Origin: Lepidurus packardi
Lineage: Eukaryota; Arthropoda; Branchiopoda; Notostraca; Triopsidae
Assembly: GCA_023053545.1 (NCBI GenBank)
Contig: JAKZAN010000001.1
Span: 4,360,565-4,424,564, forward strand
Direction: 5' to 3'
DNA: 64,000 nt
Shown: piece by piece, positions 1 through 64,000 of the stretch
Layout of the letters: every line of letters starts with the position of its first letter
Position numbering within the stretch: position 1 is the first letter of the stretch
Position numbers and translations under genes: made by a program
Notes under the pieces: model-generated
The model's database searches: none
What the model was told of the DNA's origin: nothing
What the model saw: the letters and a program-made list of their open reading frames with translations, nothing else

Positions 1-3000
1 AGGGCATGGATATGCTTGCAATTTGACATAGGCAATGGACCAATGAAAATTCACTGTCAGTGTGGGCTATTCACTGTGTATTGTGTACGCTAGATACAGC
101 GTAAACTTGAATAGAACACCACAGCCCAGAGGCACTGCTCACGAGTCACCACTGCATTCGGCTTTTCTGCATACTGTTGTATACCTGCAGGTATGTATTG
201 TATATTTGTATGCCATCTGTACTTGACATGCTTCGAAAGCAATTGTCTTGCATGAAACATATTTCGTGTACACCTGCAGGCTGCAGAATCATGTCTGGTT
301 CATATCATCACAAATCGGGTGCAGAGAAAAGGCGCGTACAACAAGAGGAAAAGGAGCGTCTCGACAAGGTGTTGGCCAAAATCCCAAAGATAACAACCTT
401 CCTGCCACGAAATGAACCTGCTAAAAGTGTTAATGTTACTGAACCTTCTGAACCAGCAGATGAAGAAGCAGTTGAAGGAAGCGAAGACAATATCAAAGCA
501 GAAACTCCAGTCTCAAGTGCTATACCAGAAACTGGTGAGTGTTGTGATTCTCATTCACGTCAATCACATAGTGAAATGGGAGGCATAAAGATGACTGTAA
601 CCGATTTGGCACAATGGCCTGAGACTGTTTCCACGGAAATGCGATTGTATTGGGTGGAACGAGGTGGCGAAGAATGTCAGCATTCCGATGATGGATTTGA
701 AGTCTCTAAAAGCGTGGATGGGGATCGGCAGGCTCGATATTGTTCCAAAAGTTTGTTCACGTTTACGCATCCGCTCACTCATATGCAGATAAATAGATCT
801 TGGCTTTGCTATTCCCCCACGACTGGAAAGGTATTCTGTTTCCCATGCAAATTATTCTCGGAAAAAATTCCTTCGCGAAGGGTGGATATAATGATTGGAA
901 AAATGCCTCTGCACTCTTGACAAGCCACGAAAGAAGTACTACGCATATTGGAGCAATTGGAAAGATTAATTACCTCAGAAAAACGGAGGCTCGTGTCTAT
1001 ACAGGCTTGGAGCAACAATATGAAACAGAGTGTGCATACTGGCGAGCAATCCTTGAACGCATCGTAGAGGTGATAACATTTCTTTGTGAAAGGGGCTTGG
1101 CCTTTAGAGGTGAAGATGAGCTTCTAGGTTCTAAAACAAACGGAAACTTCATTGGGATACTGGAGTTGATTTCCAAATTCGATCCATTTCTAGCTGGTCA
1201 TATTGAGAAGAGTAAAACGTTGCAAGGCAAAGGTGAAGGTCGAGGATACGTGTCATATTTGTCCTCCACTGTTTGTAATGAATTCATTGACATAATGGGA
1301 AAGCAAGTGTTGGACAAAATTGTAGCTGAAATTAAAAGTGCAAAGTATTACTCCATTTCTCTCGATTCAACTCCTGATGCAAGCAACGTCGATCGCTGCA
1401 CAGTTACTTTTCGTTATATTCCTCCGAATGCAACCATTCCTGTTGAACGCTTTGTGAAATTCATAGGCATGGAAAATCATACTGCCAAAGAATTAACTAA
1501 CAACCTGCTTAATTTTTTGTGTGAGATGGACATTGAGATTGCCAACTGTCGAGGACAATGCTATGACAATGCCTCTAATATGGCAGGTAAATATCACGGC
1601 GTACAAGCATTGATACGTGAAAAGAATCCACAGGCTCATCACATACCATGTTTTGGCCATTCCCTGAATCTCGTTGGAACCGAAGCAGTCAGAAATATTC
1701 CCGCAGCGACAGCATTTTTCGATTTTCTGCAGAACCTCTATAACTTCTTCAGCGCATCCACTAGAAGGTGGTCTGTCATGAGAGAATTTCTTGAGAACAA
1801 TCCAGTCGTCAAAAGTCTCAGCAAAACACGTTGGTCTGCTCAGGCAGAAGCAACAAAAGCAATCACGCGTAGCTACAGTGAAGTAAGACAAACGTTGGAC
1901 GCCATTCAGAAGTCTGATCAAGAAAAACCCGAAACGAAGCGTGAAGCCGCCGGACTGTTGACGAAAATGAAGCAGCTTGAATATGGGATTTTGACAGACC
2001 TGTGGGGGACCGCTTTGGAGCGTATCAATGAGACAAGCATATCTCTGCAAAGCGAAAGTATGCATTTGAATAAAGCTGTACAGTTGTTGCATCTTTGAAG
2101 TCATACATCGAAACGCTCAGAAACCAATTCGAAGACATGGAGAAGAATGGGAAACAGAAGTCTGGCAATCTACACTACACAGAAGAGACGTCAAGGAAGC
2201 GATCGCGCAGTGCAAGGATGAAGGCATATGAGGGTCCAGCTGAAGAGACAAGTCTTTCAGCACGGGACAATTTCAGGACGAAAGTTTTTCTTCCCATTGT
2301 GGATCAGCTAGCCGCAGCTTTGGAACGGCGCCTGGGAGCATACACAACAGTTTGCAGTCTCTTCGGCTTTCTCCATTGTCTCCACACGCTCTCTCCGAAA
2401 GACATACGCGAATCGGCGACAACACTTGTCCGAGCTTATCCAGGTAGGATTAATTCTATAGTATAGTTCTGTCATTATTGTACTATTGTACATTATTCCA
2501 GTTTTTTAGAACTTAATATGTTTGTATTTTACAGGAGATTTGGAAGAATCCCTTCCTGAGGAATTCGTTCATTTTACCGAATTTGTGAAGACATCCCCAA
2601 CGACTGACAACGGACAATCTCAACAAAGCTACGAAATAATACTCTATCAGATTTCATCTCAGCCTGGCGTCCGCGAGACATTTCCAAACGTCAACACTGT
2701 ATTGCGAATTTACCTTTCAATGTTCGTCACTAATTGCCAAGGCGAACGCTCCTTCTCTACACTGAACCGTGTAAAAAGTGTTATTCGCACCACTATGACT
2801 GATTGTAGGCTTAATTCTCTCAGTTTATTGTGCATTGAGAGTGAGGTCATGCGCTCTCTGGACTTTTAAAGAGATTATTGCTGACTTTGCAAGAAAAAAA
2901 GCACGAAAAGTATCCGTTTAACTCGCACACTAACTCTTGTCGGATATCAATACATTCTGCATTTCCGCTCTATTTCTCAAATACTCTGTCTGCATTTTTA

Positions 3001-3082
3001 ATTTAAGGAAGTCAAAAAAGTGGGGGGGGGGGGGGCGCGGATACGTCAGCCTAGGGGCCCGTAAAGGCTTAATCCGGCCCTG
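1..3082 (+). mobile_element. hAT DNA transposon (right end present), nested in a Ty3/gypsy element
   Basis: The element holds a ZMYM-type hAT transposase and ends on the right at the inverted terminus read on the minus strand as CAGGGCCGGATTAAGCC. The next bases, gcgacaca (3083-3090), are the candidate 8-bp target duplication and run straight into gypsy pol coding sequence in frame. The left end is not seen: the window begins with agggcatgg, which shares only the first few bases with the right terminus, so the true end is either divergent or just outside. A run of 12 G lies close to the right end (about 3023). Part of the transposase is frameshifted, so this copy looks inactive. Confidence 0.75.
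291..2869 (+). pseudogene. hAT transposase (TTF zinc finger, RNase H-like, hAT dimerisation), frameshifted, one intron
   Basis: Cut-and-paste transposase of the ZMYM1/ZMYM5-like hAT group. The preferred start is the ATG at 291 (MSGSYHHKSG). The parts in order are: TTF-type zinc finger with the GKVFCFPCKLF motif near 830-860; GNFIGILELI; catalytic Asp in YYSISLDSTPD; second Asp in YDNASNMAG; HSLNLV; SKTRWSA; and the C-terminal ERSFSTLNRVKS dimerisation segment with the catalytic Glu. Reading changes frame twice, at an A6 run near 862-867 and between about 2080 and 2095. A canonical GT-AG intron at 2444-2534 (91 bp) keeps the frame (YPG|DLEESLPEEF). Two frameshifts make it a probable relic; homopolymer sequencing error is possible at the first. 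Confidence 0.8.
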
Positions 3083-3087
3083 GCGAC

Positions 3088-4431
3088 ACATCAACTCCCA
3101 AAACCGTCACCGTACAAGACATAGCAACCGAAAGCAAGAACGACCAAGCAATACAGGCCATGATGAAGTTTCTTCATAACACAAAATCTCATATGCATTT
3201 TCAACGAAAACTTAAGCAAGATGACCAAGAACGATTCAAAGCCTTATACAAAATTCAAAATCAGTTAACACGAACTGAATCTGAACACGGAGATATCTTA
3301 CTAAAAGGTAACAAAATTATCATACCGAAGGCGTTGGTTCACAAAATCGTCGACCTAGCACACGTGGGACACCTTGGAATTGTTAAAACAAAAGGTTTGG
3401 TTCCCAAATATTGACAAGATAGTAGAAGACAAAATCTCAAAATGCATCCTTTGTCAATCGTGCAGCCTGAAAACTCCCAGAACTCAACTAACTATGTCCG
3501 AACTACCAGCTGCTCCATTGACGGCAGTCAGTATCGATTTTCCCGAAGTTCAAAATGAATACTTATTAGTATTATACGATGATTATTCCCGTTATCCGTT
3601 AGTAACCCGACTCAAGTCAACCTCAGCAAGGTGCGTCATTCCAAAGATCGAAAATATCTTTGCAATCTTTGCTGTTCCAGAAATAGTAAAAACTGACAAC
3701 GTTCCCCCATTCAGTGGAGTGCAATTCGCCGACTTTTCAAAAGAAATTAACTTTCGACATCGCAAAATAACACCTTTATGGCCTCAGCCCAACGGAGGGG
3801 TAGAACGGTTCATGAAGACACTCAAAAAAGCCCTCAGATGCGCAACAGTGGAAGGTTTCTCATGGCGAACACAATTGTCCAAATTTTTTTTTTAAGTTAC
3901 AGAACAGCTCCGCACTCATGTACTGGAAAAACGCCCTCCTGTCTGATGTTTGGAAGAACAACCCGATCGCAGTTACCACAGCTACCAATTGAAGCCACTC
4001 CAAACTCAATACGAGACAAGGATCAGAGGACCAAAGCTCAGATTAAGGCTACAGCAGATCGAAAAGTAGCGGATAACCCACTTCAAGTCGGAGACAAAGT
4101 ACTTCTAAGGAATGATCCGATAACCCACAAGTTACAGACGCCTTATGATCCAGAACCATATACAGTCAAAGACATGAAAGGAACCATGATTACAGGAACA
4201 AGGAATAGAAAACAAACTACAAGAAATTCATCATTCTTCCGAAAAATTCACACCGAAAACATACCTATTCCAAATCCTCGAACTTCTGAAGAAGAAGATG
4301 ACCATGAAACCTTAGCACGTGATGCTAGTCGATTACGTACAAATACCAATTTTCAACATTATATTCCCACACAATCGATACGACCAATAAGAACTCGCCG
4401 GATACCAAGAAGGTTGGAAGATTATGTGTAA
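3088..4431 (+). pseudogene. Ty3/gypsy pol integrase region, two frameshifts
   Basis: Integrase inserts the retrotransposon cDNA into the genome. Visible parts: an H2C2 zinc-binding segment (HVGHLG ... KCILCQ) around 3360-3450; the DDE core with Asp in AVSIDFPEV, Asp in IVKTDNVPPFSG, and Glu in QPNGGVERFMKTLKK; then SYRTAPHSCTGKTPSCLMFGR and a basic chromodomain-less tail ending RRLEDYV. Reading moves from one frame to the next near 3400 (an in-frame stop at 3412) and again in a T10 run near 3885-3895. The two shifts and absence of upstream protease/RT/RNase H in the window mark it as a defective copy. Confidence 0.8.
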
Positions 4432-4454
4432 GAAAAAAAAAAAGGGAGAAGTGA

Positions 4455-4684
4455 TGTAATATAGTCAGGTCAGCTTGACTAATCACCTGATGTGTACCTT
4501 TACTTTGCTGAGTGACCCCATGTAATTAACCTACCTATCCTTGACCCAATTCCCCAATCATACCTCCTGGATATTCTACAACTAGTATAAAAGCCCGCGT
4601 ATAGACAATACAGAGTTAAGTTACTAAACCCACTAAGAAGTGTGTGAGAACATTACAGCTTAGTCGCCTTTGCTGTCAATTACA
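4455..4684 (+). repeat. 3' LTR of the Ty3/gypsy element
   Basis: A 230-bp segment begins TGTAAT and ends ATTACA, a perfect short inverted repeat of the TG...CA type. It directly follows a polypurine tract (AAAAAGGGAGAAG). A TATA-like TATAAAAG sits near 4587. The matching 5' LTR is outside the window, so length and ends rest on the terminal inverted repeat alone. Confidence 0.65.
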
Positions 4685-5467
4685 GCGACGCCCCCTCTTC
4701 CATCTCAGGGCGTAGCGCCAGTGGGAGTCGTGCCTGACGGATCGTCCAAGTAGTAATAAGCTGCTTGGAAGTATTTCTGTTCCACCGAAAGAAAGCATGA
4801 GAAGCAAAATTAAACTTAGATAAAAAAAAAAACATTTAGTGATGATCTTCCAATAGGAAGAAATAGAAAAAAACGGGTTCGCGAAATCCGCTTTTTCACT
4901 TACCTCCAAAGCACCAAGGCCAACAAGCAACAAGCTCCTTGTCGAGCCACGGACTTTGACTTCAAACATTAGGGGTGTGATTTTCGTCGAATTCGGAATG
5001 GGGATAAGCAGCTATGCCCAAACTAAAAAAAATACGCAGAAAAATAAAAAAATTAATAAAAAAAATTATTGCCTATTGTAAACAGAACCCATCAGATTTT
5101 AAGCTTACCATGTGCTCCAAGTTCTCATTCTTTGTGTCAACAGGAATTCTTCAAAGTCATAGTACAGCTAGTTACGGTAATAGATGAAATAGCTGTCAAT
5201 GGAATGGTAGTAAGTTGCCGGTCGTTGAAAATGCAATATTAAAGTATCTTCAAGCAAGACAAATTCGCAATGCGGGGAGGACTAGGGCCCCTCACGTGGG
5301 TCTTCACCACTACTTTTCCGAACGATCTCCATCGTTTTTGCCCGTGTAAGCTCTTACCAGTATTTTGTATTCTGTAAAGGGTTCTGGAGGCCCAAAAAAT
5401 ACAAAATTTTAGACCTCGGAAACGACCATACAAAATTATCTGATTCACGTTTTTCTATCTTTCTTAC

Positions 5468-8400
5468 CGAGATTCATAAGGACGTTGTCTAAAGTAGAAG
5501 GTGATTTAAGAATTTTGACATCCGCGTAATTGTTGGTCATGTAATAGATTCGGTAACCTCGAATGATGCCACTGCGCTCTGGAGGTTCCATTCATGATAA
5601 AGCAACACTGGAATCGGTGACTTCACCAACAGTCAAATTTACAGGCTTCCCGGGAGCTAAAATACATTTAAAAACAGAAATCAACATTAAGGATAGTTAT
5701 AAACTATAATACAACACAAGCTTTGTTTCACTCCTTTGTCAAGGCAGCTCATTCTTTATGTTCTTTTTTTACCTTCATTTTCAACACCTATAAAGGCCGT
5801 CATATTGGCCTCGACAGACAACATAGATGCTACTATAACAACTACCCTGATAGGCCTGGCTAAATCCATGACAAAATGTGTTAATAACTGGCCTAAACAC
5901 GTTGCCCAAGCTTCACGAAAATCCACGCCTAAACCCTAGCACAACACATCCTTCGCCATTTTGTCTACTGAATAACCACGCCTGTTTAGCTACCGTCTTC
6001 GCCGGAAGCTGCCGCCCTCTTTTAAGGAAATCGCGCGCGATTCAAATCACTTTCATGTGTAACAATTATCATTTCTAGAAAGAAATACTAAAAATCTAGT
6101 CTTGATATAGAAACTAGTCGAGTCTTGATACAAAAATTAAAATTGACTATGAAATTGAAATAAAAGAATTGAATATTGAGTTCGCTTTATCAAAACCTTT
6201 TTGAAATATGACGCTTACCTGCTTCGTCAGTCATCACAACCACTGTAGTGCTTGGCCCCAATCCTTCTGGGATGAAGACTTGCAATGATACCAGGAACTG
6301 CGTAAATGTCTTGAGTCCTAGCAACGTGTGACTCTGGAAAGAGAAGAAAGAGACATGGTTATAGGATTATTAGAATTAAGTTCGGGTTCTATAGTTAAAC
6401 ATCATTTAGAAAGTTACCTCGATGCTGGGATCACGAAGAAAGACTTCTTGAACGCTCTCCGGCTTCATCTCTTGGTCTATAGGCTAATCTGTAGCCCAGA
6501 AATTCTCCATGCAAAGAGGACCTCGGAGGAGGTTTCCAACTTAAATAAATAGAGGTTGAGCTGCTATTGTGGGCTGCGGTAATGCTGGGCTTGCCATCAG
6601 GAACTACAGAGTTTAAAACAAGAGAAAAAATAATGCAAGGCTCAGTTTGAGAAAAGGATTGCTCCCATATTTATCGTTAGTATTACATACCTTCGCGTAA
6701 TGTGACCATATAATATGACTCACGACTAGGTTCACTTGGTCCCAAAGCATTCACCGCAACAACCCGGAAACTGTACATACACCGTATACGGCTGTAATCC
6801 CACCACCGTGTAGCCGGTTTTGCTTGTTTCCGTGACTAAGCCATTCACTACATCAAACTCGCCATCTTCGCCGACTCTGGGAAAAACGAACCAAACAAAA
6901 CAAGGGCATTAGCCACACGCCTCTTTCGCTGTTTATTTTTTGTTGAGCATAAATAAAGCAATCGGCTAATTAGTTCACTCTTTCCCGCTTGACACGAAAT
7001 AAAGTCAACAAATGTATCTCATTTGTGACTTTTTTTTTATCTCCTGCTCTTCCGCAAGCGAGACACCGAATAACAATGGTGTTTTCTGGCTTACGAGTGC
7101 ATTTGAAATAACGCAGAAACAAAAGAGTCCCCGTCTGTTCTCTGGTGGAGAAGAAAATTTTTCTCCCAAAGCAAACATGTAAAGTAGCATCATAACAAAT
7201 CTTCGAGGCAGAGCTACTTTGCATTGCAAAGTAAAACTGAGGGGGGGGGGGGGACAAACTTACGCCCCATGTTAAGACTCTCCTAAAAACTCACCGTGAG
7301 GAGGAGCAAGTCCTCTCTCCTCCTTTTTCTTCCCAAAGCTTCCGCCAAAGGAAGAGGACAGACAAACAAGTAAAGAAAAACCCATAACGAACGGAGAAGT
7401 ACTCTATTCCATTGTGATGTTACTGTTAAAACGCTGTACTTACGTTTTAGGCTTCTGATGAGCACTAGTAACTACGACAACGCAAGAGACTTTGAAGCTC
7501 ATTCCTCAAGTGTATTCTCACTGACTCAGTTCGTTACACTTGTTACATTCGCACGGACTCAGCTCGTTACACTCTGGTATCACACTGGCCACCCGAATCA
7601 CTTCCCTGCTGTCTTTTATACCTTCCGGTAACTGAACAACAGGGTTGTAAAAAGTGATGGCTCTGTTGTCACTATAAGAAAGGTCTTCTTCTTCCGTCAC
7701 AACAAAGCCATAAACACTAAAGCGTTTCTAGGTCGCCTAAAGTGTCATTACACCATCATGAGCAATGCTAATAAAGCTGGTTCATTTTAAAACTCAAACA
7801 GAAAGAGAAGAAAGTCTTTTTTCAACCTTTATCTCGCAGCGAGTTTCTTTTTTTTCTATGCTATGGGTCCAAATTTTAATTAAAATTAAGAATTCATTTC
7901 CAAAAACTCCCCGAACAGTAAGATAGAGTTTGTTTGGGGCAATCAGCCAAACGTCTATAAGAAGAAAAGACAAAAATGCCATCAATCACCGAAAGGGCTA
8001 CACAAGGATGATTTTAACTGCTTCTAATTGCTTAGCTGGAACTACTCATTAGCCACTCTTCATCGCCACCTCATTTTCTCGCTTCTGCCCTTTTCCTTTC
8101 GATTCTTTTTTAGGCTCATGCGTGGCTCATAACTCCCATCATCGTGACCGCCCTTAGATCACGCCTTCCTCGTATTTCATGACAAAGTCTGCCCCCCCCC
8201 CCCCCCCCCCTTGAAAGCTTAAAGCGATTTAGGAGAGACTGTGATATCTTCATCTTGCATAATCAGCTTTCAATATCGACTTGTACAGGCGTAGAGCGCC
8301 GATAAGTGGGGAATAACGACTAAAAACAGCTCAACAAATATTAATATAGTTTTCCACGAAGTTAAAGCTTCTAATATGAACTCATTCATTTTTAAACCTC

Positions 8401-10340
8401 ACAAAAGAGAAATGTTTTTTTGCTTTGCATAAAAAACACAAAATTGTTTTCCTCTTTTTCTTTCTCTGTATAGTTTCAACTTACTATTCTCCTGACTTCT
8501 TGTCAGGATATAAAAATATACTGGACACAAATTATATGATCTAATGTAGCTTCCAAGCAGACTTGAGGCCGACAAGTCAAGGAGCACTTAAGAAAAGGGA
8601 TACTATACAACTCTCACTAGCGATTAAGAATTTACTTGCACTATTTTTTCCTTTGTTACCTTTTCCAAACACGTATACATAATATATCTTACTACGAGAA
8701 AAAACTTTAGTTCTTCCCTAAAAACCTTACCCTGACCAAAGTCATATCTTGAGTATTCAAACTATATCAAACGAAATCTCCTGGAATTCGTATGCTCTAC
8801 GCACCGGGATCTCCCAAGCATCAAGGGTGACAGGGTATACAGCTTTCTGATATTAAATATTGAAATTGCTAAGAAAAAAGGAGTACAATAAATATTTGAT
8901 AGTACAGCAGTCCTACACGACAACTTAAAATGTGAAAACATTTGGAATTAAAAAAATTACTTGCGATAAAAACGAAACAACGTGCACCAAACTTCATTTT
9001 CTAGTCTTTTGAATTCTTAAAAAAAAATTCACTCGCTATTCTAGCGATTCTATGTGACGTACAACTGCTTTAAGTACATACAATACCCTATTGTTTACAT
9101 GTTAAATACTTACACTAAATGAACTACGTCTTCTCTCGAAGATAAAAAGTGATGATTCTTCGCCAATTCTAATCTGACAAAATCTTCTGTTTCATTAGAT
9201 CATCACCTGAGCTACAATGCCTGAGTTACCAATTCAAAAATGTTTGGGTGTTTGGCCGGCTTTTCTCTTTTTCGGATGTGGTATATGAGAAATTGGGTTA
9301 CCTTCAAAGTGTAAAGAGTCTTTTTCTCTCTCTTACTCTCCCTTTTTCTGCTAGTCAGCTCCTCCCCCGGTACAGGCAAGCAACTGATATGGCAAATGCA
9401 CGGTTCAGCTTTTATGCTGCAAATGGACTTTTGGAAAAGGGGGAATCGTCAAGAGACCCTAATCCTCTCTCCCTGCACGGCAGTGGAAGCATATAACACA
9501 AGAATCCACTGCGGACAATAAGTGCTGCCACACTTTTAACTATTTTTCTCAAGATTTTTTTTTTTTGCTTCTTAAAAGAAGAAATTTCGCGATAAAACTT
9601 GCCGGGCCCAGAACGTTTAATGTCCCGCTGGCTTCTACATATCCCTGCCACTTAGGCTTTCCTTTCTAAGTTGCGAAATGCAACTATTATCCTGCAACGT
9701 CCTATATCTAAACTGAATAAGGCCAAGAATCACGCGCAAAGCTTGTCGATGGTAGATGAGTATCGTACCATCTGTACCTAAAATTGCTGAACCCCTTGGG
9801 TGTAATGTTGTCGTAAGGAATCTTATTGATGAGACGAATATGCCATTAAAGTCCACGAGTTGCAACGATGAAGTTAGTTCTCCAATACAACAGCGAACAT
9901 AGTCGTATACCTCTTCGATGTTACCTATTTACGTCGAACACGTGCTGGAGCAACACTCGACGTGCCACTTTCACACATTCTAAGAATGCACAGAAAACCC
10001 TAAAATTCCCACCCAACTTGAACCTCATTGTCCTCCAGCCTTTGCACGACATCAAACTCCCGAACTTCGCTGTCGAAATAAACGTTTTAGTAAATGAGAT
10101 CCCACCTTGTCTCGTTTTAAGGTTTGAGTTTAATCGTCCATTTACAGGCAGAAGTTTCTCTGTAGACAATAACTCTCATATTATAACTAAAAGATGTTAC
10201 ACGGATTGGCACTCACCTGGTGTGAATAATATAGTGAGTGACTGGACTGTTGTGTTGATTAAAACATGGGGCCCATGACAAATTGACTGAGCGGGACGTA
10301 AATCCCATGATGAGAGGACGTCCCGGTGGATCTGGCACAT
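5468..10340 (-). pseudogene. Fibronectin type III receptor/adhesion protein fragment (five exons, three lesions)
   Basis: Five minus-strand exons with matching splice phases encode about two and a half fibronectin type III domains of a cell-surface receptor: 10340-10217 (VPDPPGRPLIMGFTSRSVNLSW), 6876-6691 (VGEDGEFDVVNG...RVVAVNALGPSEPS), 6603-6418 (VPDGKPSITAAHNSSST...GYRLAYRPRD), 6333-6219 (LLGLKTFTQFLVSLQVFIPEG) and 5656-5468 (APGKPVNLTVGEVTDSSVALS...GYRIYYM). The domain style suggests an insect receptor tyrosine phosphatase (DPTP99A/69D type) or a sidekick-like protein; I cannot choose. Lesions: TGA at 5592-5594 where the conserved Trp of the third domain should be, a frame change near 6464-6472, and a 4-nt tandem insertion near 6775-6785. 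A possible further exon (FEVKVRGSTR) lies near 4896-4990. No start, signal peptide, membrane segment or phosphatase domain is present. Confidence 0.7.
6877..10216 (-). other. Large intron of the FN3 pseudogene
   Basis: The splice phases at 10217 and 6876 join exactly (HT-R-VGEDGE), so these 3.3 kb are an intron. It holds a G13 run near 7241-7253, a C18 run near 8193-8210, and a 60-residue minus-strand ORF at 7518-7700 (YGFVVTEEEDLSYSDNRAI..., Cys-rich end) that I do not recognise. No other coding signal was seen. Confidence 0.55.
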
Positions 10341-12236
10341 CTATACGAAAAAAAGAAACAAAACACTTTCGTTATGAATATACTGTGCGTCTTTTGTATA
10401 AAAAAAATTTATAGATTTACAGTAAAGTAGGGAAAGAATGACAAGAGCGCGTGTCTCAGGATCTAGTCCAATAAAAATAATTTGCATTTTACAAGGCCAA
10501 AGAAGAGAAGAGCTGCCAAACTCAGTCGAGTAGAGTCTTTTATGTTTGATTAGATCCCTCGGCTCTCGCTGCTTTTGACATCAAAGGGGTTTTGCCCGAT
10601 ATAACAACAACAATCCCCCTTAGATGGGGTATATCCTTTCACTCCTAAATCGTTCTCTTGACAACATCCCTCTATATAACTCTTTCCGAACGCGTTAAAT
10701 TACTACCAAACTCTTGTGACACGCGCATATGATTCCTTTACGCATAAAAGAAGGGGTTATAGAAGCGTCTCATAAAATAACGGACCGCTTTGTGTATGAC
10801 CAAGGGCAACAATGAGAAGTCACCAGCAAGCTTCCTTGTCCCTTGTTTGCACTTTTCCTGTAGAACGAACAAGGAAGAGGTGGGGTCCCCTGCCCACCCA
10901 TAATAAACACAATCTGTTCCACACACGGTTATGAATTCGCGTTCTCGCTGTCGTAGTCAACCGTAGAGTACTTTCGGAATCGGTTCCCCTCCCCCTTTCA
11001 TTCCTCCCCAGGTCAGGTCCTCGCATTGGCCGCTCGACCTCTTCTTATCGCCATGTCGACCCATTAACCAACACCCAAAAACAGACTCGAAATGTCCCCA
11101 GCAGAGCAGCCAGATTAATCAGACTGGTGGGAAAGTGGAGAGCAGCTAATTCAACGCTTTTATGCAAGTCTGAGCTCAACAATGGTCACGTTGCTTCTGC
11201 CGCTTTTCCCCAATTTCATCACAAGTTTATTTGCTTTTCACCGGGGAAAAAAAACACGCCAAAAATTCCCTTTAAAATCTTTCCATGAATTTCAGGCGCC
11301 AAAATAACTTGGTGCTTTCCCTTCCTTCGCAGTGGAAGACAGAGCAGTACTTTAACTAAGACATGATTCCCATAGTGGACGGAATTGGTTATTTATAAAT
11401 GATTTTTAAAAGTAAAAAAAGGGATTAAAAAAGAAACTAAGAATGTCTACATTGAAAGAAAGAAAAGCGGGGAAGAAAACAGCATTCATGTTTGCGTGAA
11501 AGAAAATAATAGTAAAATTGTTTTCCACCTTTATTTTTTCTCCCTTTCTCCCCAGTTTGAGCTTCATTTCGAAGACAAAGATATCGCAATAATGACTCGC
11601 TATAGGGTCTTTTGGAGTATGATGACTCTATCCGCTTTTATAGAGACATGTCCGTAAAACTCGCTCCACCGTGTTTATATAAACTGTTCCTTCGGTTCTC
11701 CTTTCCCTTTGGTGCAAGTCGTCTCGCTCGTTTTCGGCGTTTTGTTACGGACAAATTCATTTGGAAACAACCCGACACTCACGTCTCATTCTCTGTCTGT
11801 CCTGAACTGTAACTCCCAGCTCTCCGCACGGTCGACATTCTTAATGAGAGGCTCACACGGGACGTCAACTCGTTTACTTAGACTAAACACCCCAACTCGT
11901 ACGTTTAATTGCGACTCGAACTCAAAACAGCCACTGCTTTTAACATTCCAATACCAGGGTTTCATGGCTCATGTATTCTAATTGCAGTCTCTTTTAAGCA
12001 CAAACAAAATTGCAGAAAAACACTAAAAATGCAGAAAAAAGAGTAGAGCTTAATAATTCAATCCCGAAAAGCGTTGCCAAAGCGTCTAAAGCCAAAGCGT
12101 TATGCTTCTCTCCGCAATACATAATTACTTTTATCTCCCTAGCAAAAGACTTTTATAAGTAGATGACACCGGGGACAAGCAAGTCTTTGACTGATGACCC
12201 AAAGACCTCGCACCACGATGGATGGTCTGTTGTAGG
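10341..12236. other. Gene-free stretch upstream of the FN3 pseudogene
   Basis: Several short open frames occur on both strands (for example 10738-11026 minus and 11612-11981 plus), but none has a recognisable domain, a convincing splice pattern or a start context. I saw no 5' exon of the FN3 gene here. Confidence 0.4.
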
Positions 12237-15200
12237 CAGGCCCGCCCAGAGGGGGGGGGGGGGGGGGGCGGGTGGGGCGATTTGTCCCGGGCCCCGGCTG
12301 CTTGGGGGGCCCCCACTTGGATTTTTTGTACACAAAAATACTGCTAAAAAATATTTGACAAAACTGCTCATTTTTTTCAACACTTTTTAAAGCTTGTGAA
12401 ACTCGCCCTCTTGATGTATGGCGCACGCTCTAAAATCTTATAAACAACTGTAAAAAACCGCGCTCTTTTTTCAAGGTTACGGTTTCGGGCCATAGGGAGC
12501 ACAACTAAAATATTCTCACCACAGATGACAGCAGCTCCTAAGAGATCAGGCAATTGATGGAGTTTGGGTTAGCTTATGGCTTAGTCTATCTATCACTTGA
12601 CTATTCAGAATTAATTAGAATGAAGAGAAATCACCCGTCTGGTGCTCAAAAAAGAAAACTTAAACGGGATAGGGATTCTGCAGACCAGCGTGGTAAAATA
12701 ACTTTGATCGACTTGGGTTGGATTTCGCAGCCCAGTTCCAGTCGCAACGAAATCGTTGAACATTCACTTACTACAGAAATTTCGTTCGAAAATGCTCAAC
12801 AAGTGAATGAATGTAAATTTGTCAATTCCTAGTGCGAAATGTATGGTACCTATTCAATTAACTTTGCTATCAGATGAGGCGCTACCTCAGCCAAGAACAG
12901 ATTCCGAAGAGCTCTTTGTCGCCAAGATCCTCCCCTACGAAATATGTGAAGCAGAATTACCCGCTCAACATGAGGGAAGCGAAGCAGTAGAAGAAACTAC
13001 TAGTTCACCTTTGCAACCGGAAGACAACTTACCAGGATTACGCGTCGAGAACGACGATGACATAGAACATCTAGCTGAAGCTGCACGTGATCCCGGCGCA
13101 TGGACAACCCGTGAAGAAATCGTCAAGAACCGTGACCTCATTGTTCTACAAGGGGTTCCGTCAATGCCCACTGCTTTTCCGAGGGATTCTTATGGACGGC
13201 CTTTCCCAGTGATTGTACTGTACAAGGAGCAGCCTAACAGCGTAAAAGTACCTCGAGACTGGTTAGTTTGGAGTGACAGCGCAGGAGGGCTATTTTGTTT
13301 TTCTTGCTGTCTTTTCCAAAGTGACCGGCAATCCGAATCCGCTTCAAAACTGTGCAAATTTGGAGTTGGTTTTAGAGGGAACTGGCATAAGCTTCACGAA
13401 AAATTGAGGAATCACGAAAAGTCCGCTGCACACGTTGAAGCTTATCTTGCATGGAAGGACTGTTTAACTTCTTTAAAAAAGGCAACAGGAATTGATAAGG
13501 AGGTTGTGAAGCAAGTAAACAAAGAATCCGAGAAATGGAGAGAAATTCTAAGATGCTGTCTCGATGGGGCTTTGTTTTTGGCGGGAAGGAATCTTGTCTT
13601 TCGCGGTTCTTCTACTCATGTCGGGGAGCACGGTAACGGGAATTTTATCGGGGTCTTAGAACTCATTGGCAGACATAACCAGACTCTGATGTATCATCTG
13701 GATGAGGTAGTGAAATACCAGCAGCGAGGTGAAAGAATGCAGGCCCACTATCTCTCCTGGAGAACTCAGAATGAGTTTCTCGAGCTTTGTGGTAACTCTG
13801 TTCGAAAGGCTGTCGTAGATGAAATTATTAAAGCTCAGTACTATAGCATTATTGCTGATAGCACCCCAGATACATCCCACACAGAACAAGTCACATTCCT
13901 CTTTCGCTTTGTCAACCAGAGTTCAGATGGTAATTGGGAAGTCTTCGAAAGATCTTTGAAACTTGCAGATTTTGAAAAAAAGAAAGGGAAAGACATTTCA
14001 GGTCTGATTTTCGAAGTTCTGAAGGAAAACAATTTGGAAATCATGCTTTGCAGAGGCCAAGCATACGATAACGCTTCTAACATGTCGGGCTGCTACAAGG
14101 GTGTACAGGCAGTTATTTTAAAAGTGAACTCGTGCGCTCTTTATTCCCCTTGTGGAGCCCACAGTTTGAATATGTGTGGTGTGAATGCTGCCCAGGCATG
14201 CCTTGCAATTAAGAGTTACTTTGGCAACATCCAAAAATTGTACAACTTGTTCAGCTGCAGTCCAGCTCGCTGGAAAGTTTTGCGAGAAAACGCAAGTGTA
14301 TCTCTGCACAGCCTCTCAGATACTCGTTGGAGCGCCAGAATGGACGCTGTGAAGCCCTTGCTGAAGGACTATCGTGGAATCCTCAAATCTCTTGAGCTTC
14401 TTCAAGAACTGGATTTGCCACCTGAAGCGCACGCGGATGCAGATACGCTTGATAATTGGATGTCATCTTTTCACTTCGTCCTTTTGAGTACATTTTGGTA
14501 CAAGACTCTGCAGGCCATCGATGACAGGAACAAGCTGCTACAAAAAGCGAGTCTTAGCATTGAAGGAGAAGTTAGAGAATGCAGAAACCTTCTTCAAGAC
14601 ATCGAAACATTGAGAACGAACTGGGACCAACTAGTAAGTGAAGCTAAACTAGTCGCTACTCAGTTGGGCTTGGAAAGCCAGCTAAAAACCAAAGCACTCC
14701 ATAAAAGGAAGACTTTTTATGGTGAACCGAAAAATACGGAGCACTTGCATGAAACAGCGGAGGACACGTTTAAAGTAGAAGTCTTTTTGGCCACTTTAGA
14801 CAGAATATCAATGGAAATTAAAGAGCGTTTTCAAGCAGCGAATAACATTTGCGATCTCTTCTCTTTTCGTTGGGACCAAGAAGTCACAAATATGGATTTA
14901 ATACATCGGAAAACCAAAAGTCTCGCTCAAGCTTATTCTCGTGATTTAAATGAAGAAGATCTAGTCGAAGAAATGCAACTTTTTGTCAAGATTCGTGAAA
15001 ATTTTCTCCAGTCAAAGCTTTGCTCTCCCTTGAAGCTGCTAAACAAAATATATGAACATTCCTTAGAGACCTTGTTTCCTCAGATTTGTATATCGTTGCG
15101 TATGTTTCTTTGTTTGCCTGTGTCAGTTGCGTCTGCTGAGCGATCTTTCAGCAAGATGTCCCTCGTAAAAAACCACTTGCGCTCCACTATGGGCCAGGAA

Positions 15201-15466
15201 CGACTAAATCATTTACTGATTTTATCTGTTGAACACAAACTGGCTCGGAATCTTAATTACGATAATTTAATTGACGAGTTTGCAATGCGAAGAGCAAGAA
15301 AGTCTGTATTCTGCATTTTTCTTTTGTTTTGTCTATATACAAGTCTGATTTAATCAAGATTACATAAGGTTTTCAATTTTTTAAATACTTTTTTTTTACA
15401 GTTTCTTATGTGCACCAAAGGGGCCTCAATAAAAGAAGCGGTCAATAGGCGCAGCCTACGACGGCA

Positions 15467-15500
<34 letters not shown>

Positions 15501-15554
15501 GGGGCCTCCATCTTAGGTTCGCCCCGGGCCCCGTCTAACCTCTGGGCGGCCCTG
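12237..15554 (+). mobile_element. hAT DNA transposon, near-complete, with terminal inverted repeats
   Basis: Left end CAGGCCCGCCCAGAGG and right end (read on the minus strand) CAGGGCCGCCCAGAGG form imperfect 16-bp terminal inverted repeats, followed inward by GGGCCCCGGG-like sequence at both ends. The 3.3-kb body carries one transposase gene. Flanking octamers (gttgtagg left, cacacaca right) do not match, so no target duplication is visible. Long G runs lie just inside both ends (about 12251-12268 and 15494-15504). Confidence 0.85.
12620..15353 (+). CDS. hAT transposase, apparently intact with one 61-bp intron
   Basis: ZMYM-type hAT transposase that would excise and reinsert its own element. 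I chose the ATG at 12620 (MKRNHPSGAQKRK), the usual basic start of this group. Exon 1 is 12620-12812 and exon 2 is 12874-15353; a GTAAAT...TATCAG intron of 61 bp joins the two frames exactly (NE-Y-EALPQPRTDSEE), giving about 890 residues. Motifs in order: TTF zinc finger (GGLFCFSCCLFQ), GNFIGVLELIG, catalytic Asp in YYSIIADSTPDTS, second Asp in YDNASNMSG, CGAHSLNM, SDTRWSARMDA, and the dimerisation segment ASAERSFSKMSLVKNHLRS with the catalytic Glu. No internal stop or shift was seen after splicing. The intron is inferred from signals and frame only; a one-base shift near 12807-12830 is the alternative. Confidence 0.8.
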
Positions 15555-17191
15555 CACACACACACCAAAAAATATAATAAAAAAATACAAAAATCCTTCT
15601 TTCTCTCGAGCAAGCGTAGCTGCGCGTAGCCCAAACACAGTTTCCACCCCTATATTGCAACATTCCACTCTATAATTTAATTAGCTCTCGAATAAAAGGA
15701 CTTGTCTGGATACGAATTATCTTATCGTTTCTTCCTTAAACTACCCTTCTTGGACTATTTGAAATTATTATTACGACCCTATGATACTGTAAACGGGATC
15801 GCTGCCCAAAACTAATCTTAGTCGAACCACCTAAAAGAAATGGAGATTGGGACCACTTCTTTCTTCCTAAACCCCCAATTTCCCGACGTATTCTTATCCG
15901 CTGATTTTTTTCTTTTTTTTAACAACTTGGAGTTCTGTAAAAACGAAACTATACTCTTTCCCCTGCATGGAGTATACATGGTAGTTGAATCTACTGGGGG
16001 ATATGATACCGGTACATATATCGAGAACGAAGAGCACGAGAGAGAAAGCGAGAGGGAATTGAGAGGATATTGTTGTATTTCTTAGAAGTATGTCCTTAAC
16101 AACCTTGTTTGTATAACTAAGAAGACCTTGTTTGCTGTTGACCCTGTCCCCTTTGCCTTAACGTTAACCTTAGCTTCCTCATTCCCTATTACCTTGACCT
16201 TAACCTTAGCTCATTATATCCAGTGATATAAAAGGGGTTGGTGTTTTGTGAGTCGGGGGTTATGTTTCAGTTGGAAACGTAGTGGTGGCAAGTTACTGTC
16301 AATACAGTGTTAGTCACAAGAAATCCCCACAGATATAGAATTCTAGTATGGGAAAAGAGAAGAAGAAAAAAGAAAAGGAACCAATATATTTGGACCAAAA
16401 AGGAGAAGAAGCTCTGGCAGAAGCCATAGTACAGTATAAACTACTGCTGTGCACGCATTCCAGCATCCGCGGACTGCACTTGATTGGATTGATGTAAATG
16501 GCTTTGCTGCAATCCCTCTGTTCGCACACACGCAACCATAATACACCACCATGGTAGTGGAGAGCATGTAACTTGCCTAATAAGAAGACTATACATCAGA
16601 TCCGAGGGATTTGGGATTTTAGTTCCTGAAACTTGTAAACCAAGTGGACACTACAGATCTTCCGTGAAGATCCTTCCTTTGGCGAAAATCTGATTCCGCG
16701 AGCGAGCGAGGGGAAAAAGGACTTTTATGTGTCCTTTAATTGTATTGGTCCTTTTTCATTAATTAAATTGGATTCTAAAATGCAGTTATAGCTTTGCACT
16801 CTCGAATTAGACTCAGCTTATACTGAGATTAAGTATTAGTAGTTTTACACTTTCAAAATAGAAAACCTTCTCTGATTCATATGAATATTGGATTTTCCTG
16901 AATTGTGCTGTAATTCTTGATTAATTATTCGTATCTCATAGAGAAACATAAGTTTAGAATAAGTGTTATGGGTATCTTTTATGCCAATCAAATATGTGTA
17001 CACTCATGCAATACAAACTGTGAAAACTACAAAGAAAATTGTAGTATTACATTATAAATATAAATTAAGGAAATTTATTACTAAAATTCGTAAAATTAGA
17101 AACAAAATAGTGTTGCCTGTAAGCAGTCAGTCGCTAGGTGATATATACTCAATTAAATTACATTAATTCATTAAAAATTAAGGTAGCTTAA
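15555..17191. other. Non-coding stretch with a possible solo LTR
   Basis: No gene recognised. At about 16071-16306 a segment begins TGTTGTATTT, contains a TATAAAAGGGG box near 16229 and ends GTCAATACA, resembling a 230-bp LTR like the gypsy LTR at 4455. It is followed by a short basic ORF (about 16349-16498, MGKEKKKKEKEPIYLDQKG) that could be the start of a gag gene. Ends and target duplication are not proven. Confidence 0.3.
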
Positions 17192-17604
17192 GGCTCCCGT
17201 ATACCTTAGCTCGGTATAGTCGGTTAGCATGGGGAAGTTGGGAACAACTTTGTGAGAAAACCAGTGTATTTAATGAAAAAATTATTTGACAGTAATCTTG
17301 AGCTTTTGTTTAAGATTGCTTAAGACTTCTAAAACTTTTGTTTAAGATTGCTTTCAAATCTGACACGCCGTTTTCTAGAAATCTTTTTCCGAGAAGTTTG
17401 ACGACTTGGTTGATTTTGTACTGCTACAGCAAACTGTGGTGACAAATTGTACTTTTCAGAATCAAAACAAGCGTAGAAACTTTGCCGGCAATTCGCTATC
17501 CATTTCTTTTCTCACTTTCTTATGCAAAGCTTTCGCAAAACAATAACAGACATCAGTGCCATCTGTGACTCTTTCCCGTCAATAAGCCAAGGTATACGGG
17601 AGCC
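17192..17604. mobile_element. TTAA-flanked MITE (piggyBac-like)
   Basis: The segment begins GGCTCCCGTATACCTT and ends with the complement AAGGTATACGGGAGCC, a 16-bp perfect inverted repeat. Both sides are TTAA (17188-17191 and 17605-17608), the target duplication of piggyBac-type elements. At 413 bp with no ORF it is non-autonomous. Inside is a short direct repeat (TTTTGTTTAAGATTGCTT twice, 17309-17355). Confidence 0.7.
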
Positions 17605-17608
17605 TTAA

Positions 17609-18321
17609 AGATAACGTTGCTATAACTAGTAAAAAAAATACAGAGGTATTTTGTAAAAAAATTACAATATTCGTTTTATCACTGTAGAAACTCATGAAGT
17701 AACACTTTGTAAGCCTTCGCCAAACTGTTCGTGCGACCACAGTACAATCTTTCACTGGAAAAAGACCACAAAAAAGGAACGTGTTCAATATTCAAATTAA
17801 GAAAACAAAATAAAAAAAAACAGTTGCATGGAGTGACAGTTCAATCTATGCCAAGTTTAAAGCCAATCCGTAGGGAAACTTATTCACCGCACAAAAAAAA
17901 AAGAAAAGAAAAGTACTAAACACAGAAGAAATCCCGCTGGCTATTCTTCCACAAAAAATACAACTGCATTCTGCCGAACGTCAACAAACAGCCTAAGTAA
18001 ATCATGGTCAGAAATTCAACCCAAAAATACACCCACATCAAAATGTTTTCTCCATTAGCTTTACCCCCTCTCGCAAAGGGGATAAATGACAACCCGAACA
18101 GTTCTATACTTCATCATCTTCTCCTTTTTCTTCCGCTAGAGCACATCAGCCTCATCGTCTCCCTCACGCTTTGCTTGAATCAAATCCTTCCAGATTTAAT
18201 TTCAAGGGCCACAAATGATGTCGAAACTACCCAGTTAGCATTTTCGTTTCAACACAGGCTAAGAAGAACGACCTGGCCAAAGCCGACATATAACAGTACG
18301 AAACAGGTCCAGTTAGCCTGC
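17609..18321. other. Gene-free AT-rich stretch
   Basis: No supported gene. A plus-strand open frame at 18004-18468 is a shadow of the minus-strand NOG1 remnant in its second half and has no recognisable domain. Confidence 0.4.
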
Positions 18322-18967
18322 TTAACGCCTTTCCGTTTTGCCAATGCCACGCTTTCCGGAGCACAAACGCTTGGGCAGTTTAACCGAAATATGTCTGTCA
18401 GCTTCACCAGCTTTGCCCATGCGGCCTTACGTCCAACGAGCTTCAACTTGTTCTTCATCTACAAGTAACAATAAACGTTACTACAATCAACTAAAATAAA
18501 CCCAATTTAGTTATTACTTCTGGGTTCTTGACTCCACTCTGGTCACGTGGAGTAACGCGAGAAGAGCTAGACGTACACGGCCTTCTTCATCCATGCGAGC
18601 TTTCTTGATTGGCTTACGCGAAATTGAAATCGAACGAGATTGATTGAAATGGGCCTACGAAAGCATAAAGTTGGTTAAAAACCGTGTTCGGTTATTAAAA
18701 TATCTATACAAAAAATACCTTCTCTGTGCCAGCCAAATCCACTCCCAAGTTCTCTATTTCTTCCCTCAAACGGCTAACCGAGAGCTCTCGCTTCCTACCA
18801 GCCCTCGGCATGACAGGTTTGCCTCCACTCTTTCCAAGACGAGCTTCAACAGACATACTTGTCTCGAATTTGCTTGGCGAGTTGATGGACTCCTTTGTTT
18901 CTTCATCTTATTCATCACTGGGTTCGTCAAACTTCAGCTCGCAGCTCTTCTTCAACTGCTCCAATTT
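18322..18967 (-). pseudogene. NOG1/GTPBP4 C-terminal remnant (three exons, lesions)
   Basis: NOG1 is a nucleolar GTPase of 60S ribosome assembly. Three minus-strand exons with good splice signals carry only its C-terminal tail: 18967-18719 (KLEQLKKSCELKF...RKRELSVSRLREEIENLGVDLAGTE), 18654-18518 (AHFNQSRSISISRKPIKKAR, MDEEGRVR, then SSSRVTPRDQSGVKNPE after a shift) and 18458-18322 ([12 protein letters not shown], then [19 protein letters not shown]...GKTERR and stop after a shift). Lesions: an in-frame TAA in the acidic segment of the first exon, and one frameshift in each of the other two. The GTPase domain is not found between here and the NSF gene, so this is a 5'-truncated copy. Keeping introns means it came from a DNA-level duplication, not a processed mRNA. 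Confidence 0.75.
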
Positions 18968-20036
18968 CTAAAAAAAAACACAACAAAGTAAAAAAAAGGA
19001 GAATTTGTTTGCCTGTGCAGAAATTAACTTACAGTTACTTTTTGCCACTTATTGTCACTTTCTGCACGGCAGGAAGTGGGAATAAGTGGCGTAAAGTGTC
19101 CATAAGTACGCAGAAAGTAACTAATTGTCACTTTCTGCTACTTATTGTTACTTTCTGCCACGCATAATGCCCGTCCATAAGGCCTGCCCTTCCCAAGTTT
19201 TGTCCTCCCGGGGCTTCCATACGTTGGACCTTCTAAACTCCCCTCTTCCTAACTCCTACGGCTTAGCAATCTATGTGCTATACTGTCCCAAAAAATCGAA
19301 TATAGGGAAGCCACAATGGTTTAATCCTTACCCGTGGAATTAATTAAAGATTGCTCACTTCGAGCCTGCTCCTCTCTAAAACCGAACCGAAACTAAGAAA
19401 AGTAGAATCCTAATGTATTTTTGTAAGAGTATTTTCTTTGTCCTCCAACTTAGGGTAAAAACGGATTCCTCGTTTTGTTTCGGTTTGGTTTTAGACATGA
19501 GACCTACAAACCGTTTCAAAATGAGCAGCCTTTAATTAATCCCATGGGTGACCACTGTGACCACTGTGACCACTGTGATTAGACCACTGTGATTTTCCTA
19601 TACTCTTTTTTGTCTGGACAGTATAGTACATGGATTGCTAAGTCATACACATTGGTTTCCGGCTGTAAAAGCCACATTTATTTCCATAAAGGTCACATGT
19701 ATGTGTCAACACTTGGACTACAGAGATTACAAGGAAATGCTAGTTTTGGGGCGACAACAGTTAAGAACTTTCTTCAACATCTTTCTTTGCGTAGTTTACT
19801 TTTCCAAACGACTAGAATGAGACATCAGGGAATGTGTCGTGTATACAAATCACAAACCAAAGAAACCCCACCAATAACAACAACAGCAGAAAATTCAAAA
19901 ACATACCTTTCTCGGCAGTTTTCTAAGAAAAAGGAAAACTCAAATTTAAATGTTTTTTTTTAACGTTAACTTAATTTATTGCCTGTTTAAAAAAGCTTTA
20001 TTTTTTTTTTCTCGACACAATCCCATAAAAACTGTT
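18968..20036. other. Gene-free stretch with imperfect repeats
   Basis: At 19010-19165 several degenerate copies of a TTACTTTCTGCCACTTATTG-like motif occur in both orientations. At 19549-19590 a 9-bp unit (TGACCACTG) is repeated about four times. An unrecognised 124-residue plus-strand frame covers 19589-19963. No NOG1 upstream exon was found. Confidence 0.4.
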
Positions 20037-23319
<3,283 letters not shown>

Positions 23320-24787
23320 CTAGGAGAGGGAGAGACAAAGAAAAAAAGTTTCAAAGAAATCGATTATTTTAGTCGGAATTCCAGCTCGGAATCTCTTAGA
23401 AGTCAAATGATTAGTCTTCTCACAGTCATAAGTGACGTCAGGGGGATATATACGTGTTTTTGTTTCCATTTGAGAGGGGTTGTTGGTTTAGGTCAAATGA
23501 TGGTAAAAGAAAAAAAGGACGGGAATGCCAAGATATTCGGGCACATGGATCAATAAGGTGGAAGCGGTGGAGGGCGTAAGGGTTTTTTGAGAACGTTAAT
23601 GAAAATGCCTGGATTGGCTAGATTAGTGAGAATGCCGTTTTCAGGCTAAGATTAGAAGAAATGTGATCTAAGTGTTTGCGAATAATAATTAGATTCACGA
23701 AAAAACAAACAGCTAATCGTTAGCCATGATTAGGGTACAATATTAAGTTAGAAGGTTTGATTAAAAACGTTAGTTGGATTGTTACATAGGAGATTAAATT
23801 GGGTTGAAGAGGAATGTAAGATATTATCGTGGTCGAAAGTAGAAAAGGTTGACGTAACGTAACGCAAGAAATTTGCGAAAGAAGTGATAAAAAGCGAAAA
23901 GGATACTGCGCAATGTCACTTGTCGTTATAGAATCACGCTTGCTTGCGCTAAACATTGGATCAATGTTTCAGCAGAGCCGTAAAGGTTGTTAAAATGGAA
24001 AAGTACAGAACAAAAACGAAAAAGTTGAGTTTGACTAACACTAGTGTTTCCACATTCCAGTGGAGGAGTGTGAACATATGAGCAGGAAAATTGAGAATTA
24101 AGGACGGCGTAAATTGAAAAAAATGGTCGAAAACATGCATCATTTACCAAGTATAATATTAAAGCTTATTATTACTATTTTAAAAAAACTTACCATGTTT
24201 GTTTATTACAAAATTAGGAAACTATACGAAAACCGTAGACCCTTTTACAACACTTTAGCCACTGGCGTCAAAACAAAGACTACGAAATGCGAGCCCGTTA
24301 GGTTAAGAAGAGCGAACAAGCCGCGCTGTTCGCACTACGCAGGGTTTGCCATTCAGCGTTCAATATTGGAAATCGACAATCGCAGTCGTCTTTTAATCTA
24401 ATACAAAAAAATGCTTAAGTATCGAAGTGTTCTGGAACTTTGCGGAAGAGCTTCGTTCCGCTCGGTTCCACTTCGCTCTTTTCGGCGGAACGGGAACGGA
24501 GCGGCGTTGCACCAGAAATGGCGGGGAACGAAGCCATTTTTTCGGGAAGTTTACCGTTCCGATACCACGTCATCTAGAGTCCAGACAATCTACTGTTTGG
24601 GTCACCTAGTAGACACTTTTCTACTCTGTCCAACTCATAGACTTAAAGGGGAGTAAGGTGCGAAATAAAAAAAAACAAAAAAAATTTATAGATGAGATCA
24701 AATGAAGTGATCTGGCTGAAGAACCCTTATGTTAATTATGCATGTTGACCGAGTAATTAATTATATATACCGCTAAATAATTAATTA
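23320..24787. other. NSF upstream region, no gene seen
   Basis: No coding sequence recognised on either strand. It contains GC-richer repeats around 24420-24560 (repeated GGAAC/GTTCC words) and is expected to hold the NSF promoter and 5' UTR. Confidence 0.4.
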
Positions 24788-24795
24788 CTGATAAT

Positions 24796-25065
24796 CAGGG
24801 GCGTCGCGAGGGGGTTTCCATTGGGGGGGGGGGGGGGGGTGGAGACCTTAGTTTTACCGACTGTAGTTGACGATTTTACCCACTGTATTATAGTTTCTAT
24901 CTTATATTTTCTATCGACTATTAAAGATTTAAACAGTTATTATCGTAGTTATTTCCTTTAATTTTAAGAGATTTATTGAATAATCCTCGTTTTACTTTCA
25001 TTTTCCGAATTTTACCGACGGCGACCCGGTGGGGGGGGCACCCCTCCCCCCTCGCGACGCCCCTG
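24796..25065. mobile_element. hAT MITE with 8-bp target duplication
   Basis: A 270-bp segment begins CAGGGGCGTCGCGAGGGGG and its other end reads the same on the minus strand. Both sides carry ctgataat (24788-24795 and 25066-25073), a perfect 8-bp duplication typical of hAT. There is no ORF. Poly-G runs lie inside both ends (near 24826 and 25031). Confidence 0.85.
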
Positions 25066-25173
25066 CTGATAATGACGAAGGTCGATAACGATAATGAACG
25101 ATAAAGAACGACGTTCCAGAAAGAAAGTTCCGGAATACTGGTATCAGAGGTAGTCTAGAATATTGAAATCGAT

Positions 25174-25284
25174 GGGTAGGGGACGAACGGGCCCACCTTG
25201 GCCAAACGGGCCCAGTGCCAAAAGGGCCCATCCATTGACCAAACGGGCCCAGTCAACAGACCAAACGGGCCTGTTGCGACCCAA
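25174..25284 (+). repeat. Left terminal inverted repeat of the 19.4-kb element
   Basis: A run of GGGCCC-bearing units (cgggcccaccttggccaaa, cgggcccagtgccaaa and so on) ending GGGCCTGTTGCGACCC. It matches the complement of 44485-44598 nearly base for base; the inner GGGCCTGTTGCGACCC part matches the complement of 42822-42839 across the nested insertion. Confidence 0.8.
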
Positions 25285-26690
25285 GTTCGATATCTGCCCA
25301 AGTTCGAGCTCGGGCAGCCCAAGTTCGTACTTGGGTAGACACTGAACTTGGGACGCGAGGCATCTGCCCAAGTTCGATGCTTAAAAGTATGAACTTTATA
25401 TTTGACGTGAGACATTTTGCAGAGGCGTGGCATTTTCCAAAAGAAGGGTTTAGCTTTGGGTGTGACTTTATCTACTTGCAAACATGATCCGTTGGAGTCG
25501 CTGTTAATTGTATTTTCTCTCCAGTATAAAGCTTATTAAAATTGTTATTCTTTCTTTATTCAACCCGTGAACAAAAATATAAACAAATGGTATCTCTTTT
25601 AACGGAAAAGATTTAGTGAACTTATGTGAAGTTACTTAACTTAGACAGACACAGATTCATTTTAAATCTATTTTGTATTTATATATTTCATAGAAATCGA
25701 AGGATGCTTAAAACTTCTCATTCGACATCCAAACATAGACCTTCGTTGTGTCAAATCTCCTACTTTCTATTCAAGTTTGTACTTGTGAATGTAACCCTTT
25801 CTTAGTGATTACACCGTTGCGTTTCATGTATTGTTCATGCAGTTAAAATAGTGAATAAAGTGTTAATAAACTTTTTTGTTGTTGTTAAGAAAAGGAGACC
25901 GCGTTGCTCGGTCTCTTTGTATTCGCGTATTACATAAAATCGATACATATGATAGAATAATAAACTTGATGAAATTAATTAACTGGTTTCTTTTTGTTCT
26001 GAAAATGCGATGGAAAAAGTGCTCTCTCTACATAATACTGAACTTGAGCTACCCAGCATAAGTTCGAACTATTGGGTAAACATATAGCTCAAGAATTCCC
26101 CATAAGCGTCATGTTTTGAGAGAGTTTTTATAAGATTTAATAGCACACTTAACCTGTTGATGTAATAAATTAAGTGGTTTATCTTTGTGCTGTGAACATG
26201 CTATGAGAAGGGGCTTTTTCTACACAATACCGAACTCGGGTTCCCAAAAGTTAGAACTCTATCGGTAATAGCCCTATATTGTTCAAGAATTGAGACAATA
26301 TTGTAAAATTTGATTGAATAAAAATCTTGCTTATGATTTTAAAAAGTTTGAGAGACCTTTCGTAAAATTGTATAAAATAATAAGCTTGTTGATGTAATAA
26401 ATTAAGTGGTTTCTCTTTTTGTCGTGAACTAGCTGTGAATAGTCCTTTCTCTACGCAATACTGAACTTGGGCTCCCCAAGTTCGAACTCGGGTAACCCGA
26501 GTTCGAACTCGGGGAGCCCAAGTTCAAGAAATCCCCATAAGCGTCCTATTTTGAGAGAGTTTTTATAAGATTTAATAGCACACTAAACCAGTTGATGTAA
26601 TAAATTAAGTGGTTTCTCTTTTTGTCGTGAACTAGCTGTGAATAGTCCTTTCTCTACGCAATACTGAACTTGGGCTCCCCGAGTTCGTTC
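25285..26690. repeat. Subterminal palindromic repeats and hairpin array (left)
   Basis: From 25285 to 25380 short CCCAAGTTCG words repeat in both orientations. From about 25960 to 26690 an approximately 200-230-bp unit is repeated about four times; its GATGTAATAAATTAAG core is at 26159, 26391 and 26594, with a diverged copy near 25966. Each unit ends in a GAACTTGGGCTCCCC-type hairpin, the best being a 63-nt near-perfect palindrome at 26463-26525 (31-nt arms, one mismatch). Confidence 0.7.
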
Positions 26691-26694
26691 GGTA

Positions 26695-28343
26695 TTGTGT
26701 AGAAAAAGCCCTTTCTCTGCGCAAAACAACAGAACGCAAATCAAACATCTGACCTTCACAGACAGTCGCCAACGTAGCATAGAGAAACTCGACACCGCAA
26801 TGCTAAAATTCATCAAAGAAATGCAAACAAAACGAAACGACGAAAATAGACAAATCAAAATTGAACTGGACGCCATTAACAGTACCTTGAGACACCTAAC
26901 ATTGAGATACCTAACAGACACTAATGAAGGCCATTTCATACGAAGATTCAACCCCCAACTTAATTCCGAGGCAAAAACGGGGAATCCTTAACGGTGGAGG
27001 TGAAGTCTTGCGCTGGCTTTTTGGCACCCTTAGCAGCAAAGATCTAGAAGACATTAACCGAAAATTCAGCAGGATAACAAAGGACAATAGAATGCTGTAT
27101 CATTTAGAAGAACAGGCTACATTACTAAACGGCACGTACCTGCAGGTCCGGAAAAATGTGGACGCTATTTCAAAAATTACGAAAGCAGTGAGTAGCCTTG
27201 CCAGTAGTGTTGAAGACCTCGAAGCTGTGATTGCAGAATTTGGAGATTTTTATGCGTTTACGTGGAATTTTGCTCGAAAATTGGACAACGCTTATCATAC
27301 CCTTGGTACCATTATACTTTGGTTACACCAAAACGTTAATAACATGAACACGGGCTTGTCAACAATAGCGTCAGGACGACTTTCACCAAACATAATTCCT
27401 CCAACAGAGCTATGGCAAATTCTTCAAGAAGTAAGCCGCTACCTATCCCGCAACTGGGTCGTAACAAAGGCGGCAGAACCAGGGAACATGTGGACCCATT
27501 ATCAGGAATTCCGGGTGCGTTCAGCAGCAACACTCCAAGGCACACTGAAAATCTTCGTGGACATACCACTACAAGATTTAAGTACTACACTTGATCTTTA
27601 TCAACTAATAGCTCTACCGACTTTTTTTACCTGGAGGGAATTTCTCAGTTGTCTATGAGACACAATACGATTATCTCGGCTTAACAAGCGACAGACAGTC
27701 GTATGTTGAATTTACTTCCTCAGAATTGGCAGAAACTTGTACAACAGGATCAGCGAAGATTTGCTCCACCAGTAAAGCCCTCACGCGTGGCATCCATGGG
27801 CGCTCTTGCTTGTATGCTGCGTTCTTTAATGATACTGTCTTGATTGCGGAATTGTGCAAAAAGACAGTCCGAATAGACGGCAGGCCATTGTGTCATTACC
27901 TTGGGAAAAACAAATGGATCTATTCAATACCTCAACCAATGCAACTTACAATATCTTGCCCAGAAGAACGACGTCCAGAAGCCTACAGCAAGAGTTCCAG
28001 TGTCCAGCTAAATGATGTGGGCATCTTAGAACTACCGGATGGCTGCTCAGCTCACTCCGGGTGGTGGACCTTTCCGGCAAACTTGGAAAAACTTAATAAT
28101 TATACAATCCACACCAGCACTATAGACGTAAAAAATATCTTTTCCGATTTAGATTTTAACTTACCATATCCTGTTGTGCAACTCCCAAAACCAAATCATC
28201 AAGGATTAACGCAAATTACCAAAGACATTTTGGAAGACCTACAGAAAAAAAGTACATTAGACCCAAATTGGGAAATCAGATACAAGTTGTTCGAAAAAGC
28301 AGTTCAAGATTCAAAACCTATTTTTAACAAGACGACAGGATGA
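26695..28343 (+). pseudogene. F-type (errantivirus/baculovirus-like) envelope fusion protein remnant
   Basis: A captured membrane-fusion glycoprotein gene of the family found in insect gypsy/errantiviruses and baculoviruses. Visible features: an N-terminal segment with no signal peptide, a furin-type RQKR site near 26970-26982 followed by a glycine-rich fusion-peptide-like stretch, long heptad-like helices (about 27040-27330), a Cys-containing domain (27725-28080) and a helical stalk. The reading frame changes near 26950 and again at a T7 run near 27622-27630. The frame stops at 28341-28343 before any membrane anchor or cytoplasmic tail. With no signal peptide, no anchor and two frame breaks it cannot make a working envelope. 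No gag or pol lies beside it. Confidence 0.7.
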
Positions 28344-29107
28344 ACTGTCGAATAAGCTGTGCCAGGGAGTCCGTGTGAGTTGTGGATGACGTGGTGTTCT
28401 GTGGTTCTGGTAGATGGCTGTGTAGTTGAATGACGGTGGTCAAGCGTGTGTTGATGTGTGTTATTATATGTTAAGAAAATCGACACTGGTTTTGATCTGT
28501 TGTAAAAGTGTATAATTAGCTGTTTGGTAATTATTCTGTGTTGTTTTGTTTGGTAAGTTTTATTTGTTTCTGCGTAGTTTTGGTAATTTGTTTTTGTGGG
28601 TATGAATGTTAGTGTGTCATGAGTTTCGTTATGCTTTACTAAGGAGTGTTGTGTTTAGAGAGCTGAGAGTTAAGCGATATTTGTGTATTTATTTGCAAAT
28701 TTGAGTACGACGTCGTTGGCCTTAGGTGGTGTATCTGTTGTCGTTTTTGCCACTTGTCTGTTTAATGTAGTTTCATTGCATTATTTTGAGTATTCGTTTT
28801 TATTGCTTTAGTTTTTTAATTGCTTAGTTTTTTTGTGTGACAATTTTTTTGGCATTTCGTTTTGGAACGCGTCTTGTTGTAAGATAAGAATTGGTATATT
28901 AATAACCTTTTTTTTATTGTAGACACGTTTGGTATATAGTCTTTGTTTTGCGGCTTGTGGAGCTGTTGCGGTTTTACCTGTAAGAATTGCAGTGTTATAA
29001 TTAATAAACGACAGTTTAATTGGAACATTTATATTGAAATCGTCTTGGATACAGGTACATGATTACAGAAATGTCACAAAATAGTGGAGGGGATTAGTAT
29101 GGGTTCT
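28344..29107. other. AT-rich spacer between envelope remnant and RPA-like gene
   Basis: T-rich on the plus strand with no coding signal; it lies just downstream of the minus-strand RPA-like gene and would include its 3' UTR. Confidence 0.4.
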
Positions 29108-30151
29108 TTAAGGGTTTTGGGTAATGTTAACTACTTCTTTTTTTTGTTCATCCACAGTGTATATGATGTCCGTTGCTGTAAGAATCTTAATAACCAAGTC
29201 GGTCGTGTTGTGTGGCGTCAACTCCTGGTTTTCGGCTTTTCTGAAGATATTTTGCAGGAGTTCGCTGTTTATTGAAGCCTCCAGGATGTCGCATTCGTGT
29301 TGAAACCCAAGCGTGGCTTCAATGTTCGGGGGTGTGGTGGCGTTGAGCTGCATCCGTTTGCAACTTCCGCAGTGGAATAGAATTTCGTTGTTGTCCTCCC
29401 ATTCTGTTTTTTTCTTACAGGCCAGGCAAGTTCGGTTAATCTGCACGTTGCAGTGAGCGACTCCGCTGAAGGTTAGTTGTCTGGGTGGTTCCATTGTTGC
29501 TGGTGGTGTGGGTACAGAAAGATTTGTCGCCGATTCTTGGATGCGAGACTGCTGCGTTAGACTTATGTTGTTATAATCCTGATTGTAGACAACATCCGTA
29601 ATGTCATACACTTGGTTCAGGACTAAGTCTATGTTTTGATTTTTCCAGCAGATTAATTTGGCTTCTGAAGTTTCGTCAGCAATGATGACCTCTCTGTACA
29701 TTTGGCCGGTTGCGGTCTTGTGGTCCTCCGTGATTTGCTGAATCTGGACGGTGATCAGGTAACGTTCGTTGGGATATTGCGTGCAGGTTTGAAGCGTTGC
29801 TCGCTGTTGTGGGCGAGAAGCGTACTGAAAGGGTGGACGCGGGATTGCTTCGGTCACTTGCGATGCCTGATTAATTTTGATGACGTCGTATTTTGTCTTC
29901 TTTTTAGGTGTCTGGTGTTCGCTTTGGCTGGTCAGTGATGGGCGGATGGTGATGGGTATTTTTTCGGCGAAAAAACGCTTCATTCGGTTATATGAGCCTG
30001 GGACAAAGGAAATGCATTCCTCGTATTGCGTTGGGGACGTTTGCAGAAAAAATCTGAAGTTCTGGGACTTGGTGCCAAATTTTGAAGGACTCTGATTGTC
30101 ACGGAGCACAGAAATGTCATGGATAAACCCCGTGTTTGCGTTGGAAGCCAT
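29108..30151 (-). CDS. RPA-like single-strand DNA-binding protein of the Helentron
   Basis: A 347-residue single-exon protein resembling the large subunit of replication protein A as carried by Helitrons. An OB-fold-like region spans about 125-205 (RYLITVQIQQI ... AKLICWKNQNIDLVLNQVYDI), followed by a four-Cys zinc ribbon (CLAC at 242-245, CGSC at 261-264) and a short C-terminal fold (about 275-345). The start ATG at 30149-30151 is followed by MASNANTGFI. It lies on the same strand as, and 3.0 kb downstream of, the Rep-helicase gene, fitting a role in protecting single-stranded intermediates. Assignment rests on fold-level pattern and context; a host-derived OB-fold protein is the alternative. 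Confidence 0.65.
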   Translation of the reverse strand: MASNANTGFIHDISVLRDNQSPSKFGTKSQNFRFFLQTSPTQYEECISFVPGSYNRMKRFFAEKIPITIRPSLTSQSEHQTPKKKTKYDVIKINQASQVTEAIPRPPFQYASRPQQRATLQTCTQYPNERYLITVQIQQITEDHKTATGQMYREVIIADETSEAKLICWKNQNIDLVLNQVYDITDVVYNQDYNNISLTQQSRIQESATNLSVPTPPATMEPPRQLTFSGVAHCNVQINRTCLACKKKTEWEDNNEILFHCGSCKRMQLNATTPPNIEATLGFQHECDILEASINSELLQNIFRKAENQELTPHNTTDLVIKILTATDIIYTVDEQKKEVVNITQNP

Positions 30152-33100
30152 GGATTGATCTCTATAAAAGTTCGATACATTATTTTTTAAGAAAAGTAAA
30201 TGTTTTTTTTTAAAGTACTTTTTTTAGAGTGAATGGTTACTTACTTTTTTCAGTGTGCCTTATAGTAGTAGGGTGCTGTTTCGAAGGTACTGTATGCGAA
30301 TTGTGACTGGACTGTTCTTGGTTGTTCCTTGTCAGGTCTTTTATACTCGGATTGGATCGTAGAGTTGAGGTCTGGAAGAATAGATTCATCCTAAAGTCAG
30401 GTCCGGTCAAAAGTTCAGGTCAGTCATTAGGGAAAAAGATTCAGTCAATAATCAGGTCGTTCTCTCCTCCCTTTGTTAACGAAAAGGGTGAATTTGCAAA
30501 GAAAAAAGTTCCAAAGGGTACAACCAGTTAATGAGAGTCATGTAAAATTTTCATCCTTAGTTCGAGTGTCAAAGCACGCTCTGAAATTTCATTAGTTTGG
30601 TAGGATGGTCACGTTCTTTTGCGTACCATGTCTTGCACTTTCCACTATTAGCGGCCTAAAAGTGTTCTTTTAGAGTTGTTTCTTTCGTTTTGTTTTTTAA
30701 GGGCGTCATGTTGGGGGATGACGTAGTTAAGAAATGGCACTTGGGTTAAATGTCGACGATCGTTGCTTTGTTTGCAAAAATTTTGGATACAATTTTCCTT
30801 AATCGATGCTTGGAGTTTTCCATTTTCACCGAAAAAACATAATCTTGCTTTGTAAGTGAGTAAGATATATGCTTGGTTTTACTTGGATCCATTTGCACTT
30901 TCTGCGGATGATGGTATAGGATTTTTTTCCCCAATAAAACGAATATAGAAACTTTCCCACCTGTAAAAAACCCTGCGTGAAAATAACACAATCCAATGAC
31001 GAGAAAAGACGTAAAAAGTAAAAAAAAGAAGTAAAAGGAAACGAGAAGCTGCCGTTCAAAACTCCCAATCAACTGGAACAGAAAAAAAAAATATGGCATC
31101 TCTTAACGAATATCCTATGCTATAATCAAGGTCCCCTAGTGTGGTTATATAAAAATGGCGGAAATAACAGAAAAAACAACCAAGAAAAGCGTGGATTCAA
31201 ATGTAAAAGAGCAGGTGTCGCTCGATCGCATTGAAACGACAACGTGGAAGTTTGGATATCCGTTATACATATACGTTCGCAGATACGTTCGCTTTCCGTA
31301 GAGGATGAGCGGTAGTAGATGGTTTGTATCTTCTTTGTGGAATTGCGTGAGTACTTTACGACACAGAAAGTGTAGGTAGATGTTGCGCCTTTTTTTTCTA
31401 TGGATAAGATTATGTTTAAATAATTGTTTTCTTGGAGAAGATAGGATTTTGATAGGATAAAAAGCCGGAGAGAGCATGCAAAAATTGGAGTTCGTTAACG
31501 GAGAGTGTGGCATGATACTCTTAACAAAAACTTAGGAAAGCGATTTGATTGGAAAGAAGTTATGTTAAGATTTTACGATGTAGCGCTAAGGGAGTCAAAG
31601 TTAGCATGCATTTTAGTTCGAACAGGATTTATGGAGAGAAATTACTTATCGGTGATAATTGACAGGATATAGTAGTCATTCTTTTGTAAGAGAGAATGAC
31701 GGTCTCAGTTGTAGCTGCTCCAAGTGAGGATGTTGATAATGTTGGACGTTTGTTGATCTTGTTAAGTTGATATAAAATAGCACGTTTGGGTGTTGTAACG
31801 GTTTGTGTTAGCGATGCATGCTTGTAGAACTTGCGTAATGGGAAAGTGCGTAATTAGTCCTAGAGAGAAAGTAAACGTTGATTCTAATTAGAATTAAGAT
31901 TTTCAGGGAGCTCGTAAAAATTTTTCAATAGAAAAGTTCTTAATGATTTTACCATAGTTTTTGTCGATAGTCTTCTCCCGTAGTTTATCAATGCTGGGCT
32001 GGGAGCTTTTCTTCACACTTTTTACATTACGAAGGAAAGTGATTTTTTTTCTCAGTTCAGCAAGTTATCTACGGTTTTCATATTTGACAGAAATATAAGC
32101 ATCGCGTATGAGAAAGAAGCGGACTTGGAGTGGTGAATGTTGATAAACTAGAAATATTCCAGTTGTCCTAAATTGTTTGTGTTCTCTCTGCACTGTTGCA
32201 TTCTGTTGTGAAAGAAAGATAATGAAAAGGAATAGTCTCCTGAAAATGAGTCAATTTGTAAATTTCTTCAGAAAATAGAATTAGAAAGAATAAGAAGTCA
32301 TATATACTTACTTGTATTTATTGCAGTTTTCCAACTGCAGTAGGGTCCGGTTAAAAAGTCTTGAAATTTTTAGCGAAATGCCATTGTTGGAAAATGGGTA
32401 CGAGCGTATAAGTAGCCTATAATTGTTGGGAAGGCGCGAAATGTACTGAATGTAATTGCGGGGTTATTGATTCCTGTGTTTCGAATTTGTATTGTATACT
32501 ATGTCAGGAAGTGTTATGTATGGTATATACAGGGAGCATTTATTGAATGGTATTTGGGCAAACTACGATGAAAAGCATTTCACTTGACAGATTAAATGTC
32601 AATAAGTGTAATACTGTACTGGATAGAAATATTATTATGAATTTAGATATTTTGAGAGATGTTCTCTTGTCGTGTGTTCTTATTTCGTGTTATGTGTACG
32701 TACAGATACGTCACATATTTTTGTGTGGGGACGGCGATGGAGGAGTTTCGAGTTGGGGGGGGGGGGGGGGATTGGTCCTTTTTGTACTGTTTTCTGGTGG
32801 TGGTTAGTTGGAAAAAGAGAGGGTCAGTCAGAAAGAGTTAATAAGAGAAGGTGGAAAGCGATAGTCGGTTGAGTTGGAGCTGAGTTGAGTTGTCAATGTG
32901 CTGGAGAAAGAAGTTAAGCGGCAGTATAGTTATAGCGCCGAGTTATATAGAGGAGTGATTAAGCAACTGTTTATTTGTGGGAATGAAATACAGCTGATCG
33001 TTTATTTTGTTCTAAAACGTTTTCGTGTGCTTGCATAACATTCGTTTACATAAAATATATTTATATTTAAACTTATTATTTTATAAATTAAATTTGTACG

Positions 33101-33160
33101 TCCATGTTTCATCTTCTTATATGATTGATAATGCATGTGTAAGTCCTTGGCAGTTTGAGG
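30152..33160. other. Spacer between RPA-like and Helentron genes
   Basis: No recognised gene. A 47-codon plus-strand ORF starts at 31155 (MAEITEKTTKKSVDS) just after a TATATAAAA box; a 122-residue minus ORF overlaps it (31145-31513). Neither matches a family I know. A G14 run lies near 32755-32770. Confidence 0.35.
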
Positions 33161-36100
33161 TTAAGTATCAGGTAATTGAATGTGAATAATTTTGTGATCT
33201 GAATAGTATGTTTCATACACACCAGTTTTAGGATTGTGTAAGTTAGAGTAAATATGATCCAACGTTGATGAATAGTCGGTTGTATAGGAAGTAATATGCT
33301 GTCTTAGAGTCAGGGGTTTGAGTATGTCGGCAATTTTGGCAGCGTATGTAGTGTGAGTATGCATATTGACATTAAAATCGCCCATAAGTATAATTCTTTC
33401 AAAGGAGCTGTCAACGTCTCGTACGAGTTGCTCCAGTGCGTCGTACAACTTTTCTATATTGTGCCCATGATGTCTATATAATACGTATACTGCTAATCGT
33501 AATTCCTTAACATGATAGGTAGCTACTTCAAGGTATTTGTTGGAACACAGACGAGTAAAAATTCCAGTAAGTTTGGAATAAATAACGATTCCATAAGGTG
33601 AATTACCCTGGTGAGTTGTAGCGAAATCCATACGGTGTAACTGGAAGTCTGGTAAGTTATAGTCGTTGTCTCTATCAGTTGTGCATAAACGAGTTTCACA
33701 CATGGCAAATATAGCGGTCATTGCGATGAAAGGATCACATAGAATGTCGGGAATGTGTTTTCGTAATGAGACGACGTTTAGGAACGCCACGATTTTTGTT
33801 TCAGATAGAACAACAGATCTTACGTCCTCCAGTGTGAGTTTTTGAGGATTGCTTCGGAGACGATCCACTTCATTTTTTATGTCGGAAGACACTTTAATAC
33901 CGGATTCATTAAGATCTTCAATGTAAAGGCCATCAAGTCGTTTGGCTCTGCTGATCGCTACGTAATGCATGTTGCATGTTGCGTGAGCCAAGTTAACAAC
34001 CACCTGCTCCATCGTTTGTCCTTGAGCACGATGAATTGTTTTTGAGCTATTAGGTCTTAACGGGTACTGGAGTCGCTCGAATTCTGTTCTAAGGAACGTG
34101 TATCTACAAGTTACAGGGAATACAGGTGTCCATTGTTTTGAAACTGTGCAGTCTTGTTGGTATAATTGTAGATATTTGTCACGGCAATGCTTACCCACAG
34201 AACTGTCTTTAAATTCTACCCAAATGGGAGCCTGTTTCGAACAATGTAATATAGGACACGTGTGCTTAAAATTCGCGTCAACATTGTCTTTACCTAGAGG
34301 TGGTAAATTTTGTGGTAATCTTCTAATTGTACATTCGGATCCATTCGCCATACCATCACTAACGTCAGAGTTAATATTATACTCAAAAGGCAAATCAATT
34401 GCTATGAATAAATAACGAATACTGTTACTACTAGTAGTTTTATTAGGTAACTTCTTTAATAAAGAATTTGTATCGATACCCTTACAGCCTTTTATGGGCA
34501 TATCATTACTAACTATTAAAATTTTATCATTTTGCGCATTTTCCCATTCTTTTTGGTTGTAGCAGTCAACGTCGTTATTTCGGTAACTAATCCGTTGTAT
34601 ATGTGGAGGGGGCTTCGGAGAAATTCGGCTACGCAATAAGGAAGTATCTTCCTTTGTATGTTTTCCTTCACGTAGACGGTTCAGTAGCTCGGCGAACTTT
34701 AAGTCTTCTTTTTGTCGCATAATTTGTTGTAGTTCATAAATTTTAAAGTTGTCTATCCACAGATGTTGGGCTAAGCAACGTGCCCCTGTATTTGAATATT
34801 TGAAAATAGGCTGGGCCTTTGTAGGTGGTAGCTGAAAGAGATCACCGACACATAATATTGATTTGCCTCCAAATATTCGGGAACAGCCAAATATTTCTTT
34901 CAAACGGAAATCAATATAATAAAGCATATTTATTCCAACCATGGAAACTTCGTCTATTATAAAAAGCTGTACGTCACGGAATAATATGGCTAATTGGGAG
35001 CGAACTTGTGAATTTAGGGACAAAAAAGAATTGTTAGCATCAAACATTTTGCCAGCTGGAATATGAAACGTGCTGTGTATTGTTGATCCGCCTACACTGA
35101 ATGCTGCTTTGCCTGTGTAAGCTACTATTACAACTTTCTTTGTATCAGGATTCGAGTTAGGAGCCTTATTATAGTACCGTGTTAAGCACGCGTTAATAGC
35201 TCGAACAACCACACTTTTTCCAGTCCCCGCTCCACCGCTTAGGTATCTGCAATAGCTTCCAGTTTTTGTTTTATGCATAAATAACAGATCTAAAACAAAT
35301 AATCGTTGTTCTACATTAAGACTACGCATTAAACTGTAATACTCTTCGTCTTGTAATCCGTAATGTTCTATTACCCTTACTGCCTTCCCTAGTCCCGCAT
35401 CATCAACGCTGCAAGTCGGTAAGTCTCTTCCTATATCTGGAATTGGCATACAGTTATACTCGGGATCGTACATTTGATTAGGGGCATTTTCTTGCTCTTG
35501 CGTTACTTCTTCGTCTTCCGAGTCTATATGGCTGAAATAGTTACGATCAAAAAACTCGTGGAGAGGTTTCTCTAAAATATCGTCAACAGTAGAACTGTAA
35601 GGTTCATAGATGTCGCGCTCTTTTAGTACACGACGGAACACGTTATTCTGAAAATACTTCGCTTCGTAGGTTTTTTGGTCTTTCAGTTCTTTGTGGTCTC
35701 GCCATGGCCAATATAACATCAGTTTCGTGTGGTAATATTTCTCGGGGTTACCCTCACGACGATAATTCATAAAGCGTAGGATGCGTTGTTTCGTTCTAAC
35801 TGTGTATTGCGAGTTTTTGTCAGATTTCTCGCAATTTTTTGAATAGTCTTCGAATTCATTATCACTTGTCATATCATCTGAAAATTCAGCCTGTTCTAGA
35901 CAATAACCGTCATTACCGATCACAGGCGAATAATTTTTTACATATGCATGTGTGTATTTAGTTAAATATTCTGCCAAGCTAATATCACTGAGGTGTTCAG
36001 GTCTCCTAGAATATCTGTCGAAGAAGTTTTCACTAATTACGTTTTCATTATCATCGTTCATCTTCTCTATAACTGCGAAAGGTTTTGTGAGTACGACTCT

Positions 36101-39100
36101 TTCCTCAGGTTCGCACGTATTTACAAAGATGACAGATCTGCTAAACTTTCGCAGCGGTAATTGTAGAATTAAGAAAACAGCTTCTTGTACACCTACTTCT
36201 GATGAGTTCAGAAATTTATTGCCCAACATCCTGAATTTTTCTCTGATACTAAAATTGCCGTCGCGTACCTCTTGCACTACGTTACGAAGAGTCTCACTCA
36301 TTCCTCTCTGAGACTTGGTCATGTAGCTCGCAATATAGGAGGCAGCAGCGTAAGCATCGTCAACGTACTGTATATCCATATTCGCATTCCAAAACAGGAG
36401 AAGTAATGGATTAAAAGCATTTATCATACATTCATTGGGGGCACGCTTCAGAAATAGTGTTTTCTTTGGAATACGTGATCGTAAAGCACCAACATAGGTT
36501 TCTAAATTAAATCCGCATTTGCTTAAAAATTCGGAGAAAGTGGTTAAGTTTTCACTGGGTAGTTTCATGATTTCTTCTACTTTTTTCCATGCAACTCTGT
36601 ATTGCTGTAACTTAACTTTCGGCTCTGCAGAATCCAATGGCTTTAAAATCATTGTATATGGCAGTGGAGGTTTCGGAAATCCAAAGCGACATTTGTTATT
36701 TTTACCTTTTCCTTTACATGTAAAGGAATGCTTGTGTTTCTGTACTTCTTTTGCTATAGATGCTGAAGCGCCAGATAATTCGCACGTGACGTAGCAATCA
36801 ACAAAACGGATTAAGCTTTCCTCGTACGACAATTCGTCTTGAAAATCAGTGGGGCACGGCTGATTATGACACCACACGAACATATGTATGTGAGGAGACC
36901 CGCGCTGTTGAAATTCCACGCGAATTGCATAATCTTTAAGTTTACCGACTGGTTCCGTAGAGTTTCGTAAAAATTGTAATAGTATATCTACACGGTAGTT
37001 AAAATACCTAGCACAGGTAACACTGTCTTTCAATAAACGACACTTATCCAACCAAGTTAACGAGAGAAGCTCTTCCTTCGTATAAGAACGACCATCAACT
37101 GTTCTTCCTAATATGCGTAAGAGTTCTAACCATCTAGTTTCAGCGGCTGAAAAGCTGAGAAAAAAAGCCGGTGGGCCAACTTGACGTATCATGGCAAATA
37201 AATCATGACACATACGCTGGTAATAGGGAGGTGATCCACGGACGCATCTTAAGAAATTAAAACCTCCATCGAATTGTAGTGAGTGCAAAATTTCTGGATT
37301 TTTAAACATTTTAGCATTAAATGTGGTACCCGGTTTTCTATCCTTTCCTTTGACAATACGTGTTGCGAAACGCATAGTGTCCGCTATCTTTTTAATCTGT
37401 ATCTTCTTGAGTTTGAAGAAAATATTAACCTCGTCTTGAGCAACACGACGGTCAACATTCTGTAACTCGGCCTTGCAAAGAGAACTATAGGAGACCGGTC
37501 GACAACGATAACGGCGCCCTTGTAATGCAATATTGCAATCAATATTATCCAACGATGCTAGTCTAGAGTCTTTCTTAACATACACGGGCCTGGCATATCC
37601 GCAGAAAATATGCGGAAACCCCAGCTCTTCACAGTATTTATCAGTAAGCACACCGAATGGTCTTTTGTTTTCTCCGGGTGCTATGGAATGAATTACATCG
37701 TCACCCTCACCGTGAAGAAAGTTTTCATTTAGTAATACAGTATCCATGTTTACTCTAGCAATGTCTTCAGAATCCTCTTGGTCACTACTACCGTCACACA
37801 ATTCGTTTTGTGATAACGTAGTGTTCTTATCATCTTCATGTTGCACTGATCTACCGTCAATTACGCATTCTTCCGCACTTATGTGCGGCAATTCTTCTTC
37901 CGCTACAAACTGCCAGTTTTCTGCCAAAGAAATACCATGTTCAATAAATAATGGGCGTCTTACCAACAACTCTGCTGCGTAACGAACTAGATTTGGACGT
38001 ACAGTTTCCACAAATTCAGGGCGAGTATATTCTAGTTTTCTTTTTAGAGCAACTTTTATTGTCTCGAAGTCACGAAACGTGCGAGGTAATTCGGTTATAG
38101 TTTCGTCTATGTCATGAGGTATATTAATTACATTTCCCTTCAGTTTCGATTGCCCACCCTGGCGTTGTGGCTGCAATTTTAAGAACATGAGACGGGGAGA
38201 CACTAGCCTTCTTTCCATATCATTTAAAACTGTAAGCTCGTCCGGTCTTTCCGGGAAAGAAACTTGGTTTAATACAGATACTGGAGGTACTTCGCCTTTT
38301 TTTATATACTTATAACAAGTTCTGCAAACATATTGTTTATATACCGAAGTGAAACATTTTTCAAATAAATTTCTTGCACGATGACCTTCCTTGCCAGTTA
38401 ACGGTTCTACGTTTTTCCGCAACATTTCTACTGTACATAAAGTGCGTCTAAAAAATAGCTGACAGCAACAACCACAAACAAAATCGGCTCCCTCAGCAAG
38501 TAAATTTTTCAGTTTTCGCATGACTTTATCTACGGATTCAGTTTTAGTCTCTGTTGTCGTGCAAGTTTCTGTCGCGCGACTGTCTATTGAAACCGTATCG
38601 AAACATTTTAGTGTATTGTGGTAGTCAAGATCCTTCCGAGTACGGTCAATGGTTCTTTGATTTCTATGACAAAAGACCTCAGGGTGCCCTTCATGCGAAC
38701 AACTACATATGATTTCATTAGAAAAGCAACTGAGGCATCCCCTTTTAGCGTCAACAATACAATCCAGTGCTAGGAAACAACAGTTTTCGATTCTGCAGGG
38801 AGTCACAGCTAAAACTAGTGAATATATCGTAAATTCATTCGAATCGTTCCATCCTATGAAACATTCATGTATTATACTCGGAAATTCAGCTACTGTACTG
38901 TTCCTAATTACGGCACACCTATCGTACGACGTGCAATAAGATCCACAACTACGCGTGCTATTGTGACTACAAAATATGCTTAAAACGTTATCTTCTGTTC
39001 TGCAGACGGCAATGCAATAACTCCTATATTGTATAACGAAATAAGTACCCTCGCGCAACGAAAGACTGAAATAGGTACTAAATTGTGAAGGCGAAACAGT

Positions 39101-41128
39101 TGTGCACAATACCTTTGAGAAATACGTGTAAGACAATCCGATGTTAGGAATGCAAAATTTACTAGGAAAGTTGTCAACAGATATCCGAACATTGTTATTA
39201 GCAAATAAGTTGTATACAATTATGCCTACTTTTCGGATATTTCCAATCATGTCTATATCCGCAAGTTCATTGTTATGTAAGCCTCTAGCTGTTGCGTAAC
39301 GCAAGAGCAGGAAAACAATGCTGAGGGGCACAGACTGGTCACATTTTCTAGGAGAATAGAAGTTCTCCGCGTAATCAACACCTTTGCATAAAACCAAATG
39401 TCTGGTAAAATTGTCTCCGCTTTCAAACTGTACGTTACAATCGTTGCACTTTAAATGTGTGACACCGAAAGATAAAAACCGACAATTACGTACATGTTTT
39501 CGAAATACTCGTTCTCGAACAAAGACTACACCGCAACCTTGGCACAATAAATTTTTAGTCTGGCTACCAGAGGAAGAATTACAAGTACTTTCAATATTGT
39601 TTACCATTAAATTCGTAGTTCTCGGGAGCTTAGATTGACCAACACTAAATTCTAGATAACCCTCCTGTCTTGTCTGCTCGCCTTTAGTATTATTCTTGGT
39701 AGTTCGGTTATTCGAACTTTTGATCACCTCTTGTACAGACGGACTAGAGAAAAGAACGGGACACACACACAAATGTCTGCGTAAATTAAATGAAGAAAAT
39801 AACGCCTGGCTGCAGTGTTCACATGTAAACTCTTGCACATTACTGATCACAGGCATTTTGCTGTCAACTATTCCTTTATTGCAATTACGTCTTTGCAAAT
39901 GTCTGTTAAAGTTGTAAACAGAAGAAAAATGCTGATGACATGAAACACAGTCAGTCCTTTTACTAGAATTACCAGCTTTACATAATGCTAAATGTCTGCT
40001 CAAACCACGGCGCGAAAGAAAAGTTCGTTGGCACGTTTCGCAAACAAACTGGTCATGTTCACCTTTTTTCTCAATGACAGGTTTGTGGCGTCCAAATTCT
40101 ACATGTCCTTTTTCTCCTGAAAATGAATGATCAAATGCAGATATGTTTGAATCACCTTTTGAATCGTCAACGATCAGAGCAAACGGCTGTGGTAACGTTT
40201 CTGTGAGATCCTTGGCCAAATTAATGCAGGGAGAAACACCGTTTCTATCTTTCGAACAATCTTCCATTACTTCAAGATACTTTAATGAAACTTCAGAGTT
40301 ATTTTTTTTAGCATGTTTTATTGTTAAACTCTCATCAACTTCGTATTTCCGTTTTCTCAGAATATTCAAATTATTCTTGGTATCAAATTTCGATGTCGAA
40401 ACATCTACTAATTGTGGGTTAATATTAATAGCATTCAGATCAGTCCAATTACCCGATGAGACACGTACATGATTACATGCAACCCGACTGCACTTATCTA
40501 CAGTTGTCAACGTATCATCCGGTCGTGCACCCCGAATTTCATGACAACAAATAGGAACAATATCATACTGTGGATTACCACTGAAACCATACATCCTCCG
40601 TAAATACTCAAGCAGTTCATCAAAAGTAAACTCTAACAGGACGGCAGTACCGCTTGTGCAACGCTGACCAAACTCATCACGCGCATGCGAGTCAAAAACA
40701 AAATATCTTCCACTACGCTCCATGATACTAGTACAAAATGAGCAACTAATAAAAAGCACTCCTACACAGTGTTCCGCAAGCTTCACTGCATCTTCCAAAG
40801 ACCAATGCCAATAACGTGTTGTACATGGCCATATAAACCCAAAAGCATCTTCACCATGCACAAAGGTCTTTAATACACCTAAATCTCCACAACCAACAAA
40901 TCGAGGCAATTCTGAAAAGCTAAAGAATGCATGAGCGTGCTTATACGTACGATAAATCTCGTCTCCAATTGACATTATCTGGTGCATGTCATGCTCAATC
41001 CAATTGGCAGGGAAAACAAAATAACTCCATGCAATAGAAACAAAAGCCATGGGTGTGCATTGTACACCACGACTTTCACTCGTACCAACCGAATCTTGTG
41101 AATATCGAGCCTTGCAGACGAGCCTCAT
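33161..41128 (-). CDS. Helentron polyprotein: protease-like, C2HC fingers, Rep (HUH), SF1 helicase, endonuclease
   Basis: One uninterrupted 2655-residue frame. In order: a cysteine-protease-like domain (about 15-200) with GVQC (Cys24) and FDSH (Asp146, His148), similar to herpesvirus large-tegument N-terminal proteases; five C2HC-type fingers at about 363-383, 394-416, 436-456, 529-549 and 561-581; a second protease-like domain (about 590-780) with Cys596 and His722 but Asp replaced by Cys720; a Cys-rich and DUF6570-like region (about 885-1080); Helitron Rep with HIHMF (1413-1417) and paired tyrosines Tyr1598/Tyr1602; SF1 Pif1-type helicase with GGAGTGKS (1965-1972), FIIDE (2056-2060), GDLFQLPP and AISRAKRL; and a C-terminal APE-like endonuclease (about 2445-2655) with ETRL, GDFNVN, LDHI and SDHK. 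All key residues are present, so the copy looks active. Rolling-circle nicking, unwinding and strand transfer are the expected roles. Confidence 0.9.
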   Translation of the reverse strand: MRLVCKARYSQDSVGTSESRGVQCTPMAFVSIAWSYFVFPANWIEHDMHQIMSIGDEIYRTYKHAHAFFSFSELPRFVGCGDLGVLKTFVHGEDAFGFIWPCTTRYWHWSLEDAVKLAEHCVGVLFISCSFCTSIMERSGRYFVFDSHARDEFGQRCTSGTAVLLEFTFDELLEYLRRMYGFSGNPQYDIVPICCHEIRGARPDDTLTTVDKCSRVACNHVRVSSGNWTDLNAININPQLVDVSTSKFDTKNNLNILRKRKYEVDESLTIKHAKKNNSEVSLKYLEVMEDCSKDRNGVSPCINLAKDLTETLPQPFALIVDDSKGDSNISAFDHSFSGEKGHVEFGRHKPVIEKKGEHDQFVCETCQRTFLSRRGLSRHLALCKAGNSSKRTDCVSCHQHFSSVYNFNRHLQRRNCNKGIVDSKMPVISNVQEFTCEHCSQALFSSFNLRRHLCVCPVLFSSPSVQEVIKSSNNRTTKNNTKGEQTRQEGYLEFSVGQSKLPRTTNLMVNNIESTCNSSSGSQTKNLLCQGCGVVFVRERVFRKHVRNCRFLSFGVTHLKCNDCNVQFESGDNFTRHLVLCKGVDYAENFYSPRKCDQSVPLSIVFLLLRYATARGLHNNELADIDMIGNIRKVGIIVYNLFANNNVRISVDNFPSKFCIPNIGLSYTYFSKVLCTTVSPSQFSTYFSLSLREGTYFVIQYRSYCIAVCRTEDNVLSIFCSHNSTRSCGSYCTSYDRCAVIRNSTVAEFPSIIHECFIGWNDSNEFTIYSLVLAVTPCRIENCCFLALDCIVDAKRGCLSCFSNEIICSCSHEGHPEVFCHRNQRTIDRTRKDLDYHNTLKCFDTVSIDSRATETCTTTETKTESVDKVMRKLKNLLAEGADFVCGCCCQLFFRRTLCTVEMLRKNVEPLTGKEGHRARNLFEKCFTSVYKQYVCRTCYKYIKKGEVPPVSVLNQVSFPERPDELTVLNDMERRLVSPRLMFLKLQPQRQGGQSKLKGNVINIPHDIDETITELPRTFRDFETIKVALKRKLEYTRPEFVETVRPNLVRYAAELLVRRPLFIEHGISLAENWQFVAEEELPHISAEECVIDGRSVQHEDDKNTTLSQNELCDGSSDQEDSEDIARVNMDTVLLNENFLHGEGDDVIHSIAPGENKRPFGVLTDKYCEELGFPHIFCGYARPVYVKKDSRLASLDNIDCNIALQGRRYRCRPVSYSSLCKAELQNVDRRVAQDEVNIFFKLKKIQIKKIADTMRFATRIVKGKDRKPGTTFNAKMFKNPEILHSLQFDGGFNFLRCVRGSPPYYQRMCHDLFAMIRQVGPPAFFLSFSAAETRWLELLRILGRTVDGRSYTKEELLSLTWLDKCRLLKDSVTCARYFNYRVDILLQFLRNSTEPVGKLKDYAIRVEFQQRGSPHIHMFVWCHNQPCPTDFQDELSYEESLIRFVDCYVTCELSGASASIAKEVQKHKHSFTCKGKGKNNKCRFGFPKPPLPYTMILKPLDSAEPKVKLQQYRVAWKKVEEIMKLPSENLTTFSEFLSKCGFNLETYVGALRSRIPKKTLFLKRAPNECMINAFNPLLLLFWNANMDIQYVDDAYAAASYIASYMTKSQRGMSETLRNVVQEVRDGNFSIREKFRMLGNKFLNSSEVGVQEAVFLILQLPLRKFSRSVIFVNTCEPEERVVLTKPFAVIEKMNDDNENVISENFFDRYSRRPEHLSDISLAEYLTKYTHAYVKNYSPVIGNDGYCLEQAEFSDDMTSDNEFEDYSKNCEKSDKNSQYTVRTKQRILRFMNYRREGNPEKYYHTKLMLYWPWRDHKELKDQKTYEAKYFQNNVFRRVLKERDIYEPYSSTVDDILEKPLHEFFDRNYFSHIDSEDEEVTQEQENAPNQMYDPEYNCMPIPDIGRDLPTCSVDDAGLGKAVRVIEHYGLQDEEYYSLMRSLNVEQRLFVLDLLFMHKTKTGSYCRYLSGGAGTGKSVVVRAINACLTRYYNKAPNSNPDTKKVVIVAYTGKAAFSVGGSTIHSTFHIPAGKMFDANNSFLSLNSQVRSQLAILFRDVQLFIIDEVSMVGINMLYYIDFRLKEIFGCSRIFGGKSILCVGDLFQLPPTKAQPIFKYSNTGARCLAQHLWIDNFKIYELQQIMRQKEDLKFAELLNRLREGKHTKEDTSLLRSRISPKPPPHIQRISYRNNDVDCYNQKEWENAQNDKILIVSNDMPIKGCKGIDTNSLLKKLPNKTTSSNSIRYLFIAIDLPFEYNINSDVSDGMANGSECTIRRLPQNLPPLGKDNVDANFKHTCPILHCSKQAPIWVEFKDSSVGKHCRDKYLQLYQQDCTVSKQWTPVFPVTCRYTFLRTEFERLQYPLRPNSSKTIHRAQGQTMEQVVVNLAHATCNMHYVAISRAKRLDGLYIEDLNESGIKVSSDIKNEVDRLRSNPQKLTLEDVRSVVLSETKIVAFLNVVSLRKHIPDILCDPFIAMTAIFAMCETRLCTTDRDNDYNLPDFQLHRMDFATTHQGNSPYGIVIYSKLTGIFTRLCSNKYLEVATYHVKELRLAVYVLYRHHGHNIEKLYDALEQLVRDVDSSFERIILMGDFNVNMHTHTTYAAKIADILKPLTLRQHITSYTTDYSSTLDHIYSNLHNPKTGVYETYYSDHKIIHIQLPDT

Positions 41129-41155
41129 ATTTAAATGTTAGAGTTACCAATGAAA

Positions 41156-41716
41156 CGTGCAACTAATAGCAAAATGTAACCAGAAATACAAATAACTATA
41201 CCTTCCAAACGTGCAACTAGACGTAGGCTCTGAAAAGAAAACGACGAAACTGAAAATACAAACAGCAACAGCTAGAAAAACCTAAGTAAACTACGTTATG
41301 AATGCTCTACACAAAATATCAAAAAACACGTACTTGCAATCCAACGATGTATGTATGCAATATTATAATAATAGTCGCTTCCTTCCTACAATTCCAAGTA
41401 TTGCAATTCGGACATGAAATAGTACCGTAAACGTAACAATGAAATTATATCGTTTCGTGCAACTAATAGCAAAATTTAACAAGAAATACAAATAACTATA
41501 CCTTCAAAACGTGCAACTAGACGTAGGCTCTGAAAAGAAAACGACGAAACTGAAAATACAAACAGCAACATTAAGTAAACTACGTTATGAATGCTCTACA
41601 CAAAATATCAAGAAACACGTACTTACAATCCAACGATGTATGTATGCAATATTATAATAGTCGCTTCCTTCCTACAATTCCAATTATTGCAATTCGCACA
41701 TGAAATACCGTAAATC
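41156..41716. repeat. Two tandem ~300-bp repeats in the Helentron promoter region
   Basis: Copies begin CGTGCAACTAATAGCAAAAT at 41156 and at 41456. They differ by small indels (the first has an extra CAGCTAGAAAAAC-type stretch). They lie directly upstream of the Helentron start codon (minus strand) and may carry promoter signals. Confidence 0.75.
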
Positions 41717-41991
41717 TAACAATTTAAAAAACCAGTCATAGACTGCCACAGCTAACAACGTATACCCAACGAATCTTGATCACCACGTAGACGAGATAAA
41801 CTAGCGAGTGTTGTGGGCCAGTTTTCTTCTGACAGATTTCGCCGAGCTACTTCTCTTGCCCGGCGGTAAAATTCGCTTATCTCCCTCCCCCAGGTACCAC
41901 CCCAAAATTCTATAGCCCCTTATGGCGAGAACAGAGCTAGGCTCACCATCCCACCCTCCCAAGCACGGACTAAAGTCGGTACGATACTATA

Positions 41992-42020
41992 AGCTGTCCC
42001 AGTCATAGACTGGCACAGCT
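41992..42020. promoter_or_regulatory. 29-nt hairpin, possible Helentron terminal/subterminal structure
   Basis: AGCTGTCCCAGTC and GACTGGCACAGCT pair around an ATA loop: a 13-bp stem with one mismatch. A partial copy (CCAGTCATAGACTG) lies at 41732-41745, about 270 bp nearer the gene. Helitron-group elements use such hairpins near their ends; whether this is an end here is inference. Confidence 0.5.
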
Positions 42021-42717
42021 AATAATCTGAGTGACGAAATTTCGCATGTCTGTCTGACCCAAAGCTTCTTGACCCAACTTTTACTATACTGTTGGGCTGT
42101 TGTGATTACTGCCGCCACAGTATTTGCCCTCCCTGCCATCATCTATATGTTTTTGAGGCTTAGATGGCTGACAAGAAAACAAATTGAACTACTTGGTCTC
42201 TGGCAAACCTTACTTGATGTTGATGATAAATAAGTAGGGTATAGTGAATTATAAATTCCATCTTGTAATTCAATATTATTATTATAATAACCATACCCGG
42301 ATATCCAACTTCTGCATGCTATACGTTTGAGCTACTGTTATTATATGAGTGAACATTAGTTACCAACAAACTTTTCAAGTACTGTACCCCAAAAACAATA
42401 ATAAAAATAATGATACATACAAACTGAGGAGTGACAAGCACAACTCTACTCTTTAGTGATGAAAGTCGACACAAGTGGCGTAAACTGCAGTTCTAAGTAG
42501 CCCCTCCTACATGCAATGCCTCCAAGTAAAGTAGTCTACACTCCACTGTAAACAAAACTTGTCATGTAAACTTCGAAGATAAATATTTAAATAAGTTGTG
42601 AAATTACTGCCAAGGTAATAATGCCAAATTAAAGATAACTAAAGCAATAAACTGTATTGTTAATTTCACTTGCAAAAACTGTGTAGGTGTGGAGAACTTT
42701 AGTGTCAAATATTGCTA
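42021..42717. other. Gene-free stretch, right part of the 19.4-kb element
   Basis: No ORF or motif recognised; AT-rich. Confidence 0.4.
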
Positions 42718-42822
42718 CCCGAGTTCGAACTTGGGTTACCCGAGTTCGAACTCGGGTAGAGGCTCTACGAGTTCGAACTCGGGTAGAGGCTCTACGAGTT
42801 CGAACTCGGGTAGAGGCTCTAC
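42718..42822. repeat. 27-bp tandem palindromic repeats (right)
   Basis: Three exact 27-bp units start at 42742, 42769 and 42796; each contains the 12-bp palindrome GAGTTCGAACTC followed by GGGTAGAGGCTCTAC. Two diverged copies precede them (from 42719). The same palindrome occurs in the left hairpin array, tying both sides to one element. Confidence 0.85.
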
Positions 42823-42839
42823 TTGGGTCGCAACAGGCC

Positions 42840-44484
42840 CACTATTTTGAAACATATTTTGAAACTATATAACTATACCAAACTACAACTTAAAAAGTGG
42901 GGATTTGCAAAGCAAAATTCTGTAAAACCGATTAAATGGTTTTGACCTAATCAAGATCTAAGATTCGGTATTTATAAATTTTTCAGAAATACAGCAAACA
43001 TTTAAGTTACTCTGATGATAAACACGAAAACAGTAAACCCTTATTGAAACACGCGAAAAAGAGCAAAGGCTTTTTCATTAAATATAGTTTATTCTTTATA
43101 GTTTATTCTGTTACAGATTAGTGTAGAATATAAGTGCAAACGTGAAACATTTTACATTTATAGTAAGAGTAAAGCTGACATCACTAAAGATCGCCATGAG
43201 AAAAGTGAAAAATACGGAAGTACTCTGGTAATAATGAAGAATACGGAAGTACTCCATAGCATGGCAGAAAATTTCCAAACCAGCTATACTGTCGGATTAC
43301 ATAGTCATTACTGTCGCATAGTTATAGGGCAAGACTTCCTCTTCGAGTTGGATTTTGTCTCGACCATTCTACAGAGAAAACAATACAAAGAACGATAAAT
43401 ACAGCAGGTCGATGTGAAAACTCGTACAAAGAAGTATTGCTATAAATATTTAGTATGCTCTTGTACAGTCTTATATAAAGTCCATCCCAATCCAGCTAAC
43501 AGTCGTACTATACTTCAGTCGCCACTTCTTAGACTTAGTTTTTTAATATAGTTTTGGGCAAAACTTCCGCTTCCAGTTGATTTCTTCTGGGCCATTCTAA
43601 GTGGAAAACAATACAAAAAACGATAAATACTTAATTACACTTATGTTACAATACAATAGATATGTTTGCAAATATTTACATGTCGTGTCTTACCCATGTC
43701 GTGTGTTGTTCCCTGGGGTACGAGAAGATTCACCACAGCCAAAACCTGCTTTTACTAATCCTCTAAACTCACCACAACTGTTCTCTAGTGACAATTCCCC
43801 ACACGAAAATTCCCCACAGTTGGCTCCACAGCCAAAACCTGTTTTTACTTTGAATACAAACTTGAATTTGAAAACAAACTACAAATTTGAATACAAATTT
43901 AAATTTGAATACAAACTACAACTCGTTTGAATTTGAACAAAACTACAAGTACAACTTTTAAAACTCGTTTTCAGGATTGCTCACGTTTAATAATAATACA
44001 TTTGAATACAAACTACAACTCGTTTTCACGACGTGTTCACGTTTTGTTTGTGTACAAACTACAACTCCTTTTGTGTTACAAACTAGTACAACTCGTACAA
44101 CTACCTCTACAATTTGACTACAAACTACAATTCGTTTAAATTTGAATACAAACTACAACTCCATTTTCACGATGTGTTCACGTTTTGTTTGTGTACAGCG
44201 AGTCAGGAACGACATCTCTCCCGAAATAATAACAAAGCATCGAAATAATACATCGACATCTCTCCCGAAATAATAACAAAGCTTTAAGGTGGGTTTCCCA
44301 CTATGTCAGTATTCAATGATCATACTGTCGTGAATTTTCGTGTGGGGAATTGTCACTAGAGAAAAGCTGTGGTGAGTTTACAGGATTAGTAAAAACAGGT
44401 TTTGGCTGTGGTGAATCTTCTAGTCCCCGTTCCCTGAGTCCGGAAAACAGCACAACAGGGTGTTTGCAATGTTTCAAAATAGTG
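42840..44484. mobile_element. 1645-bp non-autonomous element nested in the right terminal repeat
   Basis: It begins CACTATTTTGAAACAT and ends with the exact complement. Both flanks are ggcc (42836-42839 and 44485-44488). Removing the segment and one ggcc restores caacaggcccgtttggtctg, exactly as in the left terminal repeat of the host element, so ends and 4-bp duplication are well supported. No transposase ORF is seen inside. Confidence 0.8.
43711..44430. repeat. Foldback with ~95-bp arms inside the nested element
   Basis: The sequence around 43720-43812 (GATTCACCACAGCCAAAACC ... AATTCCCCACACGAAAATTC) recurs as its complement at about 44332-44425. The roughly 520-bp loop is made of diverged AATACAAACTACAACTCGTTT-like tandem repeats (43850-44190). 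Confidence 0.75.
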
Positions 44485-44598
44485 GGCCCGTTTGGTCTGT
44501 TGACTGGGCCCGTTTAGACAATGGATGGGCCCTTTTGGCACTGGGCCCGTTTGGCCAAGGTGGGCCCGTTTGGAACTGGGCCCGTTCGTCCCCTACCC
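44485..44598 (-). repeat. Right terminal inverted repeat of the 19.4-kb element (outer part)
   Basis: Complement of the left terminus with one additional GGGCCC unit (gggcccgtttggaact). It is followed by the target duplicate aaatcgat at 44599. Confidence 0.8.
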
Positions 44599-44660
44599 AA
44601 ATCGATGGAAACGTGAATCGGGACGCACAAAGTAAACACAGGGTAAAACTTGCTTCGAAA

Positions 44661-44984
44661 ATGTCCGAAAGTGCCTCAGGAAGCAGGAGTTCCATGCCGG
44701 AAGATGTGAAAAAAGAATTAGAAACTATCATGTTAGGTAACTCCCTCACAGTAGAAATTCAGAGTAAAGGTTCCACACTAATTGAAGCTGTCGAATCGCC
44801 CCAAGAAGAAGAAGAAGAGGAAGCTGATGTTGACGTTGACGTCGATATGGAAGAAGAAAAGAACAAGAAGTGTGCTACGTTTAGCGAACCGGAACTAGAT
44901 CATAACATGGAAATGAAGATGAGTGGCAGCATGGGCTTCCTGTACAAAACCATGCGTAATTTCCTTTCATTCAACAAGCACTAG
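44661..44984 (+). CDS. Unrecognised acidic protein ORF (107 aa) or PHF14 5' exon
   Basis: Starts MSESASGSRSSMPEDVKKEL, has an acidic middle (EEEEEEADVDVDVDMEEEK) and ends GFLYKTMRNFLSFNKH. No family is recognised. It ends 38 bp before the acceptor of the first clear PHF14 exon. A donor-like TTAG|GTAACT at 44736 would splice in phase to that exon, so the region could instead supply the PHF14 start codon; the two readings exclude each other. The terminal repeat of the 19.4-kb element ends only 62 bp upstream of this ATG. Confidence 0.4.
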   Translation: MSESASGSRSSMPEDVKKELETIMLGNSLTVEIQSKGSTLIEAVESPQEEEEEEADVDVDVDMEEEKNKKCATFSEPELDHNMEMKMSGSMGFLYKTMRNFLSFNKH

Positions 44985-45022
44985 CTTCTATAATATAGTT
45001 TTTCGATGATCTTTTACTGCAG

Positions 45023-47345
45023 TCAGAAGAGATCCTAGCAAACGGCGCGTTAAACCAGTGCCACATACAGAATTTTTGGCTCTTTTGGACGGCGACGCTT
45101 CGTCAGACGACTCAGATTTCTGCATCGAAGCGCACAAAAACAATAGCGACGACGAAAACGACACTAATGACGAAGAAACCGGGGACAAAGACGAGGAAGA
45201 CAATGAAATCAACTCGGAAGATTCTGAAGATGACCGAATGAGCGAGGATAAATCCGTTTCCGTGTCCGTTTCAGGTCGAAGCAGTCCAAAGTTGGAGTCT
45301 AGGAAAAGCACGCCTTCCAAATTAGCATCCCGAGGCCATAAATTGCATAACCATGAAAATTGCGTTTTGGTACTTTCTTTTTTCTTTTTAATCTCGCAAT
45401 GTCTCTTTTAAAAAACTGTCCCTTTTTACTAGTTGTCTTAAAAAGTAGCTTTAAGTAACTTATTTTTTTGTTTTGATTTAAAGCCGCCAGGCGTTTCTCC
45501 TGCGTTAGTATGCGCTGCTTGTATGGGCGAGCATAATACGGAAGAAAACGAGATTGTAGAGTGTGATAGTTGTGGAATTCTGGTTCATGAAAGTAAGTTT
45601 TAACAACGAAAATTCAAAATAAATAATACTTTTATTTGTATGGTTTTAGGTTGTTATGGGGTTTCGGATTTGGCTAGTGAAGCCAGCCAAACGAGCGTTT
45701 TGTCAACTTGTTCTACTGAGCCTTGGTTTTGCGATCCTTGTCGCGCCGGAAAAGTGAAACCAAGTTGCCAGCTTTGTCCTAATTTGGGTAAAATTCGTCG
45801 AAACTTCCTTTAACAATGTCTCAAATACTTGAAATAATTTGAAATGGTCTAATACAAGATCCTTGACTGTATTTATAGGGGGAGCATTTAAAGAGACCGA
45901 TACTGGTCAGTGGGTCCATTTAGTCTGCGCCTTGTATATTCCCGGTTTGGCTTTTGGAGAAATTGAAAAGTTGACCCAAGTGACCTTATTCGAAATGGCA
46001 TATAGTCGGTGGGGTGCCAAAGCTTGCACTTTATGTCAAGGCGAACGTTGGGCACGTACTGGCGTATGTATTGGATGTGACGCTGGCATGTGCCGAAATT
46101 TCTTCCACGTCACTTGGTAAAGAATTTCAGATAAACGTATTTTTTGTACTTAATTGAATTCAATATTTCTTTTTGTTTCTTTCGTTTAGCGCTCAGAGAG
46201 AAGGATTGCTCTCTGACACCTATAACGAAGACGCAAATCAAGCTGATCCTTTTTATGCTAACTGCAAACTCCATACCGATAAAGCCATTGCTAGGTAAAA
46301 ATGCAAATACAGTAGAACCCACTTGTAACGATATCTTATATAACGATACCCCGCCTATACCGATACAAAACTTACGGTCCCGTTGAGTATACATATGTAT
46401 AGGCAAGTTCTGATATACCGATAGTCCGTTTGTACCGATACCGCCTGTCCGGTCCCGAGCTCATCGTTATAAGCGGGTTCCACTGTACAAATTAAGAGAA
46501 ATTATTCAAGAATATGAAATTTTGTAGGCGAAGAAGAGTTAATTGGTTGAGACTTCAACACCACGTACAGAACTGGGATCTCAAGCAAAAGGAAAAGGCA
46601 GTCAAGGAAGAAGACGCCCGCGAATCACAATTGGCGCGTCTGTTAAGGAAACTAGGGCGAGAACAGAATCATCATAAGAATTTGAGGTCCAATAAGCCTT
46701 CACCTTGGGGTAAATCTACTTGTTTGACTCGGTTGTTTTTAATGTGCTCTCTCTAACTTTGTTATTATTATTATAATATATAGTACCCACACAGAAATTG
46801 CCTCGAATGTTAACCACGTCAGCGTCAGCCATGCGCAGAATGGAAAAGAAAGCGAAGTTAATGGGGCTTGATACAGAGTCACTAGAAGCATTCGAAACGG
46901 CACAAGCTATGAGTGCTGAAGCAACGAGAAAAGTTTCTTTAGCTCCAACATTTAGGTATTTTATTCCTGCTTGATTCGAAAGGATTTTAACGTTAAAGTG
47001 TATTTTTTTATTATTTTTTTAATTAGTGCTGAGTACGTTTGGTATTTTATGGAACGCGATAAGAAGATCAGCCAACTGAAAGTTGAGTTACATGAGATGG
47101 AAACTCAGCACCAAGAAATGCGGGATGAAGAAAAGAAAATTAGGCTACAATATGATCAAGTAATGGCTAGAAGTTCGTCAAATCTCAACGTTTTGTTTGA
47201 AATCTTTATTTCGCCTCGTTTCTAGCTTGCGCTGGACCAGCAAGCGCACTTTCAGAGCCAGCGGCAAACCCAAATCTCGTTAGAGAACTTGAAACGTAAC
47301 TTGCACTCGCTCAAGAGCAAATTGTGCCCCAATTCCAAGGTCTGA
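45023..47345 (+). CDS. PHF14: PHF14-like PHD finger protein (nine exons; start not certain)
   Basis: Nuclear histone-reader protein. Exons: 45023-45369, 45484-45592, 45650-45787, 45879-46116, 46190-46294, 46528-46709, 46784-46955, 47027-47159, 47226-47345, all with GT-AG borders and matching phases, about 514 residues. The N-terminal segment (RRDPSKRRVKPVPHTEF) and acidic stretch fit the family. PHD1 follows (CAACMGEH ... CDSCGILVHESCYGV ... WFCDPCRAG), then the extended zinc-binding part (CQLCPNLGGAFKETDTG, WVHLVCALYIPG, CTLCQGERWARTGVCIGC, FFHVTC), a QKLPRMLTTSASAMRR helix region and a coiled coil. The frame stops at 47343-47345; the two C-terminal PHD fingers of vertebrate PHF14 are not seen. 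The first codon must come from an upstream exon. Confidence 0.85.
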
Positions 47346-47446
47346 GAGAAGAAAGAATCGTTTTTTTTGGTGATGAAAAATAGGATTTGAATACACGGAA
47401 ATGGATGTATTTTCTTTTCGCACTTTTGTCGCCACACCATTACCCA

Positions 47447-48216
47447 TCATTCTCTGTGCACTAAGACGTACAGACCTAAGCAGGCCAAGATTCCGTACTG
47501 TGAAAGACACAAAACAATTCAAATTTTTTAATTTTTCCTCCTTTTTTTTTTGGGTGGGGGGGGGGGGGGGGTGACGTTACCTTAAGTTTAGGATACTCGT
47601 TCATGAGAATAGTAACCATGCCAACATATGGTAAGAAACCCCTAGCTCGGCCTACAACATCTTTCCGAGTCAACCAGAGCTGTCCAGGAGCGTAGAGACC
47701 TCGATCGTCGACGCTATTATTGTCCCCTTTGGTCAAGAACTTGACAGTACCGTTTTGCCTACAGAAAATCCAATGAACAGTTCCGAAAAATCGATTTTAA
47801 GTGAGCAAGTTTTACTTTTCATGGAGCTTAATAACCCGGTGGACGATGGGGATGTCTCGGCCTTCAATTTTGAACACAACAATCTCGCCTACACGGATTG
47901 GTTCTTGGGTGTTGGTGAGGAATAAGAGATCGCCGCGATGGAAAGCTGGTTCCATGCTGCCGCTCAAAACGACAACAATAGGGCTTTCGGAGCCTGTGGC
48001 CACCATAAGTCCTTTCCAGATCATCAAGGCGGATGATACTATCATACCAAAACTCAGTACTTGGTATAGAAACTGAGAAAAAGTTAGACATTTACAAGAG
48101 CATGGCGTAAAACAAGTTATGTTTTCTTTTCAATATCTTCTTATTTCAAGAGATCAAGTTTATCTTACCTGTCGTTTATTCATGCGCTTCACATCGTCAA
48201 AAAGTCGGTCAATCAT
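47447..48216 (-). CDS. SEC11: Signal peptidase complex catalytic subunit SEC11
   Basis: Endoplasmic-reticulum serine protease that removes signal peptides from secretory proteins. Four exons: 48216-48169, 48072-47816, 47758-47581, 47497-47447, total 177 residues, the usual size. Start [16 protein letters not shown]; one membrane segment at about 24-43; catalytic Ser55 in SGSMEP, His94 in IVHRVIK, Asp in [12 protein letters not shown] (114-120); C-terminal helix [16 protein letters not shown]. The third intron contains a G18 run near 47554. It is convergent with PHF14, 101 bp apart. Confidence 0.95.
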
Positions 48217-48782
48217 TGTAGAGTAATTAAGCTTTTACGATTCAGGTAAATTCGTTAAATAGGGACAAACACAAGATTTTATTTTACAAACAAAACCGGA
48301 TAGACACGTCAGATATAAACGTGAGAATCTAAACCGTGACTGGCGGTTTTGAGCCCTAATCGCGATTGGGCTGTGAACTACGGACTGGGGTTTTTGGCGT
48401 TCTCATTCTAATATACAAAATGATTTTGTTCGTTTGATTTATTTACACCTGCAAAGTACTTAATTGTCCTCTATCCTTTTTAAAAATAGGGTACATAAGA
48501 ATTAAATGTTGTGCACGAAAATTAAATATGGTGCAGCACAATATATAGAGGGGTAGGAAACTAGAGAAAACCAGCCAAAAATCCCAATTTTGGGGTTAGA
48601 TCGCAAAGCAGACGGTTCAGCGTACGTCTACTTTGCACCCAACCATTTTTCAGATAGGAATTAGGGACGATAACTCGCGTTCGAACGTTAGCTAGTTCTC
48701 GAAATGAAAACCACTGAAAATTAGCATTTCTGTTGTAATCCTATATATGTATTTGTAAGAAAAGTCATAACACGCGTCCTTT

Positions 48783-49959
48783 TCAGGCTTCTTCATACAC
48801 TTCGAGTACATCCGCCAAATGCTCGTTATCTCTGGGCTTGCGGAACTGCTTTTTCTTGGCTGCAGCCTTTCTGCGCTTGGCTGGCATGGCCTTCTTGAGG
48901 CTCGATTCTTGCATGGATCGAATGCCCTGTTTCTCCAAATAGTCCTGGATTTTCTCGTCGTCAATCCCATCGACAGCCACAGCACGCCAAAGCTTCTGGA
49001 ATTCGTCGTCTACAGCTAAATCAGCTGCGCGATCGTGATAGAAAAGAACTTTCTTTTTATCAATAGGTCGCGAGATGGTTATAATCTCGTTAGCTATGGT
49101 CTAAATAACCAAAAGATAATTAGGTTATAGAATGTCCCGATTTTTAATAGTAATTAAAAATATCCTTCAAAAGTACCTTTAAGGCTTTCTCGTAGTGCGG
49201 CAAAGATTCTTGGATGTCATCTAAGTAGATTCCTCCATATCCTTTCAAATCGTGCTGTTTTAGCAAGCGCAATAAGCCTTTCTTGTCCCTAACTCTGAAC
49301 GGAGGTTTAAATTGGTAGCGACTATCCGGAGTAACCTCAATTTTAGGGTTGTTAGCCAAAGCTTCCGTCAAAATCCACTTAAACCAAACAAAGCTTTAGC
49401 CTCAGTGAATAAAGATTTATAGTAATAAATAAGGATTCAACTTGTTTGACTTTGGAACCAACGTCTAATTGATTGGTTTCGTCCAGAATTTCGTCTAAAG
49501 TTAAAGGATGGTCGTCTCCTTGCTGGTAACGCGTTTTCATGAACTTTACAATTTTAGCCAAGACTCCAAATTTGTACTGGGAGCTCCCAGTCATCGTTTT
49601 GTAGCTGCAAGGCAAATATAATCATTGTTAGAACATTATTAAAGGAACTATTAAGAAAATTAAATATTTTTTTCCCTACTTGGTGGCATCAGTGCGTTGT
49701 ATGGTGGAAGCTTTGGATGGTTTGCTTTTCTTTTTAGCACTTTCTTCATCTTGGGAAGTGTCTCTTTCCTTTCGTTTATTTTCGACTCTGTAATAAGTTG
49801 GAAAAAAAGACAAAGAAATCAGGGTGTCAATAAATAAAACAAATTCGCGATATTATTTTGTGTTGTAACGCAAAAAACAAACTAAAACACAGCTTACACA
49901 GGAGTAGCTAACGCTCTTTTCTTGAAAAGCTCACGTTCGCGGAGCAAAGCTGCGTCCAT
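48783..49959 (-). CDS. GTF2E2: Transcription initiation factor IIE subunit beta (TFIIE-beta)
   Basis: Subunit of TFIIE, which recruits and stimulates TFIIH at RNA polymerase II promoters. Five exons: 49959-49898, 49787-49680, 49604-49442, 49377-49177, 49100-48783, giving 283 residues in one frame. N-terminus [21 protein letters not shown]; central winged-helix core ([21 protein letters not shown], then [15 protein letters not shown]); [18 protein letters not shown]-terminal basic tail with two Lys/Arg clusters ([17 protein letters not shown]) ending EVYEEA. One donor (49441, CAA|GTTGAA) is weak but the frame and homology support it. Confidence 0.93.
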
Positions 49960-50591
49960 TTTAACGCGGATTTATATGTAATTAACAAAGAGAACTGACT
50001 AGCTTGTGATCTGCATAACCTTATTCGTACCACTCCATCTTCCTTGTTGGCACATTGGTACCGTCTGGGCTCAAAAGTTTACTTACCGGAGTGTTCTGCC
50101 ATCTAACGTTGCTGTACACAAGTCAAAAGATTAAAGATGGCGGAGTCTTCTGCAAGTGGAATTTTATAGTATAGACTTCGTTTTTTCTTGGACGTTAATT
50201 TAAAGTTCTAAACCTTCTTCTCTGTCAAGTAGCCAAGTTAAAACCTGGGAAAGTACTTGGGCAGCTTGATATGTCATCCATTGTTTTTTATTCAGTGTTT
50301 GAAAGCTTTGAATTATGTGTGTTTTTATAACGCCAAAACTTGCCTCTCTGAAACTCGATTGATTGTGGCATGTGAGTATTTTAAAGCGTTTATGCGAGTT
50401 TCCGGTTTTCCAATGCCTATTTTGGCAAGTGTTCCTAGCCTCCCAAGCGTACTGTACTTTAGCTGCGAATTGAGCTTTTCAAGCGATGATAACTTATCAA
50501 AATCGGCTCCCCGAAAGTGCAAGTGATAATAAAGTTTATGTTAATGGTATTGTTCGTCGTTTTGCCCTGGTTTTGATTAAAGCGTCATAAA
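49960..50591. other. Divergent intergenic region between TFIIE-beta and DOCK
   Basis: Expected to carry both promoters. An 89-residue plus ORF (50257-50526) and its minus shadow have no recognisable domain. Confidence 0.4.
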
Positions 50592-53500
50592 ATGTGGCAG
50601 GAAGTGCAGAGCAAGAAATTTGGAGTTGGTAATACTCTTTCCATTAATCCGTTACAATAGTCAATTCTGAATTTTCCATAATATGCAAATAAATTTTTAA
50701 AAATTGAAGTTGATTTGTGCTTTGATTTCTCCTTTTAGCCATTTCCCAATTCGATGGCCGAGTCCCACACGGACTTTCCTTGCGATTAGGAGACAAAGTG
50801 CAAGTCTTAGAGGAATTCTTAGGTAAATTCTTGAAAACCCCAAGAAAAATCAAAACTTTTAATGTCTTTCGGTGGATAATGTTCTAATAATTTTCTTTCA
50901 TTTTTTTTTTCGTTTATTAGGATGGTATTGCGGAATGCTAATCCGGGATCCCACTGCCAAAGTATGGAATATTTTATTTTTTAACATAATATTTTACTTA
51001 TAAGTTATTAATTAAAATCGGTTAACAAATCCTTTCTTTTTTCCTCAACAACATAGGGGATTTTTCCAGCCTCCTACTTACATCTCCTGCCTTGCACCTC
51101 GGATGGAAAGTAAGGAAATAAGTAAAACCCACAATTTTCTTACGGATTTGTCCTAAATATTGTCTTGTTTCCCTCTTTATTTTCTTCACTTTATCTAGTT
51201 CCAACGCTGCTGATGATCCTGTTGTTGTGGAATTGACTGCCGTTTTACGAGAATGGGGCGATATATGGAAACAGCTTTACGTCGTAATTGAGCTCTTTAT
51301 CATTCTAAATTCCTTTCAATTGTTTCAGATTTAAATCCTTATTTCCATACCTAGATAATATTCTTAAAAAATCAAACATATTTAATTATAACTATTACTG
51401 ACTGTCCCACGCTCTCTCAGCTCATCTCCTAATCCATGTCACGATAGAAAACTGAAATTTCCGCTACTTAAAATTCCATACATTCTGGTTTTAGTGGATA
51501 GTTTGTCCGTTAGATAGCGTTTTGAGGTGTATGATCGACCGTTTTGCGTTGAAAAACGAAAATGGCTTAAATAAGCATTTGGGAGCGCCTGAAAGCCTTG
51601 CATTGTCTTCTTTTTCTGATTCGCTGTGGCAAAACGGTAGATAGAGTGTATTAGAATGGGTCGATGAGCTTTTATGAATGGTTTTTCGAGTGGCTGGCTG
51701 TTTTAACGACTGAGCAATTGGCATTGATAAGATCAGCCACACGCTTCCCAAGGCATGGAACCAAAAGTTTAGAATCGCTTCTTTCTTTTTCCCCATTCTC
51801 TTGGCTCCACTTCGCTAGTTTAACGATCTTGGCAGATGCTACTTTGTCCTTTTTTAATCTAATTTTTATATTCGTTTTGAGGGAAATTCTTACAAGACCG
51901 GTTTTTTCCTGAATTTGAGAGATTTGGCATGCAACAAATTTATCCGGCAATCTCATTAGACCGTCGATTGCGATTTTGTATAATCATAATTCCCGAAGAC
52001 TCATACTCTACTCCCGATTTCTTTAAGCTAATGAGCCATATTAATTAGTCATAATTAGTATTTAATTAAACTGGAAAAAGTATCATATAAAATAGTTTTA
52101 GAAAATTGCGTTATTTAATTCCAAACCTTTGATATATGCTTACAAGTTATTGAATCAAAAAATTAGGACTCAATTTAATTGAATAATTAAACACGGAAGT
52201 TGCGTTGATAAAAGCTTTAATTGAGCCACATTATTCAGTCATAATTAATATTAATTCCTCTAAATATTATATTAAATACATTGTGAATTTATGTAACTTT
52301 TTGTCATTTTAACTGAAATTGTTGCGATTTTTAATCGTGGTTTAATTAGAAAGTTTAAAAAATGATGAAATTCTGGCAAATGCAAATGAAGGGATGAAAT
52401 TAAGTGACCTTTTGTACGAAGCTGTTGGTCTGAAAGCGTGAGAAAAAAGCTATTGAGACAAACACACGCTCTTTTTGTCTCTTTTTGTTGTAAGGAATGC
52501 GTGTTTTATTTTTATTTCTTATGTACAAAATAAAAAAAAAAGTTTTAAAAATTCCAGGTCGGTTTCGCTTGCTTGTTCACTCACGTTTAACAGCACAGCT
52601 TCGTAACATCGTCTTAGCATGCCGCACCGCCAGCATCATTTGCATAATGATGCATATCCCACTCTATTCTTATTCCTGACTTTTTTTACCTTTCCCGCCA
52701 CCGCTGTTTTTATCAGCTGCTCTGATCGGTCCCGTAAATCTTAATTTCTTTTAGGACCCTTTTCTATTATTTAAAAAAAAAAAGATTTTTAATTTGGGAA
52801 AACATTTGCATATATCCAGATTCTCTTTTTTTTATTTATTTTTGTTTATTTGTGGAGGACAATTGGTTGCGCGACGCGTTGGGGGAAAGTATTTTGAAAA
52901 GAAAAGGTCGGAATTTTTTTTTCTCTCTTTTTTTGAAAAAGGAAAATTTTGAAGGTTGCCGAAGAAGAAAATGGGTCAAGAAAGGTCAATAGGGATGGGG
53001 AAGGTTGAAACTGAACGGCAGGAGGGCGGGTTCCGAAGGTGCTAATGAAGCAGACAAGGCATCCATCCCCTTTTTAAGCCATATTTGTGAGCCTAAAGTC
53101 TTGGGAATTTATTCCGTCTTCCTAGTTTGGGGAGAGAAAAAATGGAGTCATTAAAAAAAATGTGAGGTTGGGATTGGAATTTCGTGTTTGTTCTAGTTTG
53201 TGTCTAGGCAGTGAAAGAATTATTAGGGAAATCATCTAGTTAAGGATTTTTTAGAATTAATTGTTTAGTTATTCAACTTTTTTTTAAGACTCGACAAACG
53301 AATCACTTGGTGGAGTTACGCATGGCAATGTTGCATTTAATGGATTGGCGACGCGAGTTGCTGACTGGTACCCTCACTCAGGATCAATTACGGGATTTGC
53401 GACTACGAATCACTTCGAAAATCGACTGGGGAAATCGGTAAGTCCGATTCTTTATTTTTGTGACATTTATTGAAAGAAACTCTGTCCCGAAATGTTCCCA

Positions 53501-56500
53501 GGAATTCAAGGTTCTTAAAAAATTGTATATTAGCACATTTTCTAATAGTTTTTTAATTAGTCGAAATGGAATTAGTTTACTTGTGATTGGGGGATGGGAG
53601 AAAAGAGGGGAAATATGCGGGGACTCGGAGCGTTACTCCGGCTTGCTCGGGTAAAGCAGTTCAAACCACAGTGCAAAGGTTTACACAGTAGTTTTAACAG
53701 AACTTTCTTCCAATGTTGAGGTTTAAGCCGATTTTCTCGGTCTCTAGGGTAAATTCAGGTAAAAGGCCAGAATAACAAAGGGAAAATTCGCAAACATCCC
53801 AGTGCAGTTCAAAACAGGCCACGACGGTTTACAAAGTGCAATGCAGGTCGGATCTTACAACAGTCCCAAACTCCCTAGAGGTAGCCGAGAGAAAGGTCGC
53901 CAGTCCCCCTTTTTGTGAATGTTTTGTTCTCTTCTCGAACCCTTTTTCTAGTAGATTAGGAATGCCTAATTGACAGCACGATGAGCGAGTTTGTGACTCC
54001 ATCCCCTCCTATATTCCTGTATACTGCCACATCCTCTTGAAACCGAGAAAGCAGGTAGTAAAACCTTACCATTGGAAGATATCCCTGTTACCGTAGTGTG
54101 TAAACCTTTATACTGTGGTTCAAACGTCGGGTCAAAAATCGAGATCGTTGACTGTCAAGCAAAACGAGCGAACACTTTTAAGTTTCTGTCAGCCGCTGCT
54201 TGTAGCGTTCCTCCGGCTTGCCTGGGTCGAATATCACTGGTCCAAAGGAGGAGGCACCGAGCGAACAAAGCCTCGTTGCCCGTAACTCGTGGCGTTACAG
54301 CGGGGTAAACTGTACCCTTTTTGCTGGTACTGTAACTTCCATGTTTTTCACACGATTTTTGAGTTGATTTCCAGCGGATTCTTTTGTCTAAATTCCCCGA
54401 GCAGGATTATCAGTGCCACCCTTGAAGTGTGTCTTGTGTCTTATGAGACTTTGACAGGTTGTTGGTTTAACTTCGATCGATTTCTTTTTTTATTCTTGTT
54501 TTTCTCTCTCAGAAACCCTTTTGTTCATTTTTGGGGGACAAACAGAAAGAAACGATAAGCATGACATGTGCCACTTGTCAAGTCCATGGCATTGTATTTT
54601 TCTTTTCGGCGGTGCTTTTTGTTATGGAGAACGGGATGAACTCTCCGGTTTTTATTTATCTTTATTTAACCAGAAGAAACGAAAAATGGGAGGAGTCCCT
54701 TTACACCTGGAGGGCGAGAATGCGAACTTTATGGCTTTTTTTTATCCATTTGCTTCGCTGTGTATGTGGCATTTAACCTTTCTCATTTCCCATTTTTAAG
54801 TCGATTTTTTATTTCTTTTTGTTATTTAAAGAGGGTTAAAAAGAGCATTGCTAAGGATTACCATTAAGAAAAGAGAGAACGTTAAGAACGTTGGGTTTAA
54901 CAATGGAGTAATTGAGTCAGGATATTTTTTGAAAGATTATTTTTCTCTTTCTTGCCTAGACTTGTAAGTAATTCGACAAGAGGTGTGTTGTGCAGCGAGA
55001 GACAGACAGGTAACACAGGTAGAAACTTTTTTTTTATTTTTTTTTTTAAAAAAAAGGAAGGAGGAAGGAAAACCGGTTTGCTTTATTTTTGTGGGAAAAA
55101 AGTTATGGCTTGGAAAGTGTGTTCCCTCTTTTTGCTGCTATAAGCGTTTGGGAATTAAATTTAAATTTAAATAATATTAATAAAAATGGTTGAAACGAAA
55201 ACGTTTGAGCAGATATAACTTTGGGTGCCAAAGTAGGTTTTGGTAATAGCCGAGAATGCAAAAAGCATCTTAGGGCTACCCGTTAGCTATAGCTTAGCAA
55301 GAACGCATAAAAACACTGCACAATTTTTAATTTAACTGAAGTATTTTAAGCTTTTTGGTGAATTTTTGGCGAGTTTTGATAATTTCTCAATTAACACTCA
55401 AGTGTACCTTGTAGGCACGCCGATGATCTACTGCTCTTCCAAATTCTTACGCGAATTGAAAGCCCAGTCTCAGTTTAATTAAGCAAGAAAAATTCAGACA
55501 AACTTTGTAGGATAAGTTGGACTTGTATTCACACCGTAAAAGGCACGAGACTAAGAAGTCCCACACAAGGACACACTCCATAAAATGTACATGAAGCAGT
55601 AATCGGCAGTTTGTTTTCTTTTCGTCTTCTTAATATTAAACTTCACACATTCCATTTTTAAAAAAACCCCGCCCCAAGTGAGGAATTCCTGGCTGGTAGT
55701 TAAAATTACTGCGAAGTCATCTTACATGGCTAGGAGCGCTTTTTTGTAAAGACTTACTGGGTATTTGTTTTTATTTCAAGTCTTTTGTTTTTAAACAATT
55801 AAAAAATATAAAAATTCAAGAAAAAACTTTTACAAAAAGCTTTTACAAGAAAAAACTGGGGTGGGTGGGACTAGATGCGGACGTTACAAAACCATCAGCC
55901 CTTTTCTCCCAATTAAAAATTAAAAATGGCTGAAACTCGTCCCATCTTCACACTCAATGATAAATAATTCTCCCAAATTCCCCAAAGCGCGAAAATTCAT
56001 GGAATGAGAAAATAAAGAGCAAAAATTGTCCAGTTTTAATACATCACAGAGGGCCTTTGTTCCCGATATCTGTTTGCACCAAGACAAATCCGCAACATTT
56101 CTTGCAGATAGTAAAAAAAAAAAAATCCGAATAACAAAATCTTCCTCATCGTTGAAAAAACCCCGCCTTATCGCAATCTTGCATTCGTGAAAGCACTAGG
56201 CACTTGATTCCTCGTCCTCCAATCCGCGGTCCAACCAAACCGATCCACGGTCCCCGTCCAAAAATGCCATGTTCTTTTTGCAATCAATCCAAAGAAATTC
56301 CGTAAAAAAAAAGTCAAGAAACATCTCTCTTTCCTTAAAAGCTTTCTCGGCAGCACAAAAGTCTTAGGTTAAGACACGGCTTGGTTGATGTTGTTGTTCG
56401 GGTCCGTTATCGCTCTAAAGTGGCAAAATTGGTCAAGAAGGGAGTAGCGGAAGTATCCGTAGAATTACTGAGCTTACGTTTGGGTTCCTCTTTGTTATGG

Positions 56501-59500
56501 TTGTCGTGGTTGAAACCGCGGTCTTCGAGCGCGAGCAAGTTACCGAGGTCCTCCAACGTTTCCTTGTACGCCATCCCGTCCAAGTTCTTCGAAAGGAGCA
56601 GCAAGAAGAAAAAGTCCCCGTACTGGGTCCGCTGGACGATGGAGTCGAGCGTGTTGCGGTTCGGCAGCTTGGAGATCCGCTGAAACAGGTACACACGGAT
56701 CACCGGCGAGAGGACGGTCACTAACCGATACACCAACGCCAAAGCGCTGAGCACGCTCAGGAACACGAGCCAGAACCAGACAAACACGTAGATTTTCTCG
56801 TTGAGCACGTTGAGGGCGAGCACACAGAGCGCGTCGTGGGTATTGAGAGTGCCTGAGGGGCCGTACTTTTTAAAGTGGCACTTGGTAAGGAGGGGGAAGA
56901 CTTCGCGGAGAGGATCGGTGCGATTCTCCTGTTCCCACTCGGTGAACTGGATCACTTTACTGCCGAACTCAATAAAGACGCCGTCGAAGAACTTGTCGAT
57001 GAAGAAAATCTGGCCCAGGACGTTGATCAAGTTGAGGAGTTCGCACAAGACGTACTTGTAAGCGTAAGGGTTGTGCGTGTGGAGCGTCTGGTAGATGTAA
57101 GTGGACAGGATTTTGGACTTGGAGGTGCGCTCCGCGGATTCGCACAAGTAGTTGCCGCGCATGCCTTCGGTGATGGCGCGGATCTTGTACTCTTCCTGGC
57201 GCTTCCAGATCGCGTGGGGCAGGTAGAACATGCAGCCTTGGAGGAAGAGCATGAAGGGCACCCACTGGTAGTAGGTGTGGAACTTGCCGTCCTGGCCGGG
57301 TTTCCCGGATTCGGGCCCGACTTGGTGATGTATCACTTCGGTCCCCATCTGTTTATGCTTGAGGCCGGGAATGGTGTAAGTAGACTGGATCCAGCAGTAC
57401 GTGTTGAGGGCGTCCGGGCGGGGGAAGCCGTCATCGGTGATGCAGTCGATGGGGTTGCCGATGAGGTCGAAGGCGGTAAGCAGGATGCAGGACGTGAAGA
57501 AGACGGCGCAGGTGAACCGGTAGTGGAGCCGGAAGATGCTGTTGTCGATCTTGGCTTTGTCGATGAGGAAGCGCACTCGAATGAAGGCGGCGAGGCTGGC
57601 TAAAAGGCCGAACACTGCCATCTTTTAGCGGGTCCTTGGACTTTTTTTTGTAAACTGAATCCGCTGACCGGTGGATCCCGTCCAACTATTAGGGAAAGAT
57701 AGAAACAAAAGGTAAAATTAGATGACATCCTTACTTTTTATTTAAAATGTGATAAAATTCTCCGAAATTCAATCATATTAATGATGATATTCTATTTGTA
57801 AGTTCGCCGAATCGGTTTATAATTTGTTGAAAAACTGATTTTGCAGTTAGATGCTTTTCCTATTTTAATTACCGTCACCTTACGAAATTTGTGATATTTT
57901 CTTTTATCATTTTTATATTTTATACTTAAATTATGTTATTTTCTTATATTTTATATATCAGCCTAAAATTAAAATTCAATTTAGTCTAACTTAATACTGA
58001 CTGAACAAACTGTAGTTTAGTTAAACAATTTCGTAATCTAACTTCCTTAAACTATTTAGAAATAGCTTAATTGGCTTTTGCTAAGGTTGTTTGACTCGCG
58101 TGGAATACTTTGACTTTAAACATCATTAGACTTTTAGATGTCCAAAAATGCTCATAATTTCCTTTTTGTCTTTCAGTACTGTGCTAAAATGCAAGAGGCA
58201 AGACTGACTTCTCCCTCCCCCCTCTTTAACCCCTCCATTCGGCTCGCTCCTTTGAATCGGCTTCTGTACACAAGTTTGGACACATGAAGCTACCTGTTTG
58301 AGGTGCCAAACCTATGCTCGATCACGGCATGCGTCTTTGGTTATCTGGAGCAAAGAGCATTAGTCAAGCGTGAACCATTTGTTGTTAGAAAGACCTTCTT
58401 TGGTGTCACAATTTCACAACGTCACGTCACGACCACAAAACACGCAACTCTCCCAAAGGATACTCAATAACCTGATACTCCCTTTCTATTAAGGAACACT
58501 TGCTAAAGCAGTTAGATTTCAGAAGTGCCAGTTTCCACACAGGAAACTCAGTCCCTCCGTTTCCCGGACGGAAACTGCGGATTGGCTTTAATCAACTAAA
58601 TTGTAGATTTTACAACTTTTTTAAAATCCGCGTTAAAAAAAAGGAATTTCGTGGCTTAGTTTTCTTTTTTTTTTAGAATTCTGCTAAGGACCGGGAATAA
58701 TAACCCAGAGACGTTACTTAAACGGAAATATTACCTAATTGAAAACAAATATAAATAAAACGTTTCATTATGGATTCGCTTTTTGGGAAATCTTGTTTGA
58801 ATCATATTCTAACTTAATTATAATTTAGTGTTCAATTAAGACAAATAACTCCATTAAATGTCGTGTACGTAAAAAATTTAACGTGAAAACAAGAAAAATG
58901 GCCTTAAATCGCCCATTAAAAATTTAACGGTAATTGCCCATTAAGTTAATCATGCCTCAATAGAAAAATGTAGAAGCTTTAAATGTCAAGGCAGAAAATA
59001 CGCGTCCTAGAAACTCCTGAAAATTATTTTCCCAGACAAGGGATTTTTTTGGTGCCAAGGTAAAAAGAAAGGGGGGTAAGGAGGGGGGCCAAGCCCTCCT
59101 GCTGGTTCCCAGGATGGCCCAGGTGCGAGCTGGGGAGGTGCGGCACGTCAAGCCAGCCGCACCTTTTTAAAACTCTTTAAAATAGCCACGTTAACTCAAC
59201 TTCTCCTGGATAACGTAAAATTTCTTTGACGGAATTTCTTTTAAAACTAAAAAAAATCATCCCATTTAAATTCACTCAAATTACACAACCCACAATTAAT
59301 CCTAAGTAATTCCTCTCTTTTCATTCCTTAGATTGAAAATTTACAAGTAAAAAAAACTTCCACTCAAAAAAGGATTTTTTTTTTAAATAAGTATCATTTG
59401 GGAAGAAAAAACTCATTTGGGAGTCTATGGGATCAGAACACTTACCTCCAAAAATGAGAAGGCTTTTAAAATTAAAATCCAACGGATCAAAGATCGCTTT

Positions 59501-62500
59501 GAATAACTCTGGAAATCACAATTTTTGGGGAGAAGGGATTCGCTGCAACTCAATCAAATGAAACCTTCGCTGGATCTGACACGACCAAACGGAAGACGAG
59601 AGAGAGAGATTTTGACAACGACAGTAAGGGAGCAAGAGCCAAAAGTTGTTGCTGGTCAAGTTGCTGCTGAGGGTTTGGGAAACCGTTGGAGCGCGCTGGC
59701 CAAGAAGTAAACGAGGGAAAGAAGGGGCCAAACAGGTACCCCTCCAGGGTCTTTCCCTTGTATAGCAATAAGCTCCGCCCCTCTTCCATTTTGCCTTGTT
59801 TTTGTTTCACTTGACTTCAGAGATATGGTAATTTCCCCGCGAGTTGGAAAATCCATGGTCAAGACGACTCCGTCATTCTCGTTCTCAGAACACGGAATTC
59901 CACGAAACGAAAAAAAAATTGGAGAGGGATTTTTTAGGGTATTTTGTAATTTTGGCGGGAAAAACAACTTCCGGTGACGCTGTACAGGTGCAAGAAATCA
60001 AAGAAATGTGCCCAGTTAAGGGGATTTTTCGGTGGTGATTTCTTGGAAACAAAGGGAAAGCGAATTAAGTGTATTGAGACAGATAAGAGGGGCCCCCTAC
60101 AGGGTGTTGGGGGGTCATTACATAGATCCCAGTGTTTTTTTTCATTTTGTTTTGCGTATTATTTTCAGGCCTTTCTGAAATGGAAGGAAATGGAATAGCT
60201 TTTAGCTTCCCTACCTTTTTCCTTTCTTTCCGAAAACTTCCGCATAACCAATGAAGAAAAAGAGATTGGAGAAAATGGGGAAGGGAAATAATAGAAAAAA
60301 AGGTAGCGGACAAGACAGGACGGTAGCCAGAGCTATTGGCGTAATCGTCGGTAGCCCAGGAAATCTTTTTTGTTTTCGGAGTTGAGTTTTGGGTTCTCTC
60401 TGCCTATAGTGCTGGCAGCCCCCTTTGTTAAAAAACGTTATTTTTTTCTGCTGCGAGTTGAGTGCTACCTGTGGTAGTGCTATCACCTTCAGAATCCGGT
60501 AGCATTCTTTCTTTGCATTCAATTTAGGGCCGTTTTTAGGAAATAAAAAGTTCAAACGTTTGGAAGGCGTTTTAAGGTTCGTTTTATGGCGTAGGCGGAA
60601 GTGAAAGATTTCTTTGCGGGAGATTTCGGCGATTTTGATGTTCCAATCAACAGTTTGGGAATGGAATTTCTGAGGAATATGTGGCAGGATGTGGAAGGGA
60701 ATAAGAGGAGAAAGACAGCAAAGATTTGAGGCCGGGAAATTGGTGTTTGGATTTGAGATCGATTTTAGAAAACATTTTCCCTAAGGTTGTGTCGCAGTTT
60801 GTGTGAAGATTATAGATATGGTGCGGTGCGCGCTTTGGTTGATTGGTTTTAAGCTTTTGGGAGATTAGATTTGATATTTCAGGTTGGAAATTATGGGATT
60901 ATTTACAGGAGAGTTAAGTTGATTACATGGTCTCCAGATGGTCCTTTCAATTTCTAGTTAAAACGGTGATTTGGATCGCGTATTTTCTCCTTACTTTTGC
61001 AGAAATATTTCTTAATTTTGCAACCAAATATTGCGGGTACAGTATTCGATACCCATAACATATAATAGCATTGCGATTTGCAATCAGTATACAACGTAAT
61101 GCCCATAATTTAGGAAACAATAACTACACCAGTACTAACTGCAGAGATTTGTTGGACTTTTAGAAATATTGGAATGGTTTGACAATTAAAGGTTACGGTG
61201 TATCTGTATCTTTATTCCAGCACAATAGTGTTAAGGTTACTAGCATACAAGTAAATGTTATTTAAAAGCAATACGGAGAAAGATTTATGAAATTGTGCCA
61301 AAAGCTTTTGGTATGATAAGATTAGACTGTATTTACAAGGGATTTGGGTGGTGAAGTGGGTCCGCAAGGAATGGCAAGGGACAAAATCAAAGGGAAAAGG
61401 GTGCGCACCCGATATAACTTTTTGCTTTTCTTTTTCTAACCCTCAATACTAGGGTGGGATTTGGTAAGTTTTAGGTTTGTTTTATAGATATTTATAGGTT
61501 TACGACGGTTTCTAGCGGTAATTCGGGGAGCTATTCGCTTTACCCCCCTTTTTTCCACCTAACACTAACCCGTAAAACCGTTATAGATTGGAGCTCTTCT
61601 ATCGAACGGTTCTCGGTCGCGCTCTATGTCAGATTTGGGAGCTGAAAACCCGACAAGGGAATCTCGGTAGTAAAAAAAAAGAATTTCCCAATTCGAACGT
61701 GTTGCAATAAAACCGAAGCACTGTAATGTACAACATTGACCATTTAGGGATAGGGACGTTCTTTGAAAGTTATGCGTTTTCAACAGTTTTTTTTTGTATC
61801 CCTGTCTTCCTTGAATTCGCCGACCTCCATTACGATCGCAGAAGAATGAAGAAATACATGAACGAAGTTTCATATACAAGTTTAACGTCTCTCACCACCA
61901 TCTGCTGACGTCACACTTAGACGTCATTAAGAATTTCGCAATATTAGCACATCTCAATTAAAAGGATGAGGATTTTCGTATTCACTATTATTAGAATATT
62001 ATAATTGAATCATATTAATGATTTTATCCATGTTGTCTCTTAAGAATGGCAGATTATTTTACCTAAAAATATAATTACTGTACTTCAAGTAGTAGTATAA
62101 TGGATACATTTTAATATTTACATATTTCTTTGGTTAATAAGTCTTTATTTTTATTTTCTGGGATATTATGGACGTCATTATAAGAAAAGCGGAGCTTCAG
62201 ATTGGTATTCTAGTCACACGTTCTTGATTTTTTTTCGCTTGGCGGGATGAAAAAAATGGGGTTTGAGAAGACTTGGGAACAAATGAGGGCAAGAGACACG
62301 TCCCATTTTTTAAAGACACACTTGTCATTGTAAGGATAACCAGTTTTTTTCAATATATATATATATTTGGGCATTGTCAATTTGTCAGCATTCGTGAGGG
62401 AATTTTGTGTCTTTTTTATTTTATTTTTTCGTTTTTATTTTTATTTCTTTGTTATCCATTGTTCCCCTTCTTCTTTCAAATAGGGAATTGGGGCTGGATT

Positions 62501-64000
62501 TGGTGCCGAGACAGGGCGACCATGTCGTGGACCCGGACTCGGTGGGCGTTGTGGAACTCTACCATGCGGTATGTGTGTTTTTCAGACGTGGGTGGGCAAT
62601 TTGCATAACCCCGTATTTGCCCTGGTCTGCAACGCTGAAGCTAGAGAAGACGGAGGAAGAAGAGGAGAAGGAAGAGTGCCAACAATTTTTCGTTTTGTGA
62701 AGCTTTTATTCAAAGATGAGCAGTTTCAGGAATGGCTTGCATGTTAAACAGCTATAGATGTGTATACTGGCACAGGACCGGTTCTTTTTCTCTTTCATTC
62801 CTTTCATATTTTTTTTTTCGGGGAAAAAGGAACAAGACAAGTTCCAAGACCCAGGTGTGGATAATCAAAAACGCTGCAATTAAGATTTTTTATATATGGA
62901 TATGTAAGCATTAATACTTTCTTTTCTTTTTTTTTAGCATTTGGATAGCTCGGAGATTAGTAACCAACACAGCATCTCATCCTCAGTAAGTTCACGTTTA
63001 TACATTATAATGTCAAGGATATTTTAACTATTAAAAAGAAGTTATAAAAATTTACTATTCGTCAAATTATTTAATCAGTTCTAGCGAGTGTTTTTGAATC
63101 AATTAAGTAATTGACATATTTAATTGAGGAAAAGTCCGTTCAGGAAAATCATGGGGTTCAGAAAGATTTGATCCAGAAAAGTAACATTTGTGAAAAGATG
63201 ATTGCGTTCAGGAAATCATGTTAATTAAAAGGTTAAGATGATTCGAATTGAGTTAGTCAATTGGAATAGATTATAACTCAATTCGTGAACGATTCCGTGT
63301 CATGACTTGAGTTGCGTGCATTTTAAGACTACGAAAGGGAAAAGAGAGAAAAACACGGTTGAACTAGAGTGGAATTTCAATACGAAGTGGCTAATTAATC
63401 TCTATTTCTTCTATGTTGTTGTTCTCATTGCTTGGATTTGGATTCAAGTGGCGGAATTCTGCCGGTCGCCCCAAGCGCTATGAGTCGTGTGCCAGTTACC
63501 AATTATATTTTTGCATGCGGCACTTTGGCTATCCTTCGGGCGATGATATGGAAGTGTACTTCGCTCTTTATGACATGCAAAAGTCCCGTTATGCGAGGTA
63601 AAAGCTTAACTATTTGGTTGGCTTTTTTAAGTATACAGTTTGCATCATTCCTCATGTTTGCATTTATTTTTTTAACGCTTTTTATACACACTTGGTCATT
63701 TTTTCTTTTTTTCTTTTTTTTCTTTAATTTATTTATTTTTTTCTAGTGAGAGATTCCTAGTCAGAGTTTCCAAAGAAGGGTTCTTCAGCTATGTGGACAA
63801 AGTCCATAGCAATTGTACTTTGTTTGCGGTAAGCCAAATCCAAATTTGTTTTAGCGTGTTAACTTCTTACAATTCTTAATATATGTATACTTTTTTTTTT
63901 TAGGATTTGGGAACTGCGGATTTGGCCAAGGATTTGTACGTGGTTGTTCAAGTCTTGCGTGTTGGTCGAATGTTGTACACGGAATCCGCATCCAAGAAAT
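50592..64000 (+). CDS. spg: DOCK3/4-class (sponge-like) guanine nucleotide exchange factor, N-terminal part
   Basis: Atypical exchange factor for Rac/Rap GTPases, here only the N-terminal portion. Eleven exons: 50592-50628, 50739-50822, 50921-50961, 51057-51109, 51199-51283, 53289-53437, 62484-62568, 62938-62985, 63449-63597, 63747-63828, 63904-64000+, with agreeing phases. Start MWQEVQSKKFGV. An SH3 domain covers about residues 9-70 (FDGRVPHGLSLRLGDKVQVL, GWYCGML, KGIFPASYLHLL). Then the helical segment LREWGDIWKQLYV, LVELRMAMLHLMDWRREL, TQDQLRDLRLRITSKIDW, LGLDLVPR, and the beginning of the DHR1/C2 lipid-binding region (RYESCASYQLYFCMRHF ... SERFLVRVSKEG ... LYVVVQVLRVGRML). The SH3 and linker resemble DOCK3/4 more than DOCK1/2. 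The gene runs off the window. Confidence 0.88.
51284..53288 (+). other. DOCK intron 5 (2.0 kb)
   Basis: No gene seen; AT-rich with ordinary short ORFs on both strands. Confidence 0.6.
53438..62483 (+). other. DOCK intron 6 (9.0 kb), hosting the innexin gene
   Basis: Besides the minus-strand innexin at 56407-57621, no coding region was recognised. A short repeated GCGTT(A/C)CTCCGGCTTGC word occurs at 53630 and 54206. The stretch 57622-60600 upstream of innexin may contain its 5' UTR exons and promoter. Confidence 0.5.
56407..57621 (-). CDS. Innexin gap-junction channel protein
   Basis: Four-pass membrane protein forming invertebrate gap junctions. A single-exon frame of 404 residues from the ATG at 57619-57621. 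TM1 at about 33-52; first extracellular loop with paired Cys (Cys60, Cys76); the family signature YYQWV at 117-121 at the start of TM2; TM3 around LLNLINVLGQIFFIDKFF; second extracellular loop with two Cys (KCHFKKYGPSG, DALCVLAL); TM4 YVFVWFWLVFLSVLSALALVY; cytoplasmic tail. GC content is clearly higher than the surroundings. It lies antisense inside a DOCK intron. The innexin number cannot be decided here. Confidence 0.93.
   Translation of the reverse strand: MAVFGLLASLAAFIRVRFLIDKAKIDNSIFRLHYRFTCAVFFTSCILLTAFDLIGNPIDCITDDGFPRPDALNTYCWIQSTYTIPGLKHKQMGTEVIHHQVGPESGKPGQDGKFHTYYQWVPFMLFLQGCMFYLPHAIWKRQEEYKIRAITEGMRGNYLCESAERTSKSKILSTYIYQTLHTHNPYAYKYVLCELLNLINVLGQIFFIDKFFDGVFIEFGSKVIQFTEWEQENRTDPLREVFPLLTKCHFKKYGPSGTLNTHDALCVLALNVLNEKIYVFVWFWLVFLSVLSALALVYRLVTVLSPVIRVYLFQRISKLPNRNTLDSIVQRTQYGDFFFLLLLSKNLDGMAYKETLEDLGNLLALEDRGFNHDNHNKEEPKRKLSNSTDTSATPFLTNFATLER
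62569..62937 (+). other. DOCK intron 7
   Basis: Short intron, no additional feature seen. Confidence 0.5.
62986..63448 (+). other. DOCK intron 8
   Basis: No feature seen besides a repeated GTTCAGGAAA(A)TCATG word (63139 and 63208). The acceptor (GGATTCAAG) lacks a clear pyrimidine tract, so the start of the next exon is slightly uncertain. Confidence 0.45.

Follow-up and report, generated by a model that had tools for sequence, protein, structure and literature searches.

MULE transposons carry a DDE transposase and terminal inverted repeats (TIRs), and their target duplications span about 8-11 bp. Among rolling-circle elements, the Helentrons of a mite, Culex and Drosophila (Thomas et al. 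2014, PMC4067079) encode a Rep-helicase with a C-terminal endonuclease together with an RPA-like second gene, have a palindromic 5' subterminal inverted repeat and a 3' palindrome, insert at TT, and show a variable number of Ts at their ends. Helitron2 elements (Bao and Jurka 2013, PMC3627910) have 11-bp ATIRs and hairpins at both ends, and three of their families in Chlamydomonas are reported to show an excess of 3' ends with truncation at the 5' side. With Helraiser (Grabundzija et al. 2016, PMC4778049) the 5' end is essential and the 3' end dispensable, and insertions have in some cases come from donors lacking either the hairpin or the 3' end altogether. For FoHeli of Fusarium (PMC5148889), short 5' pieces (31, 65, 73 and 85 nt) are described that are repeated or belong to partial copies; the multiple 5' termini there are explained by self-insertion, and 82% and 96% of the partial FoHeli1 and FoHeli2 copies lie near contig borders. 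Ginger1 and Ginger2 (Bao et al. 2010, PMC2836005) are characterized by TGTNR ends, a 4-bp duplication and an integrase core.

Here we describe a locus in a 64,000-nucleotide stretch of Lepidurus packardi DNA (the window) which a preliminary description had read as one 19.4-kb element, either a large cut-and-paste element of unknown class that had taken up a Helentron or a terminal-repeat element within which the HUH/helicase/endonuclease machinery works. The features of the locus are as follows.

25166..25173, no strand: left 8-bp target duplication of element A, AAATCGAT (read in the window; duplications in sister copies)
25174..25271, forward strand: left end of A, interrupted by element B (genome matches, sister copies)
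25268..25271, no strand: left 4-bp target duplication of B, GGCC (sister copies of A, other B pairs)
25272..28327, forward strand: left part of B, an internally deleted copy, with end TGTTGCGACCCAAGT (B copies elsewhere)
26924..28327, forward strand: Baculo_F-like envelope relic, part of B, consisting of two open pieces and interrupted at 28327 by H1 (profile match)
28328..42022, reverse strand: Helentron H1, 13,695 bp, inserted in B at TTA|T (ends, empty site, copies)
28328..28365, reverse strand: 3' terminus of H1, with 3'-ATIR CTGGCACAGCT, hairpin GACAG..CTGTC and GTCTTG
29108..30151, reverse strand: putative 347-aa RPA/SSB-like protein with central OB-fold (structure model)
33161..41128, reverse strand: 2,655-aa ORF with C2H2-like fingers, DUF6570, Helitron_like_N, PIF1 helicase and C-terminal endonuclease
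41992..42020, reverse strand: 5' hairpin of H1, with 5'-ATIR AGCTGTGCCAG and right arm CTGGGACAGCT
42023..42835, forward strand: right part of B, with GAGTTCGAACTC palindromes and end ACTTGGGTCGCAACA (B copies elsewhere)
42836..44598, forward strand: right part of A, starting with the second GGCC at 42836-42839 (sister copies)
44599..44606, no strand: right 8-bp target duplication of A, AAATCGAT (read in the window)

Elements A and B and the order of nesting

The segment 25174-44598 is very probably a nest of three unrelated transposons, with H1 inside B and B inside A, built by three independent transposition events. Directly observed are the termini and duplications, local empty sites in A (lacking B) and in B (lacking H1), and further copies of all three families in the genome; the enzymes assigned to the movement of A, B and H1 are putative. 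In the first step the MULE-type A would have inserted with duplication of the 8 bp AAATCGAT; an internally deleted member of the integrase/envelope family B would then have entered the left end of A, duplicating the 4 bp GGCC, and H1 would have followed into B at TTA|T by rolling-circle transposition, leaving no duplication.

A search of the 108.6-Mb genome with 25174-25284 (111 bases), a comparison proposed in the preliminary description, finds at least 42 matching places, a lower bound with 40 of 60 candidates scored. The outer ends are no coincidence, and they recur in other copies that have duplications of their own. Among these 42 matches only the window copy crosses the A/B junction, and all others end at or before base 98 of the query. 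Local empty sites are found for both inner insertions: three sister copies of A span the B site uninterrupted, reading AAACGGGCCCACTATTTTG, and the B sequences flanking H1, once joined, are matched exactly in B copies L093 and L041. A single composite 19.4-kb element, moving as a unit on the A ends with B and the Helentron as cargo, is barely credible and we reject it because, although the intact outer duplication means that the whole could in principle still move from the A ends, the A/B junction is unique and both inner insertions have local empty sites, while other H1 copies with fetched flanks sit in different sequence and fetched B copies occupy other sites. The earlier reading of one element therefore falls, the families also being found elsewhere, and with it both proposed roles for the rolling-circle genes: H1 is an independent insertion inside B, itself inserted in A, and is no part of the outer element's machinery, and the proposal of HUH machinery working within a terminal-repeat element finds no support.

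Element A totals 1,861 bp (25174-25271 plus 42836-44598) and is non-autonomous. It begins at 25174 with GGGTAGGGGACGAAC, the reverse complement of which ends at 44598, and its arms (25186-25271 and 44485-44570) are 98% complementary across 86 nt; the GGGCCC unit arrays previously remarked upon are present on both sides of the stretch. The inverted ends and the 8-bp duplication are real, with AAATCGAT on both sides, and the sister copies share the same ends. Fourteen of the 16 other paired copies have their own duplications (8 bp in 13, 9 bp in one, and none in the remaining two), bearing out the suggestion of a cut-and-paste type element delimited by the outer ends; one further pair, the seventeenth, formed with a partial end farther out at C5:9695906, has no duplication and was set aside. 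The class of this element can now be named, as a MULE transposase domain (PF10551, 36.3 bits, cut-off 27.6) is present in sister copy L041. A thus resembles MULE transposons in its TIRs, its duplication (8 bp in the window copy) and its DDE transposase domain, the last seen via L041 only, but differs from them in having GGGCCC unit arrays within the TIRs and a window copy without transposase. No transposase gene was found within the 1,861 bp of the window copy, which was therefore probably mobilised in trans, one of the two options named in the preliminary description. The predicted MULE and integrase genes lie in sister copies only, split over several open pieces.

The window copy of B comprises 3,869 bp (25272-28327 plus 42023-42835), with TGTTGCGACCC ends and a 4-bp duplication, and its sequence indicates a deletion derivative. 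The common long form of the family measures 12.8 kb; this form, with internal inverted repeats, is a predicted structure pieced together from three copies. Matching 4-bp duplications flank 16 of the 17 fetched B pairs, in addition to the window copy, the exception being L067/L068. The pair L077/L078 was mismatched and its place was taken by a farther-out left end, L088, which matched; the genome query for the right end stopped 4 bases before the end of B. The GAGTTCGAACTC palindromes, reported earlier as shared parts of the outer element, do occur at four positions (26499, 42742, 42769 and 42796), but all are inside B. The envelope relic is similarly present and is a property of B: the envelope-like stretch has 17 other full-length matches, every one between B ends. 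Its first piece matches PF12259 with 34.7 bits (cut-off 24.1), and the second scores 17 bits, under the cut-off. An rve core (PF00665, 38.6 bits, cut-off 32.6) is found in one open piece of B copy L092, whose integrase frame is spread over several pieces, and this core has 11 close DNA matches, source copy counted. B is like Ginger1 and Ginger2 (PMC2836005) in its TGTNR ends, 4-bp duplication and integrase core, but unlike them in its 12.8-kb long form, its envelope-like stretch, exact TIRs of 15 bp where 40-270 bp is typical of Gingers, and varied duplications (gatc, gtac, aaat, tata and agga, for example) where the Ginger target is family-specific (CCGG/CCGT or RTATAY). Because of the differences in TIR length and target we refer to B as Ginger-like only.

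Helentron H1 and its insertion register

H1 runs from TTAGCTGTGCC (5' end, 42022) to GTCTTG (3' end, 28328). The 2,655-aa ORF matches PF05970 and PF14214 and, at residues 2499-2645, PF03372 (25.8 bits, cut-off 24.5), such that an AP-type endonuclease is fused to the C-terminal side of a Rep-helicase, as is characteristic of Helentrons. It contains the motifs HIH and YIASY, which we take to be those of Helitron_like_N, as well as GGAGTGKS, GDFN and SDH. The nearest Helentron proteins, among 120 of 555 matches listed, are 36-41% identical over residues 1250-2200. For the 347-aa protein, a low-confidence model (mean pLDDT 43) predicts at residues ~115-220 an OB-fold resembling SSB, RPA and other OB-folds (best E 3.9e-5), and a C4 zinc-like motif was spotted by eye; no supporting sequence or Pfam match was found for the RPA label, which is accordingly provisional. 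The 11-bp ATIRs start at nt 3 (5' copy) and 27 nt from the end (3' copy), and hairpins at both termini provide the 5' subterminal palindromic repeat and the 3' palindrome of a Helentron.

Insertion is at TT without duplication, also as in Helentrons, with the fitting register reading TTN|T and not T|T. One register, TTAG...CTTG and then T, fits the 5' and 3' ends read, and a host T directly follows the 3' end in 11 of 11 fetched ends. A register in which the element starts with TAG was rejected, as it leaves one T over against the empty site where TTAG...CTTG is exact. The empty site of a second Helentron family was found exactly in A. An apparent 8-bp overlap around the Helentron in L038/L039 was considered as a duplication and discarded, the junction being TTN|T without one.

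Ten full-length DNA matches to the H1 ORF, window included, are 100% identical when rounded, at the DNA level. H1 is a very recently multiplied rolling-circle transposon, and its open 2,655-aa frame, defined ends, exact empty site and nine other full-length ORF matches make it a good candidate for a recently active animal rolling-circle transposon. It is like the Helentrons of Thomas et al. (PMC4067079) in its Rep-helicase and endonuclease, putative RPA-like second gene, palindromic termini and insertion at TT, and differs from them in its single register, TTAG...CTTG plus T in place of variable Ts, and in these ten matches. With Helitron2 (PMC3627910) it shares the 11-bp ATIRs and the hairpins at both ends, and it differs in having the endonuclease domain.

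Short 5' ends of H1 and a second Helentron family

Genome-wide there are 28 exact 5' ends of H1 against 12 exact 3' ends. Half of the 28, or 14, measure only 33-63 bp and are referred to as stubs (10 of 23 once identical flanks are merged), and the other 14 are long copies of at least 294 bp, the 294-bp one having been cut by insertion of the second family. In that family 32 of 71 5' ends are short, 17 of which lie within three repeats dispersed in the genome; a search for the empty site of one such dispersed stub type found none. The end count excludes 14 one-mismatch places, which represent an internal repeat 267 bases into long copies, and two places with two mismatches, and L038 is counted as a long copy and not as a stub. 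For tests of the stub ends the three dispersed types (17 places) were left out and identical flanks counted once, giving 25 stubs.

The ends of these 25 stubs fall at TTN|T in 21 cases (mean of 5.7 at random), with four that do not fit, and at CTTG in nine (0.43 at random); stops are seen at each of the three CTTG within the first 125 nt of both families. A T directly follows 23 of the 25 at the longest-match register, and all 25 if the register may slide back. The stubs also share the TTN|T insertion target of the long copies, with TTNT found ahead of the stub in 27 of 28 flanks and ahead of the long copy in 18 of 24, against 4% of window positions. Apart from the 3' end itself, the transposed strand of H1 (13,695 bp) resembles the 3' terminator arm at one place only, namely in the right arm of its 5' hairpin, which agrees at 13 of 14 bases. 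The most used stub end of the second family, at 44 nt, is not closely behind a hairpin, so a hairpin is not always needed there.

The stubs of the H1 front end suggest that jumps often abort just after starting, and we infer that they are products of abortive rolling-circle transposition. We lean towards an account in which the H1 5' end incorporates a duplicate of the element's own terminator, so that a rolling circle starting there often aborts (10 of 23 independent ends) and releases at TTN|T strands of 33-119 nt that integrate as full elements do. Rep would nick at TTN|TTAG and the H1 5' end would be displaced first; its hairpin, with the right arm copying the 3' terminator arm, would often lead to release at TTN|T after 33-119 nt, and the stub would then integrate at TTN|T in the manner of full copies. 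Helraiser truncations (PMC4778049) similarly end prematurely at CTTG beside a host T, whereas those described here are natural, 33-119 bp long, and make up 14 of the 28 H1 5' ends. The bias in Chlamydomonas Helitron2 (PMC3627910) counts against abortive transposition, being opposite to the excess of 5' ends and 3' truncation seen here.

An alternative source of the tandem 5' ends is self-insertion, a process put forward for Helitrons of Fusarium and maize, with single stubs deriving from tandems. Another 5' end directly follows 6 of the 25 stubs, a host T behind a 3' or stub end restores TTN|T, a 5' end of the second family lies immediately after the H1 3' end in L117 and L118 (which have the same flank), and multiple 5' termini are in print (PMC5148889, PMC3288121). 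We nonetheless consider this explanation doubtful, since of the other 19 stubs three adjoin another stub and for 16 the sequence read shows no Helentron end nearby, and since self-insertion does not account for the end motif. The FoHeli pieces (PMC5148889) are comparably short, but most stubs here lie inside contigs of 10 Mb or more and have an end motif in common.

That the short 5' ends are deletion remnants of formerly full-length Helentrons is less likely still. Elements do lose sequence through deletion, and in two of the long H1 copies (C6:7196688 and C3:2118107) there is no 3' end nearby and the match to the ORF covers only its first 5,852 and 4,510 bases, respectively; however, a host T right after the stub is unexpected if a deletion passes the 3' end, as are stops at all three CTTG in two families, and the H1 lengths fall into two separate classes.

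In the open-licence PMC literature searched, we met no account that treats single 5' stubs as the outcome of abortive transposition, and passages of PMC5876387 and PMC13286980 contain nothing on stubs.

Significance of the locus

The nest itself is ordinary, consisting of transposons of known kinds. Besides the stubs, the B family is of interest for its combination of TIRs and an integrase core with an envelope-like gene. If abortive transposition is the correct account, stubs of 33-119 nt would be among the smallest natural transposition products known to us, and marker-based assays could not have detected them. The polarity of the Helentron reaction would then be fixed as 5' to 3', and multiple 5' termini would be explained as abortive starts. 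The 5' stubs would constitute a genomic record of where the reaction stops, which is relevant to how rolling-circle transposition in eukaryotes is oriented and terminated.

Three nested elements

The window occupies positions 4360565-4424564 of contig C1 in the Lepidurus packardi assembly (G000; 108.6 Mb, 344 contigs), and the sequence features listed in the preliminary description are all present in it at the positions reported. The reading of 25174-44598 as one composite element, with inverted ends, an 8-bp duplication, a Helentron, RPA and an envelope relic, fails; local empty sites for B in A and for H1 in B resolve it into a three-level nest, which is ordinary biology, and the three lengths sum to 19,425 bp:

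25174-25271 and 42836-44598: A, a MULE-type element
25272-28327 and 42023-42835: B, an element with terminal inverted repeats (TIRs), inside A
28328-42022, minus strand: H1, a Helentron, inside B

The window copy of A is interrupted, with a left junction ...AAACGGGCC|TGTTGCGACCC and a right junction ...GGGTCGCAACA|GGCCCACTATTTTG, and three sister copies are uninterrupted at this site, reading AAACGGGCCCACTATTTTG; B is therefore an element with TGTTGCGACCC ends that was placed in A between two GGCC copies. The bases bordering 28327 and 42023 stand adjacent in other B copies, and because the joined flanks CTCAGATTA + TTAAAAATAGG are found exactly in two of these (fetched loci L093 and L041), 28328-42022 represents a 13,695-bp insertion into a site without loss or duplication. 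Beyond A (window 44599-44984) is a 107-aa open frame, possibly a host gene, whose ATG at 44661 starts 62 bp past the A end.

The A and B families

The genome search with the left end (25174-25284), proposed in the preliminary description, yields at least 42 matching places (a lower bound, with 40 of 60 candidates scored), many of which pair up in inverted orientation at a spacing of about 1 to 11 kb. Among 16 other paired copies, excluding one more pairing that involves an outer partial end, the target duplication is 8 bp in 13, 9 bp in one, and absent in two. Three 4.7-kb copies (L031, L040 and L041) are near-identical (99.9-100%), and in L041 a MULE transposase domain is recognised by PF10551 (36.3 bits against a cut-off of 27.6); no MULE transposase gene was found in the window copy, whose own length, with the inserts subtracted, is 1,861 bp. 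Of the other A copies, a 4.1-kb element (L034, at C5:9695974) sits within the terminal repeat of another A with the duplication GACCAAAC, an 11-kb element (L036/L037) contains an insertion that resembles an LTR retrotransposon and has repeats ∼294 bp long, and a 6.7-kb element includes an open frame of 876 codons (L035:4443-7070) that encodes a C2H2 zinc finger.

The left end of B has 42 matches in the genome, 21 of which (the window included) cover all 429 bases, and the right end likewise recurs. The 4-bp duplications are identical within the pair and of varied sequence in 16 of 17 fetched pairs, L067/L068 being mismatched. The common long form is ∼12.8 kb, as estimated from the coordinates of end matches, and its contents, read from separate pieces of three copies, include an integrase core of the rve type (PF00665 at 38.6 bits, cut-off 32.6), internal inverted repeats, and a CXC match that scores under its cut-off. 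The long form also shows, in overlapping open pieces, a Baculo_F-like envelope gene (PF12259, 34.9 and 27.2 bits, cut-off 24.1). The envelope stretch occurs at 17 other full-length places, all between B ends, and at some further partial ones; for the integrase stretch there are 11 close matches, counting the source copy, plus one at 74%. The window B is a 3,869-bp deletion derivative in which the left part meets the envelope part at 26687. Shorter B copies of 3.6-5.4 kb retain the envelope stretch, and the integrase stretch is at fewer places. B (the window at 25272-28327 + 42023-42835, and L091-L093) is a young TIR family with an integrase core and an envelope-like gene; it resembles Ginger, but two Ginger features are absent from it.

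Helentron H1 and its relatives

H1 reads TTAG...CTTG on the minus strand and has a 2,655-aa open frame with matches to Helitron_like_N, PIF1 and a C-terminal endonuclease, in which HUH-type, two-tyrosine, Walker A and endonuclease motifs can be read. A 347-aa protein, also encoded by H1, has a predicted central OB-fold resembling SSB and RPA, in a model of low mean confidence. There are hairpins at both ends, and an 11-bp ATIR (a terminal repeat) lies at nt 3 and again 27 nt from the 3′ end. This architecture matches that of Helentrons and Helitron2 as described in the relevant passages of PMC4067079 and PMC3627910.

H1 is young. The 7,968-bp frame has ten full-length DNA matches including the window, each 100% when rounded, and one of them covers 7,969 bases and hence contains an indel; further matches are partial, and those to a second family, H2, are at 71-72%. 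An H2 interrupts one A copy (L038/L039) at TTT|T, and its flanks, once joined, are found exactly in five A copies. Two of the long H1 copies (C6:7196688 and C3:2118107) have no 3′ end close by; their matches to the frame cover no more than its first 5,852 and 4,510 bases, and they are possible longer premature ends. Flanks are identical at C4:339078, C8:160449 and C114:30366, and likewise for the C8 and C46 copies of H1; such sharing between chromosome-size and small contigs suggests haplotype duplicates in the assembly.

Short 5′ ends and a proposed origin

The pattern of the first 23 bases of H1 has 28 exact genomic places, as against 12 for that of the last 22. Half of the 28 continue for at least 294 bp (the 294-bp copy being cut by an H2 insertion), and the remaining 14, measured in the TTAG register, are 33-63 bp long; with identical flanks merged, 10 such stubs and 13 long copies are left. 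The first 19 bases of H2 occur at 71 exact places, of which 48 were read, giving 32 short and 16 long ends (two of the latter seen over 103-105 bp only); the other 23 were placed among the long solely by a companion repeat ∼313-323 bp further on. Fifteen of the short H2 ends have their own flanks, and 17 lie within three types of dispersed repeat.

The target of the stubs is that of the long copies: of 28 stubs, 27 have TTNT before the TAG (25 of 25 once three old types are removed), as do 18 of the 24 long copies, compared to 4% of window positions. All 25 contain the whole 5′ hairpin. A T directly follows 23 of the 25 when the longest match sets the register, and all 25 when a backward slide of up to 4 bases is permitted; with sliding allowed, 21 of 25 end at TTN|T, where random placement beside a T gives a mean of 5.7 and a maximum of 14 in 4,000 trials (3.8 without the T condition). 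Nine have CTTG as their end, where 0.43 would be expected; H1 and H2 together contain three CTTGs within their first 125 nt, and all three serve as stub ends. Another 5′ end directly follows six of the 25.

TTN|T is common to the donor 5′ and 3′ junctions, the target and most stub ends, which would fit a single nicking preference. The right arm of the H1 5′ hairpin (CTGGGACAGCTTAT) agrees with the 3′ terminator arm (CTGGCACAGCTTAT) at 13 of 14 bases; nowhere else on that strand of H1 does a sequence come within three mismatches of the terminator arm. In the mechanism that we propose, strand displacement would begin at the 5′ end, and the right arm of the 5′ hairpin would often be mistaken for the 3′ terminator. 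Data on Helraiser support the parts of this: passages of PMC4778049 report that its 5′ end is essential and its 3′ end is not, and that with donors lacking the hairpin or 3′ end some insertions ended early at CTTG beside T. Products this short would escape any assay with selection for an internal marker.

Two observations count against a general rule, in that the most used H2 stub end is not near a strong hairpin, and the bias in Chlamydomonas Helitron2 is the opposite of that here, as given in part of PMC3627910. Earlier hints of such ends appear in passages on Fusarium (PMC5148889) and maize (PMC3288121), where they are attributed to self-insertion or nesting. The stub class together with the terminator mimic is a variant, itself new, of known rolling-circle behaviour.
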